Translations under genes and position numbers: made by a program
The notes under the pieces: generated by a model
What the model was told of the DNA's origin: nothing
Seen by the model: only the letters and a program-made list of their open reading frames with translations
Database searches by the model: none
Part shown: positions 1-64,000 of the stretch, one piece after another
Numbering within the stretch: position 1 is the first letter of the stretch
How the letters are laid out: each line of letters begins with the position of its first letter
Source: Diplonema papillatum
Taxonomy: Eukaryota > Euglenozoa > Diplonemea > Diplonemida > Diplonemidae
Assembly (NCBI GenBank): GCA_030068145.1
Contig: JAPJBO010000478.1
Coordinates: forward strand, 1-64,000
Length of the DNA: 64,000 bases
Reading direction: 5' to 3'

Positions 1-189
1 CCGAACCATCTTGTGAATTTCTTTTCTTCTTCTAGTTCCTGTTTGCGTTGTGTGTGCTGAATCCTGTTTTCTTTCGAGTCGGCCTCTTCACACAAGAGGC
101 CGAACCTGGACAAGAAGGCCCACATCAAAGCGCTGAGAATCCATCAAATGCACGAGGGGGCCCGCAGGGCCACCGAGTGCGGGTTTGCG
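1..189 (+). repeat. Dispersed 190-bp module, copy 1
   Basis: This stretch resembles 14,790-14,970 and part of 10,525-10,690. All three share 'ctctttcgagtcg', and copies 1 and 3 share 'gggcccgcagggc' and end near 'gggtttgcgg'. Here the end of the module runs straight into the 193-bp satellite. No coding evidence is visible; the overlapping ORF reads on into satellite DNA. The module may be the end of a mobile repeat, which is inference. Confidence 0.6.
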
Positions 190-2765
190 GGTCAGCGTTT
201 TGTCACTTTTTCGCATCATTTTGGGTCACTTTTTCGCACTTTTTCGGACTTTGGTGGTTACTATTAGTTTGTGGGTACGGTGTCTGTCTGTCTGTCCGTC
301 TGTCCGAACCCGCGACTTTCTCAGGTCACTTTTTGACAAAAAAAAAATTGGCCCAAAAGGGCCAAAAACTGGTTCACAGGTCGCTTTTTGTCACTTTTTC
401 AGGTCATTTTGGGTCACTTTTTCGCACTTTTTCGGACTTTGGTGGTTACTATTAGTTTGTGGGTACAGTTGTCCGTCTGTCTGTCTGTCCGTCTGTCCGA
501 ACCCGCGACTTTCTCAGGTCACTTTTTGACAAAAAAAAAATTGGCCCAAAAGGGCCAAAAACTGGTTCACGGGTCGTTTTTTGTCACTTTTTCGGGTCAT
601 TTTGGGTCACTTTTTCGCACTTTTTCGGACTTTGGTGGTTACTATTAGTTTGTGGGTACAGTTGTCCGTCTGTCTGTCTGTCCGTCTGTCCGAACCCGCG
701 ACTTTCTCAGGTCACTTTTTGACAAAAAAAAAATTGGCCCAAAAGGGCCAAAAACTGGTTCACGGGTCGTTTTTTGTCACTTTTTCGGGTCATTTTGGGT
801 CACTTTTTCGCACTTTTTCGGACTTTGGTGGTTACTATTAGTTTGTGGGTACAGTTGTCCGTCTGTCTGTCTGTCCGTCTGTCCGAACCCGCGACTTTCT
901 CAGGTCACTTTTTGACAAAAAAAAAATTGGCCCAAAAGGGCCAAAAACTGGTTCACGGGTCGTTTTTTGTCACTTTTTCGGGTCATTTTGGGTCACTTTT
1001 TCGCACTTTTTCGGACTTTGGTGGTTACTATTAGTTTGTGGGTACAGTTGTCCGTCTGTCTGTCTGTCCGTCTGTCCGAACCCGCGACTTTCTCAGGTCA
1101 CTTTTTGACAAAAAAAAAATTGGCCCAAAAGGGCCAAAAACTGGTTCACGGGTCGTTTTTTGTCACTTTTTCGGGTCATTTTGGGTCACTTTTTCGCACT
1201 TTTTCGGACTTTGGTGGTTACTATTAGTTTGTGGGTACAGTTGTCCGTCTGTCTGTCTGTCCGTCTGTCCGAACCCGCGACTTTCTCAGGTCACTTTTTG
1301 ACAAAAAAAAAATTGGCCCAAAAGGGCCAAAAACTGGTTCACGGGTCGTTTTTTGTCACTTTTTCGGGTCATTTTGGGTCACTTTTTCGCACTTTTTCGG
1401 ACTTTGGTGGTTACTATTAGTTTGTGGGTACAGTTGTCCGTCTGTCTGTCTGTCCGTCTGTCCGAACCCGCGACTTTCTCAGGTCACTTTTTGACAAAAA
1501 AAAAATTGGCCCAAAAGGGCCAAAAACTGGTTCACGGGTCGTTTTTTGTCACTTTTTCGGGTCATTTTGGGTCACTTTTTCGCACTTTTTCGGACTTTGG
1601 TGGTTACTATTAGTTTGTGGGTACAGTTGTCCGTCTGTCTGTCTGTCCGTCTGTCCGAACCCGCGACTTTCTCAGGTCACTTTTTGACAAAAAAAAAATT
1701 GGCCCAAAAGGGCCAAAAACTGGTTCACGGGTCGTTTTTTGTCACTTTTTCGGGTCATTTTGGGTCACTTTTTCGCACTTTTTCGGACTTTGGTGGTTAC
1801 TATTAGTTTGTGGGTACAGTTGTCCGTCTGTCTGTCTGTCCGTCTGTCCGAACCCGCGACTTTCTCAGGTCACTTTTTGACAAAAAAAAAATTGGCCCAA
1901 AAGGGCCAAAAACTGGTTCACGGGTCGTTTTTTGTCACTTTTTCGGGTCATTTTGGGTCACTTTTTCGCACTTTTTCGGACTTTGGTGGTTACTATTAGT
2001 TTGTGGGTACAGTTGTCCGTCTGTCTGTCTGTCCGTCTGTCCGAACCCGCGACTTTCTCAGGTCACTTTTTGACAAAAAAAAAATTGGCCCAAAAGGGCC
2101 AAAAACTGGTTCACGGGTCGTTTTTTGTCACTTTTTCGGGTCATTTTGGGTCACTTTTTCGCACTTTTTCGGACTTTGGTGGTTACTATTAGTTTGTGGG
2201 TACAGTTGTCCGTCTGTCTGTCTGTCCGTCTGTCCGAACCCGCGACTTTCTCAGGTCACTTTTTGACAAAAAAAAAATTGGCCCAAAAGGGCCAAAAACT
2301 GGTTCACGGGTCGTTTTTTGTCACTTTTTCGGGTCATTTTGGGTCACTTTTTCGCACTTTTTCGGACTTTGGTGGTTACTATTAGTTTGTGGGTACAGTT
2401 GTCCGTCTGTCTGTCTGTCCGTCTGTCCGAACCCGCGACTTTCTCAGGTCACTTTTTGACAAAAAAAAAATTGGCCCAAAAGGGCCAAAAACTGGTTCAC
2501 GGGTCGTTTTTTGTCACTTTTTCGGGTCATTTTGGGTCACTTTTTCGCACTTTTTCGGACTTTGGTGGTTACTATTAGTTTGTGGGTACAGTTGTCCGTC
2601 TGTCTGTCTGTCCGTCTGTCCGAACCCGCGACTTTCTCAGGTCACTTTTTGACAAAAAAAAAATTGGCCCAAAAGGGCCAAAAACTGGTTCACGGGTCGC
2701 TTTTTGTCACTTTTTCAGGTCATTTTGGGTCACTTTTTCGCACTTTTTCGGACTTTGGTGGTTGG
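190..2765 (+). repeat. 193-bp satellite array, about 13 copies
   Basis: A head-to-tail tandem repeat with a period of exactly 193 bp. The interior copies appear identical to the base. Each unit contains 'ggtcattttgggtcac', 'ggactttggtggttac', a (GTCT/GTCC) run and an A9 run followed by 'ttggcccaaaagggcc', an imperfect palindrome. The first and last copies carry a few substitutions, as expected when unequal exchange homogenises the centre. The 86-87 aa ORFs that recur every 193 bp in two frames are by-products of the repeat. Function unknown. Confidence 0.97.
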
Positions 2766-3070
2766 GGGGTTTGTGGCTTTAGAAAAGCCACGACTGCATT
2801 TCACGACTGCATTTCATTCTGGGTCACTTTGGGTCACCTTTTCGGGCTACATTCCAACTTTGGTGGTTTGGTGGTTTGGTGGTTTGGTGGTTGGGGGGTT
2901 TGTGGCTTTAGAAAAGCCACGACTGCATTTCATTCTGGGTCACTGTGGGTCAGCTTTTCGGGCTACATTCCAACTTGGGTGGTTGAGGGGTTTGTGGCTT
3001 TAGAAAAGCCACGACTGCATTTCATTCCGGGTCACTTTGAGTCACATTCCGACTTTGGTAGTTGGGGGTG
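2757..3070 (+). repeat. Imperfect ~100-bp repeats flanking the satellite
   Basis: Three imperfect copies of a unit containing 'gtttgtggctttagaaaagc', 'cacgactgcatttcattc' and 'gggtcactttgggtcac' follow the satellite directly. They share the 'ggactttggtggtt' and 'tgggtcac' words with the 193-bp unit, so they look like a diverged relative at the array edge. A run of 'ggtggttt' lies between copies. Confidence 0.8.
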
Positions 3071-3339
3071 TATGACTTCAGAAATTCGACTAGTCGGACG
3101 TTGGTGGTTAGATTGATGTGGAGTCAGTTTGCGCCAATTTTCCCGGCGACTCTTTCTTGTGAATTGCATCAGCTTTGTTGAGTTTTCTTAAAATGGCAAA
3201 CCCTTGTGCTGGCATATGTGGTTTCCTGTTTTTTTGGCAGGGGAAAGGGCCAACCACGCCAGCACTGATGGGAAGACTATTTCCTTTTTCTTTTGCATAG
3301 GGGAAAAAGCATTGTATCAAAGAAGCTAGCTAATGGTGC

Positions 3340-5300
3340 TAGAACGAGTGCATGGACAATGTCAAATAGTGGCGCCAGAGATACAGAACGACCACAAATG
3401 ACTAAAGAACAGTGCCAGAACACAGCGCACTGCCAGCCCAAACGGCCAGAGAACGGTATTGCCAAAGAACAGTGCTACGATGACCTCAAACTGCCACACA
3501 ACGACCGTAGAACGACTGCAGCGGCAGTGGTAAAAAGACTCCAAATGTCCAAAGGATGTCGCCTTAATTGCAGGACGGCCGAAAGGCGGGGCCAGGAATG
3601 ACACAGTGAATGCTGAACAAGCGGTGCTAGAACGGCGCTAGAGTGACCACAAACAGCTGGAGGACACCGCCTGAGAGACAACGAATGGCCCCAGAGCAGC
3701 GATAGAAACGACCCCAAATGCCCACAAAACGGCCGAAGAGCGGCGCTAGAACGAGAACACAATGACCACAACTGGTGCCAGTGAGACACGAATGGGCACA
3801 GAACTGCGGTAGAACGACTCCAAATGTCCAAGAAACGGCATCATTTTCCAGCAGCTAGAACGGCCGGGGAGCGGCGCTACATCGACTTGTAATGGCCACA
3901 GAACGGTGCTAAAATGACGGTAAACCCGTCAGAGTCAGAGAATGGTGCAAGAGACAATGCACGGCCAGGGCGCCAGCGATAAAACGACCCAAACCGGCGA
4001 GTGATGCTAGAACGACGAAAAATGCCCAGAGTGCGGAACCGGCATGACTGACCAGCTAACAAGCGGCGCTAGCCACAAAACGAAAGGATGACAACAAACG
4101 GCCAGAGGACGGCGCCAGAGAGACAACGAATGGCCACTGAGAAGCAGGGTAAAACGACTCCAAAACTCCAAGGCACGGCGCCAGAATTACAGCAAACGGC
4201 CGAAGAGCTGCACCAGAACGACTGCGAATGGCCAAAGAACGTTGTCGGCGACTGCAAATGGCCGGAGATGGTGCCAAGAATATCAGTGAATGACCTACGT
4301 TTCATCATTTCCAAGAGCATACCAGAATAACAGCAAATGGCGGTAGAACAACTATGAATGCCCAGAGAGCGGCGGCGGAATGACAGCAGGCGGATAACAG
4401 ATCGGCGCTTGAGCGACTGCTAATGACAAAAAAACGACGTTTGAATGACGTCCAATGCCCAAAGATCGGCGCCAGGGAGACAACAAATGGCCCTCGACCG
4501 ACTGCAAATTACCACAGACAGGCGCTAGAATAACAACAAACACCCAAGGATCAGCGCCAAAATGCTTCATCACGTCCAAAGGACGGAGCCAGAATAACAG
4601 CAAATGGCCAATGAGCGGCGGTAGAACGACTACGAGTGCCAAGAAAGCGGCGACAAAATGACAGCAAGCTGATATCAGAACGGCGTTTGAATGACCACGA
4701 ATGCCTGAGAAGTGGCACCAGATTGACAGCCAACGGCCACAGATCGGCGCTCTAGACTGCGAATGACAAAGTAATGGCGTTTGAATGACATCAAACACCC
4801 ATACATCGGCGCCAGTGACACAGCAAACGGCCCTCGACTGACTGCAAATGACCAAAGACCGGCGCTAGAATAACAACAAACTACCAAGGATCGGCGCCAG
4901 AACGCTACATCATGCAACAGCAAATGGCCAAGGAGCACTGAAAACAGCGTTCGAATGACATCAAACGCCCAAAGATCGGCAACAAACGGCGAAACCTCGA
5001 TGGAAGCTACAACAACAACAAACGCTCAATGACCGGCGCCAAAACGCTTCATCATGTCCAACGGACGAAGCCAGAATAACAGCAAATCGGAAAGGAGCTG
5101 CGGTAGAACGACTACGAATGCCCAGAGAGCGGTGGCAGATGACAGCAATCGGATAACAGAACGGCGTTTGGATGACCACGAATGCGCGCCAGATTGACAG
5201 CGAACGGCCACAGATCGGCGTTCGATAGACTGCGAATGACCAAAGAACGGTGTTTGAATGACATCAAACGCCCGTAAGCGAAATCCTAAAAACGCTTGAT
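3340..5300 (+). repeat. Diverged ~32-bp minisatellite, block A
   Basis: About 60 degenerate tandem units of roughly 32-33 bp, with approximate consensus 'cggcgctagaacgactg' followed by 'caaatggccaaagaa'. Because many units are near 33 bp, long reading frames with an 11-residue periodicity appear on the minus strand. Unit divergence and frame breaks argue against real coding. The right part (about 4,440-5,300) is duplicated in block B. It ends in 'aaaacgcttgatgca' and the 'acagtaactggtaggta' motif. Confidence 0.85.
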
Positions 5301-5477
5301 GCAGGGTAGATGGCCAGATAACAGAACCAGCATGTGGCGCATTTGAAGGCCTGATTTTGACAGTAACTGGTAGGTAGCTGACAGTAACTGGCAGGTAACT
5401 TTTTTTCAGCCTCAAAATAAATATTTTTGTGCAGCTTTTCGCACTTAGCAGAAAAAAGGGCTCGGAAACTTCGACGC

Positions 5478-6040
5478 TTACAAGGCTCGATCCCTTCGCA
5501 ACAGATGCCAAGATGTGATGGAGGAAAAACAACCCATGTACTCTTGCAGCAAATCATCAATTCTCGTTGACATCTCCTTCGTGGAAGAACAGCGGCGGGT
5601 CCAATGGTCTCTTGTCTTGGTCGACTTCTGTATAAGGGCATCCGGGGGAATTCGTTGTCGTGTCTTGGATTTGCACATCTGGGGGCCCTTCGCTGCAACT
5701 TTTGTGTGAGTCTCCATGTCACCCTCAAGCAAGCTTGCATGCAGAAAGTCGATGTCCTTCTCATCCTCGCTCTCTTGCCACTCCAACACAGGCCTTCCTT
5801 TTTTCGCTGGCTTATTGTCGATTTTGCTCCTCTAGCTTGGCACTGCTGAAGTGGTACTGGTCTCTGCCAGTCCGTTCTGTAGTCCAAGCGGAATGGAATC
5901 GTTTCCTTTTCCGAGCTTCAACGTTTTCTGCTGCCAACTGCTTGGTGTTGCCCCACAGCCGCTTTTCTTCGACCAGCTGCTTCTTTCGCTCTGTTGCCAA
6001 GAGAGCAAGAAGCTCTTTGAGACGACCCTGAGGAAGGATG
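5478..6040 (-). pseudogene. Possible decayed coding fragment, unknown family
   Basis: On the minus strand a Lys/Glu-rich, probably helical stretch (reading about 6,040 to 5,812, with 'KKQLVEEKRLWGNTKQLAAE') follows a pyrimidine tract ending in 'cctcag'. It continues after a +1 frame change into 'KKGRPVLEWQESEDEKDIDF' and onward to about 5,490. Composition is more protein-like than in the flanking minisatellites. The frame break could be a mutation or an unrecognised intron. I do not recognise a family and cannot define the ends. Confidence 0.25.
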
Positions 6041-6129
6041 ACAAGGATGACAGTCGGTAACTCGGACTCCTTACAGCAAACCTTTGCCTTACCATCTCGT
6101 CACGAACTCTTGTGGTTTGCATCTCGCAA

Positions 6130-7134
6130 GATTCGCTTCATTTTCCCTCATGCCCCTTCCAGCACTGGGACCAAGCACCACGAGCCACTTCATGATCGAG
6201 ATCGTCGGAGGGACAGTACTTTGTGATACTCGTAGTACAGCCCGCTTGCGATGCGGAGGAGGAATTCCACTTCGGATGCGCTGGAGATACTGGGTATGAG
6301 AACCTTTGACCTCTTCACTCTAAAAGGTGAGGATAGTTTCCTATCTTGTGCTGCAGGTTCCATGAGGTCTTTCTTGCCGGGCAGGTAAAGTTACTGCATC
6401 GTCTGATCGGCTTGCACGTGAGTGGCAACAAAAATAAGCATGGGGGCTGGCTCACTCCCTATCCTTGCTCCCTGCCGTTCAAGGGACCTTACTACTTCGT
6501 TTTGAATCAGAAACAGCGGGAAGCCTCCGTTGGTGCTGCCATAACAGAAAGGTGGAGGGGGCGATGGGGACTGTAGGAAAATGAAGCCAGAAATCACATT
6601 CTGGAAAAGTCTTGTGGCTGGTGGACGAATTCGTCACTACGGCTTTTCTCCGAGGGACTGGATGTTGCACGGCATAACAGGTTGCGGGGTCGGTCGCGGT
6701 GTGTCGGTTACAATCGTTTGACGGGATGTTCGGTAGAGCACTTGGTCGCTGGAGACTTTCCTTACCCGCCACTTGTGGACAATTTATTAATGTTTTCCAA
6801 GTAAGCACCACAAAGTCTCATCTCACCAGCAGGCGGGGGGTACACCGTCCTGCGCGTTTTCACTGCCCTTTGCGGTTTGTTTAGTGTCAGGTTTTAGATA
6901 ATTTGTGTGAGGTTTCTATCCTCACTCGTTATTTCGCACACAACTTGGATGCATCCCTCGGGAAACCCGCCCAGGTGGTGAAACCCCCAAACTTTCTAGT
7001 ACACAACAGTACGAACTGGGGGAAAAAAATATTGAAACCCGGCCTGATTTTTACAGTAACTGGTAGGTAACTGGCAGTACCTGCTAGGTAACTTTGCTCG
7101 ATACCAAACGCGCCAGCATGACAATATATAAATA
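6130..7134. other. Unique sequence, nothing recognised
   Basis: No repeat, RNA gene or convincing coding region is visible. Near 7,042 there is a second copy of 'acagtaactggtaggta', also found at 5,358, which borders both minisatellite blocks. Confidence 0.5.
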
Positions 7135-9740
7135 TAGCGAGGCTAGAATGAGCACAATGCGACCAATGAGCGGCGCTAGAATGACTGCCAACGGTCGAAG
7201 AATAATGCTAGAACTAGAACAACCGTCGCTGGCCAAAGAATAGAATTCGAATGACTACCAATTCTCTTCAACAGCGGCGGCAGACTGACAGTGAATGGAC
7301 AAAGGGCGGTGCTCTCGTGGCCAATGAACGGCACAGAACGGCGTCAGCATGACTGCCAATGGGCAGAGAGCAGCGATAGAACGACTGCAAATGACCGGAG
7401 ACAGTGCCAAGAATACCAGCCAATGACCAACGAGCGGCGCCAGTGATCGCCCAAAGGATGAAAGCAAATGACCAACGCACGGCGCAAGGACGACTACCAA
7501 TGTCCAAAGAACGGAGCTTGACTGAGTGCCAATGGTCAAAGAATGGCGCCAGAACGACTGCAAATGGCCAGAGAACGGCGCAAGAAAGACTACAAAGGCC
7601 CAGGGAGACAACAAACGGCCCTTGACCGACTGAGAATTTCCAAAGACAGGCACTAGAATAACAACAAACACCCAAAGATCAGCGCCAAATCGCTTCATCA
7701 CGTCCACAGGACGGAGCCAGAATAACAGCAAATGGCCAATGAGCGGCGGTAGAACGACTACGAATGCCCAGAAAGCGGCGGCGGAATGACAGCAGGCGGA
7801 TAACAGATCGGCGCTCGAGCGACTGCTAATGACAAAAAAACGGCGGTTTAATGACGTCCAATGCCCGAAGATCGGCGCCAAAAAGACAACAAACGGCCCT
7901 CGACCGACTGCAAATTACCAAAGACAGGCGCTAGAATAACAGCAATCGCCCAAAGATCAGCGCCAAAACGCTTCATCACGCCCATAGGACGGAGCCAGAA
8001 TAACAGCAAATGGCCAATGACTACGAATGCCCAGAAAGCGGCGGCGGAATGACAGCCAACGGCCACAGATCGGCGCTCGAGCGACTGCTAATGACAAAAA
8101 AACGGCGATTTAATGACATCCAATGCCCAAAGATCGGCGCCAGGGAGACAACAAACGGCCCTCGACCGACTGCAAATTACCACAGACAGGCGCTAGAATA
8201 ACAACAAACGCCCAAGGATCAGCGCCAAAACGCTTCATCACGTCCAAAGGACGGAGCCAGAATAACAGCAAATGGCCAATGAGCGGCGGTAGAACGACTA
8301 CGAGTGCCAATAAAGCGGCGACGGAATGACAGCACGCTGATATCAGAACGGCGTTTGAATGACCACGAATGCCTGAGAAGTGGCACCAGATTGACAGCCA
8401 ACGGTCACACATCGGCGCTCGAGCGACTGTAAATGGCAAAGTAACGGTGTTTGAATGACATCAAACGCCCATACATCGGCGCCAGCGACACAGCAAACGG
8501 CCCTCGACTGCAAATAACCAGAGACCGGCGCTAGAATAACAACAACTACCAAGGATCGGCGCCAGAACACTTCATCATGCGCAAAGGGCGGTGTCAGGAC
8601 AACAGCAAATGGCCAAGGAGTAGCGGTAGAACGACGACGAATGTCCAGAGAGCGGCGGACAAAGAAAACAGTGTTCGAATGACATCAAACGCCCAAAGAT
8701 CGGCAACAAACGACGAAAGAGCGGTCCTCGATTGACTGCAAAGACCAAAGAACGCTAGAATAACAACAAACGCCCAAAGATCGGCAGCAAACGCCGAAAC
8801 CTCGATGGAAGCTACAACAACAACAACGGCTCAATGACCGGCGCCAAAACGCTTCATCATGTCCAAAGGACGAAGCCAGAATAACAGCAAATGGGAAAGG
8901 AGCTGCGGTAGAACGACTACGAATGCCCAGAGAGCGGTGGCAGATGACAGCGATCGCTGATAATAGAATGCCGATTGGATGACCACGAATGCCTAAGAAG
9001 TGGCACCAGATTGACAGCGAACGGCCACAGATCGGCGTTCGATAGACTGACCAAAGAACGGTGTTTGAATGACATCAAACGCCCGTAAGCAAAATCCTAA
9101 AAACGCTTGATGCACGGTAGATGGCCCGATAACAGCACCAGCATGACAATATATAGCGACGCTAGAATGAGCACAATGCGACCAATGAGCGGCGCTAGAA
9201 TGACTACCAAAGTTCAAATAACGGCGCTAGACTGGCTGCCAACGGCCGAAGAATAATGCTAGAACTAGAACAACCGTCGCTGGCCAAAGAATGGAATTGG
9301 AATGACTACCAATTCTCTTCAACAGCGGCGGCAGACTGACAGTGAATGGCCAAAGGGCGGTGCTCTCGTGGCCAATGAACGGCGCTTGAAGGACAGCAAA
9401 TGGCCACAGAACGGCGTCAGCATGACTGCCAATGGGCAGAGAGCAGCGATAGAACGACTGCAATGGGCAGAGAGCAGCGATAGAACGACTGCAAATGACC
9501 GGAGACAGTGCCAAGAATACCAGCCAATGACCAACGAGCGGCGCCAGCGATCGCCCAAAGGATGAAAGCAAATGACCAACGCGCGGCGCAGGGACGACTA
9601 CCAATGTTCAAAGAACGGAGCTAGACTGAGTGCCAATGGTAAAGAATGGCGCAGAACGACTGCAAATGGCCAGAGAACGGCGCAAGAAAGACTACAAGAG
9701 CGGCGCTGAATTACTGCAAATGTTCATAGATTGGTTGCCA
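7135..9740 (+). repeat. Diverged ~32-bp minisatellite, block B
   Basis: Same family as block A. Longer duplications are visible inside it: 7,190-7,580 recurs at about 9,190-9,690, and 7,680-8,330 contains several copies of a segment also present at 4,440-4,700. The block therefore grew by duplicating groups of units as well as single units. Long minus-strand frames with 11-residue periodicity (for example 7,255-7,881) are judged to be repeat artefacts. Confidence 0.85.
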
Positions 9741-10140
9741 ACGAATGAACAGTTTCGTTTGCCCAAACAGGAAGTCAGAAAACAAAGCTGTCGAAGATTT
9801 GTGCTTGATCATCAGTCAAAGACAGGTCTTCGGTGACAGAATACAATTGGAGAAACAACAACAATGTGTCAGGAACAGGCAATTATCCATCTCCTGGGTG
9901 GGGGCTTGCAATTTTGTGATCTCTACAGGGAGATATTTTGTGTGTGTCTCTTGATTGGATGCATCGGTCAAGAATTCATCCAAAGAAAATGAATATCTTT
10001 CTTAGAACCTCTTCAACGGCACGCAGCTTCACGTACCTTGCTAAAGAAACACGATAGGCGACCTTCCCCCGACTTCAGAAATGGGGGCTTGTCCTCCGAC
10101 TTTCCGACTCTCGAAATCCCTTTCGTATTCTGAGCTTCTG
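9740..10140. other. Unique sequence, nothing recognised
   Basis: AT-richer spacer between minisatellite block B and the ~310-bp repeat family. Only short unsupported frames are present. A first diverged '310-bp' end ('aacctcttcaacggcacgc') appears at about 10,008. Confidence 0.4.
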
Positions 10141-10540
10141 TTACAGTTTATTTCGATGCATCGGTCAAAGGCTCACTAAAATGAGTACCCACAGCTTTTT
10201 CAGAACCTCTTCAAGTAACCGCAAATTCGCATACCTTGATTCTTTCCGCACAAGACGGCCACATCCACCAATCGAGAACCCCAGGCCCTCTGAAGCCCCG
10301 TTTCCTGCACTTATGAAAAGGCAGTAGGAGACCTGATGTCGAAATGGGGGTCTTGTTCTCCCGAAGTTCGGACCCTCGTAACACTGTCGTTCGTCTCAGC
10401 TTCGGGTTCCTGTCAGGTTTCTTTGAATGCATCGGTCAAAATCTTACCAAAATGAGTACCGTACATCTCCCAGAACCTCTACAATGACTCGTAAATTAAC
10501 ATACCTTGATTGCTTCCCTGCGAAATCCTAAAGACGTCGT
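10140..10540 (+). repeat. ~310-bp repeat family, left copies
   Basis: Two diverged copies of the unit that forms the array at 12,300-14,750. They are recognised by 'gatgcatcggtcaaa', 'gaacctcttcaa', 'gaccctcgtaac' and 'gagtaccc'. Confidence 0.75.
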
Positions 10541-10690
10541 CGGACACCATCTTGTGCAATTTTCTTGTTCGTTACTTCTTGGTTGGTTCTTCTTCCTCCT
10601 GTTCGGTGTTCTCTTTCGAGTCGCACTCCATCACAGGGGGGTGTGGGGGGGGGCACGCAATCCCGCCGCCAGGCGGGATTGCGTGTGCGG
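10525..10690 (+). repeat. Dispersed 190-bp module, copy 2
   Basis: Related to the window start and to 14,790-14,970 through 'caccatcttgtgcaatttt', 'gttctctttcgagtcg' and the terminal 'gcgggtttgcggg'. Here the module is followed by an (8-bp)n microsatellite. Confidence 0.55.
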
Positions 10691-10768
10691 GTTTGCGGGT
10701 TTGCGGGTTTGCGGGTTTGCGGGTTTGCGGGTTTGCGGGTTTGCGGGTTTGCGGGTTTGCGGGTTTGA
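10684..10768 (+). repeat. (TTTGCGGG)n microsatellite, ~10 units
   Basis: An uninterrupted 8-bp repeat that begins at the end of the 190-bp module, whose own last bases are 'gggtttgcggg'. It is therefore probably an expansion of the module terminus. The overlapping frames (Gly-Leu-Arg-Val-Cys repeats) are artefacts. Confidence 0.95.
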
Positions 10769-10769
10769 C

Positions 10770-11829
10770 CGGACTATACAAATATGCGGGTTAAGAATCT
10801 GTCCGTGTGTCACAATGAAAAACTCCAAGCAAAAATTTCACCTTTGTAGAAAAAAAAATTCCAAAAAATTCCTGAAAAAAAAAATCCAAAAATCCATTTT
10901 CCTAGGCAATTTCCTTTAGGAAAACTGCAAAATTTTGGCAGCATCCAATTCTAGCGGGTCAGACCCCAAGATGATCAGACCAGGTTTGGTCGGGTTTGCA
11001 GCACGTTGGTCCCCTGGACCTGCCATTTCTGGTTCTGCTCTCACTCCAACCCTCTTTTCCTTAAACCTTTGGCTTCTGCTTTTTCGGGCTTGGCATCCCA
11101 CTTTTGCAATTTCAGATGGGGCAAACACAGGACTCCAGAAGGAACGGCGCAGAACGGGAAGCAAATGGATAGTGTTGGAGTCCTGTGTGTCTACATTCTC
11201 TTTCTTCAACCAAGGAATCCTGTCAAGGCATTCTCTTGGTCTTGCTGGGGCCCTCTTGGAGCTGCTGCTGGTCTCTGCTGCTGATTTTGGCTGCTGTTTT
11301 CTGCTTTCGCTTTCCTGGCTATTTCAAAAAGTTTCCAAAAATAGCAAATTTGAGGAGGAAAGTTCAAGAATCACATCCCATGCCAAAGATTGTTGCTATG
11401 CATGTGCTTTGTCTGTCTCTAATCTGCCCAAAACTTCCACCGATTAAGGACCATCAGAACTTTGAACACACAGACCTCGAAAGGTTTGCTTCCCCCTGTT
11501 TTGTTTCCACTACAGTTGGCCACATACAATGTTGTGAGACAAAGTTTTTTCGGCCGGTTGTGAGGAACTGCCTGCAGGAGTTGCCCAAAGCATGACGTCA
11601 AGGACGCCCAACAAAGCCTATGGAGGGGCTCGCTTCTGATCCAAAATGCTGGCATAGTGGCACAGGTTGATCTTGCTGACTGGCTCGACAGGTACTCCCG
11701 TGTTGCAAAGTGCAGCTTCCTTTCAACCCTTCAAAGATGGGACAAAGCACAAACACAAGAGACAACCAATAGCCATTTTCCCCTTCCCCCTTCCCCCCTC
11801 CCAATGTTTTTGGTTCCTAGTTTGGTTCT
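10770..11829. other. Unique sequence, no supported gene
   Basis: A-rich start, then about 1 kb with overlapping short frames on both strands and no recognisable domain. The 170-aa plus-strand frame (10,935-11,447) shows no motif I know and no splice context, so I do not call it a gene. Confidence 0.4.
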
Positions 11830-11985
11830 GCTGATGCTGCTGCTGCTGTTCTTCTCCTGCTCTTGCTGCTGCTCTTGCTGCTGTTCTTGCTGCTGTTCTT
11901 GCTGCTGTTCTTGCTGCTGTTCTTGCTGCTGTTCTTGCTGCTGCTCTGCTGCTGCTCTGCTGCTCTTGCTGCTGTTTCTGCTGGA
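11830..11985 (+). repeat. (TTCTTGCTGCTG)n-type triplet-rich repeat
   Basis: Twelve-base units of the CTG/CAG class, six in perfect succession between about 11,880 and 11,945 and flanked by degenerate CTG runs. On the minus strand it reads as Gln-rich (QQQE), on the plus strand as Leu/Cys-rich, with every frame open. This signals repeat structure rather than a gene. Confidence 0.9.
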
Positions 11986-12299
11986 AAAGGCAAAGGGGTG
12001 AAAACCCCACGTGCTGACAATAGTGGCAACCTGTTTTTCGGCCAAAAGGGGCCTGCCATGTCAGCACTGGTGGGACTTCTTTATCATTTCTTTATAAAGA
12101 TGGAGAAAAGTGTGCATGAACAGCCTTAAGTGGCTGTATCCTTGTGTGGCTTCCAAACTTGGAAGAACAATGCTTCGAAAGAAACCCTCGTGTGAAGTCG
12201 AAGCTTCCACTACTAACTACTGAGACTTTCTTTGAAGGCCACAACTTCAGGGAGGTGAGCCTTTTCATTTCAATGTCGTTCATCTGAGCTTCGGATTCC

Positions 12300-14750
12300 T
12301 GCGAGGGCTTCTTTGAATGAATCGGTAATGAATACACAAAAACGGGTACCCGCACCTCTCTCAGAACCTCTTCATTGACCCGCAAATTCGGATGCTTTTA
12401 TTGTTTCCGCAAGAGACCCGCAAAACCACTCATTGAGAACCCCTGGGCCTCCCAAAGCCAGTCTCCTTCACTTCATGCTCTACAGGGGCCATATTGCTGA
12501 AGGAACGTCATAAAACGCACGCGCCTTCTCCTGATGTATCTTCGAAACCCCGTCGAAAGAATCCTTGGGAATAATGTGAGGCCAGTCTTTTTCACTTCCT
12601 GGTCTTTGGGGGCCATCTTGTTCAAGGAACGTCAAAAACGGCAATACGCGACCTTCTCCTGACGTCGAACTCGAGGGGCCTTGTTCCCGAAGTTCCGACC
12701 CTCGAAAGAACATGGTTCGTCTTAGCGGTCAAGAATTGAAGAACATGAGTACCCATAGCACTGTCAGAACCTCTTGAATGACTCGCAATTCGCATGCTTT
12801 GACAGTTTCCGCAAGACGAGCTTTTCCAATCAACCAAACACACGGTCATTGATGACCAACCAATTGGGGAAACAACATCTAAGACTGCCTGCGTCGGCCG
12901 CGCGTTGAGCACGTTTCCGAGGGACACCACGAGGAGGTGCAGGTCAGATTCTTGTCCCTCATGTAAGGAAACACGAGATATGAGACCTTCTCGCTTTCAA
13001 AAAGGGGGGCTTGTACTTCCGAAGTTCTGACCATCGAAATAACACTGTTCGATATGAGCATCGAATTCCTGTGGGGGTTTCTTTGGATGCATCGGTCCGA
13101 AATGGAAGAAAACGGGTACCCATAGCTCTCTCACAACCTCTTCAATGACTCACAAATCCACATACCCTGATAGTTTCCACACAAGACCCGCAGAACCACT
13201 CATCGATAACCCTTGGGCCCCAGAGGCCAGTCTTCTTCACTTCCTCGACTTTAGGTCATCTTGTTCAAGGAACGTCAAAAACGGCAATACGCGACCTTCG
13301 CCTGTTGTCGAATTCGGAGGGGCTTGTTCCCCGAAGTTCCGACCCTTAAAAGAATGATGTTTGTCTAAGCTTCGAATTCCTGTGAGGGCTTCTTTGGATG
13401 AATCGGTCAAAAATGGAAGAAGATGGGTACCCATAGCTCTCTCACAACCTCTTCAATGACTAGAAAATCCGCATACCCTGATTGTTTCCACACGAGACCC
13501 GCAGAACCACTCATCGATAACCCCTGGGCCTCCGGAGGCCAGTCTTCTTCTCAAAAACGGCAATACGCGACCTTCTCCTGATGTCGAATTCCCCGAAGTT
13601 CCGACCTTAAAAGAATGACGTTTGTCTGAGCTTAGAATTCCTGTGAGGGCTTCTTTGGATGCATCGGTCAAAAATGGAAGAAAACGGGTACCCATAGCTC
13701 TCTCACAACTTCTTCAATGACTCGCATATCCGCATACCTTCCACACGAGACCCGCAGAACCACTCATTGATAACCCCTGGGCCTCCGGAGGCCAGTCTTC
13801 TTCACTTCCTGGTCTTTAGGGGCCATCTTGTTCAAGGAACGTCAAAAACGGCAATATGCGACCTTCTCCTGTTGTCGAATTTGGGGGGAGCGTTTTCCCC
13901 GAAGTTCCGGCCCTTCAAAGAATGACGTTAGTCTGAGCTTCGAATTCCTGTGAGGGCTTCTTTGGATGAATCGGTCAAAAACGGAAGAAAACGGGTACCC
14001 ATAGCTCTCCCAAAACCTCTTCAATGACTCGCAAATCCGCATACCCTGATTGTTTCCACACGAGACCCGCAGAACCACTCATCGATAACCCCTGGGCCTC
14101 CGGAGGCCAGTCTCCTCCACTTCACGGTCTTTAGTGGCCACCTTGCTGAAGGAACGCCAAACAATTTAATATGCGACCATCCCCTGATGTCGAATTGGGT
14201 GGGGCGTTCCCCGAAGTTCCGACCCTCGAAAGAACGTCGTTCGTCTGAGCTTCGAATTCCTGTGAGGGCTTCTTTGGATGAATCGATCAAAAATCCAAGA
14301 AAATGAGTACCCATAGCTCTGTCAGAACCGCTTGAATGACTCGCAAATTCGCATGCTTTGACTGTTTCCCCAAGAAGAGCTTTTCCAATCAACCAAACAC
14401 ACGGTCATTGTTGACCAACCAACTGGGGAAACAATATCAAAGACTGCCTGCGTCGGCCGCGCGTTGAGCACGTTTCCGAGGGACACCACGAGGAGGTGCA
14501 GGTCAGATTCTTGTCCCTCATGTAAAGAAACGCATGATAAGAGACCTTCTCCCTTTTCAAAACGGGGGGCTTGTACTGCCGAAGTTCCGACCGGCGAAAG
14601 AACACTGTTCGTATGAGCTCGAATTCCTGTGAGGGTTTCTTTGGATGAATCGGTCAAAAAATCGAGAAAACGGGTACCCATAGCTCTCCCAGAACCTCTT
14701 CAATGACTCGCAAGTGGGCATACCTTGGTTGGTGTCGCGCGAAACCTCAA
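12300..14750 (+). repeat. ~310-bp tandem repeat array, about 8 copies
   Basis: The landmark 'aacctcttcaatgactcgc' (or a close variant) recurs at about 12,363, 12,767, 13,134, 13,446, 13,705, 14,016, 14,326 and 14,694, giving spacings mostly near 310 bp with some longer or shorter units. Each unit also has 'gagacccgcagaaccactca', 'aaggaacgtcaaaaacggc', 'ccccgaagttccgac' and 'gaatcggtcaaaaa'. Two units (about 12,810-13,000 and 14,370-14,560) carry an extra insert with 'gcgttgagcacgtttccgag'. No coding function is visible. Confidence 0.9.
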
Positions 14751-14975
14751 AGACCAGCTTTTCGATCACCAAATTCGTCCGACATCGTCGCCATTCATTG
14801 TGAACTTGTTCTTTGGTGCTAATTATTCCTGTTTTTGTTGCGTTTTTCGCTCTCTTTCGAGTCGGCCTCTTCACAAAGAGGCTGTATCTAGAAGGAAGGC
14901 TAAAAACACTGAGAATCAATCCATCCCAGAAGGGGGCCCGCAGGGCAACCGAGTCCGGGTTTGCGGTACTTTTTT
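14750..14975 (+). repeat. Dispersed 190-bp module, copy 3
   Basis: Shares 'ctctttcgagtcggcctctt', 'gggggcccgcagggc' and 'gggtttgcgg' with the window start. It lies directly after the ~310-bp array, the same order as at 10.1-10.7 kb, so array plus module look like one larger mobile or duplicated unit. Confidence 0.65.
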
Positions 14976-16025
14976 CCATTTATTTTTCGGGAAAATTGCA
15001 GGATCGGCACGCCGAATAGAAGAGGTACCTCTTGTATTCGACCCCCCCCAGTAAGGTGCGGTCAACAGTGTCACCACGTGAAGGCCCCTCCATGACACCT
15101 ACCAACAAGAGAAGAAAAAGAAAAAGGCCGCTCCGGGTGCAGGAACGTGACAGTCAACCACAGTTGGCCAAAGCTTGAGTCGAAGGCAGGACAGTACCAA
15201 CCCCGTCCCGCTCTGCCCTGTGGCTGACCGTCTCTACGAGCTTGTGTTCAGCGCAAGCGCCAAGCCCCAAGGTGCGCCACGCCTTGATGCTTTAGTAGGG
15301 GAAATCGGTAGCCACCTGACCCGTAGGCCCGTGGCTCTGCAGTACCGCCGAACACGTGACGCGTGGCAGGCTTTCCCCGGTACTCTCGTGCTGCGCAATA
15401 TGGGGAGGTGTCGCTGCTCACCTGCCAAATCCGTCCTGACGTAGCCTCGACCAGATCCAGCTGGCTGCTCCCTGCAGTTTGTGGGAGGTGGCAACCTGGC
15501 AAATTATCATGATCAGAAGGTCCCACCTGGGCGGTTCAGTTGCCTCACACATTGCATGCGGCTAAAAAGAGACGGGGGGACGTTGTTCTTGGTGCTGGTT
15601 GTGAGGGGTGAGGGAAAGGCAAGAAAAGAGACGGGGGGGAAATCTTAGTTTAATGCTGAGGCAGGACACTGCCTCTCACGCATGTTTGATGCTAGCAAGT
15701 CTTCTTCGAAGAAAGTGCAAAATAGAAAAGGGAAAAGGGTGAAGGGATCGCAGGGGGTATGCCTAGCCTAGGGGAATTGCAGGGGGTATGCCTAGGCTAG
15801 GGGGATTGCAAGAACGTGCTTGGAATGGATATGTGCTCAACACCGCACTGGCCCCGTCTGCTCCGTGTTTCGGTCCTTTAAGCCACGGACACAGAAGGCG
15901 GACCATCATGCCTAGCGGGGGGGGCTTTACTACCACCCCCACTTACTGCAGTAATGCGCGGGCACGGCTGACGTCATGTGGACAGTTGAACGGCCGACAG
16001 CGTCTAAAAAGAACACACGGTGGAG
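14976..16025. other. Unique sequence, nothing firmly recognised
   Basis: A 89-aa plus-strand frame (15,175-15,444) has balanced composition but no known motif. A short tandem/palindromic duplication ('gggggtatgcctag') sits at 15,754-15,805. No gene is supported. Confidence 0.35.
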
Positions 16026-16172
16026 TCCAGCCTCAGAGGCTGAAGCTTTTGAAGAGGGTGTCACACCCGTCTTTCGGGCGCGCATTCACACGCGGTTTGG
16101 TTGTACCCAATCCGCTTTTCGGGTGCGACTCGGGTGGCCCCTCTTGAACTCCGGCTTCTGAGGCTGGACTTC
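16026..16172. repeat. Short inverted-repeat segment
   Basis: 'agtccagcctcagag' at about 16,026 is matched in reverse complement by 'cttctgaggctggact' near 16,158, giving arms of about 15 bp around a 115-bp interior. It could be a small MITE-like element or a chance hairpin. No target-site duplication was recognised. Confidence 0.4.
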
Positions 16173-16879
16173 ACTCTCTCCGTGCAGCATTCGAGACAGA
16201 ATGGGCATAAGTACGAGAGCGTGCTTCCGCAATGAGTTGTAGTCGCAGTGTGTAATATGGAGCAAAGAGGGAGTCGGGATGGGAAGAAGTGCATGGGCTT
16301 GTTGTGAAAGAAAGAAGTATCTGGTGCTTGAACGAGAGCAATAAAACCGTCTGTCGGTTGTTGATTAGATTGTTTTGACTCTTCCTTAGATTCTACGTGA
16401 CCCTAGCCTGCCCGTGTTGGGAAACCTCGCACTGCGGTGTAAAGCTGGATTGAGTGCTCTTGAAGAAGGCCCTTTTCTTGCTTGTGGCCGTTCTGTCATC
16501 TACATTCGATCGATGACGGGGTCGCTGCGTTCGGTCGTGGGGCGCTCGTCTGCTCAGGGGCTACAGAATACCACTAGATAGTCCTGATTCTGTTTTGAGT
16601 GGCAACGTGAAAAGTAGACACCGCAGACACAAGGTGGTCAAAAAGGAGGTTGGAAGGTGAGTGATCATGATTCTTTCCTTCGCAATTGCCCAATCTTCTT
16701 CTATTCGCCTGTCGACAGCTTGCACCATCTCCACTTCCCTGTCAGCATCCGCGCTGTGACAAAGAAGACATACCGGAAACGGGCTTCGTCGCAACTCTTT
16801 CATCCCTTTTCGGGGGCGAATCCAGTTCTCGCTGTTAACGTTCGCTGCTGTACGCATCTGCGACGTAGTTCTTGCGTCT
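16173..16879. other. Probable 3' flank of the kinase gene
   Basis: No coding support. On the minus strand this lies directly after the kinase stop codon and would contain the 3' UTR. No specific poly(A) signal can be asserted. Confidence 0.35.
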
Positions 16880-17590
16880 CTACACATGCTGCTCTCTCAG
16901 TTGCTGACATTTAGTTATTGCATCAGCGTTCGTGCACCGGTCTCCTGGGTTGTACTTCAGCAGGCTTGCTATGAGCTCCACCAGCCCGGGCGCTATCGTG
17001 GGTGTTGCCTGTATGCTGTCCATTGGAAGACCGGCTTGATGCTGGGCCAAGAAACCAAGCAGCGTAACCCATTCCCACGGTGTGCGCCCATTGATGAGCT
17101 GCCATGCTGTGCAGCCCACGCTGTACATGTCAGCAGGAAACGAGTATCGATGGTTGTTCTGAACCTCAGGCGCCATGTAGGGAAAAGTACCCGCTTGGGT
17201 ACCCGTGGCCGTCATGGCGGCCTTCTCCTTTGAGATTCCAAGGTCGACTAGCTTTGCAACCCCTTCGGATGGAAGCATGATGTTCTGTGGCTTGATGTCA
17301 CGGTGCAAACAGCGATGTTTATGTAGAGCACCAACTCCACGAAGCAAACCAAGACAAATCGAATAATACTCGGCCCAGGACAGGAATGGTCTGCGTGATG
17401 CTGTTGTTGATGCACCCTTCTTCGCCCGTTTAAGCCGTTGCTCGAGGCTCTCTGCAAGCAGTTCAAGGAGAAGAAATGTCTGCGTGCCGTCGCAATGCCA
17501 GCCGTAAATCCGAGAAACGTGTGGATCGTCTAGGCGTCGAAGGCACCAGCTGATGCGATCCGATCGCCTTCGTCGCCCGAGGAGGGTCCG
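16880..17590 (-). CDS. Protein kinase domain (partial, 3' exon), possibly joined to upstream ankyrin exons
   Basis: The minus-strand reading from about 17,590 to the stop at 16,880 gives a Ser/Thr- or TKL-like kinase: an alpha-C-like 'LRRLDDPHVSRIYGW', the hinge region 'FLLLELLAESLEQRL', the catalytic loop HRDIKPQN, a magnesium loop DLG in place of DFG, the activation segment 'GTFPYMAPEV', the helix-F motif 'DMYSVGCTAWQLINGRTPW' and a C-terminal 'NPGDRCTNADAI'. The HRD Asp, the following Lys/Asn and the DLG Asp are present, so activity is plausible. The glycine loop and VAIK lysine are not visible in this frame; they should lie on exons in 17,592-17,962, where stops in every frame imply introns or decay. 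All recognised ankyrin exons lie upstream on the same strand, which suggests an ankyrin-repeat kinase. The joining is inferred. Confidence 0.8.
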   Translation of the reverse strand, partial: RTLLGRRRRSDRISWCLRRLDDPHVSRIYGWHCDGTQTFLLLELLAESLEQRLKRAKKGASTTASRRPFLSWAEYYSICLGLLRGVGALHKHRCLHRDIKPQNIMLPSEGVAKLVDLGISKEKAAMTATGTQAGTFPYMAPEVQNNHRYSFPADMYSVGCTAWQLINGRTPWEWVTLLGFLAQHQAGLPMDSIQATPTIAPGLVELIASLLKYNPGDRCTNADAITKCQQLREQHV

Positions 17591-17591
17591 G

Positions 17592-17962
17592 AGGACCCTT
17601 CAGCAGAGGAGGACGCGGCGGGGGACGCGGCCGAACGTCACCGCTGTCGCCGGAGTCGCCCCGGCGGTCTCCTTTGCCGGCGCCGCGCCCCTAGCGCGTT
17701 GCGTAGGAGACGACCCCGGCCACAATGGTCGTGAGGGCCTTCCGCAGCGCCGCACTCGCCGTCGTTTGGCGGCGTTCATCGCTGGTGCGCACGTAGTCTA
17801 CACCGTGCTCCACCCCGTCAAAGGATGGCGCGCTCAGCTAGCTGCGCCCAGGCGGACTGACCCAGCTGCCCCGCAACACATGGTGCCACTCGGCCCGTCG
17901 CATGTCCAGCAGGACCCGCCCTTGCACCTTCATAGTGCCGAGGTCCAACCCGTCGGATTTAC
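17592..17962 (-). other. Interval expected to hold the kinase N-lobe
   Basis: GC-rich sequence between the last ankyrin exon and the recognisable kinase frame. One minus-strand frame contains 'GTMKVQGRVLLDMRRAEWHH' and, after a TAG, 'GVDYVRTSDERRQTTASAAL', but no clear glycine-rich loop or VAIK. It may contain small exons and introns or decayed sequence, or the ankyrin and kinase parts may be separate genes. Confidence 0.3.
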
Positions 17963-18062
17963 CCCCAACTGGGGGGAGCGACGTTGGCACCAGCTGCGAT
18001 CAACTGCGTGACAACTTCTGAGTGACCGTTCCAGCTGGCAATATGCAGAGCCGTCGAACCAT
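17963..18062 (-). CDS. Ankyrin-repeat exon E1 (last of the array)
   Basis: Follows the acceptor 'caatgacacag' and encodes one ankyrin repeat, with STALHIASWN, then GHSEVVTQLIAAGANV. Its end differs from the other exons: after GANV the sequence changes to APPSWG, and the next in-frame codon is TAA (17,959-17,961). A donor 'GGGG|GTAAAT' one base before that stop could splice into the kinase region. If it is not used, the ankyrin protein ends here. The exon is 100 bp if this donor is right, against 99 bp in the other copies. Confidence 0.7.
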
Positions 18063-18383
18063 CTGTGTCATTGGGTGAGCGGCTAAAATGTACAACGACA
18101 CGAACACAAGGTGTGGGTGGTAGCAATCAGATGCAGACTGCATCACGGGCAGCCTGAAGCGGGAGGTGTTACTTTCAGATTCACGTCTCAGGGTCGAGAC
18201 GCTGGCGACAGAGAATGGATGATCTTGGGCAAACACAAATCTTCCGTGTCATATGTTGACATGTGGCATCTTCTTGTCCGGAAAGTACACGTTGTGAGCC
18301 GCTCTCCACATTGGAATTCGGTGTTTTTTGGGTTCCATCTTTGTTTGATAAGGGAACAAGGGAAAACGACATTCACCGATCTG

Positions 18384-18958
18384 CTATGTATCATCCTGCT
18401 TCTTGCATGTCAAAACGTTGTGACCCGAATCACCACATCTGGCGCAATTTCGTTTATTTGCTGCTGGCGGTGGGTCACTTGACGTGCCGCGCTTGGAGCC
18501 CTTTCGTGGTTTGTTGATTACCTCGGAGCATATTCGTTTGCAACAACCACATCGAAGGGGACGGACCTCACCATTGCTTTTCATCCTTCGCTTTTTTTCC
18601 CTGCCCCCCAGGAGCGGTATCGTAACGGGAGGAAGTATAATATTATACTTGCACTCAAGGGTTGCAAGGCACGGGCACTTGGACGGCGTAAGTCTCACGG
18701 ATGGATTCCTTCAAATGAACGGCATGGGTAAACGAGGCGGGGTCTTTTTTCATTCATCTTGCTATGATTGCGACGTTTGTAAGAATTAGTAAATTTGGTC
18801 GGCAACCTTGTAAAACGTAGTAAATATATGGGATCTTGCTTAAGAGCCACATCCATCACACTTGGGAAAACGTAGAGCTCTTTTGTGGAGCCCTCCGTTC
18901 TTCGGTGGCATGTCTCGCAGTCGACGTCGGGGACACGGGTTGCCTTCTTGTTCTTCAC
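18384..18958 (-). pseudogene. CCHC zinc-knuckle ORF pair of transposon origin, unit 1
   Basis: Two minus-strand frames overlapping by 4 bp: an 87-aa frame with 'DVDCETCHRRTEGSTKE' and a 104-aa frame ending in 'CARCGDSGHNVLTCKK', a perfect C-x2-C-x4-H-x4-C knuckle, preceded by a basic segment and a 'CGCCKRIC' cluster. Knuckles of this type occur in retroelement Gag proteins and in the C-termini of several transposases. I cannot assign the family. It follows the recombinase on the same strand inside the intron, so it probably belongs to the same dead element. Confidence 0.6.
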
Positions 18959-18997
18959 TTTCTGTACGAGAACTTCGAGTGGCTCGGTGTAAGCTTT

Positions 18998-20326
18998 TTA
19001 CGCCTCAACACACCCTGGGTCCCTTAGGACTTTCTCGTCGTAGTGGGTCACCATGTCTCCTGATGCCCAATCACCCATCTTTTGAACCTGCATGGGGTCC
19101 ATACCCGCTTTCAGAAGGGATGCAACAACCATCTATCCGGGCACTGTGGGTTAGAAAACGCGCCCTCGTCCGTCCCGAGCAGTCGGCGTCGTTGAACGGC
19201 TGCAGGATGCCCCGCTTCCCCGCAGTCCCGCGGAGGGCATCCCTAAACGAGGCATGGACGGGAAACGGGCACAAGAGGCGTTTCCCCTTGGCCATGAGTT
19301 TCAGAAGGGAAAAGACCTCGACAGGGCAGTACAGAATAGACTCTGGCACGCTGTCGGGTCCATTCGGCAGGAGCAAAGGGGGCAACAGATTGATGCTTTC
19401 AAAGGTGAGGTATCTACTGCACGTCCCTGTTGCCTTGAACATAGTCGATCCAACCCTCACGCCGCCCTCGCCGACGCGGACATCCTCCGTCAGGATCGAC
19501 TGCATGGAGAGTGAAGTGCTCACCCAGCAGCTGCACATCCGCGCCGTACCCGCCAACGGTCCGCACGAAGCCGAAGATCTGACGGGACTGTGCGGCGCCT
19601 CGGGGCTCGTCGCTCTCAGGGTCAGGCGCCGCTCTCTTCAACGCTCTGATCATCCTGCGGATGTCGTCAGCAGGATTCTCGAGAACCCAACCATCCGCCG
19701 TGTCCTCGGCTAAGATGGCGTTGATGATGTTGTGGGGCGCCTTGTACGCCTCATCTTTCATGCCTACAGGTATCCGCCGAAGTTCTCAAGCCTCCGGACC
19801 GTCGTCGGGTATGGATGCACGCCCTCGCTCGCACGCCACTCCCTGTACGTGGCCGTGTTCGAGTTGTTGACCCTCCTTGTGCCTGCAGTCGTGTACAGGC
19901 TCCTCATGCGAGGGCGGGCTGCATCAGGGGGACGTCCTCGAGGGCACGCTTTAGCGCCCGCCGCTGAGACGTTGACCTCTTCTCAACCGGTGTTACGGGA
20001 CTGACCAGCGCAGGAGAGCTCTGATCACGCGCTCTCACCAAGTCCTGTACTCTGCGGTACAGCTCAGGACTGGGCACACGCACCGGAAGTGCCCACATCG
20101 GAAGCCTCTCCAGTGTCAGAAGGGTCGTATCGTCCGGGAGGCCTCGGAGGCTTCTACTCACGTCCCTCCACTCTTCCTCATTGAACAAGGTCCGCAGAAA
20201 CGCGACCCACCCAATCATCTTTTCTGGGGCAGGGAGGGCGGGAAGAAAAGAGAAAGAGAGACATAAATAGAGGTAGCGAGGGTTTGGAGGAGGACGCTGG
20301 CGTGCGTCGGGGCCAGTGAGAAGCAC
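18998..20326 (-). pseudogene. Degenerate tyrosine recombinase (DIRS/Crypton-like), unit 1
   Basis: Minus strand. A 140-aa frame (20,326-19,904) is followed in another frame by an N-terminal core-binding (SAM-like) region ('NNSNTATYREWRASEGVHPY', then 'YKAPHNIINAILAEDTADGW' and 'IRRMIRALKRA'). A catalytic region comes next: 'ILTEDVRVGEGGVRVGSTMF', the HxxR box as 'THSARIDG', and after one more frame change 'AGMDPMQVQKMGDWASGD' followed by the box carrying the nucleophile, 'MVTHYDEK', stopping at 18,998. So the His, Arg, Trp and Tyr of a lambda-integrase-family enzyme can be read, but at least three frame changes make it a pseudogene. DIRS-type retroelements and Cryptons use this enzyme; RNase H of DIRS type nearby favours DIRS. 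Confidence 0.8.
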
Positions 20327-20486
20327 CGGCTACATTCAAGCCTTCGAGTTTGCTGAGCCGGACGTCCAGTAGCTGTACCCCCTTCTGCAATACCTATGCC
20401 TCTTCTGTGATGTCATCTGCCTCACACGTGGGGGCCTCATAGCACCCACATGAACAAAAAAACATTCTTCGCATCGTAAAACATAC

Positions 20487-20585
20487 ACTTGTTCGGCACG
20501 TCGACCTTGGCACCAGCTGCGATCAATTCCTTGACAACTTCTGAGTGACCGAACCTGCTGGCTTCAGACAGAGCCGTCGAACCAT
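20487..20585 (-). CDS. Ankyrin-repeat exon E2
   Basis: Exactly 99 bp between 'caatgacacag' and 'gtatgt'. It encodes one repeat: STALSEASRF, GHSEVVKELIAAGAKV, DVPNK. Both junctions split a codon after its first base, so this phase-1 exon can be added or lost without a frameshift; joining AACAAGT to AT of the next exon gives Asn-Lys-Tyr-Gly. It differs from E3 at 9 of 99 bases, clustered in the codons for the hairpin and helix-1 positions, which in ankyrin proteins usually contact ligands. Confidence 0.88.
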
Positions 20586-20906
20586 CTGTGTCATTGGGTG
20601 AGCGGCTAAAATGTACAACGACACGAACACAATGTGTGGGTGGTAGCAATCAGATGCAGACTGCATCACGGGCAGCCTGAAGCGGGAGGTGTTACTTTCA
20701 GGTTCACGTCTCAAGGTCGAGACGCTGGCGACAGAGAATGGATGATCTTGGGCAAACACAAATCTTCCGTGTCATATGTTGACATGTGGCATCTTCTTGT
20801 CCCGAAAGTACACGTTGTGAGTCGCTCTCCACATTGGAATTCGGTGTTTTTTGGGTTCCATCTTTGTTTGATAAGGGAACAAGGGAAAACGACATTCACC
20901 GATCTG

Positions 20907-21296
20907 CTATGTATCATCCTGCTTCTTGCATGTCAAAACGTTGTGACCCGAATCACCACATCTGGCGCACTTTCGTTTATTTGCTGCTGGCGCTGGGTCA
21001 CTTGACGTGCCGCGCTTGGAGCCCTTTCGTGGTTTGTTGATTACCTCGGAGCATATTCGTTTGCAACACGAAGGCGGGGTCCTTTTTTCATTCATCTTGC
21101 TATGATTGCGACGTTTGTAAGAATTAGTAAATGTGGTCGGCAACCTTGTAAAACGTAGTAAATATATGGGATCTTGCTGAAGAGCCACATCCATCACACT
21201 TGGGAAAACGTAGAGCTCTTTTGTGGAGCCCTCCGTTCTTCGGTGGCATGTCTCGCAGTCGACGTCGGGGACACGGGTTGCCTTCTTGTTCTTCAC
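20907..21296 (-). pseudogene. Zinc-knuckle ORF, unit 2 (fused by deletion)
   Basis: The 185-bp deletion joins the two frames seen in unit 1 into one 129-aa frame that keeps both 'CETCHRR' and the knuckle 'CARCGDSGHNVLTC'. The deletion ends do not match GT-AG boundaries in either direction, so it is not a removed intron. Confidence 0.6.
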
Positions 21297-21335
21297 TATC
21301 TGTACGAGAACTTCGAGTGGCTCGGTGTAAGCTTT

Positions 21336-22664
21336 TTACGCCTCAACACACCCTGGGTCCCTTAGGACTTTCTCGTCGTAGTGGGTCACCATGTCTCCTG
21401 ATGCCCAATCACCCATCTTTTGAACCTGCATGGGGTCCATACCCGCTTTCAGAAGGGATGCAACAACCATCTATCCGGGCACTGTGGGTTAGAAAACGCG
21501 CCCTCGTCCGTCCCGAGCAGTCGGCGTCGTTGAACGGCTGCAGGATGCCCCGCTTCCCCGCAGTCCCGCGGAGGGCATCCCTAAACGAGGCATGGACGGG
21601 AAACCGGCACAAGAGGCGTTTCCCCTTGGCCATGAGTTTCAGAAGGGAAAAGACCTCGACAGGGCAGTACAGAATAGACTCTGGCACGCTGTCGGGTCCA
21701 TTCGGCAGGAGCAAAGGGGGCAACAGATTGATGCTTTCAAAGGTGAGGTATCTACTGCACGTCCCTGTTGCCTTGAACATAGTCGATCCAACCCTCACGC
21801 CGCCCTCGCCGACGCGGACATCCTCCGTCAGGATCGACTGCATGGAGAGTGAAGTGCTCACCCAGCAGCTGCACATCCGCGCCGTACCCGCCAACGGTCC
21901 GCACGAAGCCGAAGATCTGACGGGACTGTGCGGCGCCTCGGGGCTCGTCGCTCTCAGGGTCAGGCGCCGCTCTCTTCAACGCTCTGATCATCCTGCGGAT
22001 GTCGTCAGCAGGATTCTCGAGAACCCAACCATCCGCCGTGTCCTCGGCTAAGATGGCGTTGATGATGTTGTGGGGCGCCTTGTACGCCTCATCTTTCATG
22101 CCTACAGGTATCCGCCGAAGTTCTCAAGCCTCCGGACCGTCGTCGGGTATGGATGCACGCCCTCGCTCGCACGCCACTCCCTGTACGTGGCCGTGTTCGA
22201 GTTGTTGACCCTCCTTGTGCCTGCAGTCGTGTACAGGCTCCTCATGCGAGGGCGGGCTGCATCAGGGGGACGTCCTCGAGGGCACGCTTTAGCGCCCGCC
22301 GCTGAGACGTTGACCTCTTCTCAACCGGTGTTACGGGACTGACCAGCGCAGGAGAGCTCTGATCACGCGCTCTCACCAAGTCCTGTACTCTGCGGTACAG
22401 CTCAGGACTGGGCACACGCACCGGAAGTGCCCACATCGGAAGCCTCTCCAGTGTCAGAAGGGTCGTATCGTCCGGGAGGCCTCGGAGGCTTCTACTCACG
22501 TCCCTCCACTCTTCCTCATTGAACAAGGTCCGCAGAAACGCGACCCACCCAATCATCTTTTCTGGGGCAGGGAGGGCGGGAAGAAAAGAGAAAGAGAGAC
22601 ATAAATAGAGGTAGCGAGGGTTTGGAGGAGGACGCTGGCGTGCGTCGGGGCCAGTGAGAAGCAC
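21336..22664 (-). pseudogene. Degenerate tyrosine recombinase, unit 2
   Basis: Same frame breaks as unit 1, showing that the gene was already dead before the units multiplied. One Gly/Arg difference (NRHKRRF reading on the opposite strand) is shared with unit 5. Confidence 0.78.
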
Positions 22665-22824
22665 CGGCTACATTCAAGCCTTCGAGTTTGCTGAGCCGGA
22701 CGTCCAGTAGCTGTACCCCCTTCTGCAATACCTATGCCTCTTCTGTGATGTCATCTGCCTCACACGTGGGGGCCTCATAGCACCCACATGAACAAAAAAA
22801 CATTCTTCGCATCGTAAAACATAC

Positions 22825-22923
22825 ACTTGTTCTGCACGTCGACCTTGGCACCAGCTGCGATCAATTCCTTGACAACTTCTGAGTGACCGTTCCCGCTGGC
22901 AATATGCAGAGCCGTCGAACCAT
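22825..22923 (-). CDS. Ankyrin-repeat exon E3
   Basis: 99 bp, phase 1-1. It encodes STALHIASGN, GHSEVVKELIAAGAKV, DVQNK, the best match of the six to the ankyrin consensus (TALH, GH, GA). It shares the 'catattgcc' block (HIA) with E1 but ends like E2 and E6. Confidence 0.88.
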
Positions 22924-23244
22924 CTGTGTCATTGGGTGAGCGGCTAAAATGTACAACGACACGAACACAATGTGTGGGTGGTAGCAATCAGATGCAGACT
23001 GCATCACGGGCAGCCTGAAGCGGGAGGTGTTACTTTCAGATTCACGTCTCAGGGTCGAGACGCTGGCGACAGAGAATGGATGATCTTGGGCAAACACAAA
23101 TCTTCCGTGTCATATGTTGACATGTGGCATCTTCTTGTCCGGAAAGTACACGTTGTGAGCCGCTCTCCACATTGGAATTCGGTGTTTTTTGGGTTCCATC
23201 TTTGTTTGATAAGGGAACAAGGGAAAACGACATTCACCGATCTG

Positions 23245-23819
23245 CTATGTATCATCCTGCTTCTTGCATGTCAAAACGTTGTGACCCGAATCACCACATC
23301 TGGCGCACTTTCGTTTCTTTGCTGCTGGCGGTGGGTCACTTGACGTGCCGCGCTTGGAGCCCTTTCGTGGTTTGTTGATTACCTCGGAGCATATTCGTTT
23401 GCAACAACCACATCGAAGGGGACGGACCTCACCATTGCTTTTCATCCTTCGCTTTTTTTCCCTGCCCCCCAGGAGCGGTATCGTAACGGGAGGAAGTATA
23501 ATATTATACTTGCACTCAAGGGTTGCAAGGCACGGGCACTTGGACGGCGTAAGTCTCACGGATGGATTCCTTCAAATGAACGGCATGGGTAAACGAGGCG
23601 GGGTCTTTTTTCATTCATCTTGCTATGATTGCGACGTTTGTAAGAATTAGTAAATTTGGTCGGCAACCTTGTAAAACGTAGTAAATATATGGGATCTTGC
23701 TTAAGAGCCACATCCATCACACTTGGGAAAACGTAGAGCTCTTTTGTGGAGCCCTCCGTTCTTCGGTGGCATGTCTCGCAGTCGACGTCGGGGACACGGG
23801 TTGCCTTCTTGTTCTTCAC
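23245..23819 (-). pseudogene. Zinc-knuckle ORF pair, unit 3
   Basis: Same two overlapping frames as unit 1, with Lys replacing Asn before the knuckle ('KKRKCARCG'). Confidence 0.58.
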
Positions 23820-23858
23820 TTTCTGTACGAGAACTTCGAGTGGCTCGGTGTAAGCTTT

Positions 23859-24253
23859 TTACGCCTCAACACACCCTGGGTCCCTTGGACTTTCTCGTCG
23901 TAGTGGGTCACCATGTCTCCTGATGCCCAATCACCCATCTTTTGAACCTGCATGGGGTCCATACCCGCTTTCAGAAGGGATGCAACAACCATCTATCCGG
24001 GCACTGTGGGTTAGAAAACGCGCCCTCGTCCGTACCGAGCAGTCGGCGTTGTTGAACGGCTGCAGGATACCCCGCTTCCCCGCAGTCCCGCGGAGGGCAT
24101 CCCTAAACGAGGCATGGACGAGAAACGGGCACAACAGGCGTTTCCCCTTGGCCATAAGTTTCAGAAGGGAAAAGACCTCGACAGGGCAGTACAGAATAGA
24201 CTCTGGCACGCTGTCGGGTCCATTCGGCAGGAGCAAAGGGGGCAACAGATTGA
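23859..24253 (-). pseudogene. Tyrosine recombinase C-terminal part, unit 3 (split by LINE)
   Basis: Contains the HxxR-to-Tyr end of the recombinase. The LINE inserted at 24,254 separates it from a middle part at 29,549-29,824. The N-terminal part is absent because an RT-RNase H segment replaces it. Confidence 0.72.
24245..24253 (+). repeat. Target-site duplication, LINE-1W 3' side
   Basis: 'acagattga', identical to 29,549-29,557. Present once in the uninterrupted units. Confidence 0.9.
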
Positions 24254-24336
24254 GAGAGAGAGAGAGAGAGACGAGTTAGAGTGCAGGGACCATCTCTCCG
24301 AGGAGTATCCGGTCGCCCCACTACTATCCCGTACTA

Positions 24337-24936
24337 CTACGGCGGGCGCAAGTCGTTGCGCCGTGGGCGCGGAGCGAGCCGTGGCCCTGTCAAAGATGAT
24401 TGTTGCACCGATGGTGGCGCAGCCGGGGGCGTTCTGACTGGCGGACGAGACCGCCTGGCAGGCGTGTGTTGACACGTTGTTTCGCGGGCTCTCCTCCTTT
24501 TGGCAATAGCCCGCCCTATGGCGGCGGCTAGCATCTTGACAGAGAATCTCAACTCCCACTGAACATAGGGTACGTCGTGCGGATATTCAGGCACGGCATC
24601 GTTCCAGCTGTTACGGGCGCAAATTGTTTCCAGCTTGCCCAACATCCACTCGGTCTTCCGTCCAACCGCAAAGCGTGGGCGGTGGGTACAACCCGGCATA
24701 GCCGGCGCACCAAAACAGCGGAGGGAACAGACCCCCTGCCGCCACTTCCCAAGGAAGGAGGCGACTCCTGAGTCGGCGCAGCACAGGTCGTTGATAGCTC
24801 GCATAAGGTACCCAATTTGCAGCCCCTTCTCGGCGAAGGTTCTCCCTGGGAGCTTCGAACGCGTAAATGCCTCAAAATCAAGCGCGAGTTCCACGCCTGC
24901 GGTTGTCAACGGGTCCCTCTGTGCCCAGGGGGACAC
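24337..24936 (-). pseudogene. LINE-1W ORF2 C-terminal region, out of frame
   Basis: Continues the ORF2 protein in another frame: 'RDPLTTAGVELALDFEAF' follows where the main frame runs into 'NNRRRG'-like sequence and a stop at 24,878. It contains Cys residues ('DLCCADSG', 'CSLRCFGAPAMPGC') but no clear RNase H motif. It ends in a basic, Pro-rich tail. A one-base indel near 24,900-24,930 is the simplest explanation, so this copy is probably inactive unless the frame change is programmed. Confidence 0.65.
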
Positions 24937-27574
24937 CCAAAACCTTCACTATTTTGCTCGATCGAATTATTTTGCGACCGATCACGAGGCGAGGAGGCTC
25001 TGGGGACGTCGAGAAGGAGACCGACTTGTCCTCGTTGAGGGCAAAGCCTGTCAGGCTGTCGAACACCTCTGTGGTTCGAATTCCCTCTTGGAGTAGCCTC
25101 GCAAGTTGCGACAGCAGGTACAGATCGTCGGCGAACGACTTCGGACTCACCCGAGCTCGGCTGACCAAGGCCTTCGAGAGAACAGAGAGGAGCGCGTTGA
25201 TCAGGACCACTGATATCGGGCAGCCCTGGAGAATTCCGTTGGTGACAGTGAACATCTCGCCGACTCCCAAGGGGTACCGGAAGCGACGCCTCAGGTGCTT
25301 GTATATGTGGCGTAAGGGTGCCAGCACACGCTCGTGAAGCCCAAGCGCCTCCATCAAGTCGAGCACCAGGGCCTGAGGGACGCGGTCAAAGCACTTGGCA
25401 AAGTCGAGTGCGACCCCGCACAGGGGTGTACCGTTTGTCAGTGATTCCTCTATCGATAGGGCGATATCCATGACCACGTCGTCGCAGGAGTGGCCGTGCC
25501 GGAAACCATGTTGAGACCCGTGAATCCATAGCTCTTGCCAGAGCATGACATCCTGTAGGCGCACGCTAGCCCAGAGTCGATATACCACGCTCGAGACAGT
25601 AATCGGACGCAGCTTCAGTGGATCACTCCCTTCTCCTTTAGGAATTAAGGTGACCATTGCGTCCAGGACTCCGTCGGGCCAGAAGCCGGTTTCCTCTACC
25701 TCGTTGAGCACCACGACAAAGCTTTCCAGGATTGCATTCGGCAGAGCGGCGATTTCACGCATGCGCCAGCCGTCTACACCGCAAGACGTCTGTACGCTCT
25801 TCTTTTTCGCCACCTGACGAAGCCGCTCGGCCGTGATCGGATTTAGATTGCATGGGTGTTGCGTGATAAAGTCTTTGTACTCCTGGAAGAAAGGGGCAAA
25901 CTCGGGTTCCCTCTTCTCGGCGTACATGCGGAGCACTGGATCCCAACTCCTCCTCACCAACGCGTCAACTTCTGCCAAGTTCGCAGTGAGCCGCCCATCG
26001 GCCCCAGTTACAAACGATAACCCCGATGGCGCGTCTTTCTTCACCCAAGCGAACGATTCCTTCCCCAGGGGGTCGCGAAGCTCCCGCTGACTCCTCGCGC
26101 TCTTCAGGTATCTCGAAGTTAGCGTGCTATGCGCCAGGTCACGACACAGTCCTGAGACGGTAAACGCGAGGCCTCTTCCGATTTTCGCTGACGGCGGCTC
26201 GGGTGGCAGAGCACACTTCCCATCCGTGCGCAGCAACACGAAACTTCGAAAGGAGCGTATTTTCGTCCACTGTCCCTCAAGCTGGAAGGGCAAAGGGCCA
26301 GGGGAGACGATTGTGCTTTCCCATTTGGCTCTGGCGGCTGCGTACTCCCGTATGCGCCCAAGGAGACACCTGGCTCTCTTCAAAGAAGCTGTATCGGCTC
26401 CCGCACCTTCAGGGGACGGCCTCGCCGATACTCGCTGAGAGTTCAATTCCCGACGTACGCCACGGCCACAGTACCCGGTTAGGTTGCCTTCGATTCCGGA
26501 TTTGAGGATGAGGTACTCTTCCGCAGCTCGCGAAGTCCGTTGCCAGAGGAAGTTCACCCGGGGGCTACCTTCGAGCCCGGGGGGGCAAGGGTCCCCGAGG
26601 CGGTACTTCTCAGAGACGTTCCGGAGGGCATTCGGGTCGTCCAGGCCGCTCAGCCCGGTGCTTGGAATTGCCCGGGGGTACCGGAGTACCGGGTTCAGTT
26701 GTTGGAATACTGCAAGATTAAAGGTGGCTCGGACCGCCTTGTGCGTAGGGAGGCCGGCTTCGAAAGTCTCCACGCGACCGAGAGCGGCAGAAGCGACTTC
26801 GTTGGTGAGAAGAAGGTCGATGCGTGACGGCTGACCGTGGTAACATGTAAACTCTGCAGGACTTCCCAGGGCTTCAGCTTGCAGCTCGGCAGAGTCCGAC
26901 CAGCCGTTGCGCAAGGCGAAACGGAGCGCCGGGGAACCGAGGGGGGTCGTGTTGAAATCGCCGGCGGCGACAAGGGGCACAGCACCCAAGCGCTGGCGCA
27001 ATCCCCACAGGGATCCCTCGATCAACCTTTCCCGCTCGGGTTTTTCGGAAATGCCACAGTGACCGTACAATGACACCACGTGTACGGCTCCTTTACCTAC
27101 ACCTGTCGCGACACGTACATGCAAGAAGCGGGCCGATTCGTAGGCACGTTGCTCGGCTGCGTCAAAAGGCTCGACGATACATGCAGGCAAGCCTTTCTTG
27201 ACGAAAATCGCGACTCCTGCACTACCTCCTGTAACCTGGGATGGGACGCTGTTGCCGCACTTCCGCCCAACACAGCAGCTGCCGAAGAAGGGTTGCCATA
27301 CATCAAGGGCGCCGGCTTGTTTCAGGGCCATCCGGATACTTCTCTGCCCGGCACTCGTCAACTTCGTTTCTTGAACACAGATGATGTCCGCCGCTATGCA
27401 GATGAGGAGGTACAGGTTCTTCATCAAGGACGTGACATTTATAGTCACAATTCGAATTGGTGGAGGGCCAGGGTTGGGTTCGATACCTTGAGTCACGAGA
27501 AGCGCGTACGCTACGAGGGCCAGATAGAACTCTCTCGTCGGCTGGGGGGACAAATCGTTGGCGTGGATCACCAT
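24878..27574 (-). CDS. LINE-1W ORF2: AP endonuclease and reverse transcriptase, with 2A-like N-terminus
   Basis: 898 aa. Residues 14-37 are hydrophobic and then read 'VTQGIEPNPGP', a 2A-like ribosome-skipping motif lacking the usual Asp. An apurinic-type endonuclease follows (about 38-285: catalytic Glu in VQET at 69, GDFN at 205-208, SRIDLLL at 250, His 278). The reverse transcriptase (about 600-850) has LIPKGEGSDP, 'VALDFAKCFDRVP', 'NGILQGCPISVVLIN' and the catalytic FADD at 814-817. The proteins nick target DNA and copy the element RNA. The start codon overlaps the ORF1 stop (ATGGTGA), suggesting coupled termination-reinitiation. The C-terminus is frameshifted. Confidence 0.93.
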   Translation of the reverse strand: MVIHANDLSPQPTREFYLALVAYALLVTQGIEPNPGPPPIRIVTINVTSLMKNLYLLICIAADIICVQETKLTSAGQRSIRMALKQAGALDVWQPFFGSCCVGRKCGNSVPSQVTGGSAGVAIFVKKGLPACIVEPFDAAEQRAYESARFLHVRVATGVGKGAVHVVSLYGHCGISEKPERERLIEGSLWGLRQRLGAVPLVAAGDFNTTPLGSPALRFALRNGWSDSAELQAEALGSPAEFTCYHGQPSRIDLLLTNEVASAALGRVETFEAGLPTHKAVRATFNLAVFQQLNPVLRYPRAIPSTGLSGLDDPNALRNVSEKYRLGDPCPPGLEGSPRVNFLWQRTSRAAEEYLILKSGIEGNLTGYCGRGVRRELNSQRVSARPSPEGAGADTASLKRARCLLGRIREYAAARAKWESTIVSPGPLPFQLEGQWTKIRSFRSFVLLRTDGKCALPPEPPSAKIGRGLAFTVSGLCRDLAHSTLTSRYLKSARSQRELRDPLGKESFAWVKKDAPSGLSFVTGADGRLTANLAEVDALVRRSWDPVLRMYAEKREPEFAPFFQEYKDFITQHPCNLNPITAERLRQVAKKKSVQTSCGVDGWRMREIAALPNAILESFVVVLNEVEETGFWPDGVLDAMVTLIPKGEGSDPLKLRPITVSSVVYRLWASVRLQDVMLWQELWIHGSQHGFRHGHSCDDVVMDIALSIEESLTNGTPLCGVALDFAKCFDRVPQALVLDLMEALGLHERVLAPLRHIYKHLRRRFRYPLGVGEMFTVTNGILQGCPISVVLINALLSVLSKALVSRARVSPKSFADDLYLLSQLARLLQEGIRTTEVFDSLTGFALNEDKSVSFSTSPEPPRLVIGRKIIRSSKIVKVLGVPLGTEGPVDNRRRGTRA

Positions 27575-29370
27575 TGTGACTCCGGGGGGGGGACGTCGGC
27601 GGTCGCCTGCGCGGGCGAGGGAGATGAAGTTGGCGGCGTGGCCCGCGACTTAGTCCAGCATGCGTGACAGATTGCAGCCTGGCAGGGGCCGTGCGCGCAA
27701 AGCCGCTTGGCTTGTCCGACCTGCATGCCTTTGGCGCAGACCACGCAGAGGAAAGCTTCGGCGTTCGAGTGTGCTTCCTGCCAGCTGGTGTGCCGGCAGT
27801 CGGTGACCATGTTGTCCTTGCCGTCCACCCGTGCTAGCTTTTCCTGGGACTCAGTTGTCTCATCCTCTGTGCGTCCCCTCTTTTGGCCCGGAGACGGCTC
27901 GGGCCGTTCGTTGAGGCTAGCGAAGAACTCGGGTGGGAGTTTGACCTTCTCCCGCTGACACTGCGTGGAGAATCCCTTCCGTTGCCTCGCGTCAGTGGAG
28001 CGGTCGTATTTCCTTATCGAAATAGACGCGCGATCGAGCCGGAAGAACACGGGTGCAGGTGGGCCCGTGTCGGCGATGACGATGCACACGGTCTTACCTT
28101 GTCGCTTGAAGGCCCCGGCTTGTTCGACCTTCCAGCCGGCAGCAGCGCAGGCGGCAAGGAGGTCGGTCGCGTGTTCCGAAGCGCACGCGGTGGTGACCAC
28201 GTATTTGTCGCCACGCAGTTGGCGCTTCGACAGCTTTTTTCCGACCGCGGATTCGGTGGCGGCAACGTGTTCCGGGGTCGTCCGAATGCCGAAGACACCC
28301 GTCTTTGTGCCCGCGATTACCCCGAACGTATTCGGAGTCAGTGCCGCCAGCCGTCGCGCCTCTTCAAGGGTGCAGTCACTCACCCACACCGCCGGCATGG
28401 TGTCCGTCCCGTTGACGAAGGACAAGGCCTTCCAGAATGTTCCGGCTTTGCCGGAGCTCCGCAGCAGCTTCTGCACGTCAACGATCGGGACGCGCACGCT
28501 CACCTCACAGACACCTTGCCGGCGGTGCACCTTTGTGAACACTGCGCTCCAATCCATGCGCAGTCCTTCCGCTTCTGCGGCCTTCTTCGCCATAATCCGC
28601 ACAGATTGTGCGGCCTTCATCGCGGTATCCCAGGTGGCCGCGTGGACGTAGGCGGCGCGCACCTGGAACAGGCAAACCTGTGTCGTCGGCTGGAGGGTGT
28701 TGACTGCTTTGCAATGCACCGTGGGCAGGGCCAGGTTTTGGAACCGCGACCATACGTCCTGATGACCGCCGTCAGACAAGGTGACGAGGTGCCTCACTGA
28801 ACCGTCCCACGGAACGCTGCAGACGACGGCAACCTTCGCTTCGGGGTAAACCGCGACGGTGTCGAGGGCCGCACCCCATGCGGATTCCGCATCTTCGACA
28901 CTTGCAGCCACGAGTAGGCCGCCCTTTCCGCTCCTCAACTCGTCGGTTGACCCGACCTTCGCCACTTGCCAGTCATGGAAGACCATACTGGCCTTCGGAC
29001 GGGTGCGGCGTGTCCTCTCCGACCACGTGCTAGGCACCTGCGGTTGCTTCGTCGATGTAGAGCGGCGCATTCTTTCCGCCCATGAATCTTCGGTGGAGGG
29101 GTCCGGTCGCTTCTCGGATACCGGTCGCTTATCGGACACCGAACGCTTCTCGGATACCGGAGGTCGAGCCTCTTGTGCCCCGGAGCCATGCGTCGAAGGG
29201 GGCGCGGGTTTCTGGGCGCCAAGCGGTGCGGGCGACGATCCGGCCATCCCTGTCTCGACCAAGGACAGGATGACGTCTAAGATTTTCAGCAGTTGCTGCC
29301 TCGTCTTTTTGTCATGGCACTTCCCAGCCAAGGCGGATGCCCTGGCGATCAGTGCGTCGACGTCATCCAT
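27568..29370 (-). CDS. LINE-1W ORF1: putative RNA-binding protein with C-terminal Cys-rich finger
   Basis: 600 aa, starting MDDVDALIARAS. After a short helical N-terminus comes a Pro/Ser/Arg-rich linker (about 45-130) with tandem 'SEKRPVS/SDKRPVS' repeats, then a larger globular region with no recognised motif. Near the C-terminus a cluster 'CVVCAKGMQVGQAKRLC', 'CQAAICHACW' resembles a zinc-binding finger. ORF1 proteins of LINEs bind element RNA and assist reverse transcription; that role is assigned by position, not by homology I can see. It ends by overlapping the ORF2 start by 7 bp. Confidence 0.8.
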   Translation of the reverse strand: MDDVDALIARASALAGKCHDKKTRQQLLKILDVILSLVETGMAGSSPAPLGAQKPAPPSTHGSGAQEARPPVSEKRSVSDKRPVSEKRPDPSTEDSWAERMRRSTSTKQPQVPSTWSERTRRTRPKASMVFHDWQVAKVGSTDELRSGKGGLLVAASVEDAESAWGAALDTVAVYPEAKVAVVCSVPWDGSVRHLVTLSDGGHQDVWSRFQNLALPTVHCKAVNTLQPTTQVCLFQVRAAYVHAATWDTAMKAAQSVRIMAKKAAEAEGLRMDWSAVFTKVHRRQGVCEVSVRVPIVDVQKLLRSSGKAGTFWKALSFVNGTDTMPAVWVSDCTLEEARRLAALTPNTFGVIAGTKTGVFGIRTTPEHVAATESAVGKKLSKRQLRGDKYVVTTACASEHATDLLAACAAAGWKVEQAGAFKRQGKTVCIVIADTGPPAPVFFRLDRASISIRKYDRSTDARQRKGFSTQCQREKVKLPPEFFASLNERPEPSPGQKRGRTEDETTESQEKLARVDGKDNMVTDCRHTSWQEAHSNAEAFLCVVCAKGMQVGQAKRLCAHGPCQAAICHACWTKSRATPPTSSPSPAQATADVPPPESQW

Positions 29371-29548
29371 ACTCGAATGAGAGCGGGGATGGACCCCCCT
29401 TCACGCTTCTCTTAGCTGATACTTATACTCGTTCTCTCTTTTCTGATCTGATATCCCACCACTTCTTTTTTCTTCACCCGAGGTGTTTCCGGGCAGAACC
29501 CGGAGCCGCTTTCCTTCAAGGGTAGCCACGGCAAGCCACCAATAAAGT

Positions 29549-29557
29549 ACAGATTGA
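29549..29557 (+). repeat. Target-site duplication, LINE-1W 5' side
   Basis: Second copy of 'acagattga'; the common intron sequence continues from here ('tgctttcaaagg'). Confidence 0.9.
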
Positions 29558-29824
29558 TGCTTTCAAAGGTGAGGTATCTACTGCACGTCCCTGTTGCCTT
29601 GAACATAGTCGATCCAACCCTCACGCCGCCCTCGCCGACGCGGACATCCTCCGTCAGGATCGACTGCATGGAGAGTGAAGTGCTCACCCAGCAGCTGCAC
29701 ATCCGCGCCGTACCCGCCAACGGTCCGCACGAAGCCGAAGATCTGACGGGACTGTGCACCGCCTCGGGGCTCGTCGCTCTCAGGGTCAGGCGCCGCTCTC
29801 TTCAACGCTCTGATCATCCTGCGG

Positions 29825-30698
29825 GCAGCTCGTTCGAAGGTAACGTGGAAAGACGCAGACACGAGAACCGCCAGCACCCGGTACGAGTTTATCGGGGTGG
29901 ACTGGGACCACCAGGGCAGGAAGGTCGGCATTTCGGCAAGGTTGTCGAAAGAAATTGGCACGGGATCTGGAAGAGGTGCGCAAGGGTGCGATGTCCGCGT
30001 CCGGTCTGGAGACGCTGGGTGGTCGGTTGCTGCACGCGTCGGCCATCGTGGGTGTTTATGTCGGCGAGTTCTACTTCGCCTTGAAGTTTCTTCGCCGGTT
30101 GACGAATGCGCTGAACCGGGGCGAGAAGGCCGTCGACCAGACGGTTCGCCTCTCGGGTAGTGTGCAGCGGCTACTCGACGGCTGGGTTCGCGCGGTGTTG
30201 GAGAAGCGAAGAATGCCAGTGGCGGCCCGGGTGCCGTCGCTCACCGTGTTTGTGGACGCAAGTCTCGAGGGATGGGGCGGCGTGCTGGTTGACGTCGCCA
30301 CCAACGCGATCGAAGTTCTGGGCTCGCGGTGGTCCAGGAAAGAGAAGGGCCTTCACATCAACGAGCTGGAGGCCCTTGCATTTGAACTTTGTGTGTCGGC
30401 AGTGCCTGACAAGTACGCGGGCGGCACGGTCACCGTCGTGGTTGACAACACGACGGTGCAGGGTGTTGCGCGGAAAGGGGCATGTCTGCGATCGCAGACT
30501 TTGAACGATGCCGTGGTGAACGGGCTCACACGCCTGCGCCACATGAACATTTCCTTATCTGTGCGCTGGGTAAGCGCCGGGAATCCTGCTGACCTTCCGT
30601 CACGGGTTCCGTTATCGGCAATTTCCGATAAGAATATGGCCGACATGGCACTTGCAGTTAGGCAGTTCCTGACTGGCGATATGGGTTTGGTGGTGTGA
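29825..30698 (+). pseudogene. RT thumb-RNase H fragment of DIRS type, copy A
   Basis: Plus strand, opposite to the recombinase. It starts at the break point after 'atcatcctgcgg' with the end of a reverse transcriptase ('STRYEFIGVDWDHQGRKVG'). After a frame change near 29,948 it continues in a 247-248 aa frame (29,955-30,698) with an RNase H domain: 'FVDASLEGWGGVL' (Asp 101), 'INELEALAFEL' (Glu 137/139), 'VVVDNTTVQG' (Asp 164) and 'GNPADLPSR' (Asp about 213). This motif set is typical of RT-RH proteins of tyrosine-recombinase retroelements. The frameshift and the missing RT core make it a fragment. Copy A lacks the 3 bases coding Lys in 'VRWVKSAGN'. Confidence 0.78.
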
Positions 30699-30892
30699 CC
30701 TCCTGGGCTAGCCTGTTTCTCTCACCATTCAGCGGCTATCTCGGGGGGTTACCCCATCGTAAGTGCAATTCGTTTAGTTTTCTTCCTTTCGCGTTCATTT
30801 CATTGAACTGATCATTGTCACCGAGTGAAGCGCACAAAGCATTCGGCATAGTTGTTTGGGCTGTTCCGCATAGTTCTGCATAGTTTTCGGGG

Positions 30893-31340
30893 ACCAGAAT
30901 TGGACCAAAATTGGACCAAAATTGGACCAAAATTGGACCAAAATTGGACCAAAATTGGACCAAAATTGGACCAAAATTGGACCAAAATTGGACCAAAATT
31001 GGACCAAAATTGGACCAAAATTGGACCAAAATTGGACCAAAATTGGACCAAAATTGGACCAAAATTGGACCAAAATTGGACCAAAATTGGACCAAAATTG
31101 GACCAAAATTGGACCAAAATTGGACCAAAATTGGACCAAAATTGGACCAAAATTGGACCAAAATTGGACCAAAATTGGACCAAAATTGGACCAAAATTGG
31201 ACCAAAATTGGACCAAAATTGGACCAAAATTGGACCAAAATTGGACCAAAATTGGACCAAAATTGGACCAAAATTGGACCAAAATTGGACCAAAATTGGA
31301 CCAAAATTGGACACCAAAATTGGACCAAAATTGGACCAAA
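30893..31340 (+). repeat. 11-bp minisatellite (TTGGACCAAAA), copy A, ~41 units
   Basis: Near-perfect tandem units with one 2-base irregularity at about 31,312. The period is not a multiple of three and no unit makes a stop in any frame, so all six frames stay open for hundreds of bases (GPKLDQNWTKI and similar 11-residue repeats). These frames should not be taken as genes. It lies about 195 bp after the RNase H stop, as in copy B. Confidence 0.97.
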
Positions 31341-31716
31341 CGACGTGTTGGGAACGATGCTCTCGGTAGGGCAAGGGCGAAAACTCTTAAATCGCCCGCC
31401 GGGCCCGACATTTCCCGGTACCGATGGAAGAGAGGGAACGATTCGTCGCCGCTGCGGCAACGACCAAGGCGCTGTATGGAACGGGTTCCGCACCAGCAGG
31501 TATGCGAAGATCGTGCGACGACACTTCGAGGGGATTGTCCACTGCCGGCAACACGACGATTGCTGATAGAAGGAGGGCTCACCGGGTACCAGCAACCGCT
31601 GGTACGAGCAGTCATCACCAACGCTGTGTTGACAAAGCGGCTTCTGCAAGTACTGCGACGCGGGGGGAACCGGATGACGAGCACCACATGTTGTGATCGT
31701 GTTTGCCGGCCGACTT
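31341..31716. other. Unique tail after the minisatellite
   Basis: About 375 bp not shared with the other units or with copy B, joining the minisatellite to the common intron. No recognised domain. It may be further retroelement debris. Confidence 0.4.
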
Positions 31717-31865
31717 TCAAGCCTTCGAGTTTGCTGAGCCGGACGTCCAGTAGCTGTACCCCCTCTTCTGCAATACCTATGCCTCTGTGATGTCATCTGC
31801 CTCGCACGTGGGGGCCTCATAGCACCCACATGAACAAAAAACATTCTTCGCATCGTAAAACATAC

Positions 31866-31964
31866 CGTAGTTCTGCACTTCGACCTTGGCACCAGCTGCG
31901 ATCAATTCCTTGACAACTTCTGAGCGACCGAACCTGCTGGCTTCAGACAGAGCCGTCGAACCAT
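31866..31964 (-). CDS. Ankyrin-repeat exon E4
   Basis: 99 bp, phase 1-1. It encodes STALSEASRF, GRSEVVKELIAAGAKV, EVQNY. Its end reads AACTACG before 'gtatgt', whereas other exons read AACAAGT or GACAAGT. This change next to an unchanged intron fixes the donor position and makes the next codon GAT (Asp) instead of TAT (Tyr). It shares the 'tctgaagccagcaggttc' block with E2. Confidence 0.88.
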
Positions 31965-32285
31965 CTGTGTCATTGGGTGAGCGGCTAAAATGTACAACGA
32001 CACGAACACAATGTGTGGGTGGTAGCAATCAGATGCAGACTGCATCACGGGCAGCCTGAAGCGGTAGGTGTTACTTTCAGATTCACGTCTCAGGGTCGAG
32101 ACGCTGGCGACAGAGAATGGATGATCTTGGGCAAACACAAATCTTCCGTGTCATATGTTGACATGTGGCATCTTCTTGTCCGGAAAGTACACGTTGTGAG
32201 CCGCTCTCCACATTGGAATTCGGTGTTTTTTGGGTTCCATCTTTGTTTGATAAGGGAACAAGGGAAAACGACATTCACCGATCTG

Positions 32286-32860
32286 CTATGTATCATCCTG
32301 CTTCTTGCATGTCAAAACGTTGTGACCCGAATCACCACATCTGGCGCACTTTCGTTTCTTTGCTGCTGGCGGTGGGTCACTTGACGTGCCGCGCTTGGAG
32401 CCCTTTCGTGGTTTGTTGATTACCTCGGAGCATATTCGTTTGCAACAACCACATCGAAGGGGACGGACCTCACCATTGCTTTTCATCCTTCGCTTTTTTT
32501 CCCTGCCCCCCAGGAGCGGTATCGTAACGGGAGGAAGTATAATATTATACTTGCACTCAAGGGTTGCAAGGCACGGGCACTTGGACGGCGTAAGTCTCAC
32601 GGATGGATTCCTTCAAATGAACGGCATGGGTAAACGAGGCGGGGTCTTTTTTCATTCATCTTGCTATGATTGCGACGTTTGTAAGAATTAGTAAATTTGG
32701 TCGGCAACCTTGTAAAACGTAGTAAATATATGGGATCTTGCTTAAGAGCCACATCCATCACACTTGGGAAAACGTAGAGCTCTTTTGTGGAGCCCTCCGT
32801 TCTTCGGTGGCATGTCTCGCAGTCGACGTCGGGGACACGGGTTGCCTTCTTGTTCTTCAC
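32286..32860 (-). pseudogene. Zinc-knuckle ORF pair, unit 4
   Basis: Translation identical to units 3, 5 and 6. Confidence 0.58.
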
Positions 32861-32899
32861 TTTCTGTACGAGAACTTCGAGTGGCTCGGTGTAAGCTTT

Positions 32900-34228
32900 T
32901 TACGCCTCAACACACCCTGGGTCCCTTAGGACTTTCTCGTCGTAGTGGGTCACCATGTCTCCTGATGCCCAATCACCCATCTTTTGAACCTGCATGGGGT
33001 CCATACCCGCTTTCAGAAGGGATGCAACAACCATCTATCCGGGCACTGTGGGTTAGAAAACGCGCCCTCGTCCGTCCCGAGCAGTCGGCGTCGTTGAACG
33101 GCTGCAGGATGCCCCGCTTCCCCGCAGTCCCGCGGAGGGCATCCCTAAACGAGGCATGGACGGGAAACGGGCACAAGAGGCGTTTCCCCTTGGCCATGAG
33201 TTTCAGAAGGGAAAAGACCTCGACAGGGCAGTACAGAATAGACTCTGGCACGCTGTCGGGTCCATTCGGCAGGAGCAAAGGGGGCAACAGATTGATGCTT
33301 TCAAAGGTGAGGTATCTACTGCACGTCCCTGTTGCCTTGAACATAGTCGATCCAACCCTCACGCCGCCCTCGCCGACGCGGACATCCTCCGTCAGGATCG
33401 ACTGCATGGAGAGTGAAGTGCTCACCCAGCAGCTGCACATCCGCGCCGTACCCGCCAACGGTCCGCACGAAGCCGAAGATCTGACGGGACTGTGCGGCGC
33501 CTCGGGGCTCGTCGCTCTCAGGGTCAGGCGCCGCTCTCTTCAACGCTCTGATCATCCTGCGGATGTCGTCAGCAGGATTCTCGAGAACCCAACCATCCGC
33601 CGTGTCCTCGGCTAAGATGGCGTTGATGATGTTGTGGGGCGCCTTGTACGCCTCATCTTTCATGCCTACAGGTATCCGCCGAAGTTCTCAAGCCTCCGGA
33701 CCGTCGTCGGGTATGGATGCACGCCCTCGCTCGCACGCCACTCCCTGTACGTGGCCGTGTTCGAGTTGTTGACCCTCCTTGTGCCTGCAGTCGTGTACAG
33801 GCTCCTCATGCGAGGGCGGGCTGCATCAGGGGGACGTCCTCGAGGGCACGCTTTAGCGCCCGCCGCTGAGACGTTGACCTCTTCTCAACCGGTGTTACGG
33901 GACTGACCAGCGCAGGAGAGCTCTGATCACGCGCTCTCACCAAGTCCTGTACTCTGCGGTACAGCTCAGGACTGGGCACACGCACCGGAAGTGCCCACAT
34001 CGGAAGCCTCTCCAGTGTCAGAAGGGTCGTATCGTCCGGGAGGCCTCGGAGGCTTCTACTCACGTCCCTCCACTCTTCCTCATTGAACAAGGTCCGCAGA
34101 AACGCGACCCACCCAATCATCTTTTCTGGGGCAGGGAGGGCGGGAAGAAAAGAGAAAGAGAGACATAAATAGAGGTAGCGAGGGTTTGGAGGAGGACGCT
34201 GGCGTGCGTCGGGGCCAGTGAGAAGCAC
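32900..34228 (-). pseudogene. Degenerate tyrosine recombinase, unit 4
   Basis: Translation and frame breaks as in unit 1; no private change noticed. Confidence 0.78.
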
Positions 34229-34388
34229 CGGCTACATTCAAGCCTTCGAGTTTGCTGAGCCGGACGTCCAGTAGCTGTACCCCCTTCTGCAATACCTATG
34301 CCTCTTCTGTCATGTCATTTGCCTCACACGTGGGGGCCTCATAGCACCCACATGAACAAAAAAACATTCTTCGCATCGTAAAACATAC

Positions 34389-34487
34389 ACTTGTCCTGCA
34401 CGTCGACCTTGGCACCAGCTGCGATCAATTCCTTGACAACCTTCAAGTGACCGTTCTCGCTGGACTCATGCAGAGCCGTCCAACCAT
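34389..34487 (-). CDS. Ankyrin-repeat exon E5
   Basis: 99 bp, phase 1-1, and the most divergent exon: GWTALHESSEN, GHLKVVKELIAAGAKV, DVQDK. It differs from E6 at about 15 of 99 bases, nearly all amino-acid-changing, while the flanking introns are almost identical. Confidence 0.88.
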
Positions 34488-34808
34488 CTGTGTCATTGGG
34501 TGAGTGGCTAAAATGTACAACGACACGAACACAATGTGTGGGTGGTAGCAATCAGATGCAGACTGCATCACAGGCAGCCTGAAGCGGGAGGTGTTACTTT
34601 CAGGTTCACGTCTCAGGGTCGAGACGCTGGCGACAGAGAATGGATGATCTTGGGCAAACACAAATCTTCCGTGTCATATGTTGACATGTGGCATCTTCTT
34701 GTCCGGAAAGTACACGTTGTGAGCCGCTCTCCACATTGGAATTCGGTGTTTTTTGGGTTCCATCTTTGTTTGATAAGGGAACAAGGGAAAACGACATTCA
34801 CCGATCTG

Positions 34809-35383
34809 CTATGTATCATCCTGCTTCTTGCATGTCAAAACGTTGTGACCCGAATCACCACATCTGGCGCACTTTCGTTTCTTTGCTGCTGGCGGTGGGT
34901 CACTTGACGTGCCGCGCTTGGAGCCCTTTCGTGGTTTGTTGATTACCTCGGAGCATATTCGTTTGCAACAACCACATCGAAGGGGACGGACCTCACCATT
35001 GCTTTTCATCCTTCGCTTTTTTTCCCTGCCCCCCAGGAGCGGTATCGTAACGGGAGGAAGTATAATATTATACTTGCACTCAAGGGTTGCAAGGCACGGG
35101 CACTTGGACGGCGTAAGTCTCACGGATGGATTCCTTCAAATGAACGGCATGGGTAAACGAGGCGGGGTCTTTTTTCATTCATCTTGCTATGATTGCGACG
35201 TTTGTAAGAATTAGTAAATTTGGTCGGCAACCTTGTAAAACGTAGTAAATATATGGGATCTTGCTTAAGAGCCACATCCATCACACTTGGGAAAACGTAG
35301 AGCTCTTTTGTGGAGCCCTCCGTTCTTCGGTGGCATGTCTCGCAGTCGACGTCGGGGACACGGGTTGCCTTCTTGTTCTTCAC
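34809..35383 (-). pseudogene. Zinc-knuckle ORF pair, unit 5
   Basis: Identical translation to unit 4. Confidence 0.58.
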
Positions 35384-35422
35384 TTTCTGTACGAGAACTT
35401 CGAGTGGCTCGGTGTAAGCTTT

Positions 35423-36748
35423 TTACGCCTCAACACACCCTGGGTCCCTTAGGACTTTCTCGTCGTAGTGGGTCACCATGTCTCCTGATGCCCAATCACC
35501 CATCTTTTGAACCTGCATGGGGTCCATACCCGCTTTCAGAAGGGATGCAACAACCATCTATCCGGGCACTGTGGGTTAGAAAACGCGCCCTCGTCCGTCC
35601 CGAGCAGTCGGCGTCGTTGAACGGCTGCAGGATGCCCCGCTTCCCCGCAGTCCCGCGGAGGGCATCCCTAAACGAGGCATGGACGGGAAACCGGCACAAG
35701 AGGCGTTTCCCCTTGGCCATGAGTTTCAGAAGGGAAAAGACCTCGACAGGGCAGTACAGAATAGACTCTGGCACGCTGTCGGGTCCATTCGGCAGGAGCA
35801 AAGGGGGCAACAGATTGATGCTTTCAAAGGTGAGGTATCTACTGCACGTCCCTGTTGCCTTGAACATAGTCGATCCAACCCTCACGCCGCCCTCGCCGAC
35901 GCGGACATCCTCCGTCAGGATCGACTGCATGGAGAGTGAAGTGCTCACCCAGCAGCTGCACATCCGCGCCGTACCCGCCAACGGTCCGCACGAAGCCGAA
36001 GATCTGACGGGACTGTGCGGCGCCTCGGGGCTCGTCGCTCTCAGGGTCAGGCGCCGCTCTCTTCAACGCTCTGATCATCCTGCGGATGTCGTCAGCAGGA
36101 TTCTCGAGAACCCAACCATCCGCCGTGTCCTCGGCTAAGATGGCGTTGATGATGTTGTGGGGCGCCTTGTACGCCTCATCTTTCATGCCTACAGGTATCC
36201 GCCGAAGTTCTCAAGCCTCCGGACCGTCGTCGGGTATGGATGCACGCCCTCGCTCGCACGCCACTCCCTGTACGTGGCCGTGTTCGAGTTGTTGACCCTC
36301 CTTGTGCCTGTCGTGTACAGGCTCCTCATGCGAGGGCGGGCTGCATCAGGGGGACGTCCTCGAGGGCACGCTTTAGCGCCCGCCGCTGAGACGTTGACCT
36401 CTTCTCAACCGGTGTTACGGGACTGACCAGCGCAGGAGAGCTCTGATCACGCGCTCTCACCAAGTCCTGTACTCTGCGGTACAGCTCAGGACTGGGCACA
36501 CGCACCGGAAGTGCCCACATCGGAAGCCTCTCCAGTGTCAGAAGGGTCGTATCGTCCGGGAGGCCTCGGAGGCTTCTACTCACGTCCCTCCACTCTTCCT
36601 CATTGAACAAGGTCCGCAGAAACGCGACCCACCCAATCATCTTTTCTGGGGCAGGGAGGGCGGGAAGAAAAGAGAAAGAGAGACATAAATAGAGGTAGCG
36701 AGGGTTTGGAGGAGGACGCTGGCGTGCGTCGGGGCCAGTGAGAAGCAC
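35423..36748 (-). pseudogene. Degenerate tyrosine recombinase, unit 5
   Basis: As unit 4, except for the 3-base deletion and the substitution it shares with unit 2, a sign of exchange between distant units. Confidence 0.78.
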
Positions 36749-36908
36749 CGGCTACATTCAAGCCTTCGAGTTTGCTGAGCCGGACGTCCAGTAGCTGTAC
36801 CTCCTTCTGCAATACCTATGCCTCTTCTGTCATGTCATTTGCCTCACACGTGGGGGCCTCATAGCACCCACATGAACAAAAAAACATTCTTCGCATCGTA
36901 AAACATAC

Positions 36909-37007
36909 ACTTGTTCGGCACGTCGACCTTGGCACCAGCTGCGATCAATACCTTGACAACTTCTGAGTGACCGTTCCGGCTGGCTGCAGACAGAGCCGTC
37001 GAACCAT
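36909..37007 (-). CDS. Ankyrin-repeat exon E6 (most upstream recognised)
   Basis: 99 bp, phase 1-1: STALSAASRN, GHSEVVKVLIAAGAKV, DVPNK. No further ankyrin exon was recognised upstream (37.0-45 kb), so the gene's 5' end, promoter and start codon are not located. More exons may lie outside the array or be too diverged to see. Confidence 0.87.
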
Positions 37008-37328
37008 CTGTGTCATTGGGTGAGCGGCTAAAATGTACAACGACACGAACACAATGTGTGGGTGGTAGCAATCAGATGCAGACTGCATCACGGGCAGCCT
37101 GAAGCGGGAGGTGTTACTTTCAGATTCACGTCTCAGGGTCGAGACGCTGGCGACAGAGAATGGATGATCTTGGGCAAACACAAATCTTCCGTGTCATATG
37201 TTGACATGTGGCATCTTCTTGTCCGGAAAGTACACGTTGTGAGCCGCTCTCCACATTGGAATTCGGTGTTTTTTGGGTTCCATCTTTGTTTGATAAGGGA
37301 ACAAGGGAAAACGACATTCACCGATCTG

Positions 37329-37903
37329 CTATGTATCATCCTGCTTCTTGCATGTCAAAACGTTGTGACCCGAATCACCACATCTGGCGCACTTTCGTTT
37401 CTTTGCTGCTGGCGGTGGGTCACTTGACGTGCCGCGCTTGGAGCCCTTTCGTGGTTTGTTGATTACCTCGGAGCATATTCGTTTGCAACAACCACATCGA
37501 AGGGGACGGACCTCACCATTGCTTTTCATCCTTCGCTTTTTTTCCCTGCCCCCCAGGAGCGGTATCGTAACGGGAGGAAGTATAATATTATACTTGCACT
37601 CAAGGGTTGCAAGGCACGGGCACTTGGACGGCGTAAGTCTCACGGATGGATTCCTTCAAATGAACGGCATGGGTAAACGAGGCGGGGTCTTTTTTCATTC
37701 ATCTTGCTATGATTGCGACGTTTGTAAGAATTAGTAAATTTGGTCGGCAACCTTGTAAAACGTAGTAAATATATGGGATCTTGCTTAAGAGCCACATCCA
37801 TCACACTTGGGAAAACGTAGAGCTCTTTTGTGGAGCCCTCCGTTCTTCGGTGGCATGTCTCGCAGTCGACGTCGGGGACACGGGTTGCCTTCTTGTTCTT
37901 CAC
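37329..37903 (-). pseudogene. Zinc-knuckle ORF pair, unit 6
   Basis: Identical translation to unit 4. Confidence 0.58.
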
Positions 37904-37942
37904 TTTCTGTACGAGAACTTCGAGTGGCTCGGTGTAAGCTTT

Positions 37943-38605
37943 TTACGCCTCAACACACCCTGGGTCCCTTAGGACTTTCTCGTCGTAGTGGGTCACCATG
38001 TCTCCTGATGCCCAATCACCCATCTTTTGAACCTGCATGGGGTCCATACCCGCTTTCAGAAGGGATGCAACAACCATCTATCCGGGCACTGTGGGTTAGA
38101 AAACGCGCCCTCGTCCGTCCCGAGCAGTCGGCGTCGTTGAACGGCTGCAGGATGCCCCGCTTCCCCGCAGTCCCGCGGAGGGCATCCCTAAACGAGGCAT
38201 GGACGGGAAACGGGCACAAGAGGCGTTTCCCCTTGGCCATGAGTTTCAGAAGGGAAAAGACCTCGACAGGGCAGTACAGAATAGACTCTGGCACGCTGTC
38301 GGGTCCATTCGGCAGGAGCAAAGGGGGCAACAGATTGATGCTTTCAAAGGTGAGGTATCTACTGCACGTCCCTGTTGCCTTGAACACAGTCGATCCAACC
38401 CTCACGCCGCCCTCGCCGACGCGGACATCCTCCGTCAGGATCGACTGCATGGAGAGTGAAGTGCTCACCCAGCAGCTGCACATCCGCGCCGTACCCGCCA
38501 ACGGTCCGCACGAAGCCGAAGATCTGACGGGACTGTGCACCGCCTCGGGGCTCGTCGCTCTCAGGGTCAGGCGCCGCTCTCTTCAACGCTCTGATCATCC
38601 TGCGG
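37943..38605 (-). pseudogene. Tyrosine recombinase C-terminal part, unit 6
   Basis: Uninterrupted equivalent of the LINE-split fragment in unit 3. It is cut off at the same base ('atcatcctgcgg') where the RT-RNase H segment begins in the opposite orientation. Confidence 0.72.
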
Positions 38606-39482
38606 GCAGCTCGTTCGAAGGTAACGTGGAAAGACGCAGACACGAGAACCGCCAGCACCCGGTACGAGTTTATCGGGGTGGACTGGGACCACCAGGGCAG
38701 GAAGGTCGGCATTTCGGCAAGGTTGTCGAAAGAAATTGGCACGGGATCTGGAAGAGGTGCGCAAGGGTGCGATGTCCGCGTCCGGTCTGGAGACGCTGGG
38801 TGGTCGGTTGCTGCACGCGTCGGCCATCGTGGGTGTTTATGTCGGCGAGTTCTACTTCGCCTTGAAGTTTCTTCGCCGGTTGACGAATGCGCTGAACCGG
38901 GGCGAGAAGGCCGTCGACCAGACGGTTCGCCTCTCGGGTAGTGTGCAGCGGCTACTCGACGGCTGGGTTCGCGCGGTGTTGGAGAAGCGAAGAATGCCAG
39001 TGGCGGCCCGGGTGCCGTCGCTCACCGTGTTTGTGGACGCAAGTCTCGAGGGATGGGGCGGCGTGCTGGTTGACGTCGCCACCAACGCGATCGAAGTTCT
39101 GGGCTCGCGGTGGTCCAGGAAAGAGAAGGGCCTTCACATCAACGAGCTGGAGGCCCTTGCATTTGAACTTTGTGTGTCGGCAGTGCCTGACAAGTACGCG
39201 GGCGGCACGGTCACCGTCGTGGTTGACAACACGACGGTGCAGGGTGTTGCGCGGAAAGGGGCATGTCTGCGATCGCAGACTTTGAACGATGCCGTGGTGA
39301 ACGGGCTCACACGCCTGCGCCACATGAACATTTCCTTATCTGTGCGCTGGGTAAAAAGCGCCGGGAATCCTGCTGACCTTCCGTCACGGGTTCCGTTATC
39401 GGCAATTTCCGATAAGAATATGGCCGACATGGCACTTGCAGTTAGGCAGTTCCTGACTGGCGATATGGGTTTGGTGGTGTGA
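38606..39482 (+). pseudogene. RT thumb-RNase H fragment of DIRS type, copy B
   Basis: Matches copy A over its whole length, including the frameshift, apart from 3 extra bases giving 'VRWVKSAGN'. The shared break point, frameshift and trailing minisatellite show that A and B come from one duplication. Confidence 0.78.
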
Positions 39483-39675
39483 CCTCCTGGGCTAGCCTGT
39501 TTCTCTCACCATTCAGCGGCTATCTCGGGGGGTTACCCCATCGTAAGTGCAATTCGTTTAGTTTTCTTCCTTTCGCGTTCATTTCATTGAACTGATCATT
39601 GTCACCGAGTGAAGCGCACAAAGCATTCCGCATAGTTGTTTGGGCTGTTCCGCATAGTTCTGCATAGTTTTCGGG

Positions 39676-40313
39676 GACCAGAATTGGACCAAAATTGGAC
39701 CAAAATTGGACCAAAATTGGACCAAAATTGGACCAAAATTGGACCAAAATTGGACCAAAATTGGACCAAAATTGGACCAAAATTGGACCAAAATTGGACC
39801 AAAATTGGACCAAAATTGGACCAAAATTGGACCAAAATTGGACCAAAATTGGACCAAAATTGGACCAAAATTGGACCAAAATTGGACCAAAATTGGACCA
39901 AAATTGGACCAAAATTGGACCAAAATTGGACCAAAATTGGACCAAAATTGGACCAAAATTGGACCAAAATTGGACCAAAATTGGACCAAAATTGGACCAA
40001 AATTGGACCAAAATTGGACCAAAATTGGACCAAAATTGGACCAAAATTGGACCAAAATTGGACCAAAATTGGACCAAAATTGGACCAAAATTGGACCAAA
40101 ATTGGACCAAAATTGGACCAAAATTGGACCAAAATTGGACCAAAATTGGACCAAAATTGGACCAAAATTGGACCAAAATTGGACCAAAATTGGACCAAAA
40201 TTGGACCAAAATTGGACCAAAATTGGACCAAAATTGGACCAAAATTGGACCAAAATTGGACCAAAATTGGACCAAAACTGGACCAAAATTGGACCAGTAT
40301 TGGACCAGTATTA
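39676..40313 (+). repeat. 11-bp minisatellite (TTGGACCAAAA), copy B, ~58 units
   Basis: Same array as copy A but about 17 units longer, with a few variant units only at its right edge ('aaactgg', 'cagtattgg'). Confidence 0.97.
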
Positions 40314-40456
40314 GGGGACCCACCCACCCCGGCCACGGCCCCAGGGTGGGACATTGTCCGTCGGTAATCCAAAAACGTCATCCGGGAAGAAAAGAGACGG
40401 CGAGGGTTTGGAGGAGGACGCTGGCGTGCGTCGGGGCCAGTGAGAAGCACCGGCCA

Positions 40457-42376
40457 CCTTGCTAGATAAATCCTGCCGCGGAAAAGGAGCCCTTTCATTC
40501 GCTGACAAAAGTACTAGCAAACAACAAGCAATGCAAGCGCTGGCGGAAGCTCTTGCCAACATCAAAAAAACCAGAAGCCGTTTCGTGAGCGAGGCTCGAG
40601 AGACGGATGAGTCCGGAAGTTGACTGAGCAGTGCGAGAACATGGTCGCCGACCTGGACACCAGAGACTAACAAATTGAAGGGGGGGGAAGGGGGCGCGGC
40701 GTCTTTGAATAATGCCTACTGTTTCCTTCCGCGTGAAGGCACACGGAAGAGGGCCTCCGCAGGGCCCCTGTACTGATATTTGTGGTCGACACACACATCA
40801 GTATAGACTTTCTCCGACGTGCTGCAATTCCTGCTTGGGGAGACGTCAAGGTGTCCTCAAAAAGAGATTTCCGTCTTCGGTATTCTGAGAGGAGGTGTGG
40901 GGAGGGATCCCGGCGGGTTGGCAGGACCTTGGGATACAAGGTTGGGTCTCCGGCTGGCTACCGACGGGGTATACCGTTCGAAGATTCTTCCGATCTGATT
41001 CGGGAGTGCGGGGAGGATGGGTGCGTGGATGTTCGAAGATGGGAACGAATCAATCCTGCAGAGACTATGATGCGTAGAGAGGAACTGATTGCAAGAGTTA
41101 CAAGAGTTTCATTAAAAGTGCAGCACTGATTATGAGTCATACAACAAATTCATGTCAGAAGAGAGTGCATACTTAAGAAGCGAGCCATGTTGACACAGTT
41201 ACGGTCGATGGAGATAGCTCTCCGGATGTCGCTCAGGTTTCAATTCTTGCGTGCTTCCAAGATCAACTTCTCTGCGTCCAGATTCTTCGAATACTTCAAA
41301 AGGTCGGTGGGAGATTAGAATTTGAGGTGAGAGCGTTCCTGCGAAAAGGTTGACAATCACGGCAAAAAACGTACGAAGCTGTTGGTGTACACCTACCATT
41401 TGCCCACGATTTCAGTTTATTTGGTCTGGTTCGTCAATGAAGCCCCGTCTTGAGCAGGCACAGCATCGAAAACGCAGTTTCAGTGCTGCCCACGGGTTCG
41501 GCGTGCACTGTTAGCCACCATGTGGGTGCTGACACTGCAATTCCTGCCCTGCCGCCCAAGAGTAGCGCTGCCGTTACTGCACCCTAAGATGGCCCTTGAG
41601 GAGCGTAGCCTGCCAATGGAAGCGACGAGCTTAAAGCACTGACCTACGCCCTTAGATGGCCCTTGAGGTAGGTCAGTTTGTTGAACGCTTACGTCCGCCA
41701 CTCAACCCAGATCTACCTGTGTTTCGTGTGTGCTACAGCGCATTTGATCTTTCGCAGCTGGCAGTCTCCTCAAGCATTTCCTAGAAACAGCAGGTACTTA
41801 TACAAAAAAGAGGTAGTCCCCTGCGTGAGCCGCGACAGCAAACACTTGCAGGTTCTCGAGGCGCAAATGCTTTTCGACGAGCGGAACGGAAGGTCTACAT
41901 GTAGTGGAACAAATGCTCGAGACGTGAAACGCGAATCTATGCGCTTACGCCGCAGTGACCCATGCCGATAGCGACAGCGGGAGACTTTGAGCAGTACAAG
42001 AAAAAGGGGGAAGCAAAGCCAGCACAGCACAGAGGAGTTTCTGCTCTTCGTATTTTCTGACGAGAACTGCCTAGAAGAAAGGGAAAAGTAAGAACACGTC
42101 TTTGTAACTGATAGCACTAGCGCAAGGGAATGTTGAGTGACTGCCTTAACGAGCTTGGGCGAGGTCACCGGGGGGTTAGGGAGGGTGGGAAAACTTGAAT
42201 TTTTCTTTGAACCAACCACACCCTGAAGGCTGTGTGAAGTTCTCTAATCGACTTTCGTGGTGCATCAACTCCTTCAGTGAAACTGTGACAGTGACGACTT
42301 CGCACCGCATCTCGGATGGCCAACAAGGAGCAAGGGGTTGGCACGAGGCAGGGAACTAAGCCGGTCGATCCGCTCC
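40457..42376. other. No supported gene
   Basis: Mixed sequence with only short frames on both strands and no recognised domain or repeat. If the ankyrin gene begins upstream of E6, its first exons could be hidden here. Confidence 0.35.
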
Positions 42377-42517
42377 TGATAGACCGTGAGAGACAGTCGA
42401 ATCCAGACGAATCTAAATGCAGCTGCAGGGGATAGGGATGGACGTGATAGACCGTGAGAGACAGTCGAATCCAGCACCAGACGAAACTAAATGCAGCTGC
42501 AGGGGATAGGGATGGAC
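42377..42517 (+). repeat. ~70-bp tandem duplication
   Basis: 'tgatagaccgtgagagacag', 'tcgaatccag', 'ctaaatgcagctgcagggga' and 'tagggatgga' occur twice in the same order with small differences. The second copy has an extra 'caccag'. Confidence 0.85.
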
Positions 42518-42636
42518 CTGATTGCACTGTTTGCCTCCGCACGTCCGGAGTCTGACGAGCCCGAAAACCCACCGGAATGATTCCGCGCACTTCCTTTTCT
42601 CCCTCATGAGTTGTCCCCCGCGGTCTATTACTAATA

Positions 42637-42678
42637 CAGACATGTCGGCGACAGACAAGCCTGTCGCCGACATGTCTG
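42637..42678. repeat. Perfect 17-bp inverted repeat (hairpin), 8-nt loop
   Basis: Arms 'cagacatgtcggcgaca' (42,637-42,653) and its exact reverse complement (42,662-42,678). No T-run follows on either strand, so it is not a bacterial-type terminator. Confidence 0.9.
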
Positions 42679-42886
42679 AAAACGCTCAGGCGTATTACAA
42701 GTATTGACATGGAAGAAAGAAGCGTGCGGGAAAGAAGGCTCTGGAGCAGGTTGCGCGAGAGGTTGGGTTTCTGACAAACCGTACCCTGGGACGGCCGATA
42801 GGCTGGTGACCGTTTGATTCGGCAAGAAATCAAGCAGCACAGGATCAGTGGCTTTGTCGTAGTTCCAGAAACGAAGAAAAAGAAGA

Positions 42887-42941
42887 AGCTGGAACAGAGC
42901 CTGGATCACCAAGGAAAAGGTGATCCGGCTCTGTTCCAGCT
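42887..42941. repeat. 23-bp inverted repeat with one bulge, 8-nt loop
   Basis: Left arm 42,887-42,910 ('agctggaacagagcc', one extra t, 'ggatcacc'). The right arm 42,919-42,941 is its reverse complement without the extra t. It lies only 210 bp from the previous hairpin. Confidence 0.9.
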
Positions 42942-44269
42942 TTCGCAGGCTCCTCGGCTACCGACGCGGTAGACAGCAATCCGGGGCGGACCGGCCAAGC
43001 TGTACCCAGCATATCTGCACCGGACGCCATTGCAACGAAGCGCTTCCAGTAGCCGTCTCGACTGAGGAATGGGAGGAGGACGAACATTTGCCTTCGCTGC
43101 GACAGCTTTTTCAGCGTCTTGCGAGGTCGCCTGCTTTCACTGAGTGTAATTTTAGCTTGAAATTCCGGGGTTTTAGGGTCTCCGTGTGACCGTTCATGAA
43201 TGGGTTCTCTTAGCTTTTTCCTCGATTTATCATTTCATGAGCTTTCTTTCACATCTTTGCAGTCACCAAAAAATAGGCTATATTTTGCAAAAGAAAAAGT
43301 CTTTCTATTTTCGAAAGTGCAAAGAAGAAGATTTCTTTCGGCCGCTCAATTTTACATATCTTGAAGAATCTTTCGTAACTATGTATTAGTAATTGTTGTC
43401 GAAATGGCACCTCGAACCAGCTCATTGACGCTGCTCTCTGGACGTCTCTGAAGAGCACGGCAGCTTGCGGGCTGGATGCTGCGGCTGCCAGCCACGTGGC
43501 TCCGCCTCCGGGTTCAAGGCGGAGAGGATGAGGGAAGTCTGCTCCGTCTCCTCCGCCTGCCACTCGTTCTTCTTCGCTTCGAACTCCAGCTCGGGTGCCG
43601 TGAGAGTCGGCTAAGGGCCTGGAAAGGCCGCGGCTCAGCCACAAGCCGCCACCTGTCACTCAGACTGGGGCCAACTAACTCAAAAAACCGGGGGCACATT
43701 GGTAACCATCCCGATTTTATCCCGCCTTCACGATGAGAGGGCCACAAGGGAGTCAAACTTGGCAAGGCTCACCTGGAAGGTGCCTCTTTGCACCGCCCCC
43801 CCCGTTCCTGCTGGGCAGCTTGGGGCAGGATCTTTTACGCCCGGGAAGGGTAGGTGCGCAGCTCGGACGCCAGATACGAAGTAAGGGGCTTTCACCCACA
43901 GCAAAGGTACTGCTTGCCTTGGCCGCGTTTCGAAAAACACGTTTCCAGGGGACACCGCGAGGAGGTGGCAAGTCAGATTTTGTCCCCCTGCATTTCGCAG
44001 CATCAGGGAGAGTGAGTGAGGTCAACCATCTTTTTTTTTTTTACCCATGTGCTGGCATCTGTGGTGGGCGAAAGGGGCCTCCACATGACCATTTTAATCT
44101 ATTTTATCAGGGCTGGTTCAGTTTTGGTGGCGGACCACCTGCCCTCTTCGATCCGCGGTGGCAAGCCACCTCGCATCTTTGTTTATTTTCATTTTCTCTG
44201 TTGTGGCCTGTTTGTGTTTTTGCTGGCATGGTGAGGGGGGAGGGTTGTGGGTGCACAAAAGAAAACTTT
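42942..44269. other. No supported gene; one dispersed-repeat match
   Basis: About 43,920-43,990 resembles the insert of the ~310-bp repeats ('cacgtttcc', 'ggacacc', 'gaggaggtg', 'gtcagatt', 'ttgtccc'; compare 12,900-12,965). The remaining frames are short and unsupported. Confidence 0.4.
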
Positions 44270-44765
44270 CACCCCAGTCCTCCAGGAATGTTGGCCCACA
44301 TCAAGGCTTGTAAAGGCCAGTCCCTCCAGAAAAGTTGGCACGTCAAGGCTTCTAAAGGCCTGTCCTCCAGGAATGTTGGCCCAGATCAAGGCTTCTAATG
44401 GCCAGTCCCTCCAGAAAAGTTGGCATGCCAAGGCTTCTAAAGGCCTGTCCTCCAGGAATGTTGACCCACATCAAGGCTTCTAAAGGCCTGTCCTCCAGGA
44501 ATGTTGGCCCACATCAAGGCTTCTAAAGGCCAGTCCCTCCAGAAAAGTTGGTACGTCAAGGCTTCTAAAGGCCTGTCCTCCAGAAAAGCTGGCCCGTCAA
44601 GGCTTCTAAAGGCCTGTCCTCCAGGAATGTTGGCCCACATCAAGGCTTCTAAAGGCCAGTCCCTCCAGAAAAGTTGGCCCAGTTGCCTCATCAAGGCTTC
44701 AAAAGGCCAGTTCCTCCAGAAAACTTGGCCGACATCAAGGCTTCTAAGCCCCTCCAGAAAATATT
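44270..44765 (+). repeat. ~43-bp tandem array, 11 copies
   Basis: The words 'caaggcttctaaaggcc', 'gtcctccaggaatgttggcc' and 'agtccctccagaaaagttgg' alternate with a period of 43-44 bp. Two unit types ('aatgttggcc' and 'aaaagttggc') are interleaved irregularly. Confidence 0.9.
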
Positions 44766-44838
44766 GCGTCACTACAACCTTAGGAATTGTATCGTAGTTT
44801 CATTGTTGCTGAAGTCAAGTCGGCATCAGATTAAGTGT

Positions 44839-44962
44839 GGCGCGGGGCGAGACTGGAGTTGGAAACAGTAAAGTTAGGGTGAAGCTAAGTTCAGGTGAAG
44901 CTAAGTTCTGGTAAAGCAAAGTTCAGGCAAAACTAAGTTTGCGCGAAGCAAAGTTCAGGTTA
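44839..44962 (+). repeat. Left inverted repeat of a 4.7-kb segment (17-bp units)
   Basis: Begins with 'ggcgcggggcgagactggag', the exact reverse complement of 49,523-49,542. It continues through a GAAACAGTAA-like word into about six 17-bp units near 'aagttcaggtgaagcta'. Confidence 0.8.
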
Positions 44963-45504
44963 TGGTGATGCTGATTGCAAGTTCGACGACAGTACCCAGG
45001 GACTCTCCCAGAGACCCCCCCGAACCCCTCCCCACTCTGTTTTCCCCAAATGCCAGTGTCCGAGGATATACATGCACATTTGGTCGAAATACGCTGCCAG
45101 GAGAAAAGCAAAGGTTGAGAAGAACTGCTGATTCTTGTTGCTGACCATGCACACAAATGAAGGAAGCCAGTAAGAGGGAAGCTGCCTTTTTTCGTTTCGT
45201 TTAGCTATTCTGTGCGACCTGCTGTACACTGGGGTGCATTCACGTCAGGGTGCAGGTGCAAGAGACATGAGTCTTCGCCAACAAGCGACGAGTTGAAGCC
45301 AATCTAAAAACCAATAATAAAGGATTCACGAAGTTGTGAGGTGAGTTACCAACAGAACCAAGCTTATGTTAAACAACTCTGGTTCAGTTGGGCATTTTTA
45401 TGTCCGACAAAGAAAGAGCTGAAACACTCGAAAATGCTGCACTCAATAAAAAGGAAGCTACACAAAGGAAGAGTCTGTGTTCGGGATTAAACCACTTGGC
45501 GCGT
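44963..45504. other. 3' flank of the TMBIM-like gene; nothing else recognised
   Basis: No repeat or coding support. On the minus strand it follows the stop codon of the gene at 45,505. Confidence 0.4.
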
Positions 45505-46362
45505 TTAATTGTCCCTGCCAGACAAAATCTGGACCATTCTGGTGAATATGTTGACCAGGTTCAAAACAACGTTGATACTGTCACCAACAACATCGTTGAT
45601 GCCTGCATTGGCCTTTTCAATCATAGCACCTGTGTCAGCAGCGACCATCAGGGAAAACAAAGCCAGCCCACCGTACATTGACAGCTGGGTGAACAAAGGC
45701 GTGGGCCAGAAAATGTTGAAAATTTGCATGCCAACAAGACCTATCAACCCAGCGAACAACGGGCCTTGCATCTTGATGCTGCTTCCCTTTGGTGCCAGAA
45801 GGGCTGCCGATGTGAAGCCAGCGAATGTAGCCCCTGTCAGACCGAGGGCCGGGACCAAAACACCACCGAATTTAGCGAAGGCGACAATTGGAGCCAGGCC
45901 CATGCCCGTGAGACCTGCAAAGGAGTGAAACATTGCCAGTTTCGTGCCCTGAGTCTTCCCGTATCCCATCGAAAGCGCGACGAGTGGAACGATCGAAGCA
46001 ACCATGGGCGCCCAGAACGGGACGGACATGCCAAGTGGTGTAAACATCATTACACTGCAGCCTGCCGCCATGGTGGCCACACCAGCAGCAGAGTTCGCAT
46101 ACACCCGTGACAGGTACGTTCGCGCATGCGGTGTGAGTGCGTCGAACTCGCTTACTCTCTCCTGTGTGGGAGTCGAAGCTTCCTCAACGTTGCTGATGTC
46201 ATTGTTTTTGTTTATCCGAGCAAGCTTTGGGCCACTGAAGCTGAATGCTCTCACCTGTGATGGGGCAGCCGCATTCCACATGCCCCCCTTCATGCCGGCT
46301 CTGACGAACAGAGGCCCTCGGGCAACCATCAATCTGTTCAACACTGTTGCTGAACGCAGCAT
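45505..46362 (-). CDS. Mitochondrial Bax-inhibitor-1 family membrane protein (TMBIM5/GHITM-like)
   Basis: 285 aa, one intact exon. The N-terminus (MLRSATVLNRLMVARG, rich in Arg, no acidic residue up to about 50) looks like a mitochondrial targeting sequence. About six to seven hydrophobic segments follow from residue 88. The C-terminal half carries the family's signature: 'MYGGLALFSLMVAADTGAM' (229-247) and a terminal 'GDSINVVLNLVNIFTRM' helix with an acidic residue. BI-1 proteins are cation-leak or exchange channels; the GHITM branch sits in the inner mitochondrial membrane and affects cristae and calcium/proton exchange. The function here is inferred from the family. The gene lies inside a segment bounded by inverted repeats. 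Confidence 0.9.
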   Translation of the reverse strand: MLRSATVLNRLMVARGPLFVRAGMKGGMWNAAAPSQVRAFSFSGPKLARINKNNDISNVEEASTPTQERVSEFDALTPHARTYLSRVYANSAAGVATMAAGCSVMMFTPLGMSVPFWAPMVASIVPLVALSMGYGKTQGTKLAMFHSFAGLTGMGLAPIVAFAKFGGVLVPALGLTGATFAGFTSAALLAPKGSSIKMQGPLFAGLIGLVGMQIFNIFWPTPLFTQLSMYGGLALFSLMVAADTGAMIEKANAGINDVVGDSINVVLNLVNIFTRMVQILSGRDN

Positions 46363-47257
46363 TCTTGTATCTTGTTTTTGTTTCCTTTGGCTTGGTTCCT
46401 ACTTGTATGATTGGGATCGCGACTTCAGTGACAAGCACTACCTTTCTGCAGCCACCGCTCGGTCGCCCAAACGGAGCCCACTTCTTTTGAGCGACTCTCC
46501 TCCTGAGGGTCAATCTGCAATTCGATATACAGGATATAAGGATAGATCTGATAGAACGGTGCACCGTGGTTCATCACGATGTACAGCGGCAGGCAATTCG
46601 ATGCAGTTCTGACACCGGGATGGACCGGCTCACCGGAAACTAATGCTGCTTCCTGAAAAGAAGAGGGTTCCAAAGCAACAGCTAGGCTTGGTAAAGCCAA
46701 CAAAAAAGTAGTTGGCTAGAGGGAAGTACTGGGAGAACTGTGTGACACCCGAGCGGCGGCATGGTTTGCAACCCATTTTCGTGCGCCATGGCACAGGACA
46801 CCGGAACTGGATGGACTGGACATGCTAAATCGAATGGTTTGTGGAGGGTGGCCATGCTTGGCCATCCATTCTGCTACGAGTTTCATCATGTACACAATAA
46901 GCACCTTTAGCAGCGTGGAAACGAACTCTGTAGACCGGATAGTGACACCGGGTTCGTCTGGTGCCGTACACAGTAGCAGCCAAAACTACCACCATGCTAC
47001 GAGAGCACAGGAAACCCCAATTCGGGACAGGGCTCTCTCGATGAGACTTCAGTGTGCGCAGTGTCTTTTGAGTCTCCCTATCGAGAGAATGATAAGGGGT
47101 TGTTTGGTGACTATTGTGTTTGTTGTATTCATCTCGGGGCATTGGCTGCCCATTTGTCTTCACTCTTTTTTCCAAGCATTGATTGCCTGCGAACTTACCC
47201 ATTTTGCCCCAGGTGCGGCACCCAATACAAAAACTCCAAAAGACGTGAACGACACGT
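46363..47257. other. Intergenic, no supported gene
   Basis: On the minus strand the left part holds the 5' region of the TMBIM-like gene and the right part the 3' flank of the two-TM gene. Short frames overlap without motif or splice support. Confidence 0.4.
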
Positions 47258-47848
47258 TTAGAAGGGTAGCTCACGCCTCTTGGGAAGCCGAGTCATGGAT
47301 CTTTGAAAGAAGACGATTCCAAGAAGAAGGAAGCCAAGGAGGATCACCCCCAGCAGAAGAACAATCAGATCCGAAGTGCCAGGGGTCAGCCATGCCGTCG
47401 GGTCGGGATTGTTCAAGTAAGCCACGGGGTCAGTGCAGTTCATCACATAGCAGGTTTCGTTTGCTGTGAAGAGCAACGAGTCGCGAATACTCTGCGACTC
47501 GTTGCAGTAGAACGGCACACCGCTTTCTGTTTGGCTGATAACAGCATTAGACCCGCAACCTAGCACCTCCACTTCAGCTGGGCAGACTGACGGGTCAGCG
47601 ATGCTCGTGAAGATGTCGAGCCCGCTGCAAGTTGTTTCTATCGAGCCCCCACCCGTCTTCAGCTTCGCGACACTGACGCCGATGAGGATAATCCCGAACA
47701 CGCCGAGCACCAAAAACAGACTGACTACCAGCCTCGAGTGCAGGAATTCGATCGCAGGCGTGTACCAGTGGTATGTCGGTCGAGGGCCATACCAGGTGTT
47801 CACCCCGTCTCGGCTTCGACAGCTGGCCGTCATATTCACTTTCTTCAC
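47258..47848 (-). CDS. Two-TM protein with a Cys-rich, glycosylatable loop, family unknown
   Basis: 196 aa, single exon. A polar N-terminus (1-38) is followed by TM1 (about 40-61, 'VSLFLVLGVFGIILIGVSV'), a loop of about 95 residues with six Cys (74, 89, 98, 115, 133, 138) and three N-glycosylation sequons (NES, NET, NCT), TM2 (about 160-182, 'LIVLLLGVILLGFLLLGIVF') and a short basic tail. The six cysteines suggest up to three disulfides and a loop facing the lumen or exterior. It could be a partner or receptor subunit at the membrane; no family is recognised. It lies 0.9 kb upstream of, and on the same strand as, the TMBIM-like gene. Confidence 0.6.
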   Translation of the reverse strand: MKKVNMTASCRSRDGVNTWYGPRPTYHWYTPAIEFLHSRLVVSLFLVLGVFGIILIGVSVAKLKTGGGSIETTCSGLDIFTSIADPSVCPAEVEVLGCGSNAVISQTESGVPFYCNESQSIRDSLLFTANETCYVMNCTDPVAYLNNPDPTAWLTPGTSDLIVLLLGVILLGFLLLGIVFFQRSMTRLPKRRELPF

Positions 47849-49239
47849 GCTTTTTCAAGCATCAAAAAGCCGTCACTTTCACCGCAATTTCTTTTGGACC
47901 TGCGATGTTTGGTGACGAGTTTGTATGTGGGACTTTGGCACCAGAGAAGGGTTTTTCAGACCTGTGTTGAGACCGGTTCTGAGCAGTTTCGCTGCCTGTT
48001 CAGCAGCAGCCATAAACACACAAAGATCATGGCACTTCGGCAGTTCCCAAGACTACAAGGCATGATCATGGGTACTTTTTGGCACTGTTGTTGTGTCGCC
48101 AATCACACAGTAAAGAATCATTGTCAAAGGTCTAGTGTAATTCAATGAGGGCTGCGTTCAAGACTAGCTCCTCGAACGTTGGTGAAATTTCTGGTGCCTC
48201 CCCCTTTGTTCTGGCGGCCTGGGCCGAAGGCGATCGGCCTGCGTCTGGACTGTCACGCACGGTGTTACCGCAGAGGCACGATACATGTGACCCTCTATTT
48301 TCAAGATCGTGATTTCACAAGAACGTCTACGTTGACAACACGCTTGGTCTCTCAAGCCGCGCACCGGTCCGAAGTCATCCGAGACTCGTGTCGCCACGGA
48401 TACAGCGAGACGATGGTGTTGTCTTGTTTTCTTGGCCTGCAGTACACCGGCCATGTTCTCTTGACAAGTACCCCGTTCAGCTGCGCAAATGAACGACGTA
48501 ACTTGGTGAATCGCCTTCCCCGTAACCAGCATACAGGCAACAGCCTGCGGAGTCTTTGATGGTCCTGTTCCTTGCCGTGCTTTGGTTGTGCATCCTCTTC
48601 TTCGATGATCTTTTTCATCGCGCAAGAGGCTTGCTGTGAAACACCGCATCTCCAGGGTTTTTTTAGACGGGGCTTGTGGTGTCGCTATATGAAGAATAAA
48701 TTGCTTTCTCCAAATGTCATTTGTAGACCACCCGAGAGTTTTCCGAGTTTTCCCTAGTTTGTCCCTGGTGGTTGGATCAAGACACCGTGGTAAACCGCAA
48801 GAAATCTGTGCAAGTTTTGAAGCTAGAATGCAGATTCTCTGTAGTGATGGCCACGCATTAGTCACCTTCTCGATCGTACACTGTGTTGTGTCACTCATTC
48901 GCATCATCGTTTTGCACCGTCGCCTTGTTTCCTTTGCCGATATGTTCTAGCAAACCCTGCATTCAATTTCACGCGTGGCGTTGACACTTCGACTTCCGTT
49001 GAGGGGGTCGGCATCCCTCGTCTTCGTTTTGCTGGCTTCCTCGCTGGTGCTTAGAGCCGAAGAAAAGGGCAAACTTGGTACTCTGTTTTTCTTTTCGCGT
49101 TTGGCCGTGGCCACCCTGACAAGACTCGCATTCAGGTTTGCCTGGAGGCTACCTGAACAAAGAGGGCGGGGTTGACTCAAACAATTCTCACGACCTCTTT
49201 CTTCCTCCGCCAGTTTCCTCTTCTGCTAGTGGTCCCCCC
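47849..49239. other. Mostly noncoding; one unsupported 247-aa frame
   Basis: A minus-strand frame at 48,164-48,907 is open for 247 codons but has no recognisable domain, a biased Arg/Thr composition and competing frames. I do not call it a gene. Confidence 0.3.
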
Positions 49240-49542
49240 GGTACTGGCGCCGAACTTGCCATCACAGGCTAAACTTGCTACCACACGCCGAACTCAGCTC
49301 CGCCCGAGTCAGCACCACTAGAACCCGAATATTGCTTTGCTTCACCAGATCTTAGCTTCATCCGGTTTGGCTCACTGGAACTTTGCTTCGCCCGAACTCA
49401 GCTGCGCCCGAACTTTGCTTCGCCTGAACTTTGGTTCACCAGAAATTTGAATCACCCAAACTTAGCATCGCCCGAACTTAGCTTCGCCCGAACGTTACTG
49501 TTTCCCGAACTTTAACTGCTGCCTCCAGTCTCGCCCCGCGCC
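49240..49542 (-). repeat. Right inverted repeat of the 4.7-kb segment (17-bp units)
   Basis: About 15 imperfect 17-bp units ('gaacttagcttcgcccg') in reverse orientation to those at 44,868-44,962, then an outer word 'ctccagtctcgccccgcgcc' (49,523-49,542) that is the exact reverse complement of 44,839-44,858. Inverted repeats made of short tandem units recall fold-back elements. Confidence 0.8.
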
Positions 49543-49779
49543 GGCCTTTAGCCGAGCGCACGTACTTATTGTACGACGGTTTATACGGTGCTGACAGTCC
49601 GACACTCATACGGCTCTTGACATTGATCTGTAACTCCTTGAGGTTTCGGACACACATTTCTTACAACTGTCTAAAGGAGCTCGGGTAGACACCTTCGGGC
49701 CTGAACAACTTAAAGAAAATGCGACTTTGTGCAGTGACACGAGAGGTGCAGAATAGGTGGAGGCCGCACCAATGAAATA

Positions 49780-50110
49780 CCACTGTCGCCTTACTTACAG
49801 ATCCAAGACGGCAGCCGTAAGGGCACCCATTCTGTGTGGAGCTGCTTACAATAGCGAGCTGCCGGAGCACACGATGCCGCCACAAATGGGTGCCGCCTGC
49901 TGGAAATGAGGTAATTGATCTAGCAAACAACCTCATAGGCATCCTCCCCCACAACTTGACGTTCGCGGACCCAATGTCCCCTGTGTTCGCATTGGAATTG
50001 CTACGGAACAGAATGCGTGGAATTGATTGGTTGAAGCACCTAAGAGCGACTCTGTATACCCGACTTGGTGGTCGCATTGCATCACGCTTGCGGCCAAATC
50101 TCGGGTAATC
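49780..50110 (+). pseudogene. Possible decayed RNase H end of a LINE
   Basis: The plus-strand frame 49,836-50,108 contains 'RHKWVPPAGNEVIDLANNL', reminiscent of the last RNase H motif of LINEs (WVPxHxGIxGNExADxLA). The upstream frame has stops and the Asp/Glu motifs are not visible, so this is only a weak suggestion. Confidence 0.25.
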
Positions 50111-50370
50111 TACAAGAGGCGAATCGTGATGCCAGGACCACTGGCCTCTTTCGAACAGATTCGGTCGGTGGGTGGCCGGCTAAGCGCCAGCGACGGGGTC
50201 ATACGGCTGAATTTGGCTGGGTGCTGCATGCCCTTCGGATAGTGTTGCAGAAGCAGGGGAAAGATGCGATCCGACTCTGCCATTGGATAGTGTGTGTGAT
50301 GTGTAAACACAGGCGCTATGTAGAATTGAGCCTTCGCAGAGTTGGAAACGTAGTCCCGAAGCGCAGATTG

Positions 50371-50518
<148 letters not shown>

Positions 50519-50574
50519 GACCCGTTTTAACGTGGTGCCTCCCTTCACGAAAGTACGACCACGCTCAGATTAAG

Positions 50575-51453
50575 CTAGGTGACGGCCGATGCACCCCCGG
50601 GCTGGGAGTGGGGGCCTCCATTCGCTCTCCTGTTTGCGTGATGCTTTGTGCAGCAGCTGGCTAATGCTTCGTTTTCAGCCACACAATCGCCGCAACGTCC
50701 TAGTCTGTGAGCTGTGCAGAAGTGCATCCGGGGCCTTAGACCATCCGATCCGTGATGATGCTGCTTGAGGCGACAGCAGGTCTCCGCCGGTAGACGCTTT
50801 TTTACGCACTCACTGCATCGCGGCTTTTTGTGGAGCGAGCAAACCACTCCAGGGCGGGAAGTGTTAGCAGCGCCTTCTGGGGCCTCGCACGGGGGGGCAC
50901 CTTTGCGCGGGTCAGTGCTTGAACCCCTTTCGGCCTCTTCCGTTCTGCCTTTCCAGTCGGGTTTTCCCTGTGTCCATCCTGCCGGGTAAGCCTCCTCTGG
51001 CAAGAAGGTTGCGGCCCACTTCAGGTGTGGCGGGTAAGGGCTGCTCTCATGTTCGTCCGCGATTCCCGCCTGCGCGTGTTCGCGTATCCTCACGATGATG
51101 CCTTCTGTCGCCTCTGACAGCTGCGCTCGTCGGGAGACGCCCCGTACAACCGTCCCTCCCAGGGATGTCAGCACGGTGGAGGAGTACTCATGGCCATAGA
51201 ACCACGGCTGCCCCGTCACCTTCTTGTACGCCTTCCCCATCTCAACGAGGCTAAGCGCTTTGCCCAAGGCGGACCGGCGAAAGTCGGTTAGCATCTTCTC
51301 TTGCCTTCGAGGAGTCGGCCGCTGGCGCTGCACCAAGTCCATGGCGGCGATACTCAGGGCATCAGCGTCCGTGTTCCTCTCGCGCTTGACGTGCTCGATG
51401 CGCACTGTCATCCGTCGCTGCAGGGAAGAAACCATTCTGGCAGCGCGTGTCTG
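50575..51453 (-). pseudogene. OTU-LINE ORF2 C-terminal part: RNase H end and Cys/His repeats
   Basis: From 51,453 the minus-strand frame resumes with the last RNase H block ('MVSSLQRRMTVRIEHVKRER', then 'NTDADALSIAAMD'). A linker follows, with 'WFYGHEYSST', then two copies of a Cys/His module: C-x2-H-x4-C-x2-C-x9-CC followed by His residues ('CSLHKKPRCSECVKKRL', 'FCTAHRLGRCGDCVAENE'). It ends at 'PGGASAVT' and stop. The Cys/His modules may bind RNA or zinc; this is inferred only from spacing. A related end is found at 58,242. Confidence 0.78.
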
Positions 51454-51659
51454 GTATGGTGTCGGAAGTAATCCAGCCGCTGCCCACCGTGCGCAGCAAT
51501 AACGTGGCAGAGTATGAAGCGGTGCTAGCGGGCCTGCATCTGCTGAACGAAGCGAACGATGCGGACGATGCGGACGGCACGCAGTGTACGGTGCGGGGGG
51601 ACTCGGCACTGGTAGTGGGGCAGCTTTTGCGACGCCTGGCATGTTCCGAGGAGCTCCTT
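51454..51659 (+). pseudogene. Inverted 206-bp segment of the RNase H domain
   Basis: Read on the plus strand, this segment encodes the middle of an RNase H ('VRSNNVAEYEAVLAGLHLL' and 'VRGDSALVVGQLLRRL'), exactly the part missing between the two minus-strand pieces: 'VCFDGGARANG...GAVMYRDG' (ending at 51,660) and 'MVSSLQRRMTV' (starting at 51,453). The break points carry short inverted similarity (ggtgtc/ggcgtc). Confidence 0.82.
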
Positions 51660-54600
51660 GACGCCGTCTCGGTACATTACCGCCCCTGCGCCAGCAACGG
51701 CGAAGGCGGTTCCGTTCGCTCTCGCCCCACCATCGAAGCACACAAGCAACCTGCTGTCGCCCATTTCCCCATCCGCTAGCGTTGTGTGAGCTGCTGTCAC
51801 CTTGCCTGTCTGTGCTTGAGGTACTGCTGTATAGTACCTGCTTTTGAGGTCAGGGAGCCGCTGTCCGGTGTGCATTTCGAACTCTACAGCTAACTCGATG
51901 AAGCTGATGCCCAGCTCGTCGTGTCCCGGGGGTGCCCATTTCACCTGCCGCAGCCAGTCGGTGAACGCCATCCACATTTCCCGTCCGTATTTCCATTTCG
52001 TTGTCACGGCGGATGGCGCAATGAAAGGGACTGCGAGTCGGCAGGGTTCAGTTGGTCTCCAGCCTCGCGGGTAGCTCTCTGTCCTGTGATGCCGGGCTGA
52101 CCTGTCGAGCAGGCCGTCGGCACCCTGGCGTTCCCTCAGCACTTCGACAAAGAACAGTTGCAGTCGCTTCACTACATGCCGCCTTTTCTCCGTATTGCAG
52201 TATAGACAGCTTTCTTCACCGGCCCCTGTTCGTCCAGCCGCCGGCGTGGCTCCCACAATCACTGATTTCAGCATGCCGGCTTGATACGCGGTGAGTGGGG
52301 AATCGTGCATCTCCAGCAGGTGCCGGGTTGTCTGGTAATCCACCCCGTCCCGCACTCCCCCGAAGTCTCCTCCCCGCCTTGCCGCAAGCTGAGCCATTTC
52401 GCGTAGTCTCAAAGCGTATCGCAGGTCGTGCTGTAGAAGCTTCGTGTTGTCCTGTGCCGCTGCATCATGCACTACCTCGTCTCCGGCTTCGTTCGTGTAG
52501 GCGATGCTGGTTGGTGCCACCCATCGCCACCCGAGTCCGTCTAGCGCTTCTTTGAAGAAGGCGAAAGGTCCATGCAATGTCGCAAGCGAGTCGCTGTGCT
52601 CCCACGCTGTCTGTGACAGAGATCTCGCGGACTCCCACTTCTTGAGTTGCACTGCCCAGGTGGTGATTCTTCTGTATGCCGGCACAACTACCGGGTCGAG
52701 TCGGTGCCCATGATGTAGGATATGTAGGACCGCCTCTTGAGCTCGGCGCGGCGGCCCAGTCCACATCGCCTCCGTGAACAATCTTCTCAGGCGCACGCTG
52801 TCCCGCTTCGTCATTCCCGATACTGCTGCACCGTAGTACCGTTTAGCTCCCGCTGACATGCTGACCACGAGGTCCTTCGCTTCGCCTGGCAGCGGGAGGC
52901 AAGCTGCCCTTTTCAGCACCCGCTCAGCTTCGGAGTTCCTCTCCACAATCCGTTTCGACGGCCGAATTACCTCCCCCGGTGGCACCTTCTCTGTGGTTAG
53001 CATCACGCCGAGAACGTCGAATGTCACCCGCCTTTGTATACCTTCTTGTCGCCCGTTGTTCACTGCTGTGCCGTCGCTTTCCGCATAATCAAGGGTTTGC
53101 GGGGTGTCCGACGCCGTCGTGAAAAAATGCGACTTTTTCTGCGTGCAGACTTTCATCCCGGTCAGCCCGGCGAACATTCCTGACCGCCTGGCTGCCTCCT
53201 CTAAATCGGCAAACGTCTTCAGCATTGCATACACGTCATCGACGTACGATAGCGGAATCGCCGCTTCGATGTCCGCTACGTGTCGCATCCAGACACTGAT
53301 GATGACGTTAATTAGGATGACACTCAGCGGGCATCCCTGCATTATCCCGTTCGTAGGCACGAAGCCTTCTCCAACCGTTGCTCCCACCCGGAAGTGACGC
53401 CGCATGTTGGTGTAGGCTGCCCTCAGAGTCCGCAGTACAACCTCGTTAAACCCCAGCTCCTCGGCCAGCTTAAAGGCTACTTCGATCGGTACCGAGTCAA
53501 AGCACTTTTGGAAGTCCAGCGCTAGGCCAAAGAGTGGCTCTCCCGTTAGGTGCGCCTCTTCGATAAGCGCTGCCAAGTGCCATACCAGGTCGTCTGTTCC
53601 ATGTTCCTTCCGACATCCATGCAGGCCGCTCGGCGCAATCTCGTCCATCCACGCGAGTGCTGCCTTCGCCCTTACGGCTGCCCATATCCGGTACAGGACA
53701 GGCGTTATCGAAATCGGTCGTTGCGACAAGGGGTCCCCGTTGCTTTCGGGCTTCGGAAGCAGGTGAATGATCGCATGCATTAGCTGTTCCGGCCATCGTC
53801 CCTCGCTTTCCACTGCGTTCATGGCATCTGCCATGAGTTGTAGGATTTCCGAGGGGAGTTGTCGTAGCTCGTGCACGCGCCATCCATGTAGTCCGGGGGA
53901 CGATGTCTTTTTCATCTTCTTGAGTGCCGCGTCCACATCAGCAGCACTGATGGGCTCGCATTCCATCGCATGCGGCGCGGGTAGATACCGTGCGTACTGC
54001 GACTTGAATGCCTCCCACTCTGGCTCCGGTTGGTCCGCATACTTTTGAAATATACCTCCCCAGGCGCCGGGCCCTCTCAGCATCTCATCGATCTCCGTCG
54101 GGCACGCGGTTAAGGTGCCATCCTGTCGTCGCAGAAATGCCGTTGGGATCCCTTGCTGTCCAGCTAGAAACCGATATATATCGCCTTTTTCTGGGCCACT
54201 CCAAGCCTTCTGTATTCGATCCTTCCAGAGGCGTGAGCGCTGCGTCTTCAGCGCGGCAATCGCTTCACGTTGGGATCCTTCCAGCCTCTCTACCGCCGCC
54301 ACGAGTTCCTGCAACTCATCGCTGCTTCCGAAGTGCGTGAGCTGCGGTAAGAACTCTTCCACATTTCTTCTCCGCAACGCGTTTCGTGCGTTGCGTTCTG
54401 CTACCGTCATCGCACCCACTTGTCCGCTACCGAGCCTCTGCCTTGCCTCCGCGACCACTGAGCGTAGCATTCCAAGAACTCTATCGCGTTGCTTCGTGGA
54501 CCAATTCATAGCTCCTCGCGTCGTGCATGCCTGCCTCGCAGATGCGTGCGCCTCCCGTGTGCGGTAGCCGCCGGCTCTACCCCGGTAAGCAGTCGACCCT

Positions 54601-56195
54601 GGTTCGAGGTTCTCTCGGTGCAAATCAATCAGGTACGCCTCCGCCACTTCAGACGCATTCCTCAACGCCCCGTCCGCCCCACTTTCCGTTCGCTTTCGAC
54701 GCAAGGCCGACGCTAGCATGCTCTGCTTCTGCTCCTGCGTCTGCACTGGCACTCTCCTCGGGAAAGGGGCGGGTATCCGGTGGTTGCGTTTGGGCGGCGT
54801 GAAAGCCGGTATGTTGAGTGTGACAAAGATTGGGCAGTGGGTCGGTATGTCATACTCTCCCGCTTTCGCGGTTTGGACGGTCACCACGGTCTGTGCTGCT
54901 ACTGCGTTCAGGAAGCACATGTCTATTCGGGAGCCCGCCGCCGCCGCCCAGCAGGTGGGCGGTGCGTCCTGTGACCCCGCTCGCGCAGCCGCTGACGCCG
55001 CATCGACCCATCCACTTTGGCAGGCTGTGGTCAGGGACATGCTTTCCTCTGCCGGCGTGTTGAAGTCACCCATGACAGCTATCGGTACCTGCCCGAGTCC
55101 TGCCGCCATTTCGAAAACATCTGCAATGAGCTTCTCCCGATCCCGTACCACCGCCGCCTCCCTGCCTACGGGCGCATACACCGATATCACGTGCAGCACC
55201 ATACGCGCATTTCCCGTTGCCACCACCGCGTGCGCGACTCGTGTACTCCTCGCCAACTCTCTCTCCAACTCTGTTGTGGGCTGGGAGACACTAGCCACCA
55301 TGCCGCGGGTGGCGACAGCTGCGCCTCCTGGCACCCGTTGTCCTATACCGTTCGCACCCACAACAACAGGCACGTCTTCGCCCCAGTGACAGTCCCATCC
55401 GTATGCCGCAAGAAACAGCCCGCATGTCCTTTTTGTCTCTGGGCCCGCCCTGGTCTCTTGCAGAGCGACGATGTCCGCCGGGAGGGTCGCCACTGTCCGA
55501 CTTCTCGCATTTATGGAACCCACGTTTGCCGTTGCTAGCACTATCGTGCGACCAGGGGGCGCTATCGTATTCCGGGCTGAGAGTCTGGGTTTACTGTCTG
55601 CTGCTATCTCACTCAGGGGAAGCTGTGACACCTCGGGGCCGAGGGTCGACAGCAGCTGCAGAGTTTCATGCGGTACGTGCAACGCGTCATAGTGCTGCGG
55701 CCGGTACGTCACGGTGATGATGCGTGACGAATTACCAGCTCTTCCTTCGCACCTGAGGTGCGCCAAATTCGTTGTTGATAGTACCCACACAGTTGCCTTC
55801 AGCACTTCTGCTGCGGCTTGCAACGTGAGGTGGTCACCGTAGTGTCCGTCCCGCGCTACGGTGGAAAGATACTCAGATAGAGACGAATCAGTAGGGAGGA
55901 ACGCCGAAGGCGGGTGGTGTCGCAGCTGCCAGGTTACCTTCTGCCTTAGGGAAGTAGCCGAAAGACTCAGCTTACTACTTCGCAGCAGCGCGGCAAATTG
56001 GCAGTTACCATCTTTCTCAACCGGTATCCGCTTCGCGCGCAAGATCGCAGCCGCCCTGTCGAGTTCCGTGTCGCCGCTTTCAGCTGGCGTCGGTTGATTC
56101 ACGGCGGTTGACTGGTTCACACTCTTGACTTCCTCCCCTCGTCGATTTCGCTTGCCAGTAGTAGGGTTGGCGCACCGGACAGCGCCAGTTGACAC
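51525..56195 (-). CDS. OTU-LINE ORF2: OTU protease, AP endonuclease, reverse transcriptase, RNase H start
   Basis: Open for 1,556 aa, genuine to about residue 1,512. Residues 48-172 form an OTU-like cysteine protease: 'EKDGNCQFAALL' with the Cys at 65, and 'YRPQHYDAL' with the His at 168. Residues 217-463 form an AP endonuclease (QET 245-247, GDFN 376-379, SRID 422, 'IPTHCPI' with His 453). The reverse transcriptase spans about 764-1,030 ('LDFQKCFDSVP', 'NGIMQGCPLSVILIN', YVDD 984-987). An RNase H begins at 1,483 ('VCFDGGARANG'). After 1,512 the frame runs through the inverted segment and is meaningless. OTU enzymes cleave ubiquitin chains; its role in a LINE might be protection from degradation or processing of the polyprotein (inference). 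Confidence 0.93.
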   Translation of the reverse strand: MSTGAVRCANPTTGKRNRRGEEVKSVNQSTAVNQPTPAESGDTELDRAAAILRAKRIPVEKDGNCQFAALLRSSKLSLSATSLRQKVTWQLRHHPPSAFLPTDSSLSEYLSTVARDGHYGDHLTLQAAAEVLKATVWVLSTTNLAHLRCEGRAGNSSRIITVTYRPQHYDALHVPHETLQLLSTLGPEVSQLPLSEIAADSKPRLSARNTIAPPGRTIVLATANVGSINARSRTVATLPADIVALQETRAGPETKRTCGLFLAAYGWDCHWGEDVPVVVGANGIGQRVPGGAAVATRGMVASVSQPTTELERELARSTRVAHAVVATGNARMVLHVISVYAPVGREAAVVRDREKLIADVFEMAAGLGQVPIAVMGDFNTPAEESMSLTTACQSGWVDAASAAARAGSQDAPPTCWAAAAGSRIDMCFLNAVAAQTVVTVQTAKAGEYDIPTHCPIFVTLNIPAFTPPKRNHRIPAPFPRRVPVQTQEQKQSMLASALRRKRTESGADGALRNASEVAEAYLIDLHRENLEPGSTAYRGRAGGYRTREAHASARQACTTRGAMNWSTKQRDRVLGMLRSVVAEARQRLGSGQVGAMTVAERNARNALRRRNVEEFLPQLTHFGSSDELQELVAAVERLEGSQREAIAALKTQRSRLWKDRIQKAWSGPEKGDIYRFLAGQQGIPTAFLRRQDGTLTACPTEIDEMLRGPGAWGGIFQKYADQPEPEWEAFKSQYARYLPAPHAMECEPISAADVDAALKKMKKTSSPGLHGWRVHELRQLPSEILQLMADAMNAVESEGRWPEQLMHAIIHLLPKPESNGDPLSQRPISITPVLYRIWAAVRAKAALAWMDEIAPSGLHGCRKEHGTDDLVWHLAALIEEAHLTGEPLFGLALDFQKCFDSVPIEVAFKLAEELGFNEVVLRTLRAAYTNMRRHFRVGATVGEGFVPTNGIMQGCPLSVILINVIISVWMRHVADIEAAIPLSYVDDVYAMLKTFADLEEAARRSGMFAGLTGMKVCTQKKSHFFTTASDTPQTLDYAESDGTAVNNGRQEGIQRRVTFDVLGVMLTTEKVPPGEVIRPSKRIVERNSEAERVLKRAACLPLPGEAKDLVVSMSAGAKRYYGAAVSGMTKRDSVRLRRLFTEAMWTGPPRRAQEAVLHILHHGHRLDPVVVPAYRRITTWAVQLKKWESARSLSQTAWEHSDSLATLHGPFAFFKEALDGLGWRWVAPTSIAYTNEAGDEVVHDAAAQDNTKLLQHDLRYALRLREMAQLAARRGGDFGGVRDGVDYQTTRHLLEMHDSPLTAYQAGMLKSVIVGATPAAGRTGAGEESCLYCNTEKRRHVVKRLQLFFVEVLRERQGADGLLDRSARHHRTESYPRGWRPTEPCRLAVPFIAPSAVTTKWKYGREMWMAFTDWLRQVKWAPPGHDELGISFIELAVEFEMHTGQRLPDLKSRYYTAVPQAQTGKVTAAHTTLADGEMGDSRLLVCFDGGARANGTAFAVAGAGAVMYRDGVKELLGTCQASQKLPHYQCRVPPHRTLRAVRIVRIVRFVQQMQAR

Positions 56196-56240
56196 GTTTT
56201 CCTTGCTTGGTGTCAGTTCTTGTCCGGCACGCCCAGCCCC

Positions 56241-57476
56241 CTACTTTTTATCGATGGGGCTGTAGCGGTTGGTTGACACCATGTCAGTCAGGAGCTGCTG
56301 CTTACCCCCGCCTTTCCCGCCCTTCGCCTTTCCGGCGACCGGTCTCTTTGTAGCTTCGTTGAGCTGCTTCAACTGCTCGGCCAGCTCCTTTTCGTCAGCC
56401 TCCTTCTTAGCTTTCTTCCCTTTCTTGGAAGCTGTGGTGAGGGGCTGGGCCGGGAGGGGCTCCTGCGCGGCGTTTTCGGCTAAAGGTACCGGCGGCTCGG
56501 CAGGGGGTGGAGTCGGTTGGATTGCAGGTACGGGCTCGTCTGTCCGCGCGGGCACGCCTGCGGCGGCAGATTGCTGTGCGACCTGTGCAATTCTCCCAAG
56601 CGCTGAGTCGATTCTGGCGCACATCTCCTGCGTAATACGGTCCAGCTTCTGCTCCGTCTCCGCCATCCACCCTATCTGGCGCATGTAGGCGTTGTCTTCG
56701 CGCTTGGTGGCTATCTGCGTCTGGGCGTCAGCCCAGCTTCGGAAGCGCTTTTCGAACGCGCCCTCCCAAGCCTCTCGCGCGGCAGTTCGCTCCTTCTGCC
56801 AGGCCTCTCGCTGCCTGCTCTGCTGCTGCGCCCAGGCTTCCCAGGCCGCTGCCGTCTCGTCCTGGTTCCCCTGCTCGCGCCTCTCTTCTCGCATCTCCGC
56901 GTCGTCCGTCGGGGACAGCTCCTTCAGCTGCTCCCGCAGTCTCGTCAGCTGCCTCTTCCGCACTTCTTCATGCGCTTTGAGCGCCCAGCGCCACTCGTCT
57001 TCCCCCTTCTTCTTCCCGAACTCGGCGAGGAACTCGGGCTTGGAGTACGTGGGTCCCCTGGGGGCCCCGTTGTCCGGCAGGCGTTTCGGTGGTCCTGCAG
57101 CGGCGAGGCTGTCCACCTCTTGGCGGGTTCGCTGGATGCGCTCCTGTCGGTGCGCCTCTTGCCGGGCCCGGTCGCGCGCCTCGACGTCGACGATTTCGCC
57201 TTCCTCCTCGCCAACGCGCACCTTGGCAACTGGTGGTGGCTCCGTCGCCTCGATGTGCGCGACTCCCTTCTTGATCCGCACTCTGGCCCCAGCCCACCCA
57301 AGCTGCTCGACCAGGCGCTCGTACGCACCTACCCGCCCCTTCAACGTCTCAAGACGCAGAGTGTATGCACGGGTTTCGGGTAGGTGCACCACACGCACTT
57401 CGGCTTCGAACCTTTCGCTGCCCGAGGGTATTCCCTCGGGCCCCAGGGGGACCGCGTGGAGGTTGTTCGTAGTCAT
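56241..57476 (-). CDS. OTU-LINE ORF1: charged coiled-coil protein
   Basis: 411 aa from the ATG at 57,476 (MTTNNLHAVPLGPEG). A longer frame exists only because the (CA)n tract upstream is open (Thr-His repeats), so this first ATG after the microsatellite is preferred. The N-terminal part (about 20-90) looks globular. About 110-300 is highly charged, with Glu/Arg/Gln heptad-like stretches ('QQQSRQREAWQKER'), probably a coiled coil. A Pro-rich segment and a Lys-rich tail ('KKGKKAKKEADEKELAEQLK') follow. Basic coiled-coil ORF1 proteins of LINEs bind RNA as oligomers; no zinc knuckle is present. It ends 45 bp before ORF2. Confidence 0.78.
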   Translation of the reverse strand: MTTNNLHAVPLGPEGIPSGSERFEAEVRVVHLPETRAYTLRLETLKGRVGAYERLVEQLGWAGARVRIKKGVAHIEATEPPPVAKVRVGEEEGEIVDVEARDRARQEAHRQERIQRTRQEVDSLAAAGPPKRLPDNGAPRGPTYSKPEFLAEFGKKKGEDEWRWALKAHEEVRKRQLTRLREQLKELSPTDDAEMREERREQGNQDETAAAWEAWAQQQSRQREAWQKERTAAREAWEGAFEKRFRSWADAQTQIATKREDNAYMRQIGWMAETEQKLDRITQEMCARIDSALGRIAQVAQQSAAAGVPARTDEPVPAIQPTPPPAEPPVPLAENAAQEPLPAQPLTTASKKGKKAKKEADEKELAEQLKQLNEATKRPVAGKAKGGKGGGKQQLLTDMVSTNRYSPIDKK

Positions 57477-57518
57477 TTTACCGTTTGAGTATGTGTTGAG
57501 TGCGTTATGGTTTTCCCC

Positions 57519-57765
<247 letters not shown>

Positions 57766-58153
57766 TGTGTTAAGTTCAGGGCTTTTAGTGGGTAACGGCT
57801 GGATCGAAGCCCCCGATATGGTTCAGGTACGCTGTTTCTGGGTCCTGTTGCTCCTCTCGAAAGGTAGGTAGGGCGGGATCCTTCGGGGGACGGATAGCGT
57901 GAGAGGTTGGCAGCTTCTCCATTTGGCACTCGGTTCAAGACTTCTGTTGTTTTCATCTTGTGGTGCTACGTGCAACTGCGTGCGTGGGTTTGTGGCTCCG
58001 TGCAACTGAACGTCTTCACACAGGGCAAATCCTACCCGAGATCTCTCTGTGCAATGGGCTTGACCCGACAAGCTGTTCCTTGTGCAAGTGCTGTTCCAAA
58101 TCTGGCTCACGGGGATGTCGGATTTCACCTGCCACGCAGCAAAGTGCCAATGC
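57766..58153. other. Spacer between microsatellite and LINE relic
   Basis: No gene or repeat recognised; only short frames. Confidence 0.4.
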
Positions 58154-58179
58154 TGGCAACTGCTGCCCTATGCGTGTGT
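58154..58179 (+). repeat. 26-bp target-site duplication, left copy
   Basis: Begins 'tggcaactgctgccctatgc' and is identical for 26 bases to 58,589-58,614. It ends in a short GT run. Confidence 0.9.
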
Positions 58180-58588
58180 ATGTGTGTGATCTCAGTAATG
58201 GGTAACCCCTGAGCGGAGTCTAGCCCAGTTGCGCAATGCACTTACATTACTGCCGATGCACCAGCCGGCCGCTCGTGGTGGTTGCGACGTACACGGAAAT
58301 GCAGCCTCGACTGGCATTGGCTTCCCTCTTCGTGATTTGCATGTTGCTGACTACAGCAGGTGTCCGGGGGTATTCGCCTTCTCGTACACATGGAGCAGCG
58401 CGGGGCGTCATGCTTTGTACATCTTAACGGGTGAGATCGTTGACTGGGAGGATTTTCTCGTCCTCTCCCCTTCCACTCTGCTGTCTCCTTCCAGGTCGCC
58501 TCGTAGTATCGCTCGGGTTGGATACTGGCTGCCCTCTTGTGGGCCTTGACAAACGGATTCGGTCCGTGTCGGATGCACCCCGGCTCGT
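58180..58588 (-). mobile_element. 5'-truncated relative of the OTU-LINE (3' end only)
   Basis: The minus-strand frame ends at 58,242 with 'PAGASAVM', like 'PGGASAVT' of the OTU-LINE. It carries the same Cys/His module ('CTKHDAPRCSMCTRRRI', then 'DTCC') preceded by 'ATWKETAEWKGRGRE', which parallels 'GWTQGKPDWKGRTEE'. The second module has lost its cysteines. The ~410-bp insert is bounded by 26-bp duplications in a GT-rich target, the normal signature of a 5'-truncated LINE insertion. Confidence 0.8.
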
Positions 58589-58614
58589 TGGCAACTGCTG
58601 CCCTATGCGTGTGT
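58589..58614 (+). repeat. 26-bp target-site duplication, right copy
   Basis: Exact match of 58,154-58,179. It lies 55 bp beyond the stop codon of the USP7-like gene. Confidence 0.9.
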
Positions 58615-58668
58615 TTGTGTGGGGGCTGAAGTTCATTGCCTTGCTGTAAGTGGGTCCAAACTATTCGT

Positions 58669-61600
58669 TCAAAACACAAGAGTCACGTGCGTAGTTCGCA
58701 TAGAGGGAAGAACATACATTTGCCTCTGGCTGAGCAGACGAGCGCGGAAGGCTTGCACTGTGTCGTCCTCATGCAAGGTGGCCAACCAAGGTACGCTGTT
58801 CGCCTTTAGGGGGTGCAGGAGGACGTCGCCTGTCGCGGAAGTCCGACTCAACTTTTTCCGGTCGGGATCGCCAGTTTTCCGCTTACTTTGCTTCTCGTGC
58901 CCGTTGGTGGCACTGTCCCCTTTCTGTGTGGGGGCTTCGAAATGCAGTACTTGGACCACGTAAAGCCCGCTGCTATGCCTCCGGTCTCTTTCAGATGACG
59001 ACGAGGATGAAGCCGTGCGGCACTCTTCAGCAGGGGTGTGCGGTCGCGGTATTAGGAGAGAGTGCATGTCTTGCCCGGAGAACGCGTGTGGGAGTGACTG
59101 GGGTAAGGACCCGAAGGAGCTGAACAGAAGCGAAACGGAGCTCGCAGACCCGGGGCCGGAACTGGAAAAAAGGTCGAGGTTCCGTTGGTACGAGGAAAGC
59201 GACGAAATCCCGGGGCACAGAAAAAACGAAACATTGCGCGGTGTCAACTCGAGGCCCACCTTGCCGGCTGCGGGTCGGAATGGCGATCCGTTGACCACCT
59301 CAGCGCCGCAGCTTTCCACGCAGAGAACTTCGCCCACGCCGAGCTTCGGGATTTCACGGTCGTTGTCCCATAGCAGTTCGACCACCGAATTGAACTCGGT
59401 AGAGAGTACAAACAGCCGCAACTTCGATACGTGCGGGTGGTAGTTTCCCTCGTCTCCGGGGATGTTGTAGTAGTGCGACCGGTTGCCTGTGGAGACTTCC
59501 TCGCACACGCTGCCGTAGTAGCGGGAAAGTTGCCCGACAGCGGTAAGAATGGGGTTGGCACGATCTTTCCGTGGCGACTCGCAATCTTTTTGCAGTATCG
59601 TCGACCCGCTCATCGAGTCGGCGGCCGGCTGTTGCGGATGCTGGCTTTGTGCTTGAGACTGGTTGCTTTGATTGTAGCCATTTTGCTGCGCCTTCAGCAG
59701 CAGCTGCTTGCAGGCGAAAACACGCCTGCACTTGTGCCTTTCGAGCCAGTTGGGGACCCTCCACTGGTTGCCGATGATGCTCTCTTGCTCGATCAACATA
59801 GCCTTCAGGTCACCGACAGTAACTGGAAAGGGAGCTGAGGTCCCTGCCAAATCGACAAACGGCCGTGTCGGCACCGTCACGCGCAACACCTCTTGCACCT
59901 CACCGTGCACAGCTGACATCACACGGACGGGGATCACTGCGGCAGCGCCCCCTGCTATTGAATCCGCCGGCTGCTGCTGTTGCTGCTGTTGTTGGTGGTT
60001 TGGTGCCGCCTGCTGCTCTTGCAGTGGCGGTTGTACCTGTGCAGGCTTTGCACCGTCGGCGGAGGCTTTGCAGCAGGCTCTGCACTGCCAGCGTACTCGG
60101 TAGAAGAGCTTCTTTTTCCGCTTGTTCCAGCCGAGGGTGAGGACCGTGTCCAGAGAAAGGTCATCTGGGATTGGGGCCAGTGTGTCGCTGGATTTCCCCG
60201 TGGGTTCAGTGCCGACGTGAAGAATGGCGTTGGCGTGTTCCGACGGGTTTCCACCTGGGGGAGTCGTGAAAAGGTCAATTTTGAGTTCGAGGGGCCCGGT
60301 TTTGTCGTTTGGGTTGATGTTCAGGCACTGTGTCAGTACTGCATGTGAGACACGTTGGCGAACCTCTGCGATAGGTAGGTCAAGGGGTAGTTTGAGGGAG
60401 ATTGCATCGTTGGTGAGAGGAGCGGGGACGGTCTGGAGAAGAGGGGTGGGGGGCGACAGGGGCACCGAGCCTAGGGGGGAGAAAAGGCCTTTCACCTTGC
60501 TGTCAGTGTCATGGCTTTGCGTTTCAAACGTGGTGTCGGTCGTGGCTACCGTCTGCAATAGCGACGAGGGATACGCCTCGGAACACGACGGTGGAGACAA
60601 CAACGACATGGCGGGAAAACAGCTGCAAGGCTGCAACACGATTCCGCCGGTGGCACCGGCGCCAGCGCCGCGCGATGAGAGCGGCTCTGGTGCTGAAAAC
60701 GGGAGAAACTTCACCCGAACAAGCAGCGCACCTTCCCTCACTACGCAGCGGATGGATTCCTTGACGCTGTCGAGTGCACCAGCGGCAAGGGACAAAGCCG
60801 GTGTTGCGCTTGCCACCGCGAATACGACGATGTCGCCATTGCCTAATTCCAAATCTGCGACAGACAGCTCTGGGTGCACGGTTTCTAACACGCCGGGCCT
60901 GACCTCTTCGTAGCTGTTGACCCGAATCCACTGCGGAGTAGGGTCGGTTAGACTGCCTTGGCGGAGTACGTGCTTCCAAATGCAATCGACTGTCGCTTCT
61001 GCGGACACACTAAAGCGGTATCTCCGTGTGACTTGTGGCGCCTGGTGTCCAAGTTTGCAGGAGTGTTTTGGGGCCTTTTCCTTGTGATGGAACGACGACA
61101 CCGCTCCCTTCACTTCAAGGATCTTCACGAACAGCACGTATGCTAAGCCATCTGCGAAGACAGAACTGCCAACCACAGGGTCATCTCCTGCGCCGGGCCA
61201 GCCGACGATATCTTTCCCGCGGCTCGGGGTGCGGTGGAGGTACAACGAGATGACGTCTTTATGATGCGATCCCAGCAGCAGCGCCCGCTCGAGTGACGCA
61301 TCCGGGCTGGCCTTCAAAAGCATCGAAGGCCGCCAAGTCCCGTTCACCCGCTCTTCGAACTTCCACAAGGTCAGCTCGGTGTCGGGCATGCCGTAGATCG
61401 GAACGAGGCTCTTCTTCAGAGCGGAAATTGTCGACTTTCGCAAGTATTTTACGGGGGCACCGTTCACCTTGGTGTCGAGATCGTCGCAGGGTGGGGTTGC
61501 TGTTGCCGGGTTGGGTGGAACGGGGCATGTGCAGGTGCTGCTTGCAGTGAGGATGGGTGTCGGGGGATCGGTCACAAAGCGGAGAGAGGCGAACAGGTGC

Positions 61601-62535
61601 GCCTCGGCCACCGCTTTGTCGACGTGGCGGTTCACCCGCGAAGCGCAAAACCGGCCGAACCGACTGTGCACACGCTGCGGGATCGTTTGGTACGTCACCT
61701 GGGGCACTAACCACGCGAGATCCGTGCTCCGCATGTACACCAAAACGTAGGCACTCGCGTACCGGGGCAGGTGCCCTCCCCCGTACTCCCCGCCGAAATT
61801 CTCTTCCATCACGTCCTTCGCCGACACGCGGTACACCCGCTCGTCGTCCACACGGAACCATGGTGACTTCTCTGCGCCCGTGTTGCTGCTGTCGTCAACC
61901 CCTGTGGGCTTCAAAAAGGCGTAGTAATGTCCCGCGTTCACATCGCCGCTGTGCACGAGGACGGCGAACAGTGTGTATTGCTGCTGCGCTCGGTTCTGAT
62001 CGGGGTCGGTGGTGTACGGGCTCAGGTCCAGGGTTTCCGGGAACTCTTGCTTTTCATTGATCTTGGCCTGCTTGTGTGTCGTCATGTCGAAGCCGAAACG
62101 TTTGAGGTGCAGCATCAACACAGAAGGCGTCTCCTGCAGGACGGAACTGCGGCGGGCCGTTTGCAGGCCGTGGCCGGGAGCCGAGTACTTGTTGTCGCCT
62201 TCGAGAAGTTCCGTGGCAAAGTAAGCGTCCAACGCGCTTTGCAGCGTGGGGCAGCCCTTCACGTTCAGTTGGAGGTCGCAGAATGGTTCTTCGGTGCAGG
62301 ATTCGTAGTCGATGTCGCTGCAGGAGATCACGTGGCTGAGCTTGCCTTTAAACAGGCCCTCGAATGCACCCGCAACCTTCGTGCCGGCGAGGCTCTCTTC
62401 AAGGCTGTTGCACAGGACACGGAAGAGCTCATGAATGTCGTGCTGACGGAAAGCATCGTCTTGGTTCCAGCCGAAGGACTTCGTCAAGTCCCTGGTCGAA
62501 ACCGCTTTCTTCATGAACTGCAGGTTGTAGAACAC
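58669..62535 (-). CDS. USP7-like ubiquitin-specific protease, exon 2
   Basis: 1,288 codons after the splice acceptor 'cacgacag' (starting VFYNLQ; the first codon is GTG, not a start). It completes the USP catalytic domain: 'FGWNQDDAFRQHDIHELFRV', 'LEGDNKYSAPGHGLQ', 'LHLKRFGFD', the catalytic His in 'HSGDVNAGHYYAFL' (about 563 of the joined protein) and the Asp in 'WFRVDDERVY'. The rest, about 1,000 residues, corresponds to the ubiquitin-like tandem of USP7 ('VKYLRKSTISALKKSLVPIY', 'LTLWKFEERVNGTWRP'), with a Gln-rich linker ('QQQQQQQQPADS') and further UBL-like blocks. USP7 enzymes remove ubiquitin from nuclear substrates, and the C-terminal UBLs activate the catalytic domain. The joined protein of about 1,648 aa is longer than the ~1,100 aa usual in animals, mainly through low-complexity inserts. 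Confidence 0.93.
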   Translation of the reverse strand: MFYNLQFMKKAVSTRDLTKSFGWNQDDAFRQHDIHELFRVLCNSLEESLAGTKVAGAFEGLFKGKLSHVISCSDIDYESCTEEPFCDLQLNVKGCPTLQSALDAYFATELLEGDNKYSAPGHGLQTARRSSVLQETPSVLMLHLKRFGFDMTTHKQAKINEKQEFPETLDLSPYTTDPDQNRAQQQYTLFAVLVHSGDVNAGHYYAFLKPTGVDDSSNTGAEKSPWFRVDDERVYRVSAKDVMEENFGGEYGGGHLPRYASAYVLVYMRSTDLAWLVPQVTYQTIPQRVHSRFGRFCASRVNRHVDKAVAEAHLFASLRFVTDPPTPILTASSTCTCPVPPNPATATPPCDDLDTKVNGAPVKYLRKSTISALKKSLVPIYGMPDTELTLWKFEERVNGTWRPSMLLKASPDASLERALLLGSHHKDVISLYLHRTPSRGKDIVGWPGAGDDPVVGSSVFADGLAYVLFVKILEVKGAVSSFHHKEKAPKHSCKLGHQAPQVTRRYRFSVSAEATVDCIWKHVLRQGSLTDPTPQWIRVNSYEEVRPGVLETVHPELSVADLELGNGDIVVFAVASATPALSLAAGALDSVKESIRCVVREGALLVRVKFLPFSAPEPLSSRGAGAGATGGIVLQPCSCFPAMSLLSPPSCSEAYPSSLLQTVATTDTTFETQSHDTDSKVKGLFSPLGSVPLSPPTPLLQTVPAPLTNDAISLKLPLDLPIAEVRQRVSHAVLTQCLNINPNDKTGPLELKIDLFTTPPGGNPSEHANAILHVGTEPTGKSSDTLAPIPDDLSLDTVLTLGWNKRKKKLFYRVRWQCRACCKASADGAKPAQVQPPLQEQQAAPNHQQQQQQQQPADSIAGGAAAVIPVRVMSAVHGEVQEVLRVTVPTRPFVDLAGTSAPFPVTVGDLKAMLIEQESIIGNQWRVPNWLERHKCRRVFACKQLLLKAQQNGYNQSNQSQAQSQHPQQPAADSMSGSTILQKDCESPRKDRANPILTAVGQLSRYYGSVCEEVSTGNRSHYYNIPGDEGNYHPHVSKLRLFVLSTEFNSVVELLWDNDREIPKLGVGEVLCVESCGAEVVNGSPFRPAAGKVGLELTPRNVSFFLCPGISSLSSYQRNLDLFSSSGPGSASSVSLLFSSFGSLPQSLPHAFSGQDMHSLLIPRPHTPAEECRTASSSSSSERDRRHSSGLYVVQVLHFEAPTQKGDSATNGHEKQSKRKTGDPDRKKLSRTSATGDVLLHPLKANSVPWLATLHEDDTVQAFRARLLSQRQMYVLPSMRTTHVTLVF

Positions 62536-62758
62536 CTGTCGTGTGGTTGAAGTACGACCGTCAATACCGCCATTTCGACAGCAAAGCTATTCTGAACCAG
62601 GGATGGAATACAGGGGTACAAACTTGTTGGGACTGCGTGGCTGTACCTACACAAGCCTGGCCTCAGCATTCTGCATGGGAAGGTGATCGCGCCACGAAGA
62701 GCACGTTTGCGGTCCCGAGAAGTGAAGAAACACGTCCCAAGCGCTACTGAGTGCATAC
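62536..62758 (-). other. Intron of the USP7-like gene (223 bp)
   Basis: Donor 'CAG|GTATGC' (exon 1 ends at 62,759) and acceptor 'ACGACAG|GTG' (exon 2 starts at 62,535). Joining gives 'NLVAALQQ|VFYNLQ', phase 0, which restores the USP motif after the Cys box. GTATGC resembles the GTATGT donors of the ankyrin exons. Confidence 0.88.
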
Positions 62759-63838
62759 CTGCTGAAGCGCCGCCACCAGGTTGCGCTCTTTGTCCTTCGA
62801 ATTTCCGTGGCTCGGGCTGTGGGTGGCAGCATCGGCCCGTGTGATGCCGGACGACGTGTGGAGGCCGCCGGAGCAGCCAGCTTTGGCCAGTGTGTGGTCC
62901 ACCCCGGAGTGGAGCGAGTACCGCGGTGAGAACATCGACGTGCTGTCGTGGGCACCGGGATAGTGGCTGGCGCAGCGAAGGACGAGATCCGACACGTCGG
63001 GCAGTGGAACGACATTTTCGCTGTCACGGGCAGCCTCTCGGAAATCACCGACACTGTGCGACTCTTCTTCCTCATCGTCGCTATTGCACGTAACCGTGTC
63101 GTGCACGTCGCCAACAGGCGCTTCGAAGACCCTGAGCCTCCAATACGGGATATGGAACAAAGTTTGGACCAACGAGTTCAAGTAACACGTAGCGCCTTGA
63201 TTGCACAAACCGACCAGCCCTCCCTTTCGTGGAGAACCTCCGTCGTCGTCACTATCGTATCCTACAGCCGCACCGGACACCCCAGGGGAAATGCTGATGT
63301 TCAGCTCAATCAGAAGACAGTCGTCCTGCACGAATCCCAGCTCCGGCTCGTACAGCGTCGTGAGCGGTACAAATTGCCGGAACCCCCAGTCTTGAAGACC
63401 GAGGAAAAACACCTTCTCCGCTTGGTGGGTGACCACTTGAGAAGCATTGGTTCTGCTCCTCACTGTGAACGAGAACTGCGCCGTGCGACTCCAGCCCGGC
63501 GGCAGTGCGTGTGCATTCGCGAGGTCGAGGTACAGGGACAAATATCGGACTCCGTTGCCGTTTGGATACATGAGAATGCGCCACGGGACAGCATCTATCT
63601 CAAACGGTTCAGAGTAGATGTACTCGGGCATCACATAGTTCTCGGCGGCCCCGACCAGCCCCGATACCTTCCACTCGTACACACCGTTCCATCCGACAGA
63701 CTTGATCGTTCGGAGTGAGTGCTCAACCGCATCGTCTTGAACCGACTCCGAGCTGTCGTCGAGGGTCATTTCACACTTCCCGCATTCTCCTTCTCTCCTT
63801 CTTCCCCTTTTGAAGTGAGATTTGCGACAATCTGTCAA
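62759..63838 (-). CDS. USP7-like ubiquitin-specific protease, exon 1 (MATH domain and Cys box)
   Basis: 360 codons. The N-terminus offers two starts (residue 1 and Met 24, 'MTLDDSSESVQDD'); the second gives the acidic N-terminus usual in USP7. Residues about 50-182 form a MATH/TRAF-like domain ('VYEWKVSGL', 'SLYLDLANAHALPPGWSRTA', 'WGFRQFVPLTTLYEPELGFV'), which recruits substrates. Residues 207-240 are the Cys box 'GLVGLCNQGATCYLNSLVQT' with catalytic Cys 218. An acidic and Ser/His-rich insert of about 110 residues (245-350) then interrupts the catalytic domain before the intron. The order MATH-USP-UBL identifies the USP7 (HAUSP/UBP12) family. Confidence 0.93.
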
Positions 63839-64000
63839 TTTTAGAGATCGCCCTGACTTAGTAAAACCTCCCGTGCTGAGACAAATTATGCCGCATCACC
63901 TACGCCCGGCGGTGTGGCAATTCTAGTAATTTCAGCCTTGTGAATGCACTCCCGGAACCCCCCTGAATAATCTTTGATTTCTCGTGCCGTGGGAGCCAAA
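63839..64000. other. 5' flank of the USP7-like gene
   Basis: No coding or clear promoter motif; the transcription start is not identifiable. Confidence 0.4.

Follow-up and report, generated by a model that had tools for sequence, protein, structure and literature searches.

Concerted evolution that leaves only a few surface codons hypervariable has been described for the WD40 repeats of Podospora HNWD genes and for the ANK and TPR repeats of fungal NLRs, in the parts of PMC1805685 and PMC4986451 that deal with these repeats. According to the same parts, the hypervariable codons of the fungal ANK repeats lie in the β-hairpin/loop and the inner helices, and the WD repeats of the Podospora het genes determine allorecognition. 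In the brown-algal ROCO-LRR genes, which are considered candidate immune receptors, each repeat occupies one exon of constant length and phase and the ligand-face sites are positively selected, as laid out in the ROCO-LRR sections of PMC11378527. DARPins are man-made libraries of 33-residue repeats whose framework is constant and whose surface positions vary, as summarised in part of PMC8683736.

The window analysed here, a stretch of 64,000 nucleotides from contig JAPJBO010000478.1 of Diplonema papillatum (GCA_030068145.1), carries an array of ankyrin exons that shares features with each of these systems. Diplonema is a marine single-celled flagellate, and the diplonemids, neighbours of the trypanosomes, belong to the lineages that abound in the ocean. 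Like the fungal repeats, those of Diplonema are near-identical within and between loci and display hypervariable binding-surface codons with a nonsynonymous excess, the surface being assigned here by ankyrin/DARPin numbering. The fungal repeats, however, form contiguous coding sequence in genes described as carrying a NOD domain, whereas Diplonema, an unrelated protist with about 500 such exons, has one exon per repeat in 2.5-kb units with near-identical introns. No NOD domain was found in the ORFs searched: neither the window ORFs sent to Pfam (two sets of 10, with one ORF in both) nor the kinase ORF at locus C345 matched NACHT or NB-ARC, the 5′ end of the gene not having been recovered.

With the brown-algal genes the array has in common one repeat per exon at constant exon length and phase (36 of 47 sampled Diplonema exons measure 99 bp), so the exon-intron build by which an earlier note on this DNA had set the array apart from other variable receptor systems has a precedent in that respect (PMC11378527, ROCO-LRR sections). 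The algal exons encode 72-bp LRRs in phase 2 linked to ROC-COR, in contrast to 99-bp ANK exons in phase 1 that are linked to a kinase at most. Where the brown-algal receptors (ROCO, NB-TPR) join ROC-COR or NB-ARC to LRR or TPR, the Diplonema repeat is ANK, and a kinase is what is seen linked to it. The ROCO-LRR sections of PMC11378527 do not mention change that is confined to certain codons while the introns stay near-identical. DARPins and the Diplonema repeats are alike in their 33 residues, their constant framework and their variable surface positions. All six positions that we take to be randomised in DARPins vary in the Diplonema exons, and, presumably unlike in DARPins, positions 1, 9 and 10 vary too.

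Judged from the literature searched, the array would be the first such candidate for a recognition repertoire in a diplonemid. Its near-identical introns provide a built-in clock, by which the speed of codons under selection or focused mutation can be measured against a neutral background within the same kilobase. As D. papillatum can be kept in axenic culture and transformed and is regarded as haploid (PMC10161547, in part), expression, turnover and mutation are directly testable.

Array layout and genomic relatives

Six ankyrin exons lie on the minus strand between 17959 and 37007. Sequence reading together with Pfam places E6, the 5′-most within the window, at 36909..37007, followed by E5 (34389..34487), E4 (31866..31964), E3 (22825..22923) and E2 (20487..20585), each exactly 99 bp long and bounded by acceptor CAG and donor GTATGT; since the first two bases of each exon complete a split codon, the introns are of phase 1. 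The hand-spliced product matches Pfam Ank (PF00023) in six stretches with E = 4e-53, its 33-residue repeats agreeing with the profile, which bears out the earlier description of six ankyrin exons, five of them of identical length and phase. The remaining one, E1 (17959..18062), is not simply a sixth like exon: its last part is unlike E2–E6 and ends in NVAPPSWG and a stop codon at 17959-17961. A broken exon was rejected as well, as E1 belongs to a terminal-exon type whose end, searched as a 42-base pattern with up to three mismatches, occurs at 58 genomic places, E1 itself showing three mismatches.

The proposed tandem period of about 2,523 bp holds for three of five exon spacings (2523, 2520 and 2523 bp), but E3 and E2 lie 2,338 bp apart, and the 9,041 bp between E4 and E3 are explained by a large insertion. 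Unbroken introns, all read on the minus strand, are E6-E5 (34488..36908, 2421 bp), E5-E4 (31965..34388, 2424 bp), E2-E1 (18063..20486, 2424 bp) and E3-E2 (20586..22824, 2239 bp), the last with 178- and 7-bp deletions relative to the other introns. Intron E4-E3 (22924..31865, 8942 bp) is broken by a minus-strand retroelement insertion (24254..29548), which has a non-LTR type ORF with endonuclease and reverse transcriptase (24878-27649), and by a repeated block with an 11-bp minisatellite (29825..31705, no strand assigned), whose part 29825-31340 duplicates 38606-40122 situated 5′ of the array. At least 40 near-identical genomic copies exist of the 2.5-kb retroelement stretch 25000-27500, the window copy counted. 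The conserved sequence that precedes the arrays on their 5′ side showed no recognisable coding first exon or start, and Rfam gave 0 matches on the window. The window also encodes a USP7-like protein, whose identity to a D. papillatum record led to the rejection of a brown alga as host, a reading that the exon pattern had suggested.

Within intron E5-E4, a 283-aa ORF with TTG start runs antisense to the exons (32764..33615, plus strand), and the plus strand of intron E6-E5 holds the frame of this intronic ORF as 289 aa from stop to stop (35269-36138). Neither the corresponding frame of the neighbouring unit nor five ORFs from inside the intron unit gave a Pfam match. The repeat passage of the D. 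papillatum genome paper (PMC10161547) reports a dispersed repeat of nearly 20 kb in which about eight 2.5-kb units carry one 283-aa ORF apiece, apparently not transcribed; the passage names no exons, and the word ankyrin is absent from the main text. The window array, alike in its tandem 2.5-kb units and its ORF length of 283 aa, is taken to be this repeat.

Genome-wide, a pattern spanning intron end and exon start has 519 exact matches, compared to 0 for the reversed control. A search with up to three mismatches yielded 539 places, the 100 detailed ones being those without mismatch; detail on the exon-start pattern comes from the first 100 of the 519 places, and on further exon patterns from the first 100 of 452 and the first 100 of 374.

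Downstream of the terminal exon lies a 5′-truncated protein kinase (16883..17599, minus strand) covering Pkinase profile positions 52-258 of 263, which was rejected as an intact kinase, being without its N-lobe. It has at least 121 genomic matches at E≤1e-20. All 13 kinase loci examined sit directly behind a terminal-exon end, and kinase and ankyrin matches co-occur on at least 50 contigs, where 3 are expected. Intact kinase genes are also present, among them L058, which has both kinase lobes and is preceded by exons of this type. Of the 82 matches to the N-lobe, 62 are partial; 4 reach 92-100 % across the complete 99 residues, and 16 at 57-60 % have open frames that measure 300-357 aa. Protein relatives of the kinase reach identities of 23-51 % among the matches listed, whose length range does not extend to long ankyrin-kinase proteins. 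The ten kinase copies compared are the best protein matches, and the loci L048-L057, chosen as best protein matches, lean toward the consensus.

Divergence of exons, introns and codons

In the window, E2/E3 and E5/E6 differ at 9 and 15 of 99 bases as counted by eye before, although the full range among E2–E6 is 5 to 19. Introns E6-E5 and E5-E4 are indeed separated by few differences, namely 6 mismatches in 2,421 bases and one 3-bp indel, and the four unbroken introns by 6-16 mismatches per pair (0.25-0.7 %). The excess of exon over intron divergence noted earlier was recovered, as 10 full units segregate at 24 of 99 exon sites and at no more than 5 sites in any 99-bp intron window; the four window units alone give 18 exon sites versus a maximum of 5. 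These full units were drawn from 13 on four contigs, three with 98-, 100- and 102-bp exons being excluded from the exon comparison. By column, 23 of 39 variable-codon positions segregate, compared to 1 of 60 positions in conserved codons and 27 of 2,424 in introns (Fisher 1e-31), and divergence over the 45 unit pairs amounts to 21.8 % in variable codons, 0.33 % in conserved codons and 0.26 % in introns. One unit pair is identical over 2,401 intron bases, yet differs at 6 exon sites. In the 72 exon pairs whose 120-bp flanks are identical upstream and downstream, the only pairs taken as all-pairs flank values mix intron subfamilies, variable-codon bases nevertheless differ by 14.2 % and conserved-codon bases by 0.42 %.

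When steps per site are counted on the intron tree, with codons 14-16 and 20 added to the variable set, variable codons exceed introns 99-fold, which is an upper bound if units recombine. Judged from sequence, neutral duplication is rejected as the origin of this contrast, in line with the earlier note. The assembly was built from PacBio and Illumina reads; short-read correction of repeats, if applied, could cause intron divergence to be underestimated, and misjoins could shuffle units.

Variation is confined to particular codons and does not extend over the whole exon. Exon divergence thus stands as first noted, but the diversifying unit is the codon, conserved codons diverging like introns. 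We take these variable codons, which were defined after data inspection, to be the ankyrin binding positions, on ankyrin numbering rather than on a structure. An alternative set from known ankyrin binding positions (3, 8, 11, 12, 32, 33 and the last base), which differs from the DARPin set, segregates in 15 of 19 columns versus 9 of 80 other exon columns. The split codon at the junctions varies as well. Pooled over E2–E6, pN/pS is 2.0 and pS 6.4 %, which agrees with the claim of mostly amino-acid-changing differences at presumed surface positions; the ratio is no higher than this because synonymous differences also gather in the variable codons.

Across 100 exons, codon 11 takes 22 forms that specify 17 amino acids and one stop. 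Stops make up 1 of 400 variable codons, where about 19 are expected, although these 400 are not independent because many exons are copies; counted by distinct codons, a weaker test, they make up 1 of 54 where 3.1 are expected. On these counts the shortage of stops shows filtering of variants. Besides the 99-bp majority, the 47 sampled exons include 5 of 102 bp, and 42 of 47 are a multiple of three in length, so that 5 are frameshifted by length; 1 of 100 exons bears a stop. The pattern used to find the 47 exons, one duplicate place having been removed, fixes codon 2 and partly codons 4-6, and constancy at these codons is therefore partly by choice.

Explanations for codon-restricted variation

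We favour, at a probability of roughly 60 %, a large and recently amplified ankyrin family with selected binding-surface codons on uniform units, which likely serves as a recognition repertoire. Each internal repeat would correspond to one 99-bp exon with phase-1 junctions in a unit of about 2.5 kb, so units can be gained, lost or swapped with the frame kept. Unequal exchange and segmental duplication may homogenise the units across contigs, where their near-identity is observed, while the binding-surface codons outpace everything else in the unit by a factor of about 80 to 100. The observed codon pattern suggests that selection favours new amino acids and removes stops. Since the split junction codon varies, the joining of two exons would set an additional binding residue (Y, D, N or H). 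The product could be a repertoire of binding proteins recognising non-self or partners, and the C-terminal kinase of some members could signal; the arrays examined end beside a truncated kinase, which points to ankyrin-only proteins or an exon reserve. In these features the arrays look like a natural library of binding surfaces. Counting against this reading are the unrecognised first exon and start, the absent N-lobe of the window kinase, the exons with frameshifting lengths or a stop, the modest pooled pN/pS, and the annotated proteins, none of which is above 59 % identity among the best 120 of 2,458 hits.

It is improbable, in our estimate, that a mutator targets the binding-surface codons directly and selection does no more than filter its products, by analogy a nuclear counterpart of diversity-generating retroelements or somatic hypermutation. 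A haploid protist would then aim mutation at the binding-site codons of a nuclear library of about 500 exons, sparing both the silent sites in adjoining codons and the 2.4-kb introns, and the arrays, if this were true, would amount to a DARPin-like library that arose in nature and is encoded in the germline, within the sister group of kinetoplastids. Among 23 distinct exons, pairs that agree in the amino acid encode it by different codons in 152 of 1,562 cases (9.7 %) at variable positions, counted with the same added codons as the steps above, versus 40 of 4,950 (0.81 %) at conserved ones, which would speak for such a mutator; however, 88 of the 152 stem from two codons (52 from codon 12, 36 from codon 15), and synonymous differences can also be reached through selected intermediate codons. 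The window exon pS, far above the intron divergence, is consistent with targeted mutation too, as are the 6 exon differences between units with identical introns and the uniformity of the intron right behind the variable exon end, where the 19 bases past the searched donor do not vary among the 20 exons compared. On the other hand, C, T and G positions vary as well, unlike the adenine-specific change of diversity-generating retroelements, the reverse transcriptase ORF of the array belongs to a dispersed element, and the shortage of stops argues for filtering.

We also consider it unlikely that the arrays form an unexpressed archive, which donates ankyrin codons or exons to a few intact ankyrin-kinase genes in parallel to the variant surface glycoprotein archives of related kinetoplastids. 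Such a role would fit the absence of the N-lobe from most kinase copies, and also the annotated proteins, none of which exceeds 59 % identity among the best 120 of 2,458 database hits (lengths about 182-579 aa). The apparent lack of transcription of the 283-aa ORF might be added, but it has no bearing on the ankyrin exons because the ORF is antisense and intronic. Moreover, the gene copies at loci C345 and C880 look stable, with 3 of 4 order-paired exons sharing the same four variable codons in a comparison whose search pattern fixes codons 4-6, 9, 10 and 13, which argues against frequent donation.

Least probable is that old exon variants were kept by selection while gene conversion homogenised the introns and splicing or codon constraint froze the silent exon sites: a C345 exon does share 19 of 32 codons with E3, including all of 17-22 and 24-26, and keeps its framework silent bases though the surrounding stretch and the window units agree at only 88-90 %, but exon differences rise as the flanks diverge (Mantel r 0.65, p 0.004, 17 of 23 units, six being excluded because of a median flank divergence of at least 3 %), the flank bins adjoining the exon are not raised (0.24 % upstream, 0 downstream, the sole high bin of 1.9 % lying 300-400 bp downstream), and conserved codons lying among variable ones are as uniform as introns. 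The correlation with flank divergence and the low values next to the exon likewise disfavour the swapping of entire old exons between homogenised introns, which the earlier note had offered as one source of the exon diversity.

Architecture and probable coding nature of the exon arrays

The window, from the marine flagellate Diplonema papillatum, holds six ankyrin exons, all on the minus strand and named E6 to E1 from 5' to 3', of which E2−E6 are each 99 bp long with a CAG acceptor and a GTATGT donor, while E1 is the terminal exon with its stop at 17959. Since the first two bases of E2−E6 complete a split codon, the introns are of phase 1, and the exons can therefore be joined in frame in any number. 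The hand-spliced product gave a Pfam Ank match in six stretches. When 20 exons were collected from four contigs with the intron start GTATGTTTTAC as search pattern, the 19 bases 3' of this pattern were identical in all 20.

A search pattern spanning the intron end and the exon start is found in exact form 519 times in the genome (reversed control: 0), and its one-base-shorter variant 17 times. The E1-type end, searched as a 42-base pattern with up to three mismatches, is matched at 58 genome places, the window copy having three mismatches; our own division of the 519 occurrences by these 58 array ends yields about nine exons per array. Among 47 fully read exons, 36 measure 99 bp, five 102 bp and one 90 bp, while five are frameshifted by their length (four of 98 bp, one of 100 bp), so 42/47 lengths are divisible by three. 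The 102-bp exons, found at the genome loci L064, L066, L075 and L077 and on another contig at C392:5347-5448, carry an extra end codon (EGK, EGN, EEE, DGK), showing that loop length is variable too.

Variation is strongest at exon residues 3, 7, 8, 11, 12, 32 and 33 and at the last base, with lesser variation at residues 14-16, 20 and 31. We take exon residues 3, 7, 8, 11, 12, 31, 32, 33 and the split codon to be ankyrin positions 5, 9, 10, 13, 14, 33, 1, 2 and 3, respectively, whereby all six positions randomised in DARPin libraries would presumably be among the variable ones. DARPins are described as carrying randomised surface positions in 33-residue repeats (PMC8683736). The last exon base is G in 20, T in nine, A in four and C in three of 36 exons, and together with AT of the following exon encodes D, Y, N or H. 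On contig C963, an otherwise normal exon start (58203-58236) bears a TAG stop at variable codon 11. Across 100 exons, codon 11 is represented by 22 codons for 17 amino acids plus one stop. Stops at four variable codons amount to 1/400 against about 19 expected for bases drawn independently at distinct-codon composition, these 400 being non-independent rows; the 54 distinct variable codons, a much weaker test, include one stop against 3.1 expected. Given the rarity of stops and the lengths divisible by three, we read the ankyrin exons as protein-coding at present or until recently, while the frameshifted exons and the truncated kinases weaken the case.

Exon and intron divergence

Pairs of the four unbroken window introns (~2,240-2,424 bp) differ at 6-16 bases, and pairs of the 99-bp exons E2−E6 at 5-19. 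Full units of exon plus intron were obtained from the window and the contigs C1331, C1426 and C392 (n=13, 10 with a 99-bp exon). Over the 45 pairs of ten full units, divergence was 0.26 % in introns, 0.33 % in conserved codons and 21.8 % in variable codons, the two codon classes having been set after inspection of the data. One pair showed no difference in 2,401 intron bases and six in the exon, another two in 2,401 and 13 in the exon. Segregating columns of the ten units comprise 23/39 in variable codons, 1/60 in conserved codons and 27/2,424 in introns, with conserved codons behaving like introns (p = 0.50) and variable codons being distinct from them (p ~1e-31). Per 99 bp, the exon contains 24 segregating sites and intron windows at most five. 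When steps were counted on an intron-based tree, variable codons required 48 steps over 39 sites and introns 30 over 2,424, a 99-fold ratio per site that is an upper bound if units recombine. A wider sample supplied 72 pairs of exons whose 120-bp flanks are identical on either side; these differed at 14.2 % of variable-codon and 0.42 % of conserved-codon bases. PacBio and Illumina reads underlie the assembly of these long repeats, and short-read correction of repeats, if used, may overstate intron identity; as it would lower exon differences also, it does not explain the contrast between exons and introns.

Two observations lean, without proof, towards mutation aimed at the variable codons themselves. 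Pairs encoding the same amino acid by differing codons number 152/1,562 at variable and 40/4,950 at conserved codons, although codons 12 and 15 supply 88 of the 152, and within the window exons pS reaches 6.4 %, which is well in excess of intron divergence. Selected intermediate steps could also yield both differing synonymous codons and high pS.

Exon differences rise with flank divergence (Mantel r 0.65, p 0.004, 17/23 units used), which averages 0.10 % between units with equal exons and 0.50 % between those with more than 12 exon differences. The 100-bp bins adjacent to the exon diverge by 0.24 % upstream and 0 downstream; the remaining flank bins lie at 0-0.8 %, except for 1.9 % at 300-400 bp downstream. 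This scaling and the low adjacent bins argue against old exon variants having been swapped between homogenised introns. What remains is either very strong selection acting on new mutations or mutation directed at the variable codons. Four-gamete combinations are present between codons, showing recombination or repeated mutation.

Published repeats and comparable systems

The intronic ORF of the window has a TTG start and exactly 283 aa, on account of which we take the 2.5-kb unit to be the tandem repeat of the genome paper (PMC10161547), where about eight such units make up a dispersed repeat of nearly 20 kb and their 283-aa ORF is given as apparently not transcribed. As this ORF is intronic and antisense to the ankyrin exons, its silence is no test of exon expression. 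The word ankyrin is absent from the main text of that paper, and among the papers listed in literature searches that paired Diplonema or diplonemids with ankyrins, exons, gene families and diversifying selection, none deals with such arrays, judging by titles and abstract openings. Of those listed, one diplonemid proteome paper contains the word (PMC12699882), and in the passages concerned the ankyrin repeats in D. papillatum proteins serve only as part of a negative set. No annotated family member was among the best 120 of 2,458 database matches, these 120 being of at most 59 % identity (lengths covered ~182-579 aa). The strain is described as axenically grown and transformable, with haploidy suggested (PMC10161547).

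Fungal NLR repeats are described to combine concerted evolution with few selected binding-face codons, in WD40 (PMC1805685) as well as ANK repeats (PMC4986451), while brown-algal ROCO genes have one LRR per exon and selected sites on the ligand face (PMC11378527). The Diplonema arrays unite both ideas, adding near-identical introns as an internal clock. We liken them to these systems without claiming membership in either family; neither a NOD nor a ROC-COR domain emerged from the ORFs compared with Pfam, and the gene's 5' end was not found.

The adjoining kinase and other neighbours

A kinase C-lobe lies downstream of E1. This 5'-truncated kinase ORF has at least 121 genome matches at E<=1e-20, with 150/668 candidates scored. 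At 13/13 loci read, a terminal ankyrin exon end stands just upstream of the kinase, at a distance of 311-396 bp in the 12 detected by pattern; at locus L046 it is one base off the pattern. Terminal exons at L046 and C1331a, a locus on another contig, are without their 5' part. The 717-bp kinase DNA occurs in four distinct forms among ten copies fetched, with 0-2 base differences among 20 pairs listed, so the kinase coding sequence is not diversified. An N-lobe search gave 82 matches, of which four (on contigs C21, C345, C880 and C1217) reach 92-100 % over the whole query, 16, whose open frames span 300-357 aa, lie at 57-60 %, and 62 are partial. On C345, a 466-aa ORF with both lobes lies 3' of an ankyrin exon having the same acceptor and donor. 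The 91 contigs with kinase and at least 97 with ankyrin matches overlap in at least 50, compared to three expected.

Sequence 5' of the array (40504-43600) is common to the window, C1331, C1426 and C392 in pieces of mostly 96-99.6 % identity, some 85-96 %, partly inverted; no exon was recognisable in it, and a promoter or first exon may lie inside. The E4−E3 intron contains a retroelement (24254-29548) that looks recently active, as the genome contains at least 40 copies of its part at 25000-27500 with ~100 % identity. An 11-bp minisatellite block is duplicated between this intron (30748-31340) and the region 5' of E6 (39520-40320), where a weak RNase H-like match (38625-39479) adjoins it. Judging by its domain matches to an OTU-like protease, an endonuclease/exonuclease and a reverse transcriptase, the 1571-aa ORF at 51525-56240 (minus strand) is a non-LTR type element with an OTU domain. 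In self-comparison, the stretch 182-2763 proved to be a tandem array that repeats in steps of 193 bp at 91-99 % identity. Ordinary neighbours, both on the minus strand, are a Bax inhibitor-like protein (45505-46398) and a USP7-like deubiquitinase with a MATH domain (58669-63895, ORF 58672-62586).
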